From Paramacrobiotus metropolitanus (lineage: Eukaryota; Tardigrada; Eutardigrada; Parachela; Macrobiotidae): a stretch of DNA of 64,000 bases. Every line of letters starts with the position of its first letter. Within the stretch, counting starts at the first letter, position 1. Below, piece after piece: positions 1 to 64,000 of the stretch. The notes under the pieces are model-generated. The model was given only the letters and a program-made list of their open reading frames with translations. It did no database searches and was not told the DNA's origin. The DNA is taken from NCBI RefSeq assembly GCF_019649055.1, contig NW_026570225.1, positions 2,108,001 to 2,172,000 of the forward strand, written 5' to 3'. The position numbers and the translations under genes were made by a program.

Positions 1-590
1 CGATTTTGAAATCATTGTCGAACAATGCGTTGAAAATCGGCGAACCCATTCGCCAGCTTAGAATAGTTTCCGTCCTTAAGTTTGGCCCTTAACGGTTTCA
101 CTTTAGGTTGTTCAGAATAATTATGTGGGTGCGACAGGCATAAATGTAAACCCAAAAATTTCTGCGTGCTATACTACCCCTGTGCTCTCATGGTCAGGAA
201 GGTAACGCTGCTGTAGAAATGGTAGCTCTTTTACAGGAATGATAAGATAAGAATTATGACCGATCTTCATGGAAGTGCTGATTCTCAGAATACGAAGAAA
301 TTTTGGTACTGTGAACATAACTTGCACGATCGGACTGCGGCGAGCACCCGACCGCATTTTACTCACCTGCATTTTAAACCGTAACGCCAGAAGCGTTTTG
401 CGCTACGGCTGATCGGATGCTCATTGCAGTCCAATCATGCAGGCTTGTGTTACGAGCGAAACGAAACTGCGAGCATCCAACGAAACTGGCTACTCATAAC
501 ATTTTCCCCCTTATACCGAAACTGCCACCAGAATTCCTAATGCGTTACCATGGCGGATAAATAATAATAATAATCGTACTCGTACAACGG

Positions 591-1122
591 ACTTCAAAAT
601 TGTGTTACATTTGGTCCGCGACCGGCAATATATTAGCCAGAACCAAATGACCAATAAAATGACCAGTAAACAGGAAACACGCAATTCATGCTGAATTCAA
701 ACACTTACACCTTGCACATTCCCCAGCGAAACCATCCACCGATATCTCAAAAATGAGAACGAATCGACAAGATTTTTGGTACCAAACAGATTTTCCTTTA
801 TCAGATCCAAGAGAAAATCGAGCCATTTTAGTTTGTCGGAGACAAAGCATAGATTTCTGCTGCGTAGAAACTGGAACCAAAACATGAATGCAAATCCTGT
901 GCAATCCTTGAAAACGCCTCGATTTTCTCTTAGATCTCATGAAGAATAATCTGTTTGGTTTGGTATCAAAATTCTTGTCATTTTTTTCTCATTTGTTTGA
1001 GACATCGGTTGTGGGTTTCCGTTGGGCAATGTTCAAGTTGCAAGGGTTCACAACAGACAAACACAGATAAGTAACTGGTTGCCCGCGTTTTGGGGTCACA
1101 TAAGTGTAACACAATTTTGAAC
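591..1122. mobile_element. Foldback element, near-full-length inverted repeat
   Basis: The outer repeat TTCAAAATTGTGTTACA (593-609) is inverted at 1104-1120. Inside, 705-840 and 918-1055 are inverted copies of one another (CTCGATTTTCTCTTGGATCT against CTCGATTTTCTCTTAGATCT), leaving a spacer of about 70 bases. No transposase is present, and the 62- and 84-codon frames are arm sequence. The family is not identified. Confidence 0.6.
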
Positions 1123-1139
1123 ACAATGTAACACAACGA

Positions 1140-1830
1140 CCGAGCTGACATTAGTTCGATGCACGAAGCCCGGTAGGTGAGCGGGTGACCGAACTGTCAC
1201 TACTGTCCAGTGCACAAAGCCCGTTAGGGAACGATTGACTGAGCTACCACTACTGTCCGTGCCCAGAACCCGGGAGGTGAGAGGGTGACCGAGCTGTCAC
1301 TACTGTCCAGTGTACAAAGCCCGTTAGGGAGCGATTGACTGAGCTACCATTCCCGTCCGTGCCCAGAGCCCGGGAGGTGAGAGGGTGACCGAGCTGTCAC
1401 TGCTGTCCAGTGTATAAAGCCCGTTAGGGAGCGATTGACTGAGCTACCACTACTGTCCGTGCCCAGAGCCCGGTAGCTGAGCGAGTAACCAAGCTGTCAT
1501 TATTGTACACCGTATATGAGTGACCGAACTACCACTGCTATCGGGCGCAGAAAGCCCGTTAGATAAACGAGTGACCGATCTACCACTACTGTTCAGTGTA
1601 CAGAGCCCGTTAGGGAACGAGTGACTCACTACTGTCCAGTGTACAAAGCCCGCCCCGTGCACAGAGCCCGGGAGGTGAGCGGGTGACTGAGCTACCACTA
1701 CTGTCGAGTGCACAGAGTCCGTTAGGTTTGCAGGCAACCAAGCAACCACTACTGTCCGGCGAACAGAACCGGTTAGGTAAGCAGGTAATCGAGGCACCAC
1801 TATTGACCGGACGTACACTACCGGGCATAC
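1140..1830. repeat. Tandem repeat, 50-bp monomer in a 100-bp dimer
   Basis: CTGTCCAG words recur at 1203, 1303 and 1403 at exactly 100 bp. Each unit has two related halves: CTGTCACTACTGTCCAGTG...CCCGTTAGGGA and CTACCACTACTGTCCGTGC...CCCGGGAGGTGA. The array decays after about 1490. Frames on both strands here are repeat artefacts. Confidence 0.85.
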
Positions 1831-4249
1831 ACCACTTTCCAGTGAAAAGAGACAGTGAAGTGACGAGTCACCGAACTAGTGATCCGGCGCACTATCACAC
1901 TGTTTCGAATTGCATACCTTATAGACTGATTTTTCGGCTTTCTGTTCGAGTAGGGGATATCGTAAAAATTATCTGTATGTACAGCCAAAGGGAGTGCTTT
2001 CAAGGTTGAGAGAATCATGAACTGATTTTCATATGAAATTCGTGTTTGCCCTATTGCATGTACCGATCATGTTTTGACGAAATATAGATGTTATTCTAAT
2101 AAATATCCATTCAAATTTCAGTAAAATGGCCACGGACCACAAGAAACGCGGAGGCGAAGCCGAGGCTGTTTCTTGTACTATCAGTACTTGTACTATCAGT
2201 ATAGTACTGCCATGCTAGTATGCATCACTGAACGAAACCAGTGGAGTTCGGGTCGTCCGTCGTTTCTACCCGTATACACGTTAATTCCATTGCTGGGTGC
2301 AGGTAGAACATAGAAGAGTGAGAGTCAATCGCACCAAAGGTCACTTAACGAAACAGCCGGTATATAAGGCCCACTGACCACCGGTTTTTTTCATGCACCG
2401 TAAACTTTTCGAATAAACGCTAGTTCGTACTCGTCGTAATGCACGCAAGGAACAATACGTACAATGTACGACAAAAAGAAGTTGATGGCTCGGTTTTAAA
2501 ACATCTTGTGCGCAGGGACTGTTTTCCCTGTTCCAAACTGATCTCCGTTTATGCATGTTTCGTATGCTCAGTACTACCGCCCGTTTCTCGTGAATTACGA
2601 AACAGGATCGCCCAACCAATATCTCCAAAGATCCAGAAAAAAATTACGAGATTTTTGATTCCAAACGAGTGGCAGTTCATGGGAAATAAAGTAAATTGTC
2701 AGTGTTTGCTTTTCTCATAGACTTAGCATAGATTGCAAGCCAAACGGTTTTGCGCACAGATCCTATGCTGCTGTTCGCCATAAACAGCCACATCTTTAGC
2801 ATCAAAAAGTTAAGAATTTGTTTTTACACCTTTTGATATGCAATTAGTATAGTTGCACTTCGATATTGGCGGCAGCTACCTGAGTGAAAAATCAGAACAT
2901 TGTATCATTGGATAGTCACGGAGCGCGAGCGTCTGAAAGTAGCATGCAAAGAAAGTGAGTAAACGCCCAAGTTTTACTGGTGGCGTGTCGTTGCGAGGTT
3001 ATTTTTTAACCGCGGACCGACTGATCGGTTCAAATTCTTTTTGTCGTCCATTGTAGACGAATACCTCGCGTAAGGTCGTTCTCACGTATGCTTCCTCGTT
3101 GGTGACGGTTGCTTCCATTTCTCGCGTAGCCCACAACGCGAGAATCGATTACTAACTGAAACGTTTATCGGCGCTTTAACCTAGTTTCATACCTCGAATA
3201 GATTTCCTCAGTGTGTACAATATTCCTGTGGGCTCATCGGGATTAGGATCACGTTGGGGTCAATGAGCATTAGCCGTGGCGTTCGTTTATCCACCGGTTT
3301 TGTTTCCTCTTCTCGTGGCGTCGGCACAGCGGCATTCCTTAAAGTTGCAGGTGTGAGTGCACTGTGCAGATGGGCTGTTGGGTGCCCTATCCCACTGCCG
3401 GGCTGATATATACTTCTATGCCTGGAGCCGTAGGCTTCCTGCCGTTCGTTTCCATTAAAAAAGCAATATGCGTATGAAAGATCGACTGCAAAACTGTATT
3501 GTCAAAAAAATGGTGAAAATACGTAGAATAGCATAAACGCATAAAAAATCTTGCTTCCAAGAGAAAAGTACAGATGGCGAATTTTTAACTATTGATAATA
3601 ATTTGGCATAAAAGTGAACGCAGTCAACGCACCTCGATTCGATACAAAAATAAAACTAATTCTCCTCAGTTTCTAGCTTGCTGGCCGAAGCGAAAAAAGC
3701 TGTTTTTAGCATTAGACACCCGACCCGATTGACCAGTTCTATTGATTTCCAAAGTTGAGTCGGCATAATTACCCCTACAGCGAAATACAAACCGCCTATT
3801 TCATAAACTTGAAACAAAAGCGAGTAAAGTCATACAATATTACAAAAATAAAATAACCATCTATTTGTGCATCCAAACCAAAGCGCACGGCAGTTCCCCG
3901 ATCCCGACACTGAGATCTTCGATCATTGTCAGCCATCGATGGGACGGGGGCGTTAGGGGCATTAGATGTTTCACAATACACTTGGGTTGGACATGAAAGA
4001 TCTCTTTTAGTGCACACAGAAAGTTAATGTGGATACTTTAAAACTCCCCCCCCCCCCCGGCGGCCAAAAATCGAAAAAGGAAGGGTCCCCCTCACCAGCC
4101 CCCCCCCCTCCTGTGTCAAGCGGCTGGTTTGTTTTCGTAGACTTGCACTCCAACACTCGCGTCTCGATCAGGTCTTATACTTACTCTTTATTTGAAAACC
4201 GAGACATCCATATATCAATAAATAAAACCATTACAAGCAAGCGAAAAAG
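1831..4249. other. No gene recognised
   Basis: I see no coding sequence that I trust. A hairpin at about 2138-2178 (ACAAGAAAC...GTTTCTTGT) recurs inverted at 33955-33992. A run of about 14 C at 4046-4060 and another near 4100 create a spurious proline-rich frame. Confidence 0.5.
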
Positions 4250-4818
4250 TAGACTTTATAACATCCAGATTTCATTTAGCTTTTCCGCTTCGCCAATTGT
4301 GCCCATAATTGAGGCCGCATTGCCTCGTTGTACCTCCAATGAGATATGCTGTCGGAGAAATTCGTGCGAGCGCTTTTCTCCAGAGTGGTCCCGCAGACGC
4401 TTTCCTAGCTCCTTGATAAGGGCGATAGCCGATGGTCTCCACGCCCCCATTGTTTCGAAAGCTATTGGGGGGAAGATGTATCGACTATCGACCGTTCAAA
4501 TACGAGTAAAATCTGGATTTCTTTTCTTCTGCCTGGATAGCGGCCGCTCCCGCATTTGTTGAAGTGGACTTGACATGGAGTATCGACGCATGTAACATCC
4601 CATGCCAAGCACATTCCCCTTTTCCATGCGAAGGTTGTACAGCCGTCCGGACGTCGTTCACTCGTTTGAGAGGTGCCGCGTGGTTCAAGTTTAGCTGGGA
4701 TACCAGCCGAGACGAAGGCGCGGCATACAATGCTGTTGAGAGCACCGTGCCGCGGGTGGCTGCCGGCCGAGAAAGGGCATGATAGGCCGTGATGAGCTGC
4801 ATCACAGCACCTCAACAT
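4250..4818 (-). pseudogene. LINE fragment: C-terminal restriction-like endonuclease region, frame-shifted
   Basis: Read on the minus strand, three frames give successive parts of one protein: ALNSIVCRAFVSAGIPAKLEP, RRPDGCTTFAWKRG, CLAWDVTCVDT; then STNAGAAAIQAEEKK; then PIAFETMGAWRPSAIALIKE, LGKRLRDHSGEKRSHEFLRQ and NAASIMGTI up to a stop at 4256. The RPDG...WDVT pair is the PD-(D/E)XK-like core seen at the C-terminus of a class of animal non-LTR retrotransposons. At least two frameshifts make it dead. The same family occurs at 7999-8711, 14030-14890 and 50880-50990. Confidence 0.75.
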
Positions 4819-5784
4819 ATAAATCTCTTTAGGTCTTATTAAATTCCAAAACCAACGTCTACATTTCTAGAGCGAAAATTATGAAAACCAGGTTAAGTTA
4901 CTTGGTGATATTAGCAAACGATGGTAGCGGTGTGCCTTTTGTTTTAAGTGAAAACCAACTACACCATTAAATTCAGCGCATTTTTTTACCTAGAAATTTA
5001 GTTTGAAAACTGGAGAAGGTCAAAACAAAATTCTGACTGCCGAGCCCCAGGTACTCTGAAGAAACCGCGGGTGGCAGGATTACAGTCTGTTAGAATATAT
5101 TGGATAATGTACTGACTACACGTATCCTATAACGAACCAACACACTTCCCGTCGTATTGTTCATTAGACTGATACACGATGTTCAAGGAATACATGTTAC
5201 TGACAGGGCGGAGGAGCGGTCTCATTAAGACTGTACGTGTACGAGTATAGACTGTCACTCTACGGTATCTTCTGTAATTTTTCTATTTTCTATTGAGGGA
5301 TTGCTTTATTTATTCTGCTCGTCTAAGTCAGTTTAGTTTATTTACTTTATTAAATATTATTGGGCATATTTTGCAAAGGATGATCAAAACGGACTTCCCA
5401 CGGTTGCACGGTGACCTCGCGAAGGTCAGTTGCTTTTGTATCGGATGCGCGTTGTGTAACGGACAAAACGTGTAAAAGACCTTCGATGAGTCCGCGGAAA
5501 ATTTTCAACAAATCGAGTTTGCGTAAGTACGTGCCAGGAAAGAAACTGACGCGCTTAAGTGAAACTAAAAAAAGTCAAATCTAGTGCATGAATGTGAATT
5601 TAGATTTTAAATGGTTAATGTATTATCGTGTCAAAAATATTTTTTTAGTTTTGATTTCGTACATGTGTATGCGTTTTCATTTTAAACAAACAAACGGTTT
5701 TTTATCGGGGCAACGTTCTTTAACGGGGCAGGCATTCATTTATCACAACGGCCGCATGCAGCAACTTGCTGATTAAATAAAAAA
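4819..5784. other. No feature recognised
   Basis: This is AT-rich sequence with short unconvincing frames. Nothing repeats elsewhere in the window as far as I can see. Confidence 0.4.
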
Positions 5785-6078
5785 ACTTCAGATTTCAAAA
5801 AATCTAAAAAGAAAACGCAAGCAAAAATATTAAAACAAAAAAGCATAAGAAAACCTAAGCAACTAAAGCCTAAGAAAGCCTAAAACACTTAAGAACGCTT
5901 AAGGAAATTTAAAAAACCTAAAAAAGAAAACATGAGAGAATAAAAATATAAGGAAGCATGGGTAAACATAAGAACAACCAAGAAACCTGGGGGAAAAGCC
6001 AAGATGGCTAAAATGTCCAGTTGCCGAAGTGAGCGTTGGCCGAAATGATTCTGTGCGGCCGGTTAGAATGATTTCGAG
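5785..6078. mobile_element. Partial CGGCC/CCTAAG element (one end)
   Basis: An A-rich CCTAAG minisatellite (5830-5990) is followed by TGTCCAGTTGCCGAAGTGAGC, GTTGGCCGAAATGA and GTGCGGCCG. These are the same ordered words as the right arms of the elements ending at 16713 and 32223. No matching left arm was found, so the copy is truncated. Confidence 0.6.
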
Positions 6079-6100
6079 ATTAATTAAGAATTTTTTTTAA

Positions 6101-6369
6101 AGCAGTGAGGCCAGGTCAGGGCACTGGACCCTCCCTTCCAGCTACCCCGAATCGGGTTTTTGCTTTCAAATGCTGCATTCTAGGTGAACTGGATTGATAG
6201 CTACTGAGTAGGTAAATTCGAGGTAAATTTTCTGATAGCGAATTCGCAATCAGGGAGTCCAATTTACCTAAAATCCAACATTTGAAAGCAAAAAATCGAA
6301 TAAAAAAGTCCCTTGAGAGGACCGCCTGGGTAACTGGAACTGAGGATCCAGTGCCCTTCCCTCACTGCT
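6101..6369. mobile_element. MITE with long terminal inverted repeats and TTTAA duplication
   Basis: The ends are AGCAGTGAGG and CCTCACTGCT, and the inverted repeat extends about 100 bases inward (GGGCACTGGA, TTTTGCTTTCAAATG, TCTAGGTGAA). Both flanks read TTTAA, the likely target duplication. The element is 269 bp and non-coding. Confidence 0.65.
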
Positions 6370-7998
6370 TTTAAAAAATTAATAATGGGTTTTTTTAAAA
6401 AACTGACAACGCTAATTAATTTGTTTGAGTTTAAGGAAGCCAAACAGGAGAAGAAAATTTCATTGAAGATGTTCTCGGGATACCTGACGGTAAATGTGCA
6501 GATCTTATGCCTAGGCGAATTTAACTCGTTTGGGCTTGAGGGGGGTCTCCGGTGCTCCTGACTCCTGAGCATTACCCTAGTTTGCTCGCCAGCCTGTGCA
6601 AATGCAGATGCGAAACTGTGGCAAAGACACTTCCACAATCCACAGTACACGTTGTTGACGTTAATAGTACGAAGTATACATATTTATTGTCGTTTAATAA
6701 ATTAATGAATTTACAGTATCATCCAAGCGTGATATAGCCACACGTCGCCATACGATCTCGTACAGATCGTTATATTCCACACGGCACAATGCATCGCTAT
6801 GTTCCACAAAGAAAGTAAAACGTCCGTCGGCTTCTTGTCAAGAAATTTAAAATATTTTACTGTTTTTCGCAAAATTTCTAACAATTTTTGTAGCGAAGAC
6901 GTGCGTCGGCTTCGCGCGAAAGTTCCGTTTCTCTAACTGAGTACATGATGCAGCCTTACACCTTGATCTTTAACATATGCTGCACGAAATTTGGAATTAT
7001 TCTATTTCTCATAGAATTTCTGGCACTTTTACAGCGGATTTGCTCGTTGGCTTTGCGCTTCGCGCGAAAAGTGCCAGTGGATAGTGATGTACCTACTTTT
7101 GGATCCGCTGCCCTGTTTTACACGCAAATTGAAACAGTTTAAGTGTTTTTAAACATCTCAACCACTGTCTGCAGCAGAGTATTGCGTCTTCTCTTGGGTG
7201 TTTTGGACCATTTCGCATAATGCTCATTACCCGAAAAAACAAGCTAGAAATCGGCAAAATTTTGTTGGAGTACGTACAATGGTCACGAATTAGCTTTACA
7301 TTTCGTACGCCGCCCCTCCAGGGGTGTCCATCATTGCATCATTGACTTCTCACTATTTTAGGCCCTGGAACTTATGGCATCCACGGTGACTCATTAACAG
7401 GCTTATCTGACCACGGGGTCTCACATAATCAAGTGGGCAAGGGTCAATAACTAGAGATGTCACCAGAACATTAAGAGCATTTGTTGCACTTCAAATCAAC
7501 AAAATTGGGTGATTAGAAGCTGAGATCATTGTCCGGTAAGGAGAGGGCGGGAATCGTGGCATAGATGATCAGTATTCAATATACTATTCATATAGGATAA
7601 CTGTTGGGTGCCGCCGTGCCGTTATGGCGAACATACTTTGTCCGACTAGGGTGCGATGAACATCCGGTTTTGCCATAGCTCCCAACGCTACTGGCATGGG
7701 TACAGATATACAAGTCAAGTGCCTGCTTTGTTTGCAAAAACGAAACGCGCACTGTACAACGTACATAGCTAGGGTCATAGTTGGGTGTTCATCGCACCTA
7801 TCGTGCAGGGTATGTCTAATTTTACTGTAGTAGTCTACAGCAGCCAAGGATTCTCGTAACTAAACAAACTTCTGTTGTTGGACAAATAAACGTAAGCCCG
7901 TGGTAACCCACCAGACACCTGACTAGTACTGTATATCCAATGGCATCCATGGTAACAAATTTTTCTAATTCGTAATTAAGCAAGATTCATGATTAAAA
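6370..7998. other. No gene recognised
   Basis: Words such as ATGGCATCCATGGTAACAA (7940) recur near 33900 and 40280 and mark a dispersed repeat. A 128-codon minus-strand frame at 6264-6650 overlaps the MITE and matches nothing known. Confidence 0.4.
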
Positions 7999-8711
7999 AT
8001 GTGACTGCTGGACGCCAACGGCGCGGCGCGCTGAACGGCTCCGTATGCCGATCCCTTGTTCCAGCTGGGATTTCGGCAAAATTGAAACCACGTCGCATAC
8101 GTCCGAACGACGCCCCGAGGGATGCATCTTTGCCAGACAGAGAGGGATGTGCTTACTTGTTAGCGTGGGACGTCACTTGAGTTGTGACGGTGACGTCCCA
8201 CGCTAAGCACATCTCAGAACAAGTCAACGGCTGCAAGCACTGGTGCAGCGGCGTTGGAAGCGGAAGCGAAAGAAAAAAAGAAAGGCTGTATTTGTATTCG
8301 GCAGATACATCTTTGCAACGATAGCTTTCGAAACAATCGGCCCTTGGGGACCGTCCGCTATCGCCGATTCGCCATTATCAAAGCGCTAGGCAAACGACTC
8401 GAGCAACAAATAGGCCGACACCCGCTCCCATGAAGGCACCTTTGTACGCCAAAGATTGTCACTGGAGATACAGCGGCTCTCTGACACTTCGGCTACCAGA
8501 CAATTCGGCCGCCCGTTCAATTCGGCCGTAAGAAAACCTAAGAATTCTAAAAAACTTAAGAAACCTAAGAAAAACAAAAAAATATCAGGCAGCCGAAGTG
8601 TCATGCCCCGATACGGTAGGATACCGTACCGCGATACGGCTCGGTAACGCGGCATCAGTCATGGGAACGATGGAAGGAGCAGAAAAGTTTAATGAAATTA
8701 TGATGTTGTAA
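7999..8711 (+). pseudogene. LINE 3' end, interrupted by a small TIR element
   Basis: Plus-strand frames give GALNGSVCRSLVPAGISAKL and LAWDVT, then (in another frame) STAASTGAAALEAEAK, then YIFATIAFETIGPWGPSAIA, then LSLEIQR. After an insertion at 8480-8636 the protein resumes with GNAASVMGTMEGAEKFNEIM and a stop at 8709-8711. This is the same LINE family as 4250-4818. A short inverted duplication (AGCGTGGGACGTCAC and its complement) sits at 8164-8205. Confidence 0.75.
8480..8636. mobile_element. Short CGGCC/CCTAAG element inserted in a LINE
   Basis: TGACACTTCGGCT near 8481 is inverted as AGCCGAAGTGTCA near 8591, around a core with CCTAAGAATT and CCTAAGAAAA. CGGCTC lies on both sides (8474-8479 and 8637-8642), a possible 6-bp duplication. 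The right side carries 45 extra bases with a GGTA/TACC palindrome, so the right boundary is uncertain. Confidence 0.55.
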
Positions 8712-10170
8712 AAAATGCTGATGTTTTTTACTATTATAAATTTACGTTGTACCACAGGTAAAATAAAGAACTGCTGGATCAAGCATTTGCGTGAGAGACG
8801 TGCTGCCAGACACATGGTAGTATGTCTGCTGTCATTGTGTCACATTCATTAGCAATTTAGCATTTAACATTAGAGAGAGCTATGTACAGTCTGCTGCCGT
8901 GCTCTTTTGCATACGAAGTACAATATACTATTTTAGATTAAATACCATTCATCCGGCGGTCCCAACTGGCATCAATCAATTCCCACGTGATAAGCAACTG
9001 CAATTAGGATAACCTAGTTAAATTAGCCTGCGTACTGTTGACAGCGTCACCAAAATGCTATAAACAACAATTACAACATTAGGAACCGTAAATTAAATTA
9101 GGGATCGTTTCTTTGTCTGCATCCAGAGCAGCGAAATTGCGATTAAGCCTATGTCACGAGCACATTCCTGTCGGCGGCCTCGAAGAACACGCTGTAACAC
9201 CTTTCCAGTTCCACAAGCTAATTATTTTTTCCATGGCTTTTTGCTGACCGATAAGAAATATAGTGGAGAAATGTAGATCCAGGACTTTCACTTTATGCTG
9301 CATTAGTAGGTGCCACAAAATCATTTGCAAGGTACGCCGCGATCGTTTTGGGGGCGTACAGGTTTATCATATCCCTACCGGAAACAGTAAGACGTTAAGT
9401 TGGAAGACTAAAAACTGATTTGGTAGGTTTGCTGCATCCAGAACACCAAAATTTGTACCGTCGGTTCTATAACACAATGCAGGAATAGGAAGACAGGCTT
9501 TGAATCCATTATCCAACATACTAGTACTTAGTGTACTGATCACTCCCGTCGGATCGCGTTACATTTCGGCTGCAGAGGATCACTGTACGTAGATTTCGAA
9601 GCCGTCTACGTAGGGTGTTGTGTCATATACACTAGCGCCATCTGGCTGAGTCATGCACGAGTTACTGGCACTCACACCCACACACGCACCCTCTGCGTGA
9701 CTGTAAGTACCTGTCATGCGGTCATGCGACGCATGCCTAACTTGTAAAGTAAATTTAAGAATGGAGGGCTAATAACATCATTAATGATTAAGTCACCTAC
9801 TCTAGAGCAACGGTTTATTGTTTATTGTACTCCATGGCGAATTTTAACGGGGCACGTGCCACCCCCCTCGGAATTTTTTCAAAAGTGGGCAGGTAAAGCC
9901 TTTAAAGGGGAGTACTGATTAAAAATTAATGTTAACCAGTTTTGCAGTTTTTGGGCAAAATTCCAGCGATTTTCTCGCCAAGGCACATTCCGCGGCTATA
10001 AATTCAAAAAAATCTTTTTTTTGCAGAAAGGTTGAACAACTATCTAGGATCCTTAAAAAATTATTTGATGTGCCATGGTCAACAGGGCGTGGCAAAAAAA
10101 TTTAAAATTAATTTCTACACTGTGTTATAGTCTGTAGCCCTGTACCGTGCACGCAATGCACCGCATTCTA
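8712..10170. other. No gene recognised
   Basis: This stretch has no coherent frames. TAGCGCCATCTGGC near 9636 looks repeat-derived, but I found no second copy. Confidence 0.35.
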
Positions 10171-10173
10171 GGT

Positions 10174-11623
10174 TATCTTCTCTATCTCTATACATTCATA
10201 GCGTAAGCTTTAGCAAAATTCCATTCGTATCTCCCTTTTGCAAACGATTCACTGAACTAAACTTTGATGTCTATAGATCATTCAATAGCAAAATAGCGCT
10301 GAGATCATAGATTTGCAGAAACGGGTTAGTTTTCCAAACTATTCAAGACTAAAAAGAAAATTTCGAAAAGGCTTGACATACGAAGTCTATGGGAAAAGTT
10401 AAGAACCCACCACTGCAGAACCCACCACGTCACCACTGTCTCCCACAGATGCACAGAATGAGATAGCCAGAAACGCAGTTCTACAGTTCCGCTGAAGCGC
10501 TACACAGAGTCAAATTCAAACCTTAGCGCATGTCATTCGGCAGCTTTTGAGCTTATTAGTTTTTCATTAAAAGTCAGTTTCGAGAAAGAAAATAAAAGGG
10601 TTGAAAGAAAATTTTCAAAAGCGGGGACCGCAAGATCTGCAGATAAAGTAGATGCCTGCCGTAGCGGTTTGATCAGTTTTAAATTTCCAGTGCTGTCACG
10701 GGCGGGTGCGGTTATCTTTGTTGCCGAATCTCGTCTGCAACGAGTTGATCAGACCCTCTCTGGGAGCAAATTTTTCGAAACTTTTGTTTTCGGAGAAGCA
10801 ACGTAGTACGGTTTAAAATTCGTTATGTATCGCATGGTGCTTGGTTATAAAATGATTATGCATTACATCTTCACAATATAACAGACAAAGGGGTTTGCAA
10901 CTTTGGGATACGGCCAGGGTCTTGGATTAACTATGTCATCCACTTCCTGGTTACAGCAGTAGTAATCGTAATGTGACTAATGTCTGCAACATAATTATTT
11001 TCAATGCGTAAATGTTGCTTTGCTATCTGTAGTCTAAACGCCGTATAGGTAGACCATCTAATCAACATTTACAGTACACACAACATTAAAATTATTTTAA
11101 AATTTTATTGCAGTTGCTGGGGCAATAGCGGTTCCGAATCAATTGATTGCTATCAGCGGGCAGAGTAAATTTAAAAAGGGCAGAATGGGATGAGCAGACA
11201 TAATTTTGGGGATAAACTTGAGCGGAATTTGCTTGATGGATGATCAGGTAAAGATTAAAATAATCTGTTAGAAAACTGAACAAAAATCGTAACGTTTCCG
11301 GAATAAACATTTTAACTTTTTGATGGTCGAGTTCTTTCCAGTCAGTGGGCCCGAAATACTCAAACGTTCACACAAAAAGAATCGGTAAATTATGTTATCG
11401 GTAGAATTGTGAACTAATGGATAGCTCAGAGTAGCCATTTGTCAGTCAGGTATAAACAAAGCGTAAATTAATTGTCCTTTTGTCATTACAGTATTTGCCA
11501 GTGAAATTAAATTATTTTACGCTTCATTTTAACAACGTTAATTTTGCAGTAATGAATTAATATTTTTTGCAGCAAGTATTCCAACGTTGATTTATTCCGC
11601 GCAGTTTGCGCGGGGTCTACTAG
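10174..11623 (+). mobile_element. Helitron-like non-autonomous element, copy 1
   Basis: The 5' start is TCTTCTCTATCTCTATAC followed by GCGTAAGCTTTA. The 3' end has hairpin CCGCGCA-GTT-TGCGCGG (11597-11613) six bases before CTAG|T, the structure of a Helitron terminus. Internal words (GAAGTCTATGGGAAAAG, AAGAACCCACCA) recur in copies 2 and 3. There is no Rep/helicase. Confidence 0.6.
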
Positions 11624-13134
11624 TCTCTTCTCTATATAATAATCGCGTAAGCTTTAATCTTTGTTGAGTTCGCCAGCTCGATGCACTGGACCAAAATGCC
11701 ATGACCATGTATCATTCGATACCCTTAAAGTGTAGATTTGCCATCACAAATCCGTTTCTGGAGAAAAGCAAACGTTTGAAAGAAATCCTTCAAAAGCCTT
11801 AACATATAAAGTCTATGGGGAAAGCTAAGAACCCACCAGTGCTAAAACTGACCAGTGACCACCCCACCACTGTCTCAATAGCTAACACGCTTTTTGACAA
11901 TTTCGCTGACTCTGAATGGAACTTCAGATTACTGCGTCGCCGTACATGCCGATTGTACATTTCTGATCAAAGTTTAGACACTGAAAAGAAAATAACTGGA
12001 CAAACATGGCCGAAATGAACTGGGACCGTGGGACGATTCTCAAGTCTGTTTTTAAGTAAGTGACTTCCGTGGTGCCCGGGTGGTGGTTTTGCGCAGTTAT
12101 GCTGTAAAGTGCCTTCATGGACGGGCGCGGTTCCTTCTTGCTGAACTGCCGGTGATTTGTAAAAGCCGATTTTTCGAAATCTGCAGCTTTGCACTTTCCA
12201 ATAGAAAAAGCTGTTTAAGAAGCGCAAGGGGGCAACTTGGCATCTCTAAGGTTTGCATCGAAAAACAACAAGCTGTTCGCTCGGCTTGGTACGTGGTGAT
12301 CGAGACCGTCTTATACATATTATTTTAGTGCGAAGCACCACAGTGGAGCTTCGAGCTAACAGTAAGGGAAAATGCTTCATTATTAAGTAACAAGGGACTT
12401 CTGGAACACTCGAAATCATTTTTTAAAATTTAATATATGGCGTAATAGAAAGCGGAGTAGCAAACATGCAAGAAATTCACGTCACAGTTCCCGATTTTGA
12501 AAAAAGCTAAGAGCGGAGAAGGAAACACAATGAAATGCTCACATCTTGGATTGCCGAAAGTGGTCTGACTGTGTTCTGTTGTCAAATCAGTAGTAAAAAA
12601 GGTGGCTGTCACTCCATTAGTATGCCGATTGTTAAACTGGGATAATTATAAAGGGCAACAGTGGTGTTCGCGGTAAAACTGGGATTCGAAGTTAGTAAAC
12701 TGTTGACGTGTTGTGCAGCTTCAAAAATCGCAGAATGACAAAACAAGAAGGGAGAACAAGTTCTAAAATACAATAACTTATGAAGTCTATATGCACCAAC
12801 TGCACGAATTTTAGCTGATGGTGACTGATCTGGAAATAAAGAAATAGGGCGGAAGCTAATGAGAAAATTTGTCCGGTTTTGGGGAAAAAATAGAGGTACA
12901 TTTCAGTCTTTGGTCATCTCTGCACTCGACTAAAGGCGAACGCAGATTTCCATGAATTCTATCGTAAACTGTAGTCTTTAGTGTATAACAGAATTCTACG
13001 CTTCGCTCATAAAACCTACCCATGATCGGTAGGTCCTATACTTATGTACCTGCAGTTATGACTTTTAATTTTTGCACTGGGTCATGATTTGTCCATCGCA
13101 TTATTTATGCCGCGCAATTTGGGGGTCAGCTAGT
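11624..13134 (+). mobile_element. Helitron-like element, copy 2
   Basis: It begins immediately after copy 1 (TCTCTTCTCTATATAATAAT, CGCGTAAGC). Its end near 13110-13134 is CCGCGCAATTTGGGGGTCAG followed by CTAG|T, a decayed hairpin. Shared internal words include GTCTATGGGGAAAGCTAAGA and CTTGCTGAACTGCCGGTGAT. Confidence 0.6.
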
Positions 13135-13136
13135 AA

Positions 13137-14035
13137 TATCATAATCGCGTAACCCTTAATCTTTGTTGCGTCCGCCAACTCGATACGCTGAACCAAACTG
13201 CCATGACTATGTATCATTTGATAGCCCTTAAAGTGTACATTTGCCATCCTAAATCAGGTGGTGGAGAAAAAGATACGTTTGAAAGAAAACTTTCTAAAAT
13301 TTTAACATACAAACTCTAGGAAAAGCTAAGAATCCATCATTGCTAAACCCACCATCCCACCACTGTCTCAACAGCTAATAAACAAGCTTTTTGGAAAATT
13401 CCGCTGCAGCTGGATGGAAATTTGCGTTCCATAAAAAATTATTCGGTTGCCGTACGTTTGTGCATTTCTCATCAAAATTTAGTACATGATGACTGAAGTT
13501 GAAAAAGAAGAAAAGATTGGACAAACATGTTTTTCAAGTACCTGACCAGTGACCGTTATACTATAAAGTGCCTTCACGGGCGGGCACGGTTGCCATTCTT
13601 GCTGAACTGCCGGTGATTATTTGTAAAGTGTTAGGGATGACGCTTGTACGTCACCATCTCCCGTGCATATGCAGTATTTATTAGCATTACACGTACGTCT
13701 TATCATTACCTGTTGCACCGCATTAACTGTGTTTAGCACTTGGCTCGATAGCCAAGACAGGTACAACGCAGTACACATACGATCAGCACTACACTGTTGC
13801 GATAACACTGAGCTTTGAAGTTCTGATCCGCTGGATGTTTTGGCAGATAACTTTAGTTGAGAAGTTATGATCGCACAACTCTGGAATTTCTTGTGATTAC
13901 CGATTTTGACTAATAAAAGCGTTACGGAAGTCGAGCGGTGTTTCTCCCGTAGATTTTCATAGAAAATCGTTCTTCTTCCTAGCCTGCCCCGTGGCATGGC
14001 TATCAAAAGCCGATTTTTCGAAATTTGCTGCTTTA
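13137..14035 (+). mobile_element. Helitron-like element, copy 3, with insertion, 3' truncated
   Basis: This copy starts right after copy 2 (ATCATAATCGCGTAACCC). It aligns with copy 2 to about 13627 (CTGAACTGCCGGTGATTATT) and again from about 14007 (AAAGCCGATTTTTCGAAAT). The 379 bases between are an insertion absent from copy 2. The 3' end is lost where a LINE fragment begins at about 14035. Confidence 0.55.
13628..14006 (-). other. Insertion spanned by a 129-codon open frame, function unknown
   Basis: The minus-strand frame 13617-14006 covers the whole insertion (begins MIAMPRGRLGRRTIFYENLR, ends SSLTLYK). No domain is recognised and no terminal repeats were found. The coincidence of frame and insertion could be chance. 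Confidence 0.25.
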
Positions 14036-14890
14036 TAGTTTTCAGGAGAAGAGGCTAAAAGCACAATACCTAAAAGAGCTGATCACAGTGAAAAACCAAG
14101 AATTGGCCAAAAAGTTGTGTGAATCCTTAGCCGCCTTTGCGAACATAATGCTCCAGGGGGCCATACCCCAGGAAATTGCCGACAAACTACACGGAGGAAA
14201 TTTGTTCGCTTTCAGGAAGAAGGACAGCGGGATTCGCCCCATTGTAGTTGGAACGAGTCTACGACGTTTGGCCTCCCGCATCGCATCTTTTAGGTCGGGT
14301 CATTTGAACAACGAATTGCGGCCCTTTCATTTGGTCTTTGCCACCAAGGGGGGTGTGGAAGCCGCAGTCCATGGCGCGCGCTACTTCTTGGAAACTGCAA
14401 CAACATCGGACAAACCACAGGTTTTCCTTAAGCTGGATGCAAAGAATGCCTTTAATTCCCTTGACCGAAATTATATCATGAAAGCCACTGCAGAACACTT
14501 GCCAGCGTATAACAAATACGTGTGTCGTGTGGCAGTGACGCAGTGTTATGGCGCACCGACCATATTAATGCACGGCAAATATAGAGTGTCATCGCAGGCG
14601 GGCATTCAGCAAGGAGACCCCCTCGGCCCGCTACTGTACTGTCTTGCAACCATTGGACCACATAAGTACCTTAGGTCGAAGCTCAAGGAAAGCTTCCTGA
14701 ACGATGATGCATTGGGTGGTGATCCGGATGACGTGTTCGACGATCGTTCCACTACAGGAAGCCTTAGAACAACGTGGGCTCATGTTAAATATCGGAAAAT
14801 GTGAACTGGTGGTTATTGGTGGGAATCCAAGTCCGCTCCGAATCCAAGTCCGCGCTGAACCTCGGACTTGGATTCGGAGTTGGATTACTT
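14030..14890 (+). pseudogene. LINE reverse transcriptase fragment, frame-shifted
   Basis: The frame 14025-14804 has reverse transcriptase motifs in order: GGNLFAFRKKDSGIRPIVVG, FLKLDAKNAFNSLDR, QAGIQQGDPLGPLLYCLA and LNDDALGGDPDD in the position of the usual FLDD catalytic motif. Near 14750 the reading moves by one frame to LQEALEQRGLMLNIGKCELV. The N-terminus and endonuclease part are missing. The changed catalytic motif and the shift make it inactive. It probably belongs to the same LINE family as 4250-4818. Confidence 0.85.
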
Positions 14891-14985
14891 AAACTTTGAC
14901 TTGGATTTGGAGTCGGATTACTCAAACTTGGATTTGTCTTGGATTACTCGGGCCCCCGCTGAGACTTGGATTCGGATTTGATCAT
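14815..14985. repeat. ACTTGGATTCGGA-type short tandem repeat
   Basis: Direct and inverted copies of GGACTTGGATTCGGAGT alternate (AATCCAAGTCCG near 14824, 14839 and inverted at 14862). The tract follows directly on the LINE fragment. Confidence 0.6.
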
Positions 14986-15190
14986 TCTTAGGTTATTTTC
15001 AGGTCGTTCTTAGGCTCTTCGGTTTCTTCTTGGTCATTATTAGGTTCTTAAGTTGTTCTTCTTAGGTTTTGTTAAATATTCTTAGGTTTTGTTAGATTCT
15101 TTGGTATTCTTACGTACTCTTAGGTACTTCTTAGGCTTCTTAGGCATTCTTAGATATTCTTAGGTGTTCTTAGGCCTTATAAGGTTTCCT
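14986..15190. repeat. CTTAGG minisatellite
   Basis: Irregular TTCTTAGG units (opposite strand CCTAAGAA) lead up to AGTGATCGGACGCGG, the same word that ends the element at 16713. It is probably the remnant of a neighbouring CGGCC/CCTAAG element. Confidence 0.6.
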
Positions 15191-15228
15191 AGTGATCGGA
15201 CGCGGTTTCCTAGCCGTTTCCTAGGCTA

Positions 15229-16713
15229 CCTATCACTTCGGCCGTTTTTATTTCGGCCGCGCTCATTTCGGCCAAAGTTTTTCGGCCGCGACTCACTTCG
15301 GCCGCCATTCACTTCGGCTGTCGTTCATTTCGGCCGCAATTCACTTCGGCCACAGTACACTTCGGCGAAAATAGGGTTTACCAAAACTTTTAATCTACAC
15401 CGTGTAAGTTCTCGTTATACGCGAAATTTCGATCGGTTTCTACTTTTTATTTCATTTCCACGCATAATTTGTTTGAGCAATTTTTGAAAAGTTACTATAC
15501 CACCATTAGGGATGCCAAAAACTTGAGTTAATAACTTGACTTGACTTTCGACTTGGTTTTTACAAAAAGTCAAACTTTTCAAATTACTTGGACATCCAAG
15601 TTAACTTTTTTGACTTGACTTGGAAGCTCAAGTCAAGTTATTAACTTGAAGTCGACTTCAAGTCGACTTGAAGTCGAATAAAAAGTAATACGAAAATTTG
15701 CGTATGGGGGGGAGTTATTAGGCGTCACACACCCGTTCCACGTACTGCTCCAGTCAACCGCCCGGAGCTTTGCCTCCTGGCTGCACATACAGTCTATGCA
15801 CCCGTGTGGTCATAATCCACTGCGATGGCGGGAACATTACAGCGAAAGTGTGTTGTACGACACCATTATCAAAACATTTTAAAGATATAACGCAGAAAAT
15901 GTCGGTTTACTTTAAAATTCCTCAAATGTTTTTAAAAACTCGCAAGTCGACTTGAAGCAGAACTTGAGAACTTGGTTTCACAAACCAAATCGACTTCATT
16001 GACTTGGTTTGGAAGGAAAAGTTCAAGTTAATAACTTGACTTTTCCTCCAAGTTTTTTCGATTAACTCAAGTTATTAACTTGATAAGTCGACTTCGCCAA
16101 GTATTTGGCAACCCTAACCACCATCATGTCTTCCTTTACCGATTGCTCTGACTAGCACCCCGTCAACCGTTATAAGGCCGATGACAAGAAGTCCCGAAGT
16201 CTGCCGTCCCGGGAGAGCAATGAAAACTTAACGGTACGGAACTTGGTAAAATATAAAAAACGAAAAGAAAATTTAATCATATCCTAGATTACCAAAGGAC
16301 AACTTAAGATTCTTAAGTTAAGACTACCTATGAAAACATACAGTAAGAAAATCAAAGAAAACCTAAGTAAACCTAAGAAACCGAAGAAAAAAACGAAAAA
16401 ACCTTAGAAAGCTTAAGAAACCAAAGAAATCTAAGAAAAGTAAACCTAAGCAATCTAAGAAAACCTAAGAAGCCTAAGAAAACTAAGAACTAAGAAACCA
16501 TAATGAAACTAAAAACCTTAAGAAAACATAATAAAACCTAAGAAAACCTAGAAAACATGGGAAAACCTAAGAAAACCTATGATGGCCGAAACGTCCAGTT
16601 GCCGAAATAAGCGTTGGCCGAATTGAGTGTTGGCCGAAGTGAGCCACGGCCGAAATGAACGTTGGCCGAAGTGAACCTGTGCGGCCGAAATGTAACGCGG
16701 CCGAAGTGATCGG
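15229..16713. mobile_element. CGGCC/CCTAAG TIR element, long copy, containing a hAT MITE
   Basis: The left arm (15229-15366) is an array of (T/A)CACTTCGGCC words. The right arm (16583-16713) holds the complementary GGCCGAAGTGA words, ending GGCCGAAGTGATCGG. Between them lie a CCTAAG minisatellite (16360-16580) and a nested MITE at 15507-16116. Without the MITE the copy is about 870 bp. GTTTCCTAGG occurs on both sides. There is no ORF for a transposase. Confidence 0.65.
15507..16116. mobile_element. hAT-type MITE with 8-bp target duplication
   Basis: The ends are TAGGGATGCCAAAAACTTG and, inverted, TAGGGTTGCCAAATACTTG. The flanks 15499-15506 and 16117-16124 are both ACCACCAT. An 8-bp duplication and TAGGG-type ends are typical of hAT elements. 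Subterminal DNA consists of palindromic TCAAGTTATTAACTTGA and GAAGTCGACTTC words. The 610-bp element has no transposase. Confidence 0.85.
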
Positions 16714-17685
16714 ACGCGGGTTTCCTAGGTCATTCTTTCGAACCTAGGCATTACCTGAGAATGACCTAAGAATACTTGAGAAAGCCTGGGATTACCTTCG
16801 AATATCAAACAATACCTAGAAAAACCTAAGAAGAATACCTAAGAAACAAAACTTAAGACGAGGGGTACCCAGCATATGGTCCCCTTGCGCAAATTTTTTG
16901 GGTGCACGCGGTGGTAAATGTAAGGTCAATTTAACTATTGCCGTACGCCACTAAGATGTTGTGCTATCATCTACTAATTTTTTTGGGAAGTTTTGTAGGG
17001 TCATTAACAAAATAATGGGGAAATTATTTTTTAGCTTCGACCCCGGTGAAAATATTCACTATACATCCGGTTAGGACGATATGTCGTCTTATGATAGATC
17101 TTGATGTCGACTATCCGTTGCTGGTAGGGTTTTGAAAAATTCGAAAAAAACGCCATTGAAATATCAAAAACAAAATTTTAAACCGAAATTCCGGGCGAAC
17201 CCGACGTCACATCGAGATGAAAATTAGTGCAACGGATAGCGCGAGTAATTGTCTTCCTGTTCACTTTGATGCCGACAATGTACACCGTAACAGGAATATC
17301 TTCTTGGACTTGATAAATTGGAAGCCACTATCGCGTCAAAGTTCAGTACAACAGGCAAGTGACCACTGAAGCCACGCACAGAGCATTCTGCCTGCCAGCC
17401 TGCCGGTAGCCATTCGGTCAGCCGGTCAGACCACGAAGACTGCTTGACCACAATGGCCGATTGCATACAAACCGGGCCATGTGGCGAAAAGCAAATACTG
17501 TGTATCCTGCTCGAATCTTCTCATCTCTTTTCAGTGTCTTTTCCGAACTACGATAGCGAATAGACCCGAAGCAAACTGCTAAGTGCAAACCTGTTGTCAT
17601 CTCATTTTCGTGCCTTAGTGCTTTTACCAATAATACCAAGCAAAACGTAGCAACGTAATAAGTACTATCAAAACGTATCAAATAA
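16714..17685. other. Repeat-derived flank, no intact gene
   Basis: CCTAAG-like words continue to 16860. GACGAGGGGTACCCAGCATA (16857-16876) is repeated inverted at 21593-21615. The minus-strand frames 17224-17466 and 17418-17693 contain nothing certain. Confidence 0.45.
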
Positions 17686-17693
17686 TTCGCCAC

Positions 17694-17972
17694 CAGACCT
17701 GTGCAGTTATTTTTAACTATTTAACGTAACGCGAGTTATTTTCGAGTTATCGAGTTATAACGTAACTCTGAAGCGTAACTCGTCTCCACGAAAACTTAAC
17801 TCTGGCGTAACTCGCTCAAAAATTGTATGTATAGTCTATGGTAGCGTAACTCGCTGAATAACTCGAAACTCGGTTTACTTGCATTAATAGCGTAACTCGT
17901 AGCGTAACTCGCACGCTCCCTATAACTCCTAACTCTAACTCTGGGTCAGTTTTCCATAACTGCACAGGTCTG
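17694..17972. mobile_element. hAT-type MITE with internal GCGTAACTCG repeats
   Basis: The terminal repeats are CAGACCTGTGCAGTTAT and CATAACTGCACAGGTCTG inverted. Both flanks are TTCGCCAC (17686-17693 and 17973-17980), an 8-bp duplication. The interior is a degenerate array of AGCGTAACTCG. The element is 279 bp and non-coding. Confidence 0.85.
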
Positions 17973-17980
17973 TTCGCCAC

Positions 17981-20900
17981 CTACTGGCTTTAACAGGAAA
18001 GACTGCACGGATGTAATAATTTTTGTTAGCTTAGGAGTAATTCCTAAGTTTCGAATGAACTAAGCTAGGTTTTGAGCTACGGCACAAAGCGCGTATTTTG
18101 TTATTAAATGTGAATAAGCCACTTGAATATAAACATACCTTTAACGCTTTTCGGGCTCGTTTGATCATTTGCCGCTTTGAGGATGTCGGGGCAAGTGCTC
18201 GAAAGCCGACGATGTCCAAACGTTCGCAACGGCGCCGATGGTCGCCGACTTCCGTTGAGACGAGCCGCGCCGAACACCCCCAAAGCGAAGCCGCGGCCCC
18301 AACCGGAAACGCAAACAACACAAACCGAAACGACAGGTCTGACATCAAGAAGATAATAAGAAAACCTTATACTTGAATGAACAGGTTCACAAATCGAGAC
18401 GTATATCTCAAGGAGCCGTAATCGAGTAGGTTGCGCAGTTGCGAATGTGATACGACATGTGCCAGAGGAATAAGTTGTAGCATAGGGTTATACTAAAATG
18501 CAGACGAGATCAGGGCCGGGTTTTGTTCGGAATGTGGGCTTTCGTTAGTCCAGGGCGGAACGGATCCCGTAGAGTACATAACGGAGTAAACAGGATGCCG
18601 ATATGGAAGAAAAACAAATGGTTAAAAATTAAAATACATATAATGCAAGTAATGATAAAAAGTAATTTTGGAATATGATGGAAGTACTTGGACAAAAAGA
18701 TTTTAGTCTTTATTCCAGAGTATGAAATTGCTAATATTGTATCTTGATGAATATGTAGAGTTACTAAGTTAGGTCCATGCTACTAGATTTAGCTTCCTGC
18801 GAAAGCGTAACCGTACATAAATGACCACTCTATAATGTCATTATTGTCACTCGTAATAAGAGTTTAGCAGATGTACCGAAGGCGAAACGAAAAAACTATC
18901 TTTCAATAATTTGCATCGAGCGCAGCGAGTTGCTGCTATGAAGTCTATCGTCAAGAGCATAAAATTGTCTAACTCCACGAAAAGCGTACGTCACGCTTTT
19001 CCAATTCCACAAATCCAATACCATTTTCCAGTGGAATTGGCGCTCAATCGGTGCACCGGTGTGGTTAACAACCCCCGCTAGCACTATATACAAAAAGTAT
19101 GAAGTTAATTAAAAACAAATTCATAAATTCAAAATCTCCTCTATATAGTATCGTAGCGTTATTAGCGTATAAGTACGTACATAAGAGATTCAGGTACTGT
19201 AGTATAGTGGACGTGAAACTGGTATTGATAGTTAATTTTGGTACAACTAATTTTATGCACGTAACACAGATACACTGCTCTGCAGTCCTCTTTTGGGGCC
19301 CTTTTGAAGTCTATAGTTTATTGTTTGTGAAAATTTCTATGAATATACTTGGTAAACTAGGGTAGAGGAAAAATTTATGCAAGAAACCCGTATATAAATA
19401 GTACAAAGGTGCGGCTGACAAAAAGGGGCATGCAGGATGAATGATGTTAAGAAGAGAATTAGAAACACGTTGTATGAAAGTATGTAATGAATAGGACAGT
19501 GAATTATTGCAATGCATTTGTTTATTTGGCAATAGCCTTTCAAAACAACAATGGTGCACTGGCAAGACAAGTTATACGGTTATACCTAAGTATGTAACTG
19601 TGTCAGTGTTTAATGTTTCATTCGACTTGAAAGACAATACAAAATTACAGAAGACGATGTTACGCAATCTTTTCTAAAAATTCAACTCGACCATGATTTT
19701 TCAGTATAGTGGACATGAGTTTGCTATAATTTTCGCCAAAGAAAAGAAAAACGGTACATTGTAGAGAAGTTGCTGAGAAAATATGCATGGAAGAGAGCAA
19801 ATGATTAGTCATGAATACAGGTGGGTACTATCATGGAAATGATTAATAGGGTTTAAGTATTTAGTCATTGTTATATTCACTAGAATTGTACAAGCAGATT
19901 GAAGCAATTAAACAAAAATACCGCTTATCATAAAAGCGATTGCAGATACGTAGAGTTAGTATCGTAGAGTAGAGTTAGTATTAGAGATAATAGCGCATTG
20001 TACATGATCGTATAGTAGAGTTAGTATTAGAGATGATATTAGATGATTAAGTATTAGAAACAGAAACGGCATCAACCGGTTGAGGAAGTCTCTACAACAG
20101 ACAATGGCTCTTAAAACGCTTCCAACGCTAATTATGCAACATTTAAGGTTCACCTAAGCAATCTGTTTGTTTCGATATACTAGTAGTATTATATGCAAAA
20201 AAAAAATTAAACTTGATAAGCAGCCTGCTGTTGGTGGCCTTTTAATATCATAATGTGTAGTAATAGGGTACGCGGTTATTGTAATCTCCATAAGAGGTTT
20301 GATTTGATACTTATGAAAAATTTATGCAAATGTTCCACTAGCAGTAAAAATTTTTTTTGAGCAGTAAAAACGTATAGCAGTAAAGTTTTTTGAGAGTGAT
20401 GGCCTTATCGTGATGTGTAAAGTATCCATTACTGAAACGGTTAGCTTTAACGAGAGTATAGTAAGCTGAATTAAAGGAAGTTGCGGCTGGTAATAGTAAT
20501 TGCGTCAATAAACTAAAATAAAATAAAAAAGTAATGGCAAAAGAGTAAAATAATATAAACTGAGTCATTATGACCACTGGAGAACATTTGAAATTTTTAG
20601 TAGTCGCATTACGGAATCTACTCTAGGATTCAAGTTAATAAAACTCGAGTAAGCAAAAGTTACACAGCTAAATTAATATTAGATAAAAGTAGGCAGACAG
20701 ACAGATTTTTACACGAGTATGTACAGCTACTAGAGAATAATATGGATTTTTATTTTAGGAGAAATTCTCTATAGATTATGAGATAGGAACGTCTTCCGTA
20801 GAGTAAATGTTCAATAATATTGATTCAATGCAACACGACGATCATGTACTGTACACAACTTTTTTGAAGTAGTACTGTAGTACAACAAGTACAATGCAGG

Positions 20901-22544
20901 ATAACGAAGAACTGAGGAAGTACCGTGCAAGTATGTACATACTTAGTAATGCTACAAAACAAGGGGGAAAAATTAGAGGTAAAAGAGTTTAACGAAAGTC
21001 GAAAGAACATGTTTCTGTAAATGTATCGAATTGACCACGCAAACTACTCAATATGTTCACATTGTTAATTAGTCAGCGTCATCACGGAATGACGCAACGT
21101 TGCCAGGGAAAATAACTCGCCTTGCGTTAACGGTATTTAACGCCTGCAGCGTTAAATAGCATTAATTACTTTCCTTTGAAAACTTCTACTCCTGTTTTGA
21201 AATGCCAAAAAACTTAGAATATTTCCAAGGTTCAACCTTGGTTCAACTCTTGCCGTGTAGGACATTTGTTGTCAGTTGCATCACTACTCGCATCGTTGCC
21301 AGTTTAATGGCCTACTTATTCTTTATGAGCGGGGAGAGAGAGACAACCAGGAAGACGCACGAGTTCAGGAGCGCTAGCAGGCGGCAGGCCCGATCGCTGC
21401 CCATTGCCCACTAAACTGACCGACAGGCCACTGCTGTAACGGAGCGCTTTTGGCAACTTTCTGCTGTACTGCTGTTTAACGTCAAAATAACTCTTTCAAT
21501 TTAAAATTTTAATAAACATTGCTGGTGTCGGGTTGTAGATCACGAAACGCTCTTTCCAACAATATGCAGCACGGGGGGTGTACCAATTTAACCATATGTT
21601 GGGTACCTCTCGTCTTAAGAAACCTAAGATTAACCTGAGAATAACCTAAGAATGCGCATGAGAAAACAACATGTGAACGTAATCCAAGTTCAGTTATCCT
21701 AGTCAGCAAAGTGCGCTGCTTCATTCGGTAAGACTGTGTTGAAGTGTGTTCATTATAGTTGTGGTTCTTATTACAATTTTGATTCTTCTTTAAGTATTAC
21801 GGTGTTAGAATAAGTATTACTTTAAGTATTACTCGTACATTGTGTTAATACCATCCTGCAGCAGTTGTCCCTATATGGAAATAAATCAAGTATGTCTTTA
21901 CAAATAAAATAAGTATGCAAATTGTCTTTACTTACGATTAATTGAACGTACTAGTGTAGTAGGCTTCAGGTAGCATTGCACTGCATGTACTTATTATAAC
22001 GCGCCCAGTATTTCATGAGAAACTTGTCCGTGATTCCAAGCCTTTGTTTTACTACTTATTCAGGTGGAGTAATTTTTAAGATAATAATTAGAAGTCTTTT
22101 ATTTTTGTTCGCTCTGGGTAAGTGCGGGAAGCAGGTCGGACGACAGTACTGCACAAATGTAAATTTGTCTTAAGCCTGAAACAGAACAGTACTGACTAGA
22201 ATTTTAATGTCCATGATTACATTTTAATGACCATATACAGAGTACTAGTAATTATATGTAGGATGTATCCAAAAGTTTTATCTGCGCCCTTAAGCTAAAA
22301 GTTTTGCATTGCACTTGTCTTTCTGACTGGACTGAGCGGCAGAATTTGCTGCAAAAAAACATTCACTTAGTGAATGCTGTTTCGCACGGTTGTTAATACA
22401 AATGATTGTGAGTCTGTGACGACCAGCACCGGACAAGTTATAACACTGCATTATGCTGGCATTTGGCCCCTGGCACCCTTCACGACACGACATAAGCGCA
22501 GACCGATAAATTAAATAATATCCCCATATTGTTCTGTATCTTTT
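17981..22544. other. Long AT-rich intergenic DNA, no gene recognised
   Basis: A GC-richer frame at 18098-18376 (MSKRSQRRRWSPTSVETSRA) is basic and unmatched. AGAGTTAGTAT repeats lie at 19955-20060. 21593-21660 is an inverted copy of 16790-16890, including CCTAAG words. No splice-linked coding exons were found. Confidence 0.45.
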
Positions 22545-23437
22545 TGGCCGCTGATGTATCACATGCTGGTGCTTATCGTCATTTAATCACCAAGTACTAC
22601 AGACAAATGCTTCCTGATGGACACGTTCGACAGAAACATCGTCAGTGAACCTGACTAGACAAGCTGTTTGCTGGCGCGGCAAGTCGGCAACGCAGACGCC
22701 GCATGCGCGCACCTGCACGAGCTACGTGGCCTCACAGTCGAGCACAGAAATCGGTGAACCTCATTTACCAAGGTGCTGCAACATTACCGCGACGTCAAAT
22801 TAAGAATTTTGACAGCTGCATATGAAAATTTTGACGTGTACATGGTTCTGTACAAAGTAAGAACGAGTGGCTAAAACCAGCTCCGGAAATACGTTTCCAT
22901 AAGTAAAGCAACATTTGTCATATTACGGTCTATTGTCATTAACAGACCACATACGTATGCATCGCTGCAAAAAGCACCCACTCGTTGCAAAACACAATAA
23001 TATTTAACTATAATGCGCCATTACCAAGAGGTTTTCGTTCGAACTGCCGGTCAGATTATTGTCGAGCGTTGAGTTCTTCTATACTTCTAGCGATAGTTGT
23101 ATTACTGCAGTCGCACGCATTCAGCGCCATTCGATAAGCCATTCGCTTGGCTTGCATTTATGGCTCTTACAGCCATGCTGCCATAAATCAGCAATTGCCG
23201 CCTGATTGCAATAACAAAATACAGACGAGTTTTCCATATCGAATTTGTCACTTGTGTTCTACTGTACAACAAATGGAATGGCCATCGCTGATAAATGATC
23301 TGGTGCCTTAGACTTCGTTTTTCTGACCTCCGCCCGCAGAATCCTCGATTGAAAAGTTGTCCGAAACCAGAAACTTTCCCTTTCCATGTACGTCTGGAGC
23401 AAGCGTTACTGTCCGAGATCCGATAGCCGGTGGCAAT
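22545..23437 (+). promoter_or_regulatory. dmrt-1 upstream region conserved with dmrt-2
   Basis: This stretch aligns with 51240-52169 upstream of dmrt-2. Shared words include GTATCACATGCTGGTGCTTA, CTGACTAGACAAGCTG, GCAGACGCCGC, TTCGTTCGAACTG and CATAAATCAGCAATTGCC. The duplication boundary is at about 22545 and 51240; further upstream the two flanks differ. It probably contains the promoter and 5' UTR, but no TATA box is obvious. Small frames on both strands here are not preserved between copies. Confidence 0.6.
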
Positions 23438-23489
23438 ATGTTTCCTAATAGGTCTGCCACTACAGATGCACGAGGAACCGTCCGTCCAG
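23438..23489 (+). CDS. dmrt-1 exon 1, short coding leader
   Basis: The exon encodes 17 residues ([17 protein letters not shown]) plus one base, then GTAACA. The aligned dmrt-2 exon 1 has the same ATG-TTT start, the same final phase and a consensus GTAAGC donor. The peptide itself is poorly conserved. It could be partly 5' UTR if translation starts at the exon 2 ATG inside ISDMKKP. Confidence 0.6.
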
Positions 23490-26400
23490 GTAACAGAACA
23501 ACTTTTAATTTGTAACAAGGAATACGAGTACGGCTTGCAGTTAACTGCGTGTTTATTTTCATTTTCTTCGCCTTCGCACCTATACAACTGTAATAAAATA
23601 TTATGCTACAGATCATTTTACTAACAGTAATTCAGAGCAATATTAAAATCTTAGTTGCTGCTTATGCCATGATGCTATGAAATACGTGTGCTATTACTCA
23701 CATGACAAACACTACCAAATATTTGTTCAGTGTATTAAGCATCAAAGGTAAAGATATTTTTTTCGGGGCAAAAAAATATAGTGTACACAAATCATGTTCT
23801 TTAAAAGAGTAAAGAGAATAATTTTTCACCATAATTATCATGTTGCTACTGCGGTCACTACGGGTATACGATTTGCCGAAAATCATTGATGCGATTCACA
23901 GAGTAACATGTTGTTGTGCAACTAGCGCTACATAATTAATATTTTGGTTGCACAGTTTTTATACGTATTTTCTTGCTAGATCTCGCTATTTTGTTGTTAA
24001 AGCTGACTTGTAAATAACATGTATATGTAAGTATCAGTATGTAGCTGGCATCCATCATTACGCTTATGTATGGTGGTACTGATGCAGTCAGAGCGGCCAA
24101 AAGCAGATTTAACATAAAGGTTGATAATCATTTGGTGGCAGCGGGAAGCAGTTCTAGGATTCTTCTAGCACAACTAGCATCATTATTAAGTTATTAAATA
24201 CAAAACATACGATTTTGTATACTAGTAGTATTTGTATTATTTTGTATCTGTTTATACTTCGTATTTGTTTCTGAAAAAGTTGCGTTAAATAAGGACAAAT
24301 AGTTGCGTTAAAACGATTTATATATCTTAAAATTTTATATAATTACGAAGTCTGGTTCTGTATATGGTTGATTCATCAAACTTTTGAGGTTAAAGTTAAA
24401 ATCCACGATGTGCCCTGCATCTATACATTACGAATTCTTGGAAAGCAATAACATACTGTCGAAGAAAGTAACCATAAAAAAACCGCACCGACAACCCAGT
24501 TAATGCGATTTTTGAATAGGTAATTTCTTTGCGACGTTGGAAGGTACTCGACGTTGGAAATATCTACTGTGGCATGCCGAAACAGATATTTCCAACGTCT
24601 AGTAAAATAATACAACAGAAGGCTGAAAAAAATAAAAAAGCACGGCAAAAAGTTGTACAGAGTGAAAAAGGGCCATCGTCCTGACATTTGTGTATTAGTA
24701 AAGTAGTTTCCAGAAAATCACAAAGACTGCACAAAATAGAAAATTATTATTTAGTTAATGCTTGCCTAGAACTGCAAGCGCATATTACAATTTTTTTTTA
24801 AAAGTATAATGCGATACAGCACGGTACGTGCATTTGTTAAACAGAGCTTTTTTGATCCACAAGAAACTGTCAACGGAACGTGACATAATTGTACTTGTAC
24901 TAGTATTAAACGGTATTATCAGATGCCGACGGCTCCTTCGATTTTCAGTATTTACGTATTTGATTTGTGAATGAGCACAAAATGCCGTATATGAGTTTAT
25001 TATCTTATTTAAAACATTACAATCATATAAATTTTAATAATTCACAATCATAAGCCATGCCGCGCTCGGCACCTACGTCCTACATGAGGGGAAAAACACT
25101 GTCGCACAGCACACGCTCCCTGTACTTCTACTTCGTCTTCTTCTTCTACTGGTCTCGTAACTCTCGCCATCTGACTGGAGCATCATATATAACATAATAC
25201 TGTCTAACACAATATAATTTATAATATTGTATAATGTAGATAGATATAATATGTATATAATACCGTATAATGCACAGTGCCGCTTTAATTCACTGTCAAT
25301 AAAAGCATTTCGTTTCATTTTGGATTGCTTATTCCTACTGGTCCGTTCAGCCAAAATCACAACATTCATCCATGACAGCTTTTCTGGGATTTATGGAATT
25401 AGAATTTTCTACAAAAAATCTTGAAATCGGTTTCGTGAAACATACAGGTGGCTTCAACAGCATAAGCCACAAGTTGATCACCATTGTCTGATGTGACGGA
25501 GATGCGTTGAGCTTTTGCTTAAGTGTTTTGATGGATATTTTCTCTTGTTGCAGCCCGTATCCTTGTGCAGGCGCAACCCTGATTGTTCTAGACGTTAAGC
25601 AGATTAAACAGACAACAAAATATTCGTGGCTGCACTTTTGAAAAGTTGTGGCAAGTGCAGCTGGTACAGTAATATGAAATATCGAAATATTGAAATATCG
25701 AAATATTTCGTATTTGATACCGATGGCCACTGCCACTGCTTCGTAAATCTAATCTATAAAACTGTTATAGAATGTGCCTAATTGAGAGGAAGCATATAAG
25801 TTCATGTTTTGTGTCGTGCGAAATAATTTTTGCTTTGAAGAAGAGAACATTTCGGCTTTGCTGTTTAAGAGTAGCATGTATGAACTTCTTTCCCCGAAGA
25901 TATTGCACAAGCTGCGGCATGGGAGGAACATTTGAGTTAATAACTGGTAAGCTCTTTACAACGTGTGTTGCTGAATTTTGCGAAGCACATTGCGCTTTCC
26001 TATTATTTTTACGTGCATTGCTTCGATTCGAAAAACAGTTTGTAGTTTGTAGCACTATACTTGTTGCGCGTGTGCCGTTTATCGTCAGCACATGATTAAC
26101 GCAGCGTATTAAATCGAATTCAAATCTGAATTTCTTTATTAATTTTGTTTATACGTAAACTCGGATAGTTCCACAATATATGGGCAGTGCATTAGAGTAG
26201 TAGTGAAAAAAAAAACAACGCTCGTAAAAAACATAAATTATGGCTATTGAACTCATGAAATGTTCTTCTTGGTTTGCTAACTGTGCTTAAAACTAAGGAA
26301 GGAAATGGCCTTGTTTGACCCTTTTTAAATACTGGACTCAATAAATCCAAACTGGTCGTTGGAAGTGTATAATTATGATACTGCGAGTACCATTTGATTT

Positions 26401-29054
26401 GTGCGATCGCATATCTCGTAGAAATTGACCTTATTTTTGCGCATAGTTTAGATCTTGCACTTTAGGTGATGTTCGTGTTTGCTCAGCCCAACAGCGGTAA
26501 ACCACCGAGCTAATTGGCCCGCACCAGCGGCATCAAGCTAAGATAATAGCATAATATTTTAGGGTAAAGGAGCCATCTGATAAGAACAGTCTAGATAGCA
26601 GCAGCGAGCAGTTATATTAGTATAACCTTTGTATATCGTGCAAGTGATGGTTTGGAACCGAATGTACATGTACATGCATAAAAGCTGCCGGCGCCAAAAT
26701 TTCCGTGCACGGAGAAGTGAAAGAAAAGTCACGACTTAAAGTTCCACAGAGCGGCACAGTATCTGATGTAGACGGTTATATAACCTATGCGCAACAAATT
26801 TTGCGATAATTCGTCCGGTTAACGTTTAATTATTATGTAACGCTGATTAGTACTAGTCATTAACCCATCGACCTTGCAGAAACGTCAACCACGTACTCGC
26901 AGCTGGAACGTGCATCACGCACCCTGTTAGAAACAGGTAATGACCGCACCCTGTTGGAATTCGAACGCCGGCGGTCTGGATTCCAGGATGAGGTTGCTGA
27001 GACAATCAGTGACATGAAAAAGCCAAGCACACTATGTTTGGCTCCCCATCCACTGACTGACCGCGGAGCACGAAAACCCAAATGCGCAAGATGCCGGAAC
27101 CATGATGAAATGGCGTGGCTTAAAGGGCACAAGAAGAGCTGCCCCTATAAGGAATGCACGTGCGACAAGTGTATTCTCATCATGGAACGACAACGCGTGA
27201 TGGCTGCGCAGGTTTGTGAAACAGTATGCAATCGTGAACCGTGTTTTCGTTGTGGTGTATTGCCGCTTAATTATATTTGAAATCTGTGTGAACAAGGTAC
27301 AAGATCGGCCTTTCCGCCCGATAGGAATATAAATTTGTATTATTATATACGCACAATTGAGATTGTATGAGTAACCCGGCCGTGGTACCATTGTACAGGT
27401 AAACTAGCGGCTAGCGGAACAATACGTAATGCGTTAACGCAGTGTTTTGTATATTGTACATTGCCCTTTTATTAAAATTTAATAAGAAGCTATGTCGATC
27501 TACTGCATTAATTCATATTAATATTACTTTTAATAAATGCGGTATCCAGTCTGTACCTACCTTGGCATTTATAAACACCCTATGGCGGTAATTTTGCGGG
27601 AGGTTTTATTTTTCAACGTGTTTGTGGAGGGGGTCATGGTTACATATAACACCAAAACCTTAAGTTATTAGCTCAGCCGCTTTATACGACTCGTAAGAAA
27701 TGTCATTGCCCGTCTTCCCGAGACCTTGTATTAAGTAAGTAATAACAACCGCAATCCTGGTTCCACAATCTGAGTACCCGTACGGCGTACAGTGCATATA
27801 TTCTGTAGGTAGCCATGCAAAATACATAAGTACATCAAAATCAGCCGCTGCTGACCGCGGTGTCCCACTTTTATTTACCTGTAGTTCGCGTAGCAGTACT
27901 AACCGGTGCTCATACAATACAATGTCATATTGTTGGATCCAGATGGATCCAGATGGACGCGTATGTGGATCCAGATATGCTGCACCGCACTACTAAGCAT
28001 CATTAGACGTAAAGCAAGTGATTTCAAGGATTCAACAGGTTCTATTCTAATTACACAGGTTGCTCTGAAGCGTCGTCAAGCCGCCGAAGAAGCTGTTGCG
28101 ATTGGGCTGCGCGCAGCCGTTACAGATGACAATTTGGGTTACATCCCGCCAGGACCAATTTTTCCCAGCCACTCGCGCCGAGGCTCTTCTTCACTGAAAA
28201 GCCTACCTGAATCGGATTTTTGTCAGAGGCCGTTATCTCGACCGCACTCTTCAGTTTCAGTCAACGATAGCGTCTCCAACAGGAACTGCAGAAGTTCCAA
28301 TCCGTCATTGGAAGACGAAGACCTTATAGAGAATGCCACAATCATTAGCTCTCGCATACATGGACAAGAAAGTGTCATAAAACGCGCAAAAACCGAACAG
28401 CGTGCCAGTTGTGGCAGGCGCTTAGAAAGTCGTCCGGAGAAATCAAATCAAGACTCTACGGATATCGAAAACGTAAAAATCTTGAGAAAAGTATTCCCGA
28501 CTCACGCTAACGAAGTGTTATTGGAAGCTTTGAACAAGCATCATGGAAATTTGTTCCAGACATTACAGTACATGTTTTCGGAAAAAGGATGTTCGACGGT
28601 ACCGTATGAGCAAAAACCTCCACACCCGTCAAACGCTACGGCCGTCCACAGTCGATCCGGTTCAGAGAATACAAGCGGCTATCGCGATGCATACAAAATG
28701 CCCACGCTCCATGACACTGCGGTAATGAATTTTGTAAAACCGCCTTGGATGGGTGACTATCACACACACCCATTAATGGATACTCACTGGACCCTGATTC
28801 GTCCGGAAGAGTTAGTCCGGTCTACCCAATTTCCCAGTGCTATGTCACCCCTGTTCACTGCCTATCCGACGGTAACTGGTGGATTCGCCCCGCATATATC
28901 GTACCCGGACTATTCAGCTTTATTTCCTGTGCGTCACCCTTCCGAGAGATTGCTGCGCCCATCCTTTGCAAACAGTAAACTGACGAGCGAGCAGCCGGCA
29001 TACATTTATGGTATTGCGGAAACTATGCACAGCGGAAACATCAAGAGGGAATAG
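23438..29054 (+). CDS. dmrt-1: DM-domain transcription factor with DMA domain, three coding exons
   Basis: The coding exons are 23438-23489, 26880-27211 and 28059-29054, giving about 459 residues. Exon 1 ends CCAG|GTAACA after one base of a codon, and exon 2 begins after CTTGCAG with AA, restoring GAA. Exon 2 ends GCGCAG|GTTTGT in phase 0, and exon 3 follows TTACACAG. The DM domain (about residues 83-133) has CARC, RNH, HKKSC and CTCDKC, the Cys/His set of the two intertwined zinc sites, followed by [20 protein letters not shown] (CUE-like) segment is at about 266-303 ([11 protein letters not shown]...[13 protein letters not shown]). The [11 protein letters not shown] and AVAIGLRAA words resemble nematode DMD-4 and DMRT93B/DMRTA proteins. 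Such proteins are nuclear DNA-binding factors. The first ATG is chosen because the frame has a stop at 23324 and dmrt-2 also starts with an ATG-TTT. Exon 1 rests on phase and on comparison with the paralogue. Confidence 0.9.
23490..26879 (+). other. dmrt-1 intron 1
   Basis: The 3.4-kb intron is AT-rich and contains no recognisable gene. It includes a 16-bp perfect hairpin at 24550-24599 and short AAATATCG repeats near 25675-25710. Its last 320 bases, including AAGAACAGTCTAGATAG near 26580, are recognisable in dmrt-2 near 54985. Several ORFs of about 100 codons occur, but none is shared with the paralogous intron. Confidence 0.7.
24550..24599. repeat. Intronic perfect 16-bp hairpin
   Basis: GACGTTGGAAATATCT (24550-24565) pairs with AGATATTTCCAACGTC (24584-24599) over an 18-nt loop, and a TACT/AGTA extension adds four more pairs after one mismatch. 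It lies in intron 1 of dmrt-1. Confidence 0.6.
26880..27211 (+). CDS. dmrt-1 exon 2, DM domain exon
   Basis: The 332-nt exon starts at the AAACG after CTTGCAG and ends with MAAQ, the usual splice position inside the DM domain of animal DMRT genes. Residues before the domain ([17 protein letters not shown]) match no family I know but are nearly the same in dmrt-2. Reading on past 27211 gives only a short intronic tail that stops at 27280. Confidence 0.95.
28059..29054 (+). CDS. dmrt-1 exon 3, DMA domain and C-terminus
   Basis: The exon opens with [19 protein letters not shown], which completes the C-terminal recognition helix of the DM domain. Next come [10 protein letters not shown], a serine-rich stretch, the DMA segment, and a long conserved tail ([31 protein letters not shown]) ending NIKRE-stop. 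The tail is shared with dmrt-2, so it is probably functional, but I recognise no further domain. The frame is also open upstream to 27906, but that part is intron: a TTACACAG acceptor lies just before VALK. Confidence 0.94.
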   Translation, partial: VALKRRQAAEEAVAIGLRAAVTDDNLGYIPPGPIFPSHSRRGSSSLKSLPESDFCQRPLSRPHSSVSVNDSVSNRNCRSSNPSLEDEDLIENATIISSRIHGQESVIKRAKTEQRASCGRRLESRPEKSNQDSTDIENVKILRKVFPTHANEVLLEALNKHHGNLFQTLQYMFSEKGCSTVPYEQKPPHPSNATAVHSRSGSENTSGYRDAYKMPTLHDTAVMNFVKPPWMGDYHTHPLMDTHWTLIRPEELVRSTQFPSAMSPLFTAYPTVTGGFAPHISYPDYSALFPVRHPSERLLRPSFANSKLTSEQPAYIYGIAETMHSGNIKRE

Positions 29055-29192
29055 ATGCCGCGGTCATCCGTGCAGTCGATTCGAAAACCTGAGTGCGCTT
29101 GCACCTTATCCATGTAACTTCCCACCATTGCATTAATTTATGTAAGTGAATAGTCTTGAGCCGGTATAAGTGGTATCTCATCGCTGATCTGT

Positions 29193-29345
29193 CCAACGAT
29201 TGCGCTTTCCTCGATTGATGACAGTTCCTGATCTGAACCTGCACAATTTTGTGCAGGAAGTTTGCGGTTTTTTTGTTATGAAGGGTGCTACACATTTGTT
29301 TCTGCCTATAATTTTTATTGTTGCCTTGACTATTTGCTGCAATTT
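29193..29345 (+). promoter_or_regulatory. dmrt-1 conserved 3' UTR block with hairpin
   Basis: GATTGCGCTTTCCT, GATGACAGTTCCTGATCTGA and the following hairpin recur at 57675-57830 after dmrt-2. The hairpin CCTGCACAA-TT-TTGTGCAGG has a 9-bp stem. In dmrt-2 the inner TGCACA/TGTGCA pairing survives with a larger loop. Retention of a non-coding block after the stop codon suggests an mRNA-level element. Confidence 0.5.
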
Positions 29346-29611
29346 ATTAAACGTTCATAACAAATGTTTGTTTGGGTTTTTCGAAAAATATATATCGATT
29401 GCAAGTTGTTGTCACTGATGTTGCAAATCATGATTGTGTCACGTGCGAGTTACTCGTTCTCTAGTAGAGTAGGATCCATTCTGTAGCACATACAGATACT
29501 GTACTGTACTTATCTGTACCCATAAGAACGGCATTGCCGCTCTACAATAGTCCAAACCGAATTGTTTATTCTGCACCCGGACAGTGTTTTGCCGCACACA
29601 AATTCGACGCG

Positions 29612-30083
29612 CGCGAAGACATCTCGCCGCGGGACAAACGGACGCTGAGACCTTTCGGTTTTGGGACACAATGCTTTAAGACGGTTTGTCTTTGCGATAT
29701 TTGACGAAAGACATTTGATCGCGGCAGTTCACCGCAAACGAAATCGATACGATTATTTTTCACATGTTTTCTGGTTTTCTTTTGTTTTTTTTTGCTTGCT
29801 TATGTTTTCCTGCTTTTATGTTAAGGTTTTTTATGTGGTCTTTAATTTTTGTTGTCTGATGTTCACTTAAATTTTATTATGCTTCCTCTTTCATTCAGGT
29901 TTCTTAAGTTTTCTTTAATTTTCTTAGAGTTTTCCTCAAAACGGCCTCGCGAAGAAATGTCTAGCGGCGTGCTGTCCTGCCGGCGAAATGCCCGTGACGA
30001 TATGTCGCGTGGCGAGATGAATTGCCGCTAAACGTCTACGATCAAATGTCCTTCGACTAATTGTCCTAGGCGAAATGTCGCGG
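29612..30083. mobile_element. Diverged TIR element with CGAAATGTC words
   Basis: GACATCTCGCCGCGGGACAA near 29618 is inverted at the right end (GGCGAAATGTCGCGG, 30069-30083). The right half has repeated GCGAAATG(C/T)C-like words, the left half their complements, and the T-rich centre has TTTTCTTAG words. The plan resembles the CGGCC/CCTAAG family, with a different repeated word. Confidence 0.45.
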
Positions 30084-30450
30084 TGCCCTTTATTCAGCTT
30101 TACAGGCCTCCGCAAACTTTGAGAAGTACTATCCAGTGCATCCGCACATGTACAGCACATGTCGGCGATCCATGCAAAACACTGTAATGGTCATGGCAGA
30201 CAAACCCTGCGGCACTCATGCTTCTGGTCAGCACATGCCACATGGCAACATAGGTAGAAAACGATTAAACAAGAAACAATTAATTTGGAAAATTATACGC
30301 AATAATATACAAAAATCAGGGGGATCAACGGAGCCACCAGCATACCTATTTACAGAAGTGTTTTAGAGTGAAGAAAAAGCCAGGTACAGTTGACAGAGCC
30401 ACAGTTAAAAATACCTTCCCTGCTATCCATTATTCTATCAAACTACTGCT

Positions 30451-32310
30451 TTAGTCGCATCCCAAGGTCGTCCTTCCCAGTTTGAGGCAGCTTCTATGCT
30501 CAGCCGAGCGCTGGCGCCAATGCGCTTCGCAGCGCGAAGATGGTTCCTGGCACTCGTGTCCTTGAAAGGAAGCCAAGTCGAGCATATACAACGGCATCAC
30601 GATTCTGTCCCGGTTCCGAATCTTATATAGCCACACTGCTTACTTTTGGCGCCATCGTGTTACTGCTGGGGTGATTCCCAGCTGACCGTACAACTTCGGC
30701 GTTACCCGTATCCTGTCCGGTGAGGGTCCGCAAGACTACGTGTTGCCGTTTAATCAGCTTCCCTGCTCGCCCGAAGACTCCGTTGACCAGGCCAACGCAT
30801 AGTAATCTATTACTTATGTGTGGCTGGACAAAAGCGTGGCAAGGGTAACTCGCTGGTGGATGCTGACAGTGTATAATCTTCTGGATGTCCTAGTTCATGT
30901 TTCGCTTCGCTTTCTGGAACTACTTACCCTACATTTTGGATTTTAATCCAGTTCGACTCCAAGGTATAGTACGTCGCATGCTGCTTGAGTGTCAAATGCT
31001 CACCATTTAGAGCCACTACTTCCGCTTCTTTCTGCCACTGCATGCAGAAATCGCGATGCTGCGATGCGGCAATTATGCCGCCATTTAATCGTTCAGTCGC
31101 TCGTACCTTCGTTTTTCCGCTTGCGTGCATGATTATGTCATCCGGCCCGCAAATGCCTCAGTTTCACACCTGTTAATGTCCTTCTGCAAAAGGTCGTTCT
31201 TGTATAAGGTAACAACACCGGGACCGAGTCTTGTCCCCTGCCGTACACCTGATTCAACCGGTAATCAGTGGGACACGCCCTTGCTGGTCTTCGCTCTTTG
31301 CTGGCGGCCAGTTAAGCAGGAAAGAAACCACTTTGAAACAGTGCCTTCAATTCCGGTCTGCCGCAGTTTTGGCATTAAAACCTTTCGTGGTGAGTCAAAT
31401 GCTTTCTTCAGATCGAGGAAGGTTATTGCGGTTATCCTGCCATTATTGCATTACGCGATTCCACGCTTCCGTTACTTTTATTAGTTCGCATGAGTGTTCC
31501 TGGCGAAATCCAGACTGGCTACTGGAAGGCACACCGTTGGCGTTCAGGCAGTCCATCAGTTGGATCTGCACACAGCGTTCAACCACCTTTGACAGATTGC
31601 ATAACAAGGAAATTGGCCTAAAATCATCTGCGCTCGCTGCGCTTGGAACTGTTGCAAGCGGGCACACATCGGGCTACCGATCACTTCGGCCGTTTTCATT
31701 TCGGCCGCGTTCATTTCGGCCAAAGTTTTTCGGCCGCCATTCACCTCGGCCGTTATTCACTTCGGCCGTCATTCAGTTCGGCCGCCGATCACTTCGGCCA
31801 CAGTACATTTCGGCCGACGCTCTTCATTTTAGTTTGATTCACAAGAAAATGTTACCTGCGATATAAGTTTATCGGTTACTTAAAACCATTGAATCATAAA
31901 AGTGGCCGCGTTCATAATTATCATTTTGCACGCACAATTTGTTTTAGCAGTTCTTGTTTAAAAGAAACCTAAGAAACCTAAGAATCCTAAGAATCCTAAG
32001 AATCCTAAGAATCCTAAGAATCCTAAAAATCCTAAGAAACCTAAGAAACCTAAGAAACTTAAGAAAACGTCGGAAACTCAAGACACCTATGATGGCCGAA
32101 ATGTCCCGTGGCCGAAATGAGCGCTGGCCGAATTGAGTGTTAGCCGAAGTGAGCCACGGCCGAAATGAACGTTGGTTGAAGTGAACCTGTACGGCCGAAA
32201 TGTAACACGGCCGAAGTGATCGGACGCGCTTCCAGTATCTGTCAGTTCCAGCCTTCCAGGTGAATGATTATCCGCGTACGTAAGTTCGAATTTCCGGATC
32301 CGCGATATAC
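30451..32310 (-). pseudogene. CR1/L2-like LINE remnant, broken and interrupted
   Basis: On the minus strand the order is FTWKAGTDRYWKR (about 32230-32280), a 547-bp insertion, then CPLATVPSAASADDFRPISL, LCNLSKVVE and SQSGFRQEHS (31450-31667), FLDLKKAFDS (about 31390-31420), GVRQGTRLGP (about 31220), ADDIIMHASGKTKV (about 31120) and a putative C-terminal piece at 30451-30636. These are the usual reverse transcriptase blocks of jockey/CR1/L2-type LINEs. Several frameshifts and stops separate them. Confidence 0.75.
31677..32223. mobile_element. CGGCC/CCTAAG TIR element inserted in the LINE
   Basis: The ends are CCGATCACTTCGGCC and GGCCGAAGTGATCGG, a perfect 15-bp inverted repeat. Inside are arrays of CATTTCGGCC and CACTTCGGCC on the left and their complements on the right. 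The CCTAAGAA minisatellite is at 31965-32075. It interrupts a reverse transcriptase frame. No clear target duplication is seen. Confidence 0.75.
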
Positions 32311-33890
32311 TGAGGCATCGATATTATCATAATCGGAAGCAGAAATCTAAGTACATACCGCCTGTAAATATATAGATATACGAAGCACAAGGCATGGACT
32401 GTCAAACTCAATCAAACTCAAACTCACTCAGCCCGTCAAAGCAAGCAAGTCTGATTAGTTTCGATTTTTTAACAACTGCTCAAAAGCACTTTCGTGTGCG
32501 TATTTATCCATAATGCAGTTGTATTAGCGTACTCCTGGAAATCGCCAAGCTGATCTCGCTCGTCGCTGGGCTTCGCATACTTCTATTGGCTGTGTCGCGG
32601 GAAACGGGAAAGCATACCTAAAACGTTCAACCCGATTCATCGTATTTACTATTTCCCACCGGCTGACTGTTAAACATAAACCGGTTTCGTCCAAGCCGAG
32701 TGATACTGGCGAACATGGAAATGCCAATAATAAATTTTTCCGCATAAACAAAGCAACTCTTAAATCGCTGACTCCCCTGCGACGCTGTGAGTGAACTGAA
32801 GGGCAGTTGACCGTGTGCATTAGTTATAGTAGCGCATTATGCAGTAGCAAACAGCTGAGAAATCCCGCTGTGCATTTCCCGCCTGGTTTACACTTTACAC
32901 CTTTAGACAGACTGCGTTGGCCTCAACAACAGTCGATTGGCAAAGATGTTAGGAGTTTATTGGCAATGATCAGTACTTGTAAACAAATTTCACACAGACC
33001 CGGACTGCCTGCGAGCTTTTGTGAGGATATGATAGGCGGTAGGTATCTCGTCGATCCCCTCCTTTGCGGGTTGAGGAAGCTAGGGTGGGAAAAGCAGATT
33101 TTGTTTACTTCATTAAAAAAGAAAAAAATACTGATTGGTGATGTCGATTTAAGCAATTTACGCAGTGTTAAGAGTCTTGACTCCTGTCCTGACAGACACT
33201 GCCGCTTTATTTGGCGAAACGTAAGTACATAAGTATGTTTCGCAAAAGAGAAAAAAAGCGGCGTTATGACAACTCAGTGTTATGTGGTATTATAGTACTG
33301 TACACAAAGCGGCCTTTCGCCTAATTGTTGCTTCCGTTCATAAGGTTTGTGTAAATAACTGTCAAAAACATATGCGTACCTTTCCGGCGTTTCCGCCTCC
33401 TTTGAAATAAGGGTTTTTTTGGCGCATTACAGCAAGCGGAACTCAATAAAAGTTGAGATAAATGTATATTATCGCAATCGTTGTCGACGGTCCACTAAAA
33501 CATCTGTACCAGCAACATGAAAATCCTCTGCAGCAAAATTCATAAACGTGATAGCAACAGCGGCCGATAGCGTTATGCATACGTCGTTTGGGTGGGCATG
33601 CGTTACTACATGTATTTTAAGTTCAGTCTTCCGACACTTTACAGTTTACAAAAAGTATTCCACAGTGCACCGTGCAAATTATCAGTATGCGCCTGACTTT
33701 GTTATATGAATACTGTACATCTCTTGCAGGTTTTCGGCCTCTCCTGTTTGTTACCTATGTTCTCAGCTTCCACTGAGCCGATTTTGCAGCTTTAAATTTT
33801 CACAGAATCCTTTCACAACGTAGAGTAAAACAAAGCTAGTAGTTTTTTCACTCTCACAAGCAGGATAATCCCAGTGGTCACTCAAAGGCT
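32311..33890. other. Mostly unassigned; possible exon near 32850-33220
   Basis: The frame 32807-33232 is open for 141 codons. After a possible acceptor (AACAG at about 32850) it encodes LRNPAVHFPPGLHFTPL and continues to RHCRFIWRN, followed by a strong donor-like GTAAGTAC at 33222. No family is recognised and no copy occurs in block B, so it stays a weak candidate. Confidence 0.25.
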
Positions 33891-35397
33891 TGTTGCCATG
33901 GATGCCATAGGGCTAACATACGCTTGTCTGTCACCACGGCCAATTTAGGGTTTAACAAGAAACAGCTTTGGCTTCGCTTCTGCGTTTCTTGTGGACCACG
34001 TACCGAGTGAACGAATGATTCGGTTAGTTTTAGAATAAAATGAAAACTAGCAGCCAAGGCACAAGCGAAACAAACTTTAATGGCGAAAGGTCAACATTTG
34101 TAGAACCGGGCATCAGATCTAGATACTGGCCTGATCGACCTCACCTCATAAGAAAAAGTGCCAACTGCTAACGTAATAGATAATGCCAGTAAACGTCCGC
34201 TTGTTGACTAGTCACCAAACTAAATGCAGAAACAGGAAAAATTTCAGCTGATTCAAACGCAAGTTGACCGCAGAGCATTCTCGATGTCACCGGTTAAATC
34301 TAATAAACTGAAGGCGGCCTGTTGTCTTATACTCGTATTAAAATTAACTGGTTTCAAACAAATTCATAACTGCTATTAAATAACTAATGCTTCCTCGAAT
34401 ACAGTCATAACTGCTAAACTATGAAATCGTAACTACTGTCTCCTCGAACACACTGCAACTTTTGAATTTAGTCTATGTCTATTTACCCAGTCGTCAGCCA
34501 ATATTCATCCGTGCTCAGCTTGTTAACTACATCCGTAACAACCATGACGGCATAGGCTAATGTTCCTATGTCTGACCAAACGGGAAGGCCGATTTTGACG
34601 CGGTCAAGTGCGCCAGAATCGTCGCAACCACGCGGGTAATCTTGCACTATTGCCAACCGGGTGCGATTCAAGGGGGAAAACGGAGCCTCAAAAAACAAAT
34701 TGTTGCCATGGGCCTGCACGTCTCGGCTTCGGACTTCGCTCCAAACAGTGTAGTACAGTAGTTAATGCAAATTGTTAAGAACAATCCTCAGTGACGTAAA
34801 GCACATTACCGGCTACGGCACGAACAGAAACGAAAATGAATCGCCGAAATACGAAACCGATTCGGAAACCTCACGCCGCCGAATTAGCTACGGATGTAGT
34901 CCTCCGTAAACTGGTTATCTAAATCCGTAACCACGTACGTATACACGATTGATAATGTAGCCAATGTCTGGGCGAACGGCTGAACCGATTTCGACGCGGC
35001 CAAGTGCATTAGAATCGTCTCAACGGCGCGAAAATTCATACGCTATTGCGGAATCGATACGCCCCAAAGGGGAAGCAGAAGCCCCAAAAAACAAATTGTT
35101 GTCATGGGCCTCCATAGACCAACGTGAGCTAACAAATTGCATGCATTGCATGCTTTGTATCTTAGCTTTCTTTGCTTTCTTAACTTCCTTAGATTTCTTA
35201 GGTTTCTTAGGTTTTCTTAGGCTTCTTAGGCTCTTAGGTTTTTCAGGTTTTCTCAGGTTTATTATATTTTCATAATTTCTTTGCGGTCAAAATCATTTGT
35301 TGCGAAGTGTCGACTGCGGCGTAACAGACTTTCGCCAGAAAGGTCGTGTACGGATTTAGATCCCGTAAACTGGTTATTATTATAATTACAATCCTCA
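33891..35397. repeat. Degenerate dispersed/tandem repeats
   Basis: 33891-33950 (GTGGTCACTCAAAGGCTTGT, TTGCCATGGATGCCATAGG) resembles 40264-40320. 34495-34735 and 34895-35110 are diverged copies of one unit (CCAATGTCTGGGCGAACGG, AAAAAACAAATTGTTG, CATGGGCCT). A TTCTTAGG minisatellite is at 35155-35265. Confidence 0.5.
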
Positions 35398-38300
35398 CTC
35401 CGCCGTTTCCTTTACCCAACATCTCCTCCTACACCGTTCGACGTAGATTTTTCGACAATAGCTTAAAAAACGTCTAAATTCCCGTAGGGTGGCAAGACGG
35501 TTTTCGTTTATCGTTATTTTCACTTCCAAATTTACGAAACTTTTTCGGAACGAATTTTGCTTATTGGCAGAATCAGAAAGTACTTACTAACGTCGAATAG
35601 GCGGAATCAGTTACTATATCAACTATGGCAACACCTACAGTACGGAATCCAACACGGAAAGCTGGAAAGCGCTGTTAAAGTAATAACGATGGGCGGAAAC
35701 AACAAACACATTGCGAATCCGACATGTTTAGATTATACGAGTATCTTTGCATTTGCCAATTCGCATCAAACAGCATTTACGAAAACGCAACATTAAACGG
35801 TTGTTTTTATGAAAACAATCTAAGAAAATTCAAAAATACAAAAAAAATTCTTCCGGAAACTTCGCCCAGAAACCTTTAATAGTTTAAATTATAGCTACCG
35901 ATGATAAAAAAAAGACAAATTTACAAAAATGCAACACGAAAGGATTTGTTTTATAAGAACGATTACAGACAATTCGAAAATACACAAAATGTCCTTACGG
36001 AAGTTTCGCCCAAAAACGTTTAGTAGTTTAAATTGTAGCTTTCGATGACAAAAACTTTTATGAATAAGAAAGCAATTCCTGTTTCTTAATCATTTTTGAG
36101 AACACTACGTCTGCTAGACAATCTGGCATACGGATATTTCGGCAGAATAATTGGTATCCCAACTAATGCGGCACTAGAAACATGAAGTCTTCGGCAAAAC
36201 TTTAGGCCATGCCGAATTGTTCGTTTGCCGAAATAGGAGTACGGCAACAATTTTTAAAAGGGTCACGTCTACAATTGTTAGTATACTTACTTTACTACTT
36301 TACACTAAAACTTTAGAAAGCCGTAAAAAAAATTATACAGCATTCTTCTCTGGCATCTACAGTTAGCTAAACAAAACAAACGGAAAATATGATAACGGCA
36401 ATACGGAAACAACAAAATTACTGCAAAAGACTGATAAATACCAGCGTTGGGTCTGTTAAAAAACTTTGATTAGCTGAGCTACTTACCGGTCAACCCTTTG
36501 AATATACGGTGCAAGTTCGTGAAAAACGCTGCGGCATCGTTTATCAGAATATGTTTCCAGGCGGAGATTTCTGCATTCTAATATCGATATAAATATTTTT
36601 CGAAACAATTTTATTGAAAAATACCTTAATTAAAGACATCATCTTCGAAGCAGAAATGAATTTTGAGTTTTATTTGCAAAAAACGAACACAAACAGAAAT
36701 AAATAAATGAAAGCAAGTAATAATAATTATTCAGCAATAATAATAATAACAACAAGATTTAAATAAACTAAATTTCATAAGTTTAGGCAATATAAATATT
36801 TCAGTTATGGTATTTATATTGCAGGAAAAAATTGTTTTGTGGCCAACACGCGGTAGCGTTACGCCAACGCCGAAACTAAGAAAATATGTTTCGAACTTTC
36901 GTTTTGTTTTCGTTTTGTTTTTAGGAACCTGCTAACGTTTTACAAATGTTATTTTTTTAAAACACACGGTAGGAACTAGGAAGGAAACAAGTGTTCGCGA
37001 AACTGTGACAGTACTTTTTCTATGCTGTCTATGTCCGCGGATATACTGTGGTTGTTGTTAATCTTACATTTTAATGATCGTGAAAATAAGACAAAGCCAA
37101 ACAAAAAAATGTTCTAGCCAAACTAAGTAGCGGCTATCATTCAAAAAAATATAATTAGGACGGTTGCGGTATACATGGTTAATTTGGCATGGGTGTTTTG
37201 AACATTGAGTTTATGTTTTTAAATATTTAAGATATTTCTTTGATAGATGAATTTTACTTTCTGTATTTTGACAGTTTTACAAATTATTTAATTTTATGTT
37301 TTCTACAGTTTCTACAAGTTCTACATTTTGCAAGCCGAGGCCGGAGGCCGAGGATTGCCTTGTATATACAAAGCTAACTGAGCCGTTTCTTCGGCCAACA
37401 TCTCCTCCTACACCTTTCGCCATTAATTTTTACACGATAGCTAAAAAAATCTCTAAATTCATGTATTTTGCGGCAACGACTTTCGTTTTTCGACTTTTTC
37501 CTCCTGCGATTTGCGAAACGCGTTCGAAACGAATTTCGCTGATTGGCTTATCTTTAGAAAGCAAAAGAGGATGGGTGGAAAAGCGGAAATTTCGAACGAA
37601 AACCGCTGACCAACGACATGCCTTACAACATTATTAACACAGGCCAGATTTGCAAAATATCGTTGAAATAGAAATGCGGAAACGCGTAACTTGAAATATT
37701 GTATTAGTGCTAAACTATGCTATTAAGTATACAGTACTGGTGACAGTACTGCACACTTTATAAGCCTTTGCATCTGTAATGTGGCTGCATGTTATCGCAT
37801 GTTGACACGTAGTTTTGCATTAAGTAACATAAGAATGTAACATAAGAAATTACTGTACATACACTTACTGAACTTAAATAGCCAAATGGTTTGTAAAATG
37901 TTTATGCGAAACTAAAAAGAAATTCTCTTGCGGACACTGCAGCATTTACTCGTTTTTGAGGCGGGACTTTCGGCATTCTGTCGTTTATAATAAGAAATAA
38001 AGTCAATTCGAAAGTTTATTACGTTTTGCCGTTTTTTGGCCAACATTTCCTGCTACACAATTTCTTCCTACAACCAATCGAAGCTGATTTTCGTACAGTA
38101 ACTTAAAAAACGCCTAAAATCGTTTAGTTTGGTTGAAAAGCTTTCAGTTTTCGATATTTTCATTTTCTAATTTTTTACGAAACGCGTCCAAAATAAATTT
38201 CACCGATTGGCTTAACAATCGGTGAAAATGTTAAGCCGTAACTTCTAACTGAGCCGTTTTTTTGTACAACTTCTGCTCCTACACCGTTCGACACTGATTT

Positions 38301-38880
38301 TTACACGATAGCTCAAAAAATCCCTAAACGCATGTAGTTTGCGTCAACGACTTTCGTTGTTCAATCTTTTCATCCTCCGATTTACGAAACGGCTTCAAAA
38401 CAAATTTTGCTGATCGGTCGATCATTACACTGACACACACATACGTACTCGGTTTGTCCACTCGGTTGTTTCATTTTACGGGAATGCAAATTTTGAATGC
38501 AGCAGATAAAAATAATTATTATTTTGAAACAGTTACTCTTACACCGTTCGATACTTATTTTTACACAATAGCTCGAAAAGCGCCTAAAAGCATGTAGCTT
38601 GCGTCAACGACTTTTGCTTTTTTTTATCTTTTCGTCCTCCGATTGACAAAACGCGTTCGAAACGAATTTCGCTGATTGGCTTATCGTTAGAATACACAGC
38701 TAACTTCGTCGTTTTTCCTCATTTCTCTCCTATCCCTTCGGCGCTGATTTTCCTAGCTTAAGAAAAGCTTAAATCGTGTTATTTGTCTTTACGACTTTGG
38801 TTTTTCTATCTTCTCGTCATTTGAATTACAAAGCATGACCAAAACGAATTTCGCTGATTAGCTTAACATATGGTAACTAA
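35398..38880. repeat. About 180-bp repeat, at least six copies
   Basis: Copies start at about 35398, 37376, 38025, 38255, 38535 and 38705. The common order is GCCGTTT, CTCCTACACCGTTCGA, GATTTTTACACGATAGCT, AAAAACGCCTAAA, CAACGACTTTCGTTTTTC, TTTACGAAACGCGTTCGAAA and CGAATTTCGCTGATTGGCTT. The later four are nearly contiguous. The 113-codon frame at 37296-37637 is one copy read through. Confidence 0.75.
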
Positions 38881-39114
38881 TAGCTGATTGGCGTAAATTT
38901 ATAATTTTTCGATCGAAACTGCTAACTCGTAGCATATTATTATGTGAGCGGCATGTTCTTTAATTGGCGGAAAGAAGGAAAGGATAACTGTACTTTAACG
39001 GGAAAGGTACATACAAAGACTAACACAAGCACGTATTATAAAAAGAAGGGAATACGATGAGAATAATAAACGTCCCTGTAATGTGCAAATTCCTATAATT
39101 TCCTATGGTATTGT

Positions 39115-39780
39115 TGCCGGTGAGACAGGGGGGAAGGGATTTTTGCCGGTCAGAGAGAAGTACAGGGATTTTCGCCAGCCAGAAAGAAGGACGGAGATTT
39201 TCGCCGGCCAGATAGAAGTACAGGAATTTTCGCCGGTCACATAGAAGTACTGGGATTTTCGCCGGTCAGATCGAAGTACAGGAATTTACGCCGGTCAGAT
39301 AGAAATTCAGAGATTTTCGCCGGTCAGATAGAAGCACAGAGATTTTCGCCGGTTAGATATAAGTACTGGGATTTTCGCCGGTCAGATAGAAGGACAGGGA
39401 TTTTCGCAGGTCAGATAAAAATGCAGGAGTTTCGCCGGTCAGATAAAAGTAGAGGGATTTTCACCGGTTAGAACAGAGGGGTAGGGATTTACACCGGTCA
39501 GATAGAAGTACAGGGATTTTCGCCGGTCAGATAGAAGTACTGAGATTTTCGCCGGTCAGATAGAAGTACAGGGATTTTCACCGGTTAGAACAGAGGGGTA
39601 GGGATTTTCGCCGGTCAGATAGAAGTACAGGGATTTTCGCCGGTCAAATAGAAGTACAGGGATTTTCCCCGGTCAGATAGAAGCACAGGGATTTTCGCCG
39701 GTCAAATAGAAGTACAGGGATTTTCACCGGAAAGAACAGAGGTGTAGTGTGGTCAGGGAGAAGAGGAGGGATTTGGCCGA
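39115..39780. repeat. 29-bp minisatellite, about 23 units
   Basis: The consensus is GGGATTTTCGCCGGTCAGAT plus AGAAGTACA. A variant unit (CACCGGTTAGAACAGAGGGG) recurs at about units 13, 17 and 22, a sign of block duplication. There are no unique spacers, so this is not a CRISPR array. Confidence 0.9.
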
Positions 39781-41190
39781 TATGTTATTAATAATTTTTT
39801 TGGCTGATATGTTATTTGGCTCAACCTTTGCAAACGACGATTTACACGAAACAAAATTTACACATTCAACCGTCTACCTAAATAACTAACTGACTTAGCT
39901 GAATTCTATCGCATTGAGTACTTAAATGAGTGCGTTAATGATTGCAGTGAGTACTTAATGACGACAGTGACAAATTCAAAACAAACCGCATTTCCGATCC
40001 AGATAAATTCCGTTTCTTAATTCTTTACAAAACTGCCACATTACTTTCTTAAATTCTAGAAATTCTCAACCGAGGCCGGAGGCCGAGGTTGAGCTTGTAT
40101 GAATAATAACTACGTAACAAGGGTCCTCGACACTTTGCCGTTGTACCCAATTTTCTCCCGTTCCACACATCCCATCTGCACGCTCTAAAGTGCTACAGAA
40201 TCCTCTCAGTGTCGAGAGTGTTCCTGCATCATAAGTTTTTTGTAAAGCCCAATCCCCACAGTCCAGTGGGCACTCAAAACCTTGTTACCATGGTGGCCAT
40301 TAGCTTAACATGGGCTGTTTGTAAATCCCAAGATTATATTAAGTATTACAATTAAAGTACTTCGCGTACATTAATACGAGTACTTTAGAATGACACAGTG
40401 ACGGAATATAGCAGTACAGTACGTAAAGTTACGGTTTTACTCGTACTTTCCATTATTCGCTGTACTTTCTCGACGTTTCTCTTTTGTGTTCGGATTTACT
40501 ATTGGTTGTTTCTACACGGTTGCGCCGTGTCTATATAACTAATACTCTGTCGTTGAGTTAGGTCGGTAGGATAGATTATTACGGTAATTATTCCTATCGT
40601 ACTGATCTCTCCGTCAACAGGGCATAAATTTCGCCGCGGTTTGTTCGATGGAAAAATCAAGAAGCCACCTGGCTACATAAAATCAAACACCGGAGATCTG
40701 TAGCGTGCCGCCATACATCTAGAACAATTTCGTCTTCGACAGACAGGAATAGCCGCTGATCATCTGCAGGCACACCGCAGTCGCACACGCATAGGAACTG
40801 AGAGGGGCTGGGATAATCCTATCGGAATTACCTTTGCTCCGGACTCGTGTATTATTAGTATATTAAAGCAAGGAGTAAGATCAGCATTTAAAATTTAAGC
40901 AGTCATCAGGACGTTGTACTTGAGCACTCACTGTTACGACAGTTTTCGCACTTTCACAGATCACTCAAATGACTCATCAGGAAACACATTTTGCATCTAA
41001 ACGACCATCCGGCAGTGTCCATCAGCCGGTTCGTAGCTGGCTCCAACATGTGCAATGCGAAATCTTTTGAACCGTAGCTATATGAACATTGAAGACACAG
41101 TGCGGTTGTACGGTGTCAGGTTCCAAGAAAAATCAAGTCCAAGATCAATTTCGTCGCTCCAGGAATCCATTGGGCAAAGTCAAAGATGCG
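39781..41190. other. Repeat remnants; candidate Helitron-like 3' end at 40542
   Basis: A hairpin at 40068-40096 (CTCAACC...GGTTGAG) resembles one at 37330-37356. ACACGG-TTGCG-CCGTGT (40514-40530) is followed by eight bases and CTAA|T, which fits a Helitron terminus. No gene was found. Confidence 0.4.
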
Positions 41191-41199
41191 CCATTGTTT

Positions 41200-41470
41200 G
41201 AACGATGGAAATACCAGGAAACAATCATGGCTTTACAAAATTCGGCACCCGGAGAAGTTGCAAGTGCCCGGTTACCTCAGCGAAATGATCGTCGTAAAGC
41301 CGCATGCCAAACCGTACAACCTTCGAAGCGGAAACCGGACCTTCATCGAAGCGTAAAAGGCCACAAGGACGGGGAAGTCCACGTTGGCCTGGAGGCTGAA
41401 CAAAATCATGTGCCACCCGAACCGAGCCGGAAATCATATCCTAAGCAGCTGATCTGTCGGTTTTTCGCAA
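41200..41470 (+). pseudogene. LINE 3' coding remnant (weak)
   Basis: One plus frame reads YKIRHPEKLQVPGYLSEMIV, then KPYNLRSGNRTFIEA, a stop, and TRTGKSTLAWRLNKIM. YNLRS followed by RT-GK-S--WR is the pattern at the end of many CR1/L2-type reverse transcriptase proteins. Too short and broken to assign further. Confidence 0.4.
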
Positions 41471-44400
41471 TGCGTTGAAATAATTATGTTAAAACTGCTG
41501 GTTAGCTTTCACTTATTTTCACTTGCCAATGATGTAGAGCTACTGCTACTAGGCAATAAACCCATATTTCAAGATTGATGTGCGTATTCTGCCAATCACT
41601 GCCGACATCGGTGGTTTGCACCGAAGGAAACGAAATCTGGTGCGATCGGAATCTGCCAATGCTCTATACAGCTTTGCTGAGTTTGTTTACAAGATTGTTT
41701 ACAAAATCTGCTACGTATCTGATTGCAGCCTTTCACTTTAGCGCCTATGACTGCATGGTGGCCGTGATTATTGTATACAATCAATGGAAAACTGCCCGTA
41801 CAATAAGTTTACCTTACAATAAGGTTATAGCTGTTCAGATTATTTTTATTCGAATATGTGCTCTGTCCAAATCGACATAAAAATTTCGAAATGGCTCCGC
41901 ACTCCGAAGCGCAAACATATCGAAATTTTTGTATTTTTCCGGTAAAATTTTGCGAAGATAAAAATGCACAGGTGTTCTGCTCTCGTGCGCGTTACCGCTT
42001 TTATGAGAGGTTGAAATTGAACTGCGACTGACCTGGTGAGGACTGGTGCAATAAAGTTTGCACTTTCCCACTTATTGTTCAAATTTTCGGTTTTTGGTAG
42101 CGTGTATCAACGTTTAGATGTATTCCTATATTTTTACCGCTCTTACGTTCTGTAACAGCTGTAACGTATTTGACAATTTGCCACAGGAAGCAGATCGAGC
42201 AAGTGGTTGCTAATGTAAGATTAGTGTAAAACTGGAGGAAAACGCTACTTGGCTGCCGCTTGTTCAGATCAACTGACCACTGTCTTTTATTCTGGAACTT
42301 GATGCTCGTATTGATTTCGTAATTTTCTACAGATTAAGTGGGTTAAATAAGTTAAAAAAGCTGCCAAATGAAAGGTAAATAGTTGTCCGAAAAATAGAAA
42401 ATTGCATAATTCTGCGCCCGGAAATTCGGGGCGCAAAGCCAAGTTCTATGCGCGCTAACATCCGGGCTGTACTCTAGCTAAATTCTAAGCGCCCCGTATG
42501 TCGGGGCGCACAGCAGTTTACTAAAATTTTAAACATTATAGCTCATATTTCTGCAACGAATGCGTTATTTATGCTACAAAGTAGTCCAAAAGACTACCGC
42601 ATCAGCAGTGTGCCCGTTCCCGCAAAGGGACCGAGTTGCTAGCCACCTTGCCTTAATACCATCAAGTTACGCAACGCATGAAGAGCTTTAAAACAGATTA
42701 ACATCAGTTTTCGCATGATCTGGGGGGAATCATGTAGGGATTGTGATTTGTGAATTGTGACTGCTCAATGCCCACTGGTGACGGGTAAGAGTGTAAGACT
42801 ATTAAAAAAAAATAAAATTAGAATCAGGATGTTACGTACGTCGGTACGAATACAATAAGTAGTCATATTCCAGATTTCGCCATATTAATATCGCCTTGTG
42901 TAAGACTGTAACTGTTTGCGGCCGAGGTATTGTAGAACTCAACATTCCAGCTGTTGCTATATTGTACATTCCAGTTGGTATTTAATGTCTGTGCGTACGC
43001 AAAAATTTTTTAAGACAATAAACAATGTCCCGCTCTCGGTAAAAATAATTTTTTGTCCATCGATGCACTGGGAATGGCAACCCAGTTAGACTGCCCCGTG
43101 TTGGCCGTAGTGGCTCAAGTACTTTCTTAAAATATTTAGTACAAATGCGCGAATTGAAAGTATTTACTAATTACGACTTACGAGTACTATGTCGCGCGAA
43201 ATGAAAGTATTGATTTTGCTAGTTACTACGACGAGCCACGTCACAAGCTAGGTGGTCAATACCTATTCCTACACAATCCCGGGCTGAAGACTTCAGATTC
43301 ATCAGATGATCAGACACACTTCCTGTTCCTCATCTCAGGACACAAGGTTACTGCTGGCCTTAAATGAATCGCCATAACGGTCACATGCCTGTGATGTTTA
43401 TTTACCATGGTTAAACACTTAAACCATGATTACTCCCGTTGTATAATTACGTACAGTACCTGTTTCTGTGCGTACGTGGCTTGGGCAGCAACGTGATAAT
43501 GGCGTCGTATCTCAGTGTAATTGATTACCCTTTGTCATAAAGAAATTAGCGTTCCTTGTTGCTGTCGCTCGGATTACATATGATAGATGCGGCGTTGTTA
43601 CCGATAAGAGAACAATCAATGCAGTATGATCTTTGACCAATGCCCAATAGCGACGATTTGCATGCTTGTAAAATTTGAGCGACAATGCAAAATGCATAAA
43701 GGTAGTCAGTCTGGTGATTAGTGATTACCTCTAACTTGTTTGTCCTTGCCAACAACGGCAATCGTTGTTTAATCATTTGCATGTAACATAACTATTTGCA
43801 ATAAGGTATAATTCCGAAAAATGCCGAAGGTATTTATTGAACATCGCTGCCGTTTCTTAAAATTAGTCCTTTAAAATATTGAAGTTGCCGTTTCATACAA
43901 TGAAGCAGTGAAACTTCAACGGTACACAACCAAAAAAGGTTTATGTTAGTACGGTGGCAATTTGTCCTAATGTGGGCACTAGCAAAAGCGGAAGCAACAT
44001 CCTTGTTTATAATCTGGTTTGAGAGAAAACTTCAGATTATATATGCGCTATAGTAGGCCAACGGTGTAAAAGCGAAAATAGGAGAGCTCATAAGCTGACA
44101 TAACAATATATGTTCAGATTATCTTAGTTTATAGTAAAGAGTTCTGTCAGCTTTGTGGAAAGTCGAGAGAGGTTTATATCAAGAAGGGAGAAGATGACTC
44201 GTTTCAAGGAATCTGCAGCTTGCCGTTGCAAGAGCCGGAAATAGAAATAGCAGCTGCGCCGTACGCTGACGTCGCACCCTTCGCACTACTTTTACGCAGT
44301 CAAAAACACACTGAATAGTTGTTTTGTCGGCAATAAACAATTAGACATCCAGGTACCATTTTGACTACACTCGCTTCCAAGATTTGGTTAAAGGATAATA

Positions 44401-45049
44401 AATACAATGGACTGTAAATTTGAGTAAACGCCAGACTGGACCAGTTGCACAATCGGCTATAACGGCCAGCGTCTGCTCCCTTCTCGTGTGACAGTTGGGA
44501 TTACCGACTGATCTGGGTTGCCGATTCAAAAATCGGCAATCCAGTGCCTTAGGTCAAAAACCTACTGTACTGTATGTATAGAACCCCATGGGGACATGGC
44601 CCTTGCAGCACTGTGCAGAAGACTGTGTCCCCGCCGATGACGCTTCAGTGCCGAAATGGGATCTTCTGCTCTCCGAACGACGTTCATTCACCGTTGTACA
44701 ATGCAAAAGTTTGCAATGCATGCATCAGCCGAGCTCATAGATCGCCTGCTAAAATAAATTGTAATATTTGTTTTAAAATTTTTGAAATTAACTAACCAAA
44801 CTGTCTCAAACGGTGCTTCCAAGCAGAAAGTTTTGATCTGCCTTGCCACTTCAACCCTTTATACATAGTTTATATTCACAGGTGCAATACGACAACGTCG
44901 CAGTTTAGTACCGATGAATTAAAAATACTTACACTTACAGACAATATCCGTAGGTAATTATAGAATGAAAAGCACAAAACCGTTATCGAACCTGTACATT
45001 GTACATCGATATAATAATAAAATTAAAGGCTTTAATATGTGACTTAAAA
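41471..45049. other. Block A spacer, no gene recognised
   Basis: Frames of up to 101 codons (for example 41575-41880) lack domain similarity and are not found in block B. CGCCCCGTATGTCGGGGCGC near 42490 is a small palindrome; GGAAATTCGGGGCGCA precedes it. Confidence 0.4.
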
Positions 45050-45679
45050 TAAATACTGGCCACTTGTAACACGAACGTTCTTCGGAGCGAAAGGGGACGC
45101 TTTCGTCTGACTGTGTTTGTCTGCGAAACATGCTTCCGTGTTTTCATTTAGTGCGTGTACAATCCAAAAGCTTCCCGGTAAGGCTTGGGCCAGAAGAAAA
45201 ACCAACACAAAACGGCCGCTCAAACGAGCACAGCAAATTGCCAAAATAATACACTTGGCAGCTGTAACTACCACAGTTTTAACAGCACGAGTATGCAGTT
45301 GAAGCTGACGACTCACGTTTTTCGGCGAGCCTTAAGCGGCTACGCTGTACAACCAGGCCATTTACTTTCCGGTAAGGCCATCACCTGAAGTGGGCAACGC
45401 TTCACTTGGCCAGCTCTTAACTGAAGTCTACGTGTACGGGGTATATGGTACGTACAGCGCAACATTTCGTGTTCGACGAATGATAGGCCGATAGCTGAAA
45501 TAAAATACCGGCAGTTTGGAGAAAATGTTTGCGTACGAAGTAAGTACTATAAGTCTAGTAAGTACAATACTTGCTTGCATATTTCTGAAATGGTGTAATC
45601 GGCTGATATTGCCATAAGCTGTTCGACAGCAGACATCTGAATATCCAGGCATTATGATTAACTTTCCATTTGGAGCTTT
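45050..45679 (+). promoter_or_regulatory. ZNF-1 upstream block conserved in ZNF-2
   Basis: This aligns with 62400-63019. Shared words include AACCAACACAAAACG, AACCAGGCCATTTACTTTCC, GGCCAGCT and ATTGCCATA. Frames on either strand are interrupted differently in the two copies, so I read it as promoter-proximal regulatory DNA or an upstream 5' UTR exon rather than coding sequence. Confidence 0.5.
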
Positions 45680-45720
45680 TTTAGCATATATATTTGTGCA
45701 TTGTGCACCAGACAGAAAAA
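45680..45720 (+). promoter_or_regulatory. ZNF-1 putative core promoter (TATA)
   Basis: GCATATATATTTG at about 45684 is followed some 25 bases on by CACCAGACAG. The aligned place in ZNF-2 has ACATATATATATTT and GCCAGACCTT at the same spacing. A start site near CCAGAC would give a 5' UTR of about 180-200 bases in both genes. Confidence 0.5.
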
Positions 45721-45895
45721 TTATTACTCCGGTTGGTAGTTAGTACGAAGTTAAGAAAGCCATGCAATATGCATTACAAGCAACGCAACCCTGGTGTCTG
45801 TGATTGCGCGCTAACAGATTGATGGGGCCTTCTCTAAACGTTATCTTGAACTTCTTTCATGCGGCAGTGCAAGTGACACAGTTACGATTTTCGCC

Positions 45896-48800
45896 ATGTT
45901 TTCTTTTCAACATAATATTCCATTGTGGATTGCCGACGGTAGTGGTGTTGCTTCAAAATGGGCACAGGGCTTTGCTGCGCGGAATGCGATGGACGTCAAG
46001 CAGGTAGGCATCCCGCAGAAGCGGTATCCATCTTTACAACTGCGTAAGTACAAACACACTGATTCGCAAATGGTATCACGCTGAAAGAATAATAGATATG
46101 ATATAAAGTAGCCAAATACGTACAACTGATCTGCGATACTGCCATATTAAACGTATGGTTCTGTGAACCAGTGCAACCACACAATTGAAGTAAACACAAG
46201 TATAACGGAACATTTAAAAGTTTCCTAATTTTGAGAGAAAAACTTGTATGTGCTTTCCTTTCTTCGATGTCTGCGGTGCACTATCTCAAAGCATGTTATA
46301 TCTATATTCTCTGGAAACTGTTGATCTGTTTTAATAATAATCTCCTCGATAATATTTAGCTGTTTTTGTTACCGACCAGACATAGAAGTCCCGTTTGCCG
46401 GGTTGTCTGCTTCTGATACGTGAATGAATGAATGAATGAATGAACTAGCTGTACGCGGACGTTTTGCTCGACAGAGCTTCTGTTCCTTATTAATTTCTGC
46501 AATTTACTTGATTATCATATAGCTATATCAACCATAATCTAACTGCACTGGCCGCTGTAGACAGTGCAGTTAGTTTAAGTTTATAAATGCAACAGTAAAA
46601 TATTTACTCTAACGAAGGATGCTTTACCTACACCGGTACTTACACGAATAGCATCTCCAAACTTCATGCACGGCGCAACCACTGGCATTTGCTAAAAACT
46701 ATGGGACTTGTAGGTTTCTGCATTACAACTGCAGCATAAAAGTTTTGCATTGCAGATAATTAGATTAACAGTGGCCAGTTGGTTTAGTCTGACCCCGGTA
46801 GCTTTGCCCAGTACAACATAAAAATGGTTTTTTATTAATCGCGCTGCAGAAATTTCGCAAAGGCCTATTCATTAAAATGTGAACAACCGTGACCTGCACT
46901 GAACTGCGCACTTGTTTACATTGCGATCAGGCTTGGTCTCGAAGTGAGACCATTATGTAACGCTACTGCGCGTTACTGCCTATCGAAACATAACACTTAC
47001 TGGTTCTAGGACGCGCTCAAATGCCTTATTGAAATCGTACAGACAGACATTTGCTGACGAGACGCTTTTGAGTTGCTTGCCCAGACGAAAGGTTGCAAAA
47101 GTCGTCTACCGCGCTAATCACGAGCGAGTCCATCGAAAACACTAGCAGCAATCGATATACGAGTACCTATGTCCCTGATTAGGCAGCTTCAGATTGTGAA
47201 ATACTGATCTTTGCATCGGCAAGGTTATCGCAGCAGATAACAATACCGCATCCGGCTCTGCATTGCAGTTAAATTGCTACTTCGAAATCTTTCACAAACC
47301 ACTGGGAAGATTCATCATAACAATGCAACAGAATATCGTACAATAAATTCTGATCGCGGAGTGAACTGAGTTTAATTGCACACGAAAATCCGTACTTTTT
47401 TTGTGTTTCAGGAACCTGAAGCGTGCAACTGGTACTACCGGCAGGACGCAGACAAGGTTCAATGTGGCACATGCTCCAAATTGTATGCCAGTAAGAAAAG
47501 CCTAAAGATACACAATCGCATCCACACTGGCTATAAACCATATGCGTAAGACAATAATAATACAAGTGTGCTTTCAGTCTATGTAATTGAAATATTAACA
47601 TATGCGAAATATAGAATAAAAATCGCGTCATTTCCGCACTATTTATCACAGTTGCCCAATATGTCCGAAACGTTTCACGCAAACGAACGTCCTGAAAGCA
47701 CACATCAATTACCACACCGGACGTCGCGACTGGTTATGCAAAATCTGTGGCAAGGCCTTCACTCAGTCGGCACATTTGCGAACTCACGAAAAGACCCATT
47801 CGAATCGCAAGGATTACCAATGCCCGTATTGCCAACAGAATTTTAGCTGCAAAGGTCAGTTCTCGTTTTACTGAGTAGAAGTTTTGTTGTGACTTTATTA
47901 CTGCCGATTGATTACTTTGACATATTACAAAAATTCTCCGTTTGCATATCAAATACTTCGGTACCATTTTTTATTGATGGCCTTATAGCCACAAATCCTA
48001 CAACAAGTCTACAGATTTCTATCATTTATTTGCATAGCCAGGGCACTTCGCTACAATTTATCGCTGTTATTTGTCACAACGCGTATGCTAGCACTGATAA
48101 CTGTGCTTAATACGTGCTCGCACACTACTCTAGATCTAGAGGTTACGCAATTCAAACTTGGTTGCATTAATTTTAGCGTTATATTAGACAATTTGGGAAA
48201 ATTCCGACTGTTACAGCAGTACCATTGACCAGCGTGCATGTGGCAAGGGCCGTGCTATAGTGAACGAATACTGAAATTCAAATTTTAGATAACTTTTTTA
48301 TATCGTTTGCAACTGCTTTTCGTCGCGCTTCCGTAGTAAATCGTAAATCACATAACGCGCATTTACGGTCGTTCATTTTATATTCAGCCGGTAGTAACCG
48401 TCGAAAAGGGCACTGAGGCTGAGAGACAGGATGTGAACGGATTCGAACTATTAGTTTATAGTTTCAAGTCGGCTAATCTGACACCTACTATAAATATTAA
48501 CCCGGAAGCAACGGGCCTGGCGCATTATTTTCCCAGCTACCGATGTTTCTGCTCGTTTACTTCCTGGCACTTGCATTACCTTTCGACTTTCGAGCCATTA
48601 CGACAGTAATCTTTAGCGGTTTACAATTCCTTAAAACCATTATGTTCTTGTGGGGGGCGGTTGCGACTACTTATTTCGGCGTAGGACGCAAACCCCATAT
48701 GACGTCAGCGGTCAGGCGAGTTATCATTCATCCGTCTAGCCTAATCTGCGGAATCCAACCAGTTTCACACATGCATTGTTTTGCAGGTGTACGCGACCGG

Positions 48801-49557
48801 CACATCCGTCAGCATACGGGAGAAAAGCCTTACAAATGCTTGCTCTGTGAGAAACGATTCACGCGCGGTGAGTCACTGAAATTTCACGAGAACGCCCATC
48901 AGGGCATCCGACCGTACAGCTGCCCACACGAACACTGCCGGAAGACGTTCACCAAACAGTCCAGCCTGAAGCGCCACATCCGCTCCGCACACAGCGGACT
49001 GGCATCCAGCTTCCGCGTCCGTTCGGCCAAATTCAGCTCACCACTCGCTCACGTATCCGGCTGTTCGGCTATCTTCCCGACAACAGTGGCTTCGCCCAGC
49101 GCCAACAGTGACTGTGTATCAACAACCGGCTCATCCACGGCGGGGCCCGGACAGTCCATTTGTCATTAAGATGGAGGAACTCGACGAGGACGACACCGAA
49201 GACCAGCTGCTGCAGAACATGATCCAAAGTCTGAGTGCCGCTGAACTGGATCGCCTGGATCAGTATTTGGGTTTAAGCAGCACTGATGCCTCGCTGGAGT
49301 CATTTTTGAATGGAAGTGGTGGAGAAGTGTTTGATAGTTTTGTAAAAATGGAAGTGGATGCTAACGATGTAGCTCGTCCAGGCACTGCTTACCCAACACA
49401 GAATTACAACGGGCCTGCTTACAGCGGGCATTATGGGATGAATATGTGGGATCCGGTGGACTGGGAGATGCCGGAGCTCAAAGTTTTTGAAGCACCTGGA
49501 CGATTTCTGCCGCGGTCCGAATGGGAGCGTGGCAACAGATTCCACCGTATCGAATGA
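45896..49557 (+). CDS. ZNF-1: six-finger C2H2 zinc-finger protein with acidic tail, four coding exons
   Basis: The exons are 45896-46003, 47412-47545, 47652-47854 and 48787 onward. Donors are CAG|GTAGGC, TGC|GTAAGA and AAAG|GTCAGT; acceptors are TTTCAG, TATCACAG and TTTTGCAG. All phases join. Six fingers run from about residue 54 to 217: C54/C57/H70/H74, C82/C85/H98/H102, C110/C113/H126/H130, C138/C141/H154/H158, C166/C169/H182/H186 and C194/C199/H212/H217. Two linkers are good HTGxKPY matches. Finger 4 is split by an intron. After the fingers the frame runs to a stop at 49169. A different frame, open from 48970 to 49557, encodes a plausible tail (FVIKMEELDEDD, SAAELDRLDQYLGL, WDPVDWEMPEL). 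A net +1 shift is needed to join them. It is probably a nuclear DNA-binding regulator; I do not recognise an orthologue. Confidence 0.82.
46004..47411 (+). other. ZNF-1 intron 1 with (TGAA)6 tract
   Basis: The 1.4-kb intron contains a perfect (TGAA)6 at 46421-46444. About 60 GC-richer bases precede it (CAGACATAGAAGTCCCG, GGTTGTCTGCTTCTGATACG). That arrangement is typical of the 3' tail of a truncated LINE. No coding sequence is seen. Confidence 0.5.
47855..48786 (+). other. ZNF-1 intron 3
   Basis: The 932-bp intron interrupts finger 4. It has a GTCAGT donor and a TTTTGCAG acceptor. No repeats or genes were recognised. Confidence 0.7.
48787..49169 (+). CDS. ZNF-1 exon 4, fingers 4-6
   Basis: The exon continues finger 4 (GVRDRHIRQH), then TGEKPYKC finger 5 and finger 6 (CPHEHC...HIRSAH). 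The open frame starts upstream at 48543, but that part is intron: TTTTGCAG precedes 48787, and the codon is completed by the final G of exon 3. Confidence 0.85.
49108..49557 (+). CDS. ZNF-1 C-terminal acidic tail in a shifted frame
   Basis: The frame is rich in Asp, Glu and Leu (EELDEDDTEDQLLQNMIQ), followed by a Ser/Gly/Tyr-rich segment and WERGNRFHRIE-stop. It lies on the same exon as the fingers with no space for a normal intron. It looks like an activation-type tail by composition only. It is either the real C-terminus reached after a frameshift or indel, or the relic of one. Confidence 0.65.
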   Translation: MTVYQQPAHPRRGPDSPFVIKMEELDEDDTEDQLLQNMIQSLSAAELDRLDQYLGLSSTDASLESFLNGSGGEVFDSFVKMEVDANDVARPGTAYPTQNYNGPAYSGHYGMNMWDPVDWEMPELKVFEAPGRFLPRSEWERGNRFHRIE

Positions 49558-49559
49558 GC

Positions 49560-51239
49560 GGAAGCTCGGTGTGCGGTAACTGCCCTGCCTGTCATACAGT
49601 TTGCCGGGCACAGTCAGCTCCTAAATTCCTAATACGCAGCGGTTGCATCGAAAAAATTCAACTCTTGTCGTACGATTGTCCCACAAACTTCTCGCTTCGA
49701 ATGAATCGATTCATATACTTACGGTATGCTGTAAAACGAGTGCATGGCTATTCTGTAGTCTGTACGCTACCCGTAGATCTTAGGCTGAATTTTATGTATG
49801 AGGAGGATAGTTGGAAAAGCTCAGAAGGTTAAGAAGCTACACGGCTTCTTTTGGATTGTTGGACTGTGATATAAATGGATCCTCAATGTTTTGTACTTAA
49901 GCTTCTACGAGTAGTTTGTTTCGTATCAGCAGTTCAGAACTTTGTCATTTGTTCTTATTGTTGGCATTTTGCATTCCTGTTAGCAATGGAATTGTTGCAT
50001 GTTGTGTCATTTTATTGATGATTTAGTTGTAAAATGTAGTTTTTGATATATATATTTTTTTCAAGCTTCTATACTGCCATGGTTTTTTTGCCAGAGTGTC
50101 ACCCAAATGGCATTCGAAATCGTTATTGTATGTGCTTGGTGCGAGAATCACTGTCAAATTTTGCACAATATTTATGCGACTGTAAAACGTCCGTACTTTC
50201 AAAAGCGAAAGCTATCCGCATTTCGCAACCGACAGGCTCCAGCGCAAAAACCGGGAAGAGTATGTACGAAATTTTAAGCACCACTATATCTGAGTGAAAA
50301 CTAAGAAATCATGGCATTTTTGGTTGTACTATTAGTAATGCTTGCATGCGGGTTAATGCAGATGACCGTTTGAACCAATCAAGTTTTTTCGGTGTAGTTT
50401 TTGAAGTGGGTCGACATTTGTTTTGCCGGTCACCGGCATCGTATTTGTAGTATGCAATTGTTTATAATTACATGTAGTATATGATATTTTTACTTCATTT
50501 GATTATTACCACGGCAATAACCAGACACCACTGCTCCAAAATTAAGTTAGGAAGTAGTACCAAAACAACCAATACCGTCATTAACGTTATCATACGGTTT
50601 AACACGTGGCATAATGCCCAAAACTGCCGCCTCGTTACCACGAACAATGGCAGTGCCGAAGCTCTGTTTCGAAAACCAACTCGAACGCACTTCACCGGTC
50701 CTTTCAAAATTTTTACAACCTGGAAACTTGAAAAGTTCCCTCGTAAGTTAGCTCAGTATTCCAAGGGTTTCGCATACAACAGGAAGAAGAAATATGGCGG
50801 TGTAACAAACGGTAGTGGTTTGGTTTATGAAATTCAGCGATACAATATGAACCCGCGTGCTGCTGAACGGTTCACATAAGAAGACGCCCCCATACAGGAG
50901 GACGTAGCATCCCACACCACATACTGGCCGTCTCGCACAAGAGCCAGGATAACACCGTTTGGGCCTTTTCCGCTTTTGGGATTGTACAGTATTAGTATTG
51001 TACTTAAGTCTTGCATCTGGGACAGTAGATAAAAAGTTTATCTAACGGCTGCATGCACGGCAAGTCGCCATGGGTTTTGGCTGCGTGCACGAATTATTAC
51101 TTTTACCATTTGAATATTTTTGAGTTTTGCTTTCTAATTTAACATTTCATAATCTTTTTCATACTATTCAGCAAGGATTACTTAATTTTTCAGCCGCTTA
51201 AGACATATGTTTTGGGTAAACAATCGAGATATCGCTAAT
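49560..51239. other. ZNF-1 3' flank with LINE scrap
   Basis: Downstream of the ZNF-1 tail I see only UTR-like sequence to about 50300. A LINE scrap is at 50880-50990 on the minus strand. The 132-codon plus frame 50481-50879 has no recognised domain. Confidence 0.45.
50880..50990 (-). pseudogene. LINE endonuclease scrap
   Basis: The minus-strand reading GPNGVILALVRDGQYVVWDA followed by T matches the RPDG...WDVT core of the LINE at 4250-4818, with the Asp of RPDG changed to Asn. It is the fourth remnant of that family in the window. Confidence 0.55.
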
Positions 51240-52169
51240 ATTTGTTTTTGGTCGCTAATGTATCACATGCTGGTGCTTATCGTCCTTTAATCGTCAAATA
51301 CCTGAGACAAATGTTTCCTGACGAACCCTTTCTATAAAAATTGTCGACGATGAACCTGACTAGACAAGCTGCTTGTTGGCGCGACAACGCAGACGCCGCG
51401 TGTGCACAGTCACACCTGCATTGAGCTACGTGGCCACAGCGCCGATACCGGTGAACCTCGATTACAGAGACGCAGCAATAATATTGCCGCGATATTTGAT
51501 TAGGAATTCTGACAACTGCATACGAAATTTTTACGACTAGTACTTTTATCTAGTCTGATACAGTATAGGAGTGAATACCTACGAACCTGCTCCGGAAATG
51601 TGTTTTCATGAGTAAAGCAACATTTGTCGTTCTACTGTTCACTATCTATTGTCAGCTGTCACCAACACAACGCCTATATATGCATCGCAGCAAAACCCCT
51701 TCACTCGTTGCAAAACATGATAATATTTAACTGTATCCTCCTTTACCAATACGTTTTCCGTTTTCGTTCGAACTGTCTGTCGGTCAGATTACTGTCAAGT
51801 GTTGGGCTTCTGGTGACAGTTGCATTATTGCAGTCACACGCATTCATCGTGCTAAGCCATTCGCTTGGCTAGCTTGGCATTAATTTATGACTTTTACTGC
51901 CTTGCTGCCATAAATCAGCAATTGCCACCTGATTGCAATATCAAAACACAAAACGCGTTTCCCATAACGAATTTGTTTGTCGTTTGTTTGCTCAAACGCA
52001 TCGCCACTACCGAAAAATATTTGTAGTAAAAAAATACAAATTTTGGTTGCTACCGCCCGCTCGGCTTCCTGTTCAGTACGCTCCGAAATTCCGAATACCG
52101 AAAGCTTCCGTTCTTCGACTGGAGCCGGCGTTACTACTCACTGTTCAAAATCGAAGAGCCGTCGGCATT
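51240..52169 (+). promoter_or_regulatory. dmrt-2 upstream conserved region
   Basis: This is the counterpart of 22545-23437. The best-kept parts are near 51250-51440 and 51750-51960. It probably holds the promoter and 5' UTR; no core-promoter motif stands out. Confidence 0.6.
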
Positions 52170-52224
52170 ATGTTTCTTAGCGGATCGGGTAGCATAGAAG
52201 CACACAGAACCGCTTATAATTCAG
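52170..52224 (+). CDS. dmrt-2 exon 1, short coding leader
   Basis: The exon has 18 codons plus one base before GTAAGC, in phase with exon 2. The frame is open upstream to 51933, but no ATG occurs there, so this ATG, which aligns with that of dmrt-1, is the likely start. Confidence 0.6.
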
Positions 52225-55200
52225 GTAAGCCGAAGCTGTACTAATCCGCATGAGTGCAGGACTGCAGTTTGAATTCAATTCATATTCGAATTTCGAATGT
52301 CTGTTCTTTGGCTGGGCAGCTTTTTAATTAAAAGCTGGAGTAATAACAAAAATATATCGTACCTACTATACCTACTAAAAATCGTATACTCTACTGAGTA
52401 TGTAACTGCATGTTAAACGGCAGATTTTATCAAGATCTGGCTGCTAGACGCCCCACGTACCGTATTCGGTTTTGCCATTTCCTATACAGTCCACTTGTAA
52501 TGTATGAACATATCAATAATAATGCAGTTGCAGTCATAGTACCAAAATTAATTAACATTACCGATGATATAGCTGCTGGAGATACCCGATGATATAGCAA
52601 AAGGGCAGACTCCTCGTATTACATTTTGTTCGGAAAAACGTCTAGCGATATATAACTCAATATCAGTTTTGTAAATTAACATTGACAAGTGAAAGAGTTA
52701 TGTATTTTGACCAGTGTATAAAGACCAGTACACACTGCACAAAGGGCTGCCGACAGCGCTCTTTTACTTTGAGTAGCCGTGGTACGCTGATAGTGCCTGT
52801 CAATCATTTTAGCCGGACTAGCCAAATGATACTTGATGGACAGACCGGTACATGACACCAAATGCGAGGACGTGCACGGGAACTTGCATTTTCGCACATT
52901 CCAAAACACTTTCCGCACTGTTTTATGACATAATCGCCAATGATTTGTGTACAGTATTGCGAAAACCGATTGTGCCTTCCAATATCCGGTTGGGGAGCTA
53001 TGGGTGAAATACGATTCAAAAAACCTTTGTATACGAGTACAAAATCTAATTATAGACCGATCGTCTTCAAATTTCGCACGTAAATGCACATAGACTTGAG
53101 GAACGTTTTTACTACCGTCGAACAAGATTGTCAAAGTCTTCCAAAATTTTAAAATGTTTTCAATTAATCTTAAATTTATTTCAAATAAAAAGTTATCGAT
53201 AGCTAGTAGCGCTTATAATGAGACTTCTGCGGCGTCTTTTTCCGTTCAAAATTTTAGAACTCATTTTCACCCATGCCACAAATCCGCAACCGAATGGTGC
53301 GCGCGCAAATTGATTTTCCAGCTAATGTCCACAAATCATCTGGATACAAATGACGTCAAACAATGAAAAAATGTATTGGAGCGCGCGAAAGAGAAGGTTT
53401 CCATTTAGCGTGCTGCTGGAAATACACGGATTTGGCACCATATACTGTACCGGCTGACTTCTCGTTGCGGCGGGTCCCTCTTTTGATGCTATGAACTTCA
53501 ATGCATATTAAAGTGGATTCTAATCGAGAAGGCCTGTTCTGCTGTACCATATCGGCACTAAACAGAGCAGAACACGCTTAAACGTCGCAGTTCGTTGTAC
53601 ACATTTCCTTTTTGACATCACGTCGCAGCCACGAGATGTTACGGTCCAGAATTTTGTCGCAATGCGACTCGCTCTTACTGGTTTTTTGGAACTTATAAAA
53701 ATTTCTCCAGCAAAGGATAGTCCTTATATCTACGGTTTTTTAGTTACTAGTAATTTCAAAAGGACTAAGCGACTAGCACTACTTAAATTTTTTTTGCGGT
53801 GCATCAGCCCTATGGCTTCTAGGTTTATTGAATTTTATCTCAGCGGTCAATTTAATGTTTGTATTATGAATCAAGGAAACATATTTATAGCATGATCGGC
53901 CGTCTCGTAGAAAACAAAACCCTTGGCAGGTACACTCAGCATAGTCCAAAAGGGTCCAACATGCATTTTGTTTTAAAAGAGGTCTGGTTGGACACCATCA
54001 CAAAAAAGCCTGTACCGATATCGATAGGTATACTCGGCTCCACTAATAGCAATGGAGCCGGCACATACTCTAATGCCGGCGGCGATCTTCGGGAATTACT
54101 TACCTTAATATCTTATAAATGCAGACATGCCGCTATATTTTGAGAAAAACCCACAAAAGTATAGGGTTTTGTTGCTTTACTGTTTCTCGTGCAATGAACT
54201 TGAACGAGATTTCGTAGCGTTCAGTTAGAGCTCAGAAGGACTGAAATGTGACCTTAAAGGCATACATCGGATGAGTGATTAAATGAGTAGTCAATACGAA
54301 TATTTAAGCTTCGCCGTTAAATCTTATTAATAAAATTAAACAGAATATTTAGCCGAAAACAGGCTCAGCCAGATACGCCTTGGGTTAGCTTTGAGTCGAT
54401 AAAACAAGCCTGTTTGCATTGTTAAACAAGGACAGATCTCTGCAGGAAGAAAATCTATACTTCTGTAGCTACAGGTTACGTACGTGAAAAGTAGCGTACT
54501 CAACTATCTATAATTTTATTAACCGCCAGTTATCTGCCTACGTATACTTCTTTCACAGGTGAATTCTCTTTTGCTAGGTTTGTGTACTCGTAATTTTGAA
54601 AACACCTGTTTACGTGCATCATGATGAACTGTGTGCTCATCATATTCGCACGGACTGCAACAATCAATATGTACTCACAGAAAACTAACGAAGTCCGGTA
54701 GAATATCCCATAAACGCATCTATGATATTTAATGTATAACATGTAATTCAGATAGTGTGGCATTAAAAAGCAAACCGACGTTTACACGACACTAACTGTA
54801 ACACAGACAATCGCTTATCTCATAACAAATTGGCCATTTTTGCTATAATTTGGAAATTGCACTTTACTCTTGGTTCGTAATTTCTTGATCTAATAAACGG
54901 CAAAGCCGTACTAATGGACCGTATCAAAATAATACACCTATGGCAAAATTAATATTCTAAGGCCAAAAAGAGCCATATCATAAATAAGAACAGTCTAGAT
55001 AGTATCGGGCAACGCATAACCATAACAGCTCGTGCCCATTAAGCTCTCGAGCTGATGCTACCGTAAGACGAGCTGCTAGCGTCAGAGTGTTCTTACACAG
55101 AAAACTAAACGAGAAATCATGGCCTACGGTTTCACATGGCTATATATCTGTAGTAGTCGGCTATCATTTCTTATTCGGTACAGTCGAACTTTGTATAATA

Positions 55201-57531
55201 ATTGTTGTTGCGGTTGACCTCCATCTTATGTAATGCTAATTATTAAATGTTTTTAAGTACTAGTCGTGATAGCACTTAACCCATCGCGATCTTGCAGAAA
55301 CGCACCTAGAGTGTGTGTCACGAACCCTGTTAGAAACCAGTAATGACCGCACCCTGTCGGAATTCGAACGCCGGCGGTCTGGATTCCAGGATGAGGCTGC
55401 TGAGACAATCAGTGACATGAAAAAGCCAAGCACACTATGTTTGTCTCCCCATCCACTGACTGACCACGGAGCACGGAAACCCAAATGCGCAAGATGCCGC
55501 AACCACGACGAAATAGCGTGGCTGAAGGGGCACAAGAAGAGCTGCCCCTATAAGGAATGCACGTGTGACAAGTGCATCCTCATCATGGAGCGACAGCGCG
55601 TGATGGCTGCACAAGTATTTGACAATAAAGGAAATCTTGAAATTATTATCAAGAGCCTTCGCCAACAGGCTACAATTAAGAAATTAAGGCAGTTGTAGAA
55701 TCTGATCATAATAGTGAGTATTGAGTTCATGAGTATACGTAGCGACCGCAAACATGTTCATTGTCTGTATGGTTAGGTTAGCTTGCACATATATATTGTA
55801 CGCTCTGCTTGTGCGAACACGGATTTGTTCTTGCCATGCAGACAGCTTCGCGATGGCTACTTCCAAATCTTTCCAATAATCCAGAAAACACCTGGAAAAA
55901 ACTGGTTGGCGTGCACTCGTACGCATAATTCAACGATAGCCGCTGTATAAGGCACCAGTAAAAATTTGGTTTTAATCTGAACGATATCACATTGTATGCA
56001 AATTATTATTACTGATTGTAAATGCATGAATTTTAACAATGATTTGGTTTGCCCGCACAAAACTTACACCAATCCCCCAGGCAACTGAACCCCGAAAGTC
56101 AGCAGTACTTTGGAATTGCTAAAACGGCTGGTTCTTTCGAAATGCGTCAACTACATACAGGTGGCTAGCACCTGGAGGCTGTAGGCTAGCTGTATCGTGT
56201 ACAGTGTGAGTTCCCGACGTTTAATACAGCCAACTGCAAGTTGAGCCAACATGCAGTAGCAATCATCTTATTTGGGAACTACTACTAGTAGTATTAAAGT
56301 AAGTTTTCGTAAGTGTAAAAAAGTGTTTCACGCTGGCGTTGTTCGCAATCGTAGAATTTAATTTGCATTGTACAAATTTTTTATGGGCATTTTGGCTGGC
56401 CACCTTGGTCGGTATAGCAATAAAACCATGCCGAATACGGCGGAACTACCTTTGTCCGTCACGTTTTGCAGGTGATTTTTACCGATTTATCAGGTTGTAT
56501 TTCAATGTAGGTTGCACTGAAGCGTCGCCAGTCCACCGAAGAAGCTGTAGCGATTGGGCTGCGCGCAGCCGTAACGGATGATAATTTGGGTTACATCCCA
56601 CCAGGGCCAATTTTTCCCAGCCATTCCCGCCGGGCCTCTTCGTCACTGGAGAGCCTACCGGAATCAGAGTTATGCCACACTCCATTATCTCGACGACCGC
56701 ACTCATCGGTTTCAATCCACAGCAGCGCGGCACCTGATGAAAATGTTCAAAAGTTCCATTTCGTCACCAGTAAACGAAGACTTCGCACGGAACGATGCAA
56801 CCATGGCCTCTCGACTGCCTGGACAGCAAAGTGTCATAAAACACGCAAAGATTGACCGGCGTACAGCTTACGACAGTCATTTAGAAAATCGCCCGGGAAA
56901 TGGAAATCAGGAATCTAGAACAGATGAAAACGTGCAAATACTTAAGCAAATATTTCCAAATTACAACAACGACCATTTACTGGACGCTTACAACAGACAT
57001 CATGGAAATTTGTTCAAAACGCTGCAGTACATGTTTTCCAAGCGGGGAAGTACGACGGTACCGTATGAGCAAAAAACTCCGCATCCGTCAAGCGCTGCTG
57101 ACGCCAACAGTCAATCCGACTCTGACAAAACCAGTGGCTATCGCGATGTTTACAAAATCCCCACGCTTCATGACACCACGGGAATGAACCTTGTAAAGCC
57201 GGCTTGGATGGGTGACTATCACACAAACCCAATGGTGAATACTCATTGGGCCTTGGTTCGCCCTGAAGAGTTAGTTCGATCAACCCAGTTTTCCACCGTT
57301 ATGTCATCCCTGTTCGCTGTCTATCCAACGGTCGCCAGCGGATTTGCTATGCACTTACCGTATCCGCATGTACCTTTCTCGCACCCGGCTTTGTTCCCTG
57401 GACGTAACCCATCTGAGAGATTGCTGTGTCCATCTATAGCAAACCGAAACATGAGAAACGAACAGCCGGGGTACACTTTTTCCATTGTCGACAACCCGTA
57501 CAGTGTCAGTAGGAACATCAAGCGGGAATAA
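52170..57531 (+). CDS. dmrt-2: paralogous DM-domain gene with a frameshift in exon 3
   Basis: The exons are 52170-52224, 55298-55614 and 56511-57531. Exon 1 encodes [18 protein letters not shown] and ends TTCAG|GTAAGC. Exon 2 follows CTTGCAG and ends CACAA|GTATTT. Exon 3 follows TTCAATGTAG. Phases are identical to dmrt-1. The DM domain keeps every zinc ligand and differs by one residue (HDEIAW for HDEMAW). In exon 3 the first 80 or so codons read in one frame, and the rest, including the DMA-like segment and the tail ending NIKRE, in another. The switch at about 56725-56752 is a net 4-base gain relative to dmrt-1. If the frameshift is real, the product stops at 56855 without DMA. The downstream frame is still open and similar to dmrt-1, so the shift is recent, bypassed, or a sequence error. 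Confidence 0.85.
52225..55297 (+). other. dmrt-2 intron 1
   Basis: The 3.1-kb intron has no recognised gene. It contains a 48-base stretch at about 53413-53462 that resembles one arm of the hairpin at 58347-58426. A few frames of 77-152 codons occur (for example 53859-54143) but none resembles a known protein or is kept in dmrt-1. The 3' end near 54985-55297 matches the end of the dmrt-1 intron. Confidence 0.65.
55298..55614 (+). CDS. dmrt-2 exon 2, DM domain exon
   Basis: The 317-nt exon encodes [13 protein letters not shown], the shared pre-DM segment and the DM domain. It is 15 nt shorter than the dmrt-1 exon near its 5' end. Over the DM part nearly all differences from dmrt-1 are synonymous. 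The donor is CAA|GTATTT, against CAG|GTTTGT in dmrt-1. Confidence 0.93.
56511..57531 (+). CDS. dmrt-2 exon 3, frame-shifted
   Basis: The exon starts [29 protein letters not shown] and [16 protein letters not shown]. After SAAPDENV the homologous sequence moves to another frame, giving [13 protein letters not shown], then [11 protein letters not shown]...[13 protein letters not shown] (DMA-like) and the shared tail. No GT-AG pair spans the switch at a plausible intron length. Confidence 0.85.
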
Positions 57532-57672
57532 ATATTGCGATTCGTACAATGAAAAAACGTCAGTGTCTGTAATCTGCCTTTACCAAATGGCACCATCAAT
57601 TGTAGAATTCTATATGAACGATTTTTACTGTGAACGATCCAGTAATACTCGTACTATTCCGTTGCTGATCTT

Positions 57673-57830
57673 TGTAATGATTGCGCTTTCCTAAATGGAT
57701 GACAGTTCCTGATCTGAACGTGCACAATGCTGTGTGTGCAGTTTGTGGTTTCTTGTTACGAAAGGATACTTCATATTTGCTTCTAACTTTCTGCCCATTA
57801 TTTTTAATGGTTGTGTTGATTCAGTTGATG
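57673..57830 (+). promoter_or_regulatory. dmrt-2 conserved 3' UTR block
   Basis: This aligns with 29193-29345, including GATTGCGCTTTCC, ATGACAGTTCCTGATCTGAA and a TGCACA/TGTGCA stem. It is the only clearly conserved non-coding part downstream of both dmrt genes. Confidence 0.5.
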
Positions 57831-57873
57831 GAACGTACCTTTAATAAGTATCGTAATACGAGTACAAACTGAG

Positions 57874-58346
57874 TACCAGAACATAACAGCATTTATAAAA
57901 GAAGCACTTCCTCTATGCTATCCTGATCGGGGAGAGTATGCATAACACAAATCGCGTTTCCCCGTTGCATTTGCATGGAACTCGCTGCTTAAAAAACTCT
58001 TTCGCCCGTTTCTGGCCAGTGGAAGTCGCTATACCGTTCAGTTGATAATATAGATATGCTCCATATTACGTACTTACAAGATACTTGAATTTATTTGGTG
58101 GCTTATTAATAGTCGCTATACAGACATCTTTATTTATATACCACCAAAAGGTCATTCATCTGAATTTATTTTAGAAGAGGATCTCCGTTTATTTTACAGA
58201 ATTGCGATCTAAACTGCGATCGCAAACTGTTATCACTTATCAGCCATGTTTGTATGTACAGAGTATAATATCATGCCCCGTACTTTTTATATCTCCAAAC
58301 GAAAAAAGATAAGTACCGCGGTTTCTATACTTACTTCTATTTAAGG
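57874..58346. other. Block B spacer, first part
   Basis: Nothing coding is seen between the dmrt-2 3' UTR and the hairpin at 58347. Confidence 0.4.
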
Positions 58347-58426
58347 GAAGTGACCCGGTACATAGCACTAAATTCGTGTACATCCGTGGACATACACGGA
58401 TTTAGTGCCATGTAACGGGTCACTTC
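58347..58426. ncRNA. Candidate 80-nt precursor-miRNA-like hairpin
   Basis: Two 33-nt arms (starting GAAGTGACCCG, ending CGGGTCACTTC) pair with only two mismatches and one possible G-U, around a 14-nt loop. Size and shape fit a young miRNA precursor or a short foldback transposon. A similar single arm lies in dmrt-2 intron 1 at about 53413-53462. No expression evidence is available. Confidence 0.35.
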
Positions 58427-59163
58427 TTTTGAAATTTCATAAAAATGAAGTCAAACGAAAAAATGGCCGGTTGTCTTAAAGCATAATATGTTATTCGCCT
58501 TCGGTCCTCAAAATTTCGTTCAAAAAACAGATTGTATTCGCTTTATCATTTATTTATGAAATACGGATTTTCAAATCTGGATTTCAGCTCAAAATCGTCC
58601 GGGGGGGAGAGTCAGGCAAAGTCCCGTCCTTTTTCTGTAATTATTCTGTAATCTTCAAAAAATTTGGCAACTGCGCTGCGTTCTTTCTGCCAAATACAGT
58701 ACTTACCTAGTTCCCCTACGGTGCAGAAGTCCCTGTCAAAGGAAAACCGGCTGAAGCGTTCGCTTAATAGTTTTAATTCCACACAAGAGTATGTACTTAT
58801 GTTCTTACTGCCGAAACAAGATAGTTGAACGCGAGTCGCAGTCAACCTCTGCGAGTCGCAGTCAACCGCATGGATGCCTGGAGCAGGCACTTTTGCTCAG
58901 CTTACAACAAATCATGTAAACTGGAATATATTTTTTTAAAACAAACAGGTGTGGCGAAAATTAAATACCAAAATAACTGAGACTAACAACAAGTCCGATT
59001 CAGCCAGTAAAGCAGTGACTGGAGTGAAACGCATGCTGTACGGGGAAGTTCGTGCACGGAACAAAACGCATGGCTCAAAAAGGAGTGCCTGGAGTGAAAG
59101 TAATGCGAAAGGTTGGGAACTGCGTGATAGATCGTAAAACGAAAAGCTATGCACGGAGTGGAC

Positions 59164-59289
59164 AGTGGTCAACAGTGCATCCGGAGATGCCGGATCCGGT
59201 CCGGATTCGGCATCTCCGGATGCACTGTTGACCGCTCAAACATGGTGCTCCGGATCATCCGGAGCACCATGTATGTTTGAGCGACCACT
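59164..59289. repeat. Double hairpin bounded by AGTGGTC inverted ends
   Basis: Hairpin 1 (59167-59192 with 59208-59233) is a perfect 26-bp stem. Hairpin 2 (59234-59255 with 59257-59282) is a 22-bp stem with a 4-nt ATGT bulge. AGTGGTC and GACCACT enclose both. It resembles a compact foldback or hAT-derived MITE, but no target duplication is visible. Confidence 0.65.
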
Positions 59290-62200
59290 TATGACAGGCG
59301 TAATTAGGATAGGAGAGTGGGCTCACCTGGTCAGTGGAGATTCAGTGTATCGCAATTGTCAGAGATAATATTGACATGTAACATCTTCCCGTTAAGCTAG
59401 CTTATAGGCACAGTACACATCTTCGTTCTCATAGACAAAATACACATCTACTTAACCCAGTGTTGTATATCATCACTAATGCAACATTTAATTTAGCTCA
59501 GGATAATTTATTAATTTACTCTTTCCTGCTTCGTGCAGTCTTATTTTGTTTGCGGCAACCGAAGTATAGAGTTCACTGCCCAACATTCTACATCGCACCG
59601 TAATCGGCTTTACATATGTATTGTAGCAACCCGATAAATACTTACCGTTAGTTAATATTGTTCTAAACAGTGCAACATCCCATGCCAAAATAAAACGTAT
59701 TTCGAATGTAAATTATGCATATCAGTTAGATCAATCATGCAAAAATGCAAATTTACAAACGCGCTGGGTTATTTATATAAATCCTCTTGAGAATAGCTCT
59801 AACACGATTTTTATGTTCTGTTTCCTGATATTAAGTAGGGTCATGACAAAAGCTATGGTAATACTGGATCCGTGCTGCCTTTTTAAAAAACCGAATAAGC
59901 TCATCACTTTATTGTCTACTCGGTTGAACAATGTTTCGCTGAAGTTGAAGGTCTGCGAAAATGCGTTTCTGTCTCTTTCCCAACTATGCACAATTGAAAA
60001 TAAACCATCAAGTTCATGCTGCTTCCTAAAACACAATCAGAGCTCCTAAAACACAATCAGTATTATCACGCTGAATTTCTGTACTGTACTAATACGTTGT
60101 AACAGAAAATGCTTTGCGCGAATTTCTCCAGCCTCCTCTCTGATGCGTCTGGCCTGCTTACAGATAAAATACATGGAGGAAGACCGCAGATTCCCGTTGT
60201 TTTTAATGCGACAGCTGGAAATTAAAATATACCGAGCAGCCGCGTCAGCATATTTGCCGCACTTTCGCTACTCGGCCGCTACTACTGCAGCGCCAGCATG
60301 ATCCGATGTCTGGCCAACATAAATCTGTGTCCGGCCGCAGTAACGTCCCACACCAACGCTTTGCCGTTCTTCCACGGATAATGAGTTGAACTATTAGCAC
60401 GGATAACCTTATATTCACTTCGTGTTTATGTAGATATACTCGTATATAGTTGTTCATTAAGTTGCTATTTTGTTCGCGATAGTGGATAACAGCTTTCCAA
60501 AAACTAAAAAATTTAACATTACACCCAGACATATATAAGAGTACAATAATAACAAGTTGTTAGGTGCACAAAATTATTAGCCAAATTGACAACGCAAAGC
60601 AATTAATTTTTATTTCAATTGCACTACGGCATTTTAGTTATGTTACAGTGTTGTGAGCCTTTAATGTCAATTTTTATAACGATGATTTTTGACATGACAG
60701 ATGTGGAAGCAGGAGGCCGACCGATGTACATATACAGTGATATACCGTGTATAATGCGTGGGTAAAGAATTAATAATAATTTTGTGTTGTGCGGACGATC
60801 TTTATACAGTAACATCTCTTTGCAACACTACACAGAATTCTATGCTGAGTGGCGCATTAGCTCTCAACTCGAAACTAACAAAATAATACAGAACCAGAAG
60901 TTAATTTTTTGTATCACTTACTCACTGTCATAATAACTATATAATTACTGTGAATAAAACTGAAAGCACGTAAACCGTAATTTAAATGAATTTTTACATT
61001 GCTTTTATTTTTGAAGAAAGATACGGTAGTTCCCTGTGATATACGGATTACTGAACAGGTAGCGCACATCTCGAAGCTGGTCAGCATGCTCCAGTGCACT
61101 TACTAGGCGCTGCTATGTTGTTGAATGCTAACATCTTTCAGTGACGTGTTAACAAGATTTTTATTGTTTCGTCACCTAATAATCAAGCAAGTAAACTTCG
61201 AACTCGTTATCTGTATTATGCACATGGAATTTTAAGCGTACACTTTGAAACCGATCGTTTTCTGTAGCTCCAAATTGTTATCATTAGCAATCAATCTGTG
61301 CAAGTGACTTTATTAACGATAAAGACAATAATTAATGTGCTACCAACTCACCACGATCTTTGACCGATGATCGCTATTCACTACTTATTTATGAACCTGC
61401 TGACGCTATTGTAGACCGAAAAGTTAAATTTGAACAAAACCGCAGAATGCATTCAACTAATCAGCGTGTCTAATCAGTGTAGCTAGCAACAGTGGGGTTT
61501 AATTTTGCTTATCGTCTGTCTGGAGCTGAAACCGTCTGGGTCACTCTGGGTCATCTTATAACCTGTTTGTCCTTGTCAGTGGGTACCGCCGAAATTTGTA
61601 AAATTATGCTTTACGCTAAATTCTTGTGCTAGAATTGAAGGCAATATATTCGTAAGACTACAGTACTGTAACAAATGCTAGTAGTAATCATATACCAGGC
61701 AAAAACGCACCATACTTCGTGAAATCGCACCAAAGGTTTACAACATGCAAGCCGTATACGCATATTATAGCCAACTTCCAACCAATAGAACAATTTTTAC
61801 CAAATGATCCCCATGCACAGATAACAGACGCTAACCAATTTTTTCCGTTATACTGTAGCATTCTGGAGATGCTTATATTTAGCTACTACTAGTAGTTACG
61901 AGTACTTGTAATGCTTCGTAAATTTAAATAAGGATGTTATGTTCAAAGGTGCCGCATTCTGTTCTCAGAACATGCTTCAGAACCACTGCAAACCTAGTAA
62001 TTTTTTATTTTAAGTACTACTGACACAAGTTGCGGCAACGGAACTTGCCGAATGTTGTAATTAACAAATACTTCTACCGGAATAATTGTAATATGAGCAA
62101 CACAACAGAAATCACTGTGTAAGGAATTATCATTTCTCTCTTTTTAGAAGAAACAGAAACAGAAACTCCAAATATGTATTTACGTAAAATCACAATAGCC

Positions 62201-62399
62201 CGTTTAGGCACTGCAAAAGTGTCATAAGCAGTTTCGGACTGTTGGCATTTGAACAGATTTACGAAACCAGATAAAACTGGATTGTTCCCGAAAATCCGTT
62301 ATCGATGGCACACTAATCTGGCCTCCAGGAGAATAGTCACAGCAACAAAACGCTGTTACTCTATGCAAAATTGCTAAATCATTAGAGCTCATAGATTGA
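59290..62399. other. Block B spacer, second part
   Basis: This is AT-rich DNA with a short tandem CCTAAAACACAATCAG duplication at 60025-60060. No gene was recognised. Frames of 60-95 codons are not shared with block A. Confidence 0.4.
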
Positions 62400-63019
62400 T
62401 TCTTGTTGTAAAATTTGCACCGTAGGCACTGTTGCGGTTCGAGGCCTTCTTTCTGCATGCAGGAGTTTCGGGTGAAACCGGCAGCATTCTTCTGACTGTG
62501 GTGTCTGCGAAAAGTTCAGCCGTGTTGGCATTTGATGTGCATGTGTTCTTGAAATTTCCCGGTATGACGCTGGATCAGACGAAAAAACCAACACAAAACG
62601 CCCGCCTAAACATACACGGTAGTACGACGAAATGCACTAGGTAGCTGGTGCTGCAACGATTCCAGCAGTAGACACTTTGGGTTTTATGTTTTTCCGCGAG
62701 GTTCAAACGGTTACGGTGTATAACCAGGCCATTTACTTTCCGGCTAGCCATCATTTCGAAGTGTACAAACGCTTGGCTGCTGGGCCAGCTGCTGACGGAG
62801 GTCTACGCGTATGTGCAGCGAACGTTTTCGGCTTCGACGAACGATAACTCGATAGCATCATAGCTGCAATAAAACTCTTGCAGTAAGCAGAAAACGTTTT
62901 CGTACTTGCATACGTGTTTATAAAAAGGTCCAATGAGCTGAGATTGCCATAGGCTGATAGACAGCAAACATCTGAATATCGAGGTACTTACTTTGATTAA
63001 TTTTTCGTTTCCAACCCCT
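62400..63019 (+). promoter_or_regulatory. ZNF-2 upstream block conserved in ZNF-1
   Basis: This is the counterpart of 45050-45679, with the same order of shared words and moderate divergence. In ZNF-1 one shared word runs into a donor-like CCG|GTAAGG that is changed here to CCGGCTAGCC. Confidence 0.5.
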
Positions 63020-63060
63020 GTAGTACATATATATATTTATTCTCTGCTCGCCAGACCTTA
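63020..63060 (+). promoter_or_regulatory. ZNF-2 putative core promoter (TATA)
   Basis: ACATATATATATTT is followed by TCGCCAGACC about 25 bases downstream, aligning with 45680-45720. It lies about 200 bases before the ZNF-2 ATG. Confidence 0.5.
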
Positions 63061-63254
63061 CTTAAATTTTGCTAGTCAACACAAACAGATCCACTTCCAC
63101 ATGATACATTTTCCTGAAGGCTCACTTTGTCCGTTCATATATGATTGTGTAGCAGCAATTTCACTGAGCACTCTCTCGATACGTACGCCGCCCTGTAAAC
63201 TCCGTTTATGTTTATTAGCATTACGCTGCATGCAGGACAATTACGATGTGTGCC

Positions 63255-63371
63255 ATGTTTTCTGGACAACAAAATCCGCTGCAGGTCGCAGATGACAACC
63301 GTGTGTTACTGGGTAGCTGGGCAAACAAAACGCAGGTCTTTGTACCGATAAGTGCAGCGGATGTTAAGCAG
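63255..63371 (+). CDS. ZNF-2 first coding exon (gene continues past the window)
   Basis: This 39-codon exon (MFSGQQNPLQVADDNRVLLG...ADVKQ) ends CAG|GTAAGC in phase 0. It matches ZNF-1 exon 1 (MFSFQHNIPLWIADGSG...MDVKQ) in start, end and phase. The zinc-finger exons should follow 3' of position 64000. Only intron sequence is visible from 63372. Confidence 0.65.
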
Positions 63372-64000
63372 GTAAGCAAACGGAGAAATACTCTAAAATT
63401 TGCTTAACACGAAATCTCAAGGGCAGAAAGTAACGTGTATGGGGCGATAACCAAATCTGCTGTAAAGTTAACCCGAAAACTTCTGACATTTATTTAGCTT
63501 TTCTGTAATTTCCTGGTTGCTCTTAGCAGATGCTTCTGATCAATTCAGTTCTCTTCCGTTAAAATTTATTATTAATACAGACGGCTGCTTCCCATATTAG
63601 AAAGCGGCGTTAAAACAAGGAAGTAATGGATACAGAGGTTTATCTCTTTGTAGCACGTAGTACGTGTGCATGCAGAACTTTTTGGTATCTAGAACTTTTT
63701 GGTATCTTTTTGGTATCTTTGGTATCTTTGGTATCTAGGCTTTTTGGAACTTTTTGGTTTGGTAGTACGTGTTCGAAAAATGACATGTTAAGATACGGTT
63801 TCCGGTTTCCACGATATCCTGTTGATATTCACGGTACGGAAAGTTGGTAAAAACATTAGGTAGTGTAGTCAACCGCGCTTATAATGCACAAACAAAAACT
63901 TTCTCTACGTGCAAACAAAATTAATCAGACATTAAATAAAATACTTTTCGAGTGGCACCTTAGAACCCGGTTTATTCCTTTGGACCACGCACAGTGACGC
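63372..64000 (+). other. ZNF-2 intron 1 (partial)
   Basis: Begins with the donor GTAAGC. A tandem TTTTTGGTATCT repeat occupies about 63678-63765. The window ends before the next exon. Confidence 0.5.

Follow-up and report, generated by a model that had tools for sequence, protein, structure and literature searches.

Is the DMRT gene that lies beside a six-finger C2H2 zinc-finger (ZNF) gene in Paramacrobiotus metropolitanus part of a two-gene cassette duplicated as a unit, possibly with a joint role, as the original prediction proposed? This question was addressed in a window of 64,000 nucleotides (contig NW_026570225.1, positions 2,108,001 to 2,172,000), compared with itself by BLAST together with the 10 kb beyond it. 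Positions above 64 kb are extended coordinates, which continue the window numbering, while L001 denotes the numbering restarted past the window.

Two Collinear Units in Tandem

Two collinear units were found on the plus strand, at 22541-49980 and 51245-67447, the second of which overruns the window end by 3.4 kb. In each, a DMRT gene of three exons precedes a C2H2 gene with four exons and six fingers. The predicted tandem duplication, with the same order and strand in both units, is indeed confirmed by seven collinear blocks, three DMRT and four ZNF, with E-values of 6e-24 to 0, i.e., far past chance. The shared DNA was as follows:

22541..23248, +, DMRT-1 upstream block, common to DMRT-2 51245-51976, K2P 0.22
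51245..51976, +, DMRT-2 upstream block
26898-27219, +, DMRT block around exon A, paired with 55301-55622
28014-29329, +, DMRT block around exon B, paired with 56468-57819
29055..29329, +, DMRT-1 3' block, common to DMRT-2, K2P 0.36
45081..45671, +, ZNF-1 upstream block, common to ZNF-2 62467-63010, K2P 0.31
62467..63010, +, ZNF-2 upstream block
47045-47864, +, ZNF block, paired with 64534-65357
48772-49490, +, ZNF block, paired with 66306-67023
49798..49980, +, ZNF-1 3' block, common to ZNF-2 67268-67447, K2P 0.24

In the ZNF genes, K2P was moreover 0.34 in both the exon-2 flank and intron 2, and the noncoding alignments hold many indels. As assembled, DMRT-2 and ZNF-1 each carry one frame break. 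Scans of the window with Rfam and for tRNAs (bacterial setting) gave 0 matches, and Pfam at E 0.01, applied to 10 of the 137 window ORFs, revealed no further genes, a coverage at which others may be missed. SL1 RNA, Col_cuticle_N and Chitin_bind_4, used to probe a nematode or insect origin, likewise gave 0 matches; as control genomes gave no signal either, these results do not count as absences, and the assignment to P. metropolitanus comes from agreement with the published description (PMC11191345).

The DMRT Genes

The coding exons of the DMRT copies were placed as follows:

23438..23489, +, candidate coding exon 1 of DMRT-1 (donor GTAACA), 17 codons + 1 nt, weak match
26880..27211, +, DMRT-1 exon A, leader and DM domain; by position, probably PmDmrt3090
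28059..29054, +, DMRT-1 exon B, VALKRR... through stop, with CUE/DMA-like helices at 28431-28616
52170..52224, +, coding exon 1 of DMRT-2 (donor GTAAGC), 18 codons + 1 nt
55298..55614, +, DMRT-2 exon A, DM domain; by position and length, probably PmDmrt3093
56511..57531, +, DMRT-2 exon B, frame break at 56732-56749 as assembled

In line with the original prediction, the copies agree in exon count and phases (1, then 0), upstream DNA and a 3' block, the first exon of copy 1 being weakly matched (75% over 40 columns, E 0.036). Judged by their DM domain, both genes are DMRT transcription factors: PF00751 scored above cut-off in both, the domain match in DMRT-1 was full-length, and the best PDB match of DMRT-1 was DMRT1 (4yj0, E 1e-21). 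A genome-wide DM search gave five matches among the 16 candidates scored, two of which are this locus. Of the remaining three DMRT genes, L003 was the nearest to both copies (67-69% vs. 52-60%), in a comparison made up of this genome's DMRT genes, with no other animal in the tree. L003 is presumably the Dmrt93B gene, given that PMC11191345 places the pair with Dmrt93B.

There is little doubt that the present pair corresponds to the published PmDmrt3090/PmDmrt3093. Indeed, the accessible text of that study describes two close Dmrt93B-type DMRT genes on scaffold 5, a genome total of five DM genes, a frame break in one copy, and a copy 2 of 463 aa once one inserted base is discounted (PMC11191345). 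The length of DMRT-2 with its first exon fits this value, and its frame break agrees with the misassembly note for PARRI_0003093, a one-base insertion (PMC11191345). The pair is thus already known; the linked ZNF partner, the ZNF family and the probable exon-limited conversion described below are additions, since "zinc," "C2H2," "duplicat" and "gene conversion" have zero occurrences in the main text of PMC11191345.

The DM domain is strongly constrained in both copies (dS 0.74, dN 0.009), while exon B showed dS of 0.58 and 0.83 with dN of 0.10 and 0.25. It should be noted that the leader has a lower dS than the DM domain (5/42 vs. 13/28 synonymous sites, Fisher p 0.002), for which either conversion or regulatory constraint might account. 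Outside the DM domain, a Pfam scan of DMRT-1 at E 1e-3 returned DM only, and the DMA domain was likewise not found by sequence model in the published work, as far as its accessible text goes (PMC11191345). A 62-aa model of the C-terminal piece (pLDDT 74.6) formed three helices; CUE and UBA domains headed its Foldseek matches, with a best E of 0.38, and the top VIA Z values were 8.4 and 8.3, such as small helical models often reach. A weak match among these CUE/UBA folds was the dsx dimerisation domain (1zv1; rank 15, Z 6.1, rmsd 5.6, 53 aligned); the accessible part of PMC11191345 describes the Dsx dimerisation domain as absent from the five DM genes. When the DMA-like piece was compared with PDB sequences, the best match was a penicillin-binding protein (E 0.2), which was discarded.

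The ZNF Genes and Probable Exon-Limited Gene Conversion

The ZNF exons, all on the plus strand, were the following:

45896..46003, +, ZNF-1 exon 1, begins at ATG, ends in phase 0
47412..47545, +, ZNF-1 exon 2, finger 1
47652..47854, +, ZNF-1 exon 3, two whole fingers (2 and 3) and half of finger 4, with a 152-bp run identical to ZNF-2
48787..49557, +, ZNF-1 exon 4, remainder of finger 4, fingers 5 and 6, tail
63255..63371, +, ZNF-2 exon 1, phase 0
64885-65018 (L001 885-1018), +, ZNF-2 exon 2, past the window
65145-65347 (L001 1145-1347), +, ZNF-2 exon 3, past the window
66321-67138 (L001 2321-3138), +, ZNF-2 exon 4, past the window

As proposed, the copies share upstream DNA and a phase-0 first exon, and a TATATATA stretch, aligned between them, precedes the ATG by about 200-230 bp in both; the number and phases of the exons agree throughout. 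The ZNF-2 finger exons, expected past 64 kb, are present there, with fingers at 64936-66526 and matches to PF00096 and PF13465. Both copies have six C2H2 fingers over exons 2-4, finger 4 being whole only after splicing, and from these tandem fingers with linkers they are classed as C2H2 zinc-finger transcription factors. In ZNF-1 exon 4 the frame ends at 49169 as assembled, owing to one surplus G within the G run near 49142.

Divergence is distributed very unevenly along these genes. Synonymous differences amounted to 16/25.7 sites in exon 2 and 5/39.7 in exon 3, while exon 4 showed 0 differences in the 118 codons before the indel and the 110 after it, these codon windows excluding two 3'-terminal substitutions of the following tract:

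48772..49490, +, near-identical tract, 99.6% to ZNF-2 66306-67023, a product of probable gene conversion

The tract holds 2 substitutions in 718 aligned bases and one indel, and is flanked on both sides by copy-specific DNA. Two uninterrupted stretches of identity span 335 and 370 columns; when the 33 differences were scattered at random over the 1056 exon columns, the longer length was reached in 4 of 200000 trials. By contrast, ZNF intron 3 is nearly unalignable (one short match, score 47 vs. at most 33 in 200 shuffles; K2P 0.57 at its end), though introns 1 and 2 still hold common stretches. Intron 1 still aligns (score 125 vs. at most 32 in 100 shuffles) because its end contains the shared exon-2 flank. 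Near-identity that includes synonymous sites, and that is limited to parts of exons 3 and 4 of older, diverged duplicates, is best read, from the assembly sequence, as ectopic gene conversion.

We considered a single tract across exons 3 and 4, as well as conversion templated by a spliced copy. Both were rejected, since intron 3 has been kept in strongly diverged form and exon 3 carries two differences towards its end; two events are simpler for the same reasons.

It is improbable that the exon 4 identity was produced by assembly or polishing, although an assembly effect may account for part of it. Short reads do not tell identical exons apart. ZNF-1 exon 4 has its one-base G-run insertion, a similar insertion is reported as a misassembly in PARRI_0003093 in the accessible text of PMC11191345, and the published assembly underwent haplotype merging and short-read polishing (PMC8277472). 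Polishing, however, fixes scattered bases and would hardly cut a divergence of about 18%, as in exon 2, to 0.3% over 719 bp; both flanks moreover remain copy-specific, and exon 3 holds its separate identical 152-bp run.

A Probable Joint Duplication and Its Alternatives

What was found is a collinear, multi-gene direct repeat with similar divergence, in the manner of a tandem segmental duplication. A single old joint duplication would be the simplest history, given the similar noncoding divergence of both genes and the order D-Z-D-Z. We consider it highly probable that an old, joint, head-to-tail duplication of DMRT and ZNF, followed by conversion in the ZNF genes, is the best explanation. The proposal of a cassette copied as a unit accordingly draws support from the order of the genes, their similar divergence and the finger exons of ZNF-2. 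It holds for the two genes and not for the DNA between them: self-BLAST found no common stretch in the DMRT-to-ZNF spacers, which measure 15.8 and 4.6 kb in units 1 and 2, respectively. Nor is the pair the whole cluster, as three more ZNF relatives lie within 50 kb after the window.

The family to which these relatives belong numbers at least nine genes: five of them lie on this contig, inside 65 kb, and contig C126 carries three. No DMRT exon was detected next to the other members at E 0.01, either in 64-114 kb of extended coordinates or in L012-L015, and the family thus multiplies also where DMRT was not found, an observation that, like the spacers, speaks against joint duplication. Among the three C126 relatives, no jump to exon-limited near-identity was seen at BLAST-block resolution (blocks 73-93% identical).

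Separate duplications, with a self-spreading ZNF family flanking the DMRT copies by chance, would account for this family size and for the unequal spacers without detected shared DNA. This seems unlikely to us in view of the D-Z-D-Z order on one strand, the similar divergence of both genes, and the fact that ZNF-1 and ZNF-2 are mutually the closest of the nine members (98%; next 74-78%), a closeness inflated by the probable exon-3 conversion. By reasoning, separate tandem duplications of the two neighbours alone lead to D-D-Z-Z.

That the units are alleles placed in a row by the assembler is very hard to credit. In its favour, assembly options kept heterozygous variants before HaploMerger2 merging (PMC8277472), ZNF exon 4 is nearly identical, and the accessible text of PMC11191345 reports no long read joining both DMRT genes, so that their 28-kb spacing is unproven by single reads. 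Against it, noncoding K2P reaches 0.22-0.36 with many indels, and intron 3 is nearly unalignable, although introns 1 and 2 share stretches. The same text, moreover, describes each DMRT gene as covered by long reads, a reassembly that again yielded two genes, and genome-average coverage of male-biased bins.

From a mechanistic point of view, joint duplication with later conversion would have proceeded as follows. In the P. metropolitanus lineage, one block containing a DMRT gene derived from Dmrt93B together with one gene of the clustered six-finger C2H2 family was probably duplicated once, after which the DNA between DMRT and ZNF came to differ between units. The DMRT proteins diverged outside the DM domain, and ZNF exons 3 and 4 were, in parts, re-homogenised, most simply through two or more gene conversions kept to exons because the intervening intron had grown too different.

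Possible Roles and Comparison With Other Systems

The sexual role suggested for the DMRT genes was borne out in part. The accessible text of PMC11191345 presents both as Macrobiotidae-specific Dmrt93B derivatives with male-biased expression, whereas it reports no sex-specific DNA at the locus or in P. metropolitanus, and the locus is therefore not established as a sex determiner. No sex-specific splice forms are reported there, and tardigrade genomes are described as lacking doublesex (PMC11191345). The linked ZNF gene offers a concrete second candidate for male/female comparison, and the relative order of events, joint duplication and then conversion in ZNF exons, can be used in comparing Macrobiotidae.

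The DNA targets of the two DMRT proteins may remain largely shared, and both may work as transcription factors in males, their C-terminal halves setting the differences. ZNF-1 and ZNF-2 should likewise bind the same DNA as each other, since their contact residues are identical in all six fingers (1-3 computed, 4-6 by eye). It is conceivable, if rather doubtful, that DMRT and the C2H2 gene beside it constitute a two-gene module for male development, copied in its entirety, with the ZNFs kept alike, the DMRTs specialising outside the DM domain, and the cluster male-biased. Under such a module, conversion and selection would hold the ZNF proteins alike in six fingers, and the growing C2H2 cluster would belong to a young, Macrobiotidae-specific male-biased region. 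Sites of the type ACAWTGT, which we take to be the core DM motif, were not enriched in the window (12 found vs. a mean of 14.9 in shuffles) and thus lend no support to a joint role of DMRT and ZNF.

A local duplication of a DMRT-family gene is also described in an arthropod, for Dsx2 of the centipede Scolopendra mutilans, which is duplicated in tandem; that gene is of another DMRT class, and a linked zinc-finger partner is not mentioned in the accessible part of the report (PMC12562212). As in mammals, where clusters of poly-finger genes grow by tandem duplication according to the accessible texts (PMC2443715, PMC2604467), the tardigrade C2H2 genes are clustered. The contact residues of fingers 1-3 hardly change over the nine tardigrade members. 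This constancy differs from KRAB gene families, in which specificity changes fast.

A DMRT-ZNF pair duplicated in tandem

The window (C5:2108001-2172000, with zero N content) was compared with itself and with the next 10 kb of the same contig, within a searched genome of 169.8 Mb in 533 contigs. Across the window and these 10 kb, seven blocks recur with order and strand conserved, three of them DMRT and four ZNF, in line with the original observation of a tandem DMRT-ZNF pair. A gap of 1.3 kb separates the two units.

Repeated units (self-comparison) and gene models (all derived from sequence alone); positions above 64000 continue along the same contig
22541-49980, unit 1, DMRT-1 and ZNF-1
23438-23489, perhaps the DMRT-1 first exon, weakly supported
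26880-27211, DMRT-1 exon A
28059-29054, DMRT-1 exon B
45896-46003, 47412-47545, 47652-47854 and 48787 onward, ZNF-1 exons
51245-67447, unit 2, DMRT-2 and ZNF-2, same strand as unit 1
52170-52224, DMRT-2 first exon, 18 codons plus one base
55298-55614, DMRT-2 exon A
56511-57531, DMRT-2 exon B, with a frame break between 56732 and 56749
63255-63371, 64885-65018, 65145-65347 and 66321-67138, ZNF-2 exons

The absence of zinc-finger exons past 64 kb had been set as the main refutation test; the finger exons of ZNF-2 are present there, and the test therefore does not refute the duplication. Noncoding K2P distances lay within 0.22-0.36 in DMRT and, in ZNF, within 0.24-0.34; the exception is the last part of ZNF intron 3, at 0.57 under forced alignment. 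That the two units are wrongly joined alleles, or haplotypes, is unlikely at such divergence. One joint duplication is favoured because the ages are similar and the gene order is DMRT-1, ZNF-1, DMRT-2, ZNF-2; the proposal that DMRT and ZNF were copied together as a two-gene cassette is thus well supported. A joint role for DMRT and ZNF is a hypothesis. Both DMRT proteins probably serve as transcription factors in males, with overlapping targets, and their tails would specialise them.

DMRT genes

The exon phases noted as common to the DMRT copies are indeed so, 1 then 0 in both. With one base discounted for the frame break, the DMRT-2 protein has 18+1+105+339 = 463 aa; that of DMRT-1 would have 459 aa if its first exon is right. 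In the DM domain, 47/48 residues are equal (dS 0.74, dN 0.009), and two pieces of exon B gave dS of 0.58 and 0.83 with dN of 0.10 and 0.25. Together with the noncoding distances, these values indicate that both copies are old, constrained genes. The tails have diverged. For the leader, with its dS of 0.13, constraint and a third conversion patch are both possible explanations. Both proteins end in NIKRE (29035-29054; 57510-57531), a sumoylation-like motif (psi-K-x-E).

Pfam detected DM alone on DMRT-1. A two-sequence structure model of 28431-28616 comprised three helices (pLDDT 74.6); CUE and UBA domains headed its structural matches, at weak E-values, and the second match list had the dsx dimerisation domain in a lower place. 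This agrees with the published modelling and adds little.

The DMRT half of the duplication is already published. PMC11191345 describes both genes (by position, almost certainly PmDmrt3090 and PmDmrt3093) as Macrobiotidae-specific Dmrt93B paralogs, extremely similar over aa 30-180 with different introns, and reports higher male expression for both and for PmDmrt93B. Their region, which H. exemplaris lacks, is enriched in male-biased genes; the window falls inside the interval of the paper's Figure 2E legend (scaffold 5, 1.96-2.37 Mb). Coverage gave no sign of male-specific DNA, zero long reads spanned both genes, and several other Macrobiotidae were without two detected copies, perhaps through short-read assembly. 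Both analyses have two copies close to each other (scaffold 5, here C5), one frame-broken; DMRT-2 matches curated PARRI_0003093 in length; and our five DM matches, among 16 candidates scored, equal its five DMRT genes.

ZNF-1 may be gene 3091 or 3092, the numbers between the DMRT genes. The main text of PMC11191345 has 0 occurrences each of "zinc", "C2H2", "duplicat" and "gene conversion". In the open-licence literature, no further paper on P. metropolitanus and DMRT was found, nor, by title and abstract start among the matches listed, any tardigrade DMRT-ZNF pair; the fingers in passages of PMC12941274 are C4-type. The additions here are the ZNF partner, its family and the putative conversion within exons.

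ZNF-1 and ZNF-2

In both ZNF genes, intron 3 splits finger 4, and the contact residues are the same. In ZNF-1 as assembled, the run of G near 49142 is one base too long, which ends the frame at 49169, after finger 6; the frame of ZNF-2 continues through an acidic tail. This break is a probable assembly error, because a one-base insertion in PARRI_0003093 was reported as a misassembly (PMC11191345). The tail carries sumoylation-like VIKMEE and FVKMEV (49150-49500; 2680-3030 of L001, the stretch following the window).

Differences between the copies number 24/134 in exon 2 and 6/203 in exon 3, which includes an identical run of 152 bases; over 48772-49490 the copies differ by substitution at 2 of 718 aligned bases and by a single indel. 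Synonymous changes amount to ~32/48 sites in exons 1-2 (exon 1 being short and poorly aligned) against 5/~191 in exons 3-4, with rounded Nei-Gojobori sites. The exon 4 windows end ahead of the two substitutions on the 3' side. Past the indel the reading frame was one of convenience, which is harmless because that part holds zero differences. This likeness of exons 3 and 4 is read as at least two putative conversion events limited by homology.

The ZNF family

A whole-genome protein search gave 116 matching stretches, many of them low-identity fingers. The exon 2-3 layout is common to nine genes: on this contig, ZNF-1, ZNF-2 and copies near 2189k and, on the other strand, 2211k and 2218k; a further one near 1580k; on contig C126, three genes (L013, L014, L015). 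Contig C333 likely carries a tenth member. Exon 4 was looked for and not found in the 2189k copy, and gave a weak match alone in the 2218k copy. Over exons 2-3, identity is 98% between ZNF-1 and ZNF-2, against 74-78% for the next relatives; deeper branches of a small tree were poorly supported (0.29-0.39 at two nodes). No DMRT exon was found adjoining the other ZNF relatives examined.

With contacts taken as positions -1, 2, 3 and 6, finger 3 has QAHT in 9/9 members, finger 1 SKSI in 7/9 and finger 2 QNVA in 5/9 (the remainder QNIA, QNIT or QNAA). This conservation suggests that DNA specificity is largely kept, as far as contact residues tell.

The C126 genes are mutually 92-95% identical over exons 2-3 and have the tail motif SPVVIK(V/L)EELDE...QLERLEEYL.

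Repeats and other elements

At 13983-14804, an open frame matches PF00078, a reverse transcriptase domain, at E 4e-9 and is probably what remains of a retroelement. At 39135-39730, within the unit 1 spacer, a 29-bp unit stands in 20.5 tandem copies, part of which is crossed by a 115-aa open frame. A dispersed repeat containing 16-bp units of the GGCCGAAGTGA type and arrays of AAGAAACCT, two places being up to 89.5% alike, lies at:

15224-15366
16448-16718
31672-31822
31962-32228
8471-8642 of L008, a further genome stretch

At 4110-4716 of another stretch (L010), 178 bp recur 429 bp downstream with 100% identity.
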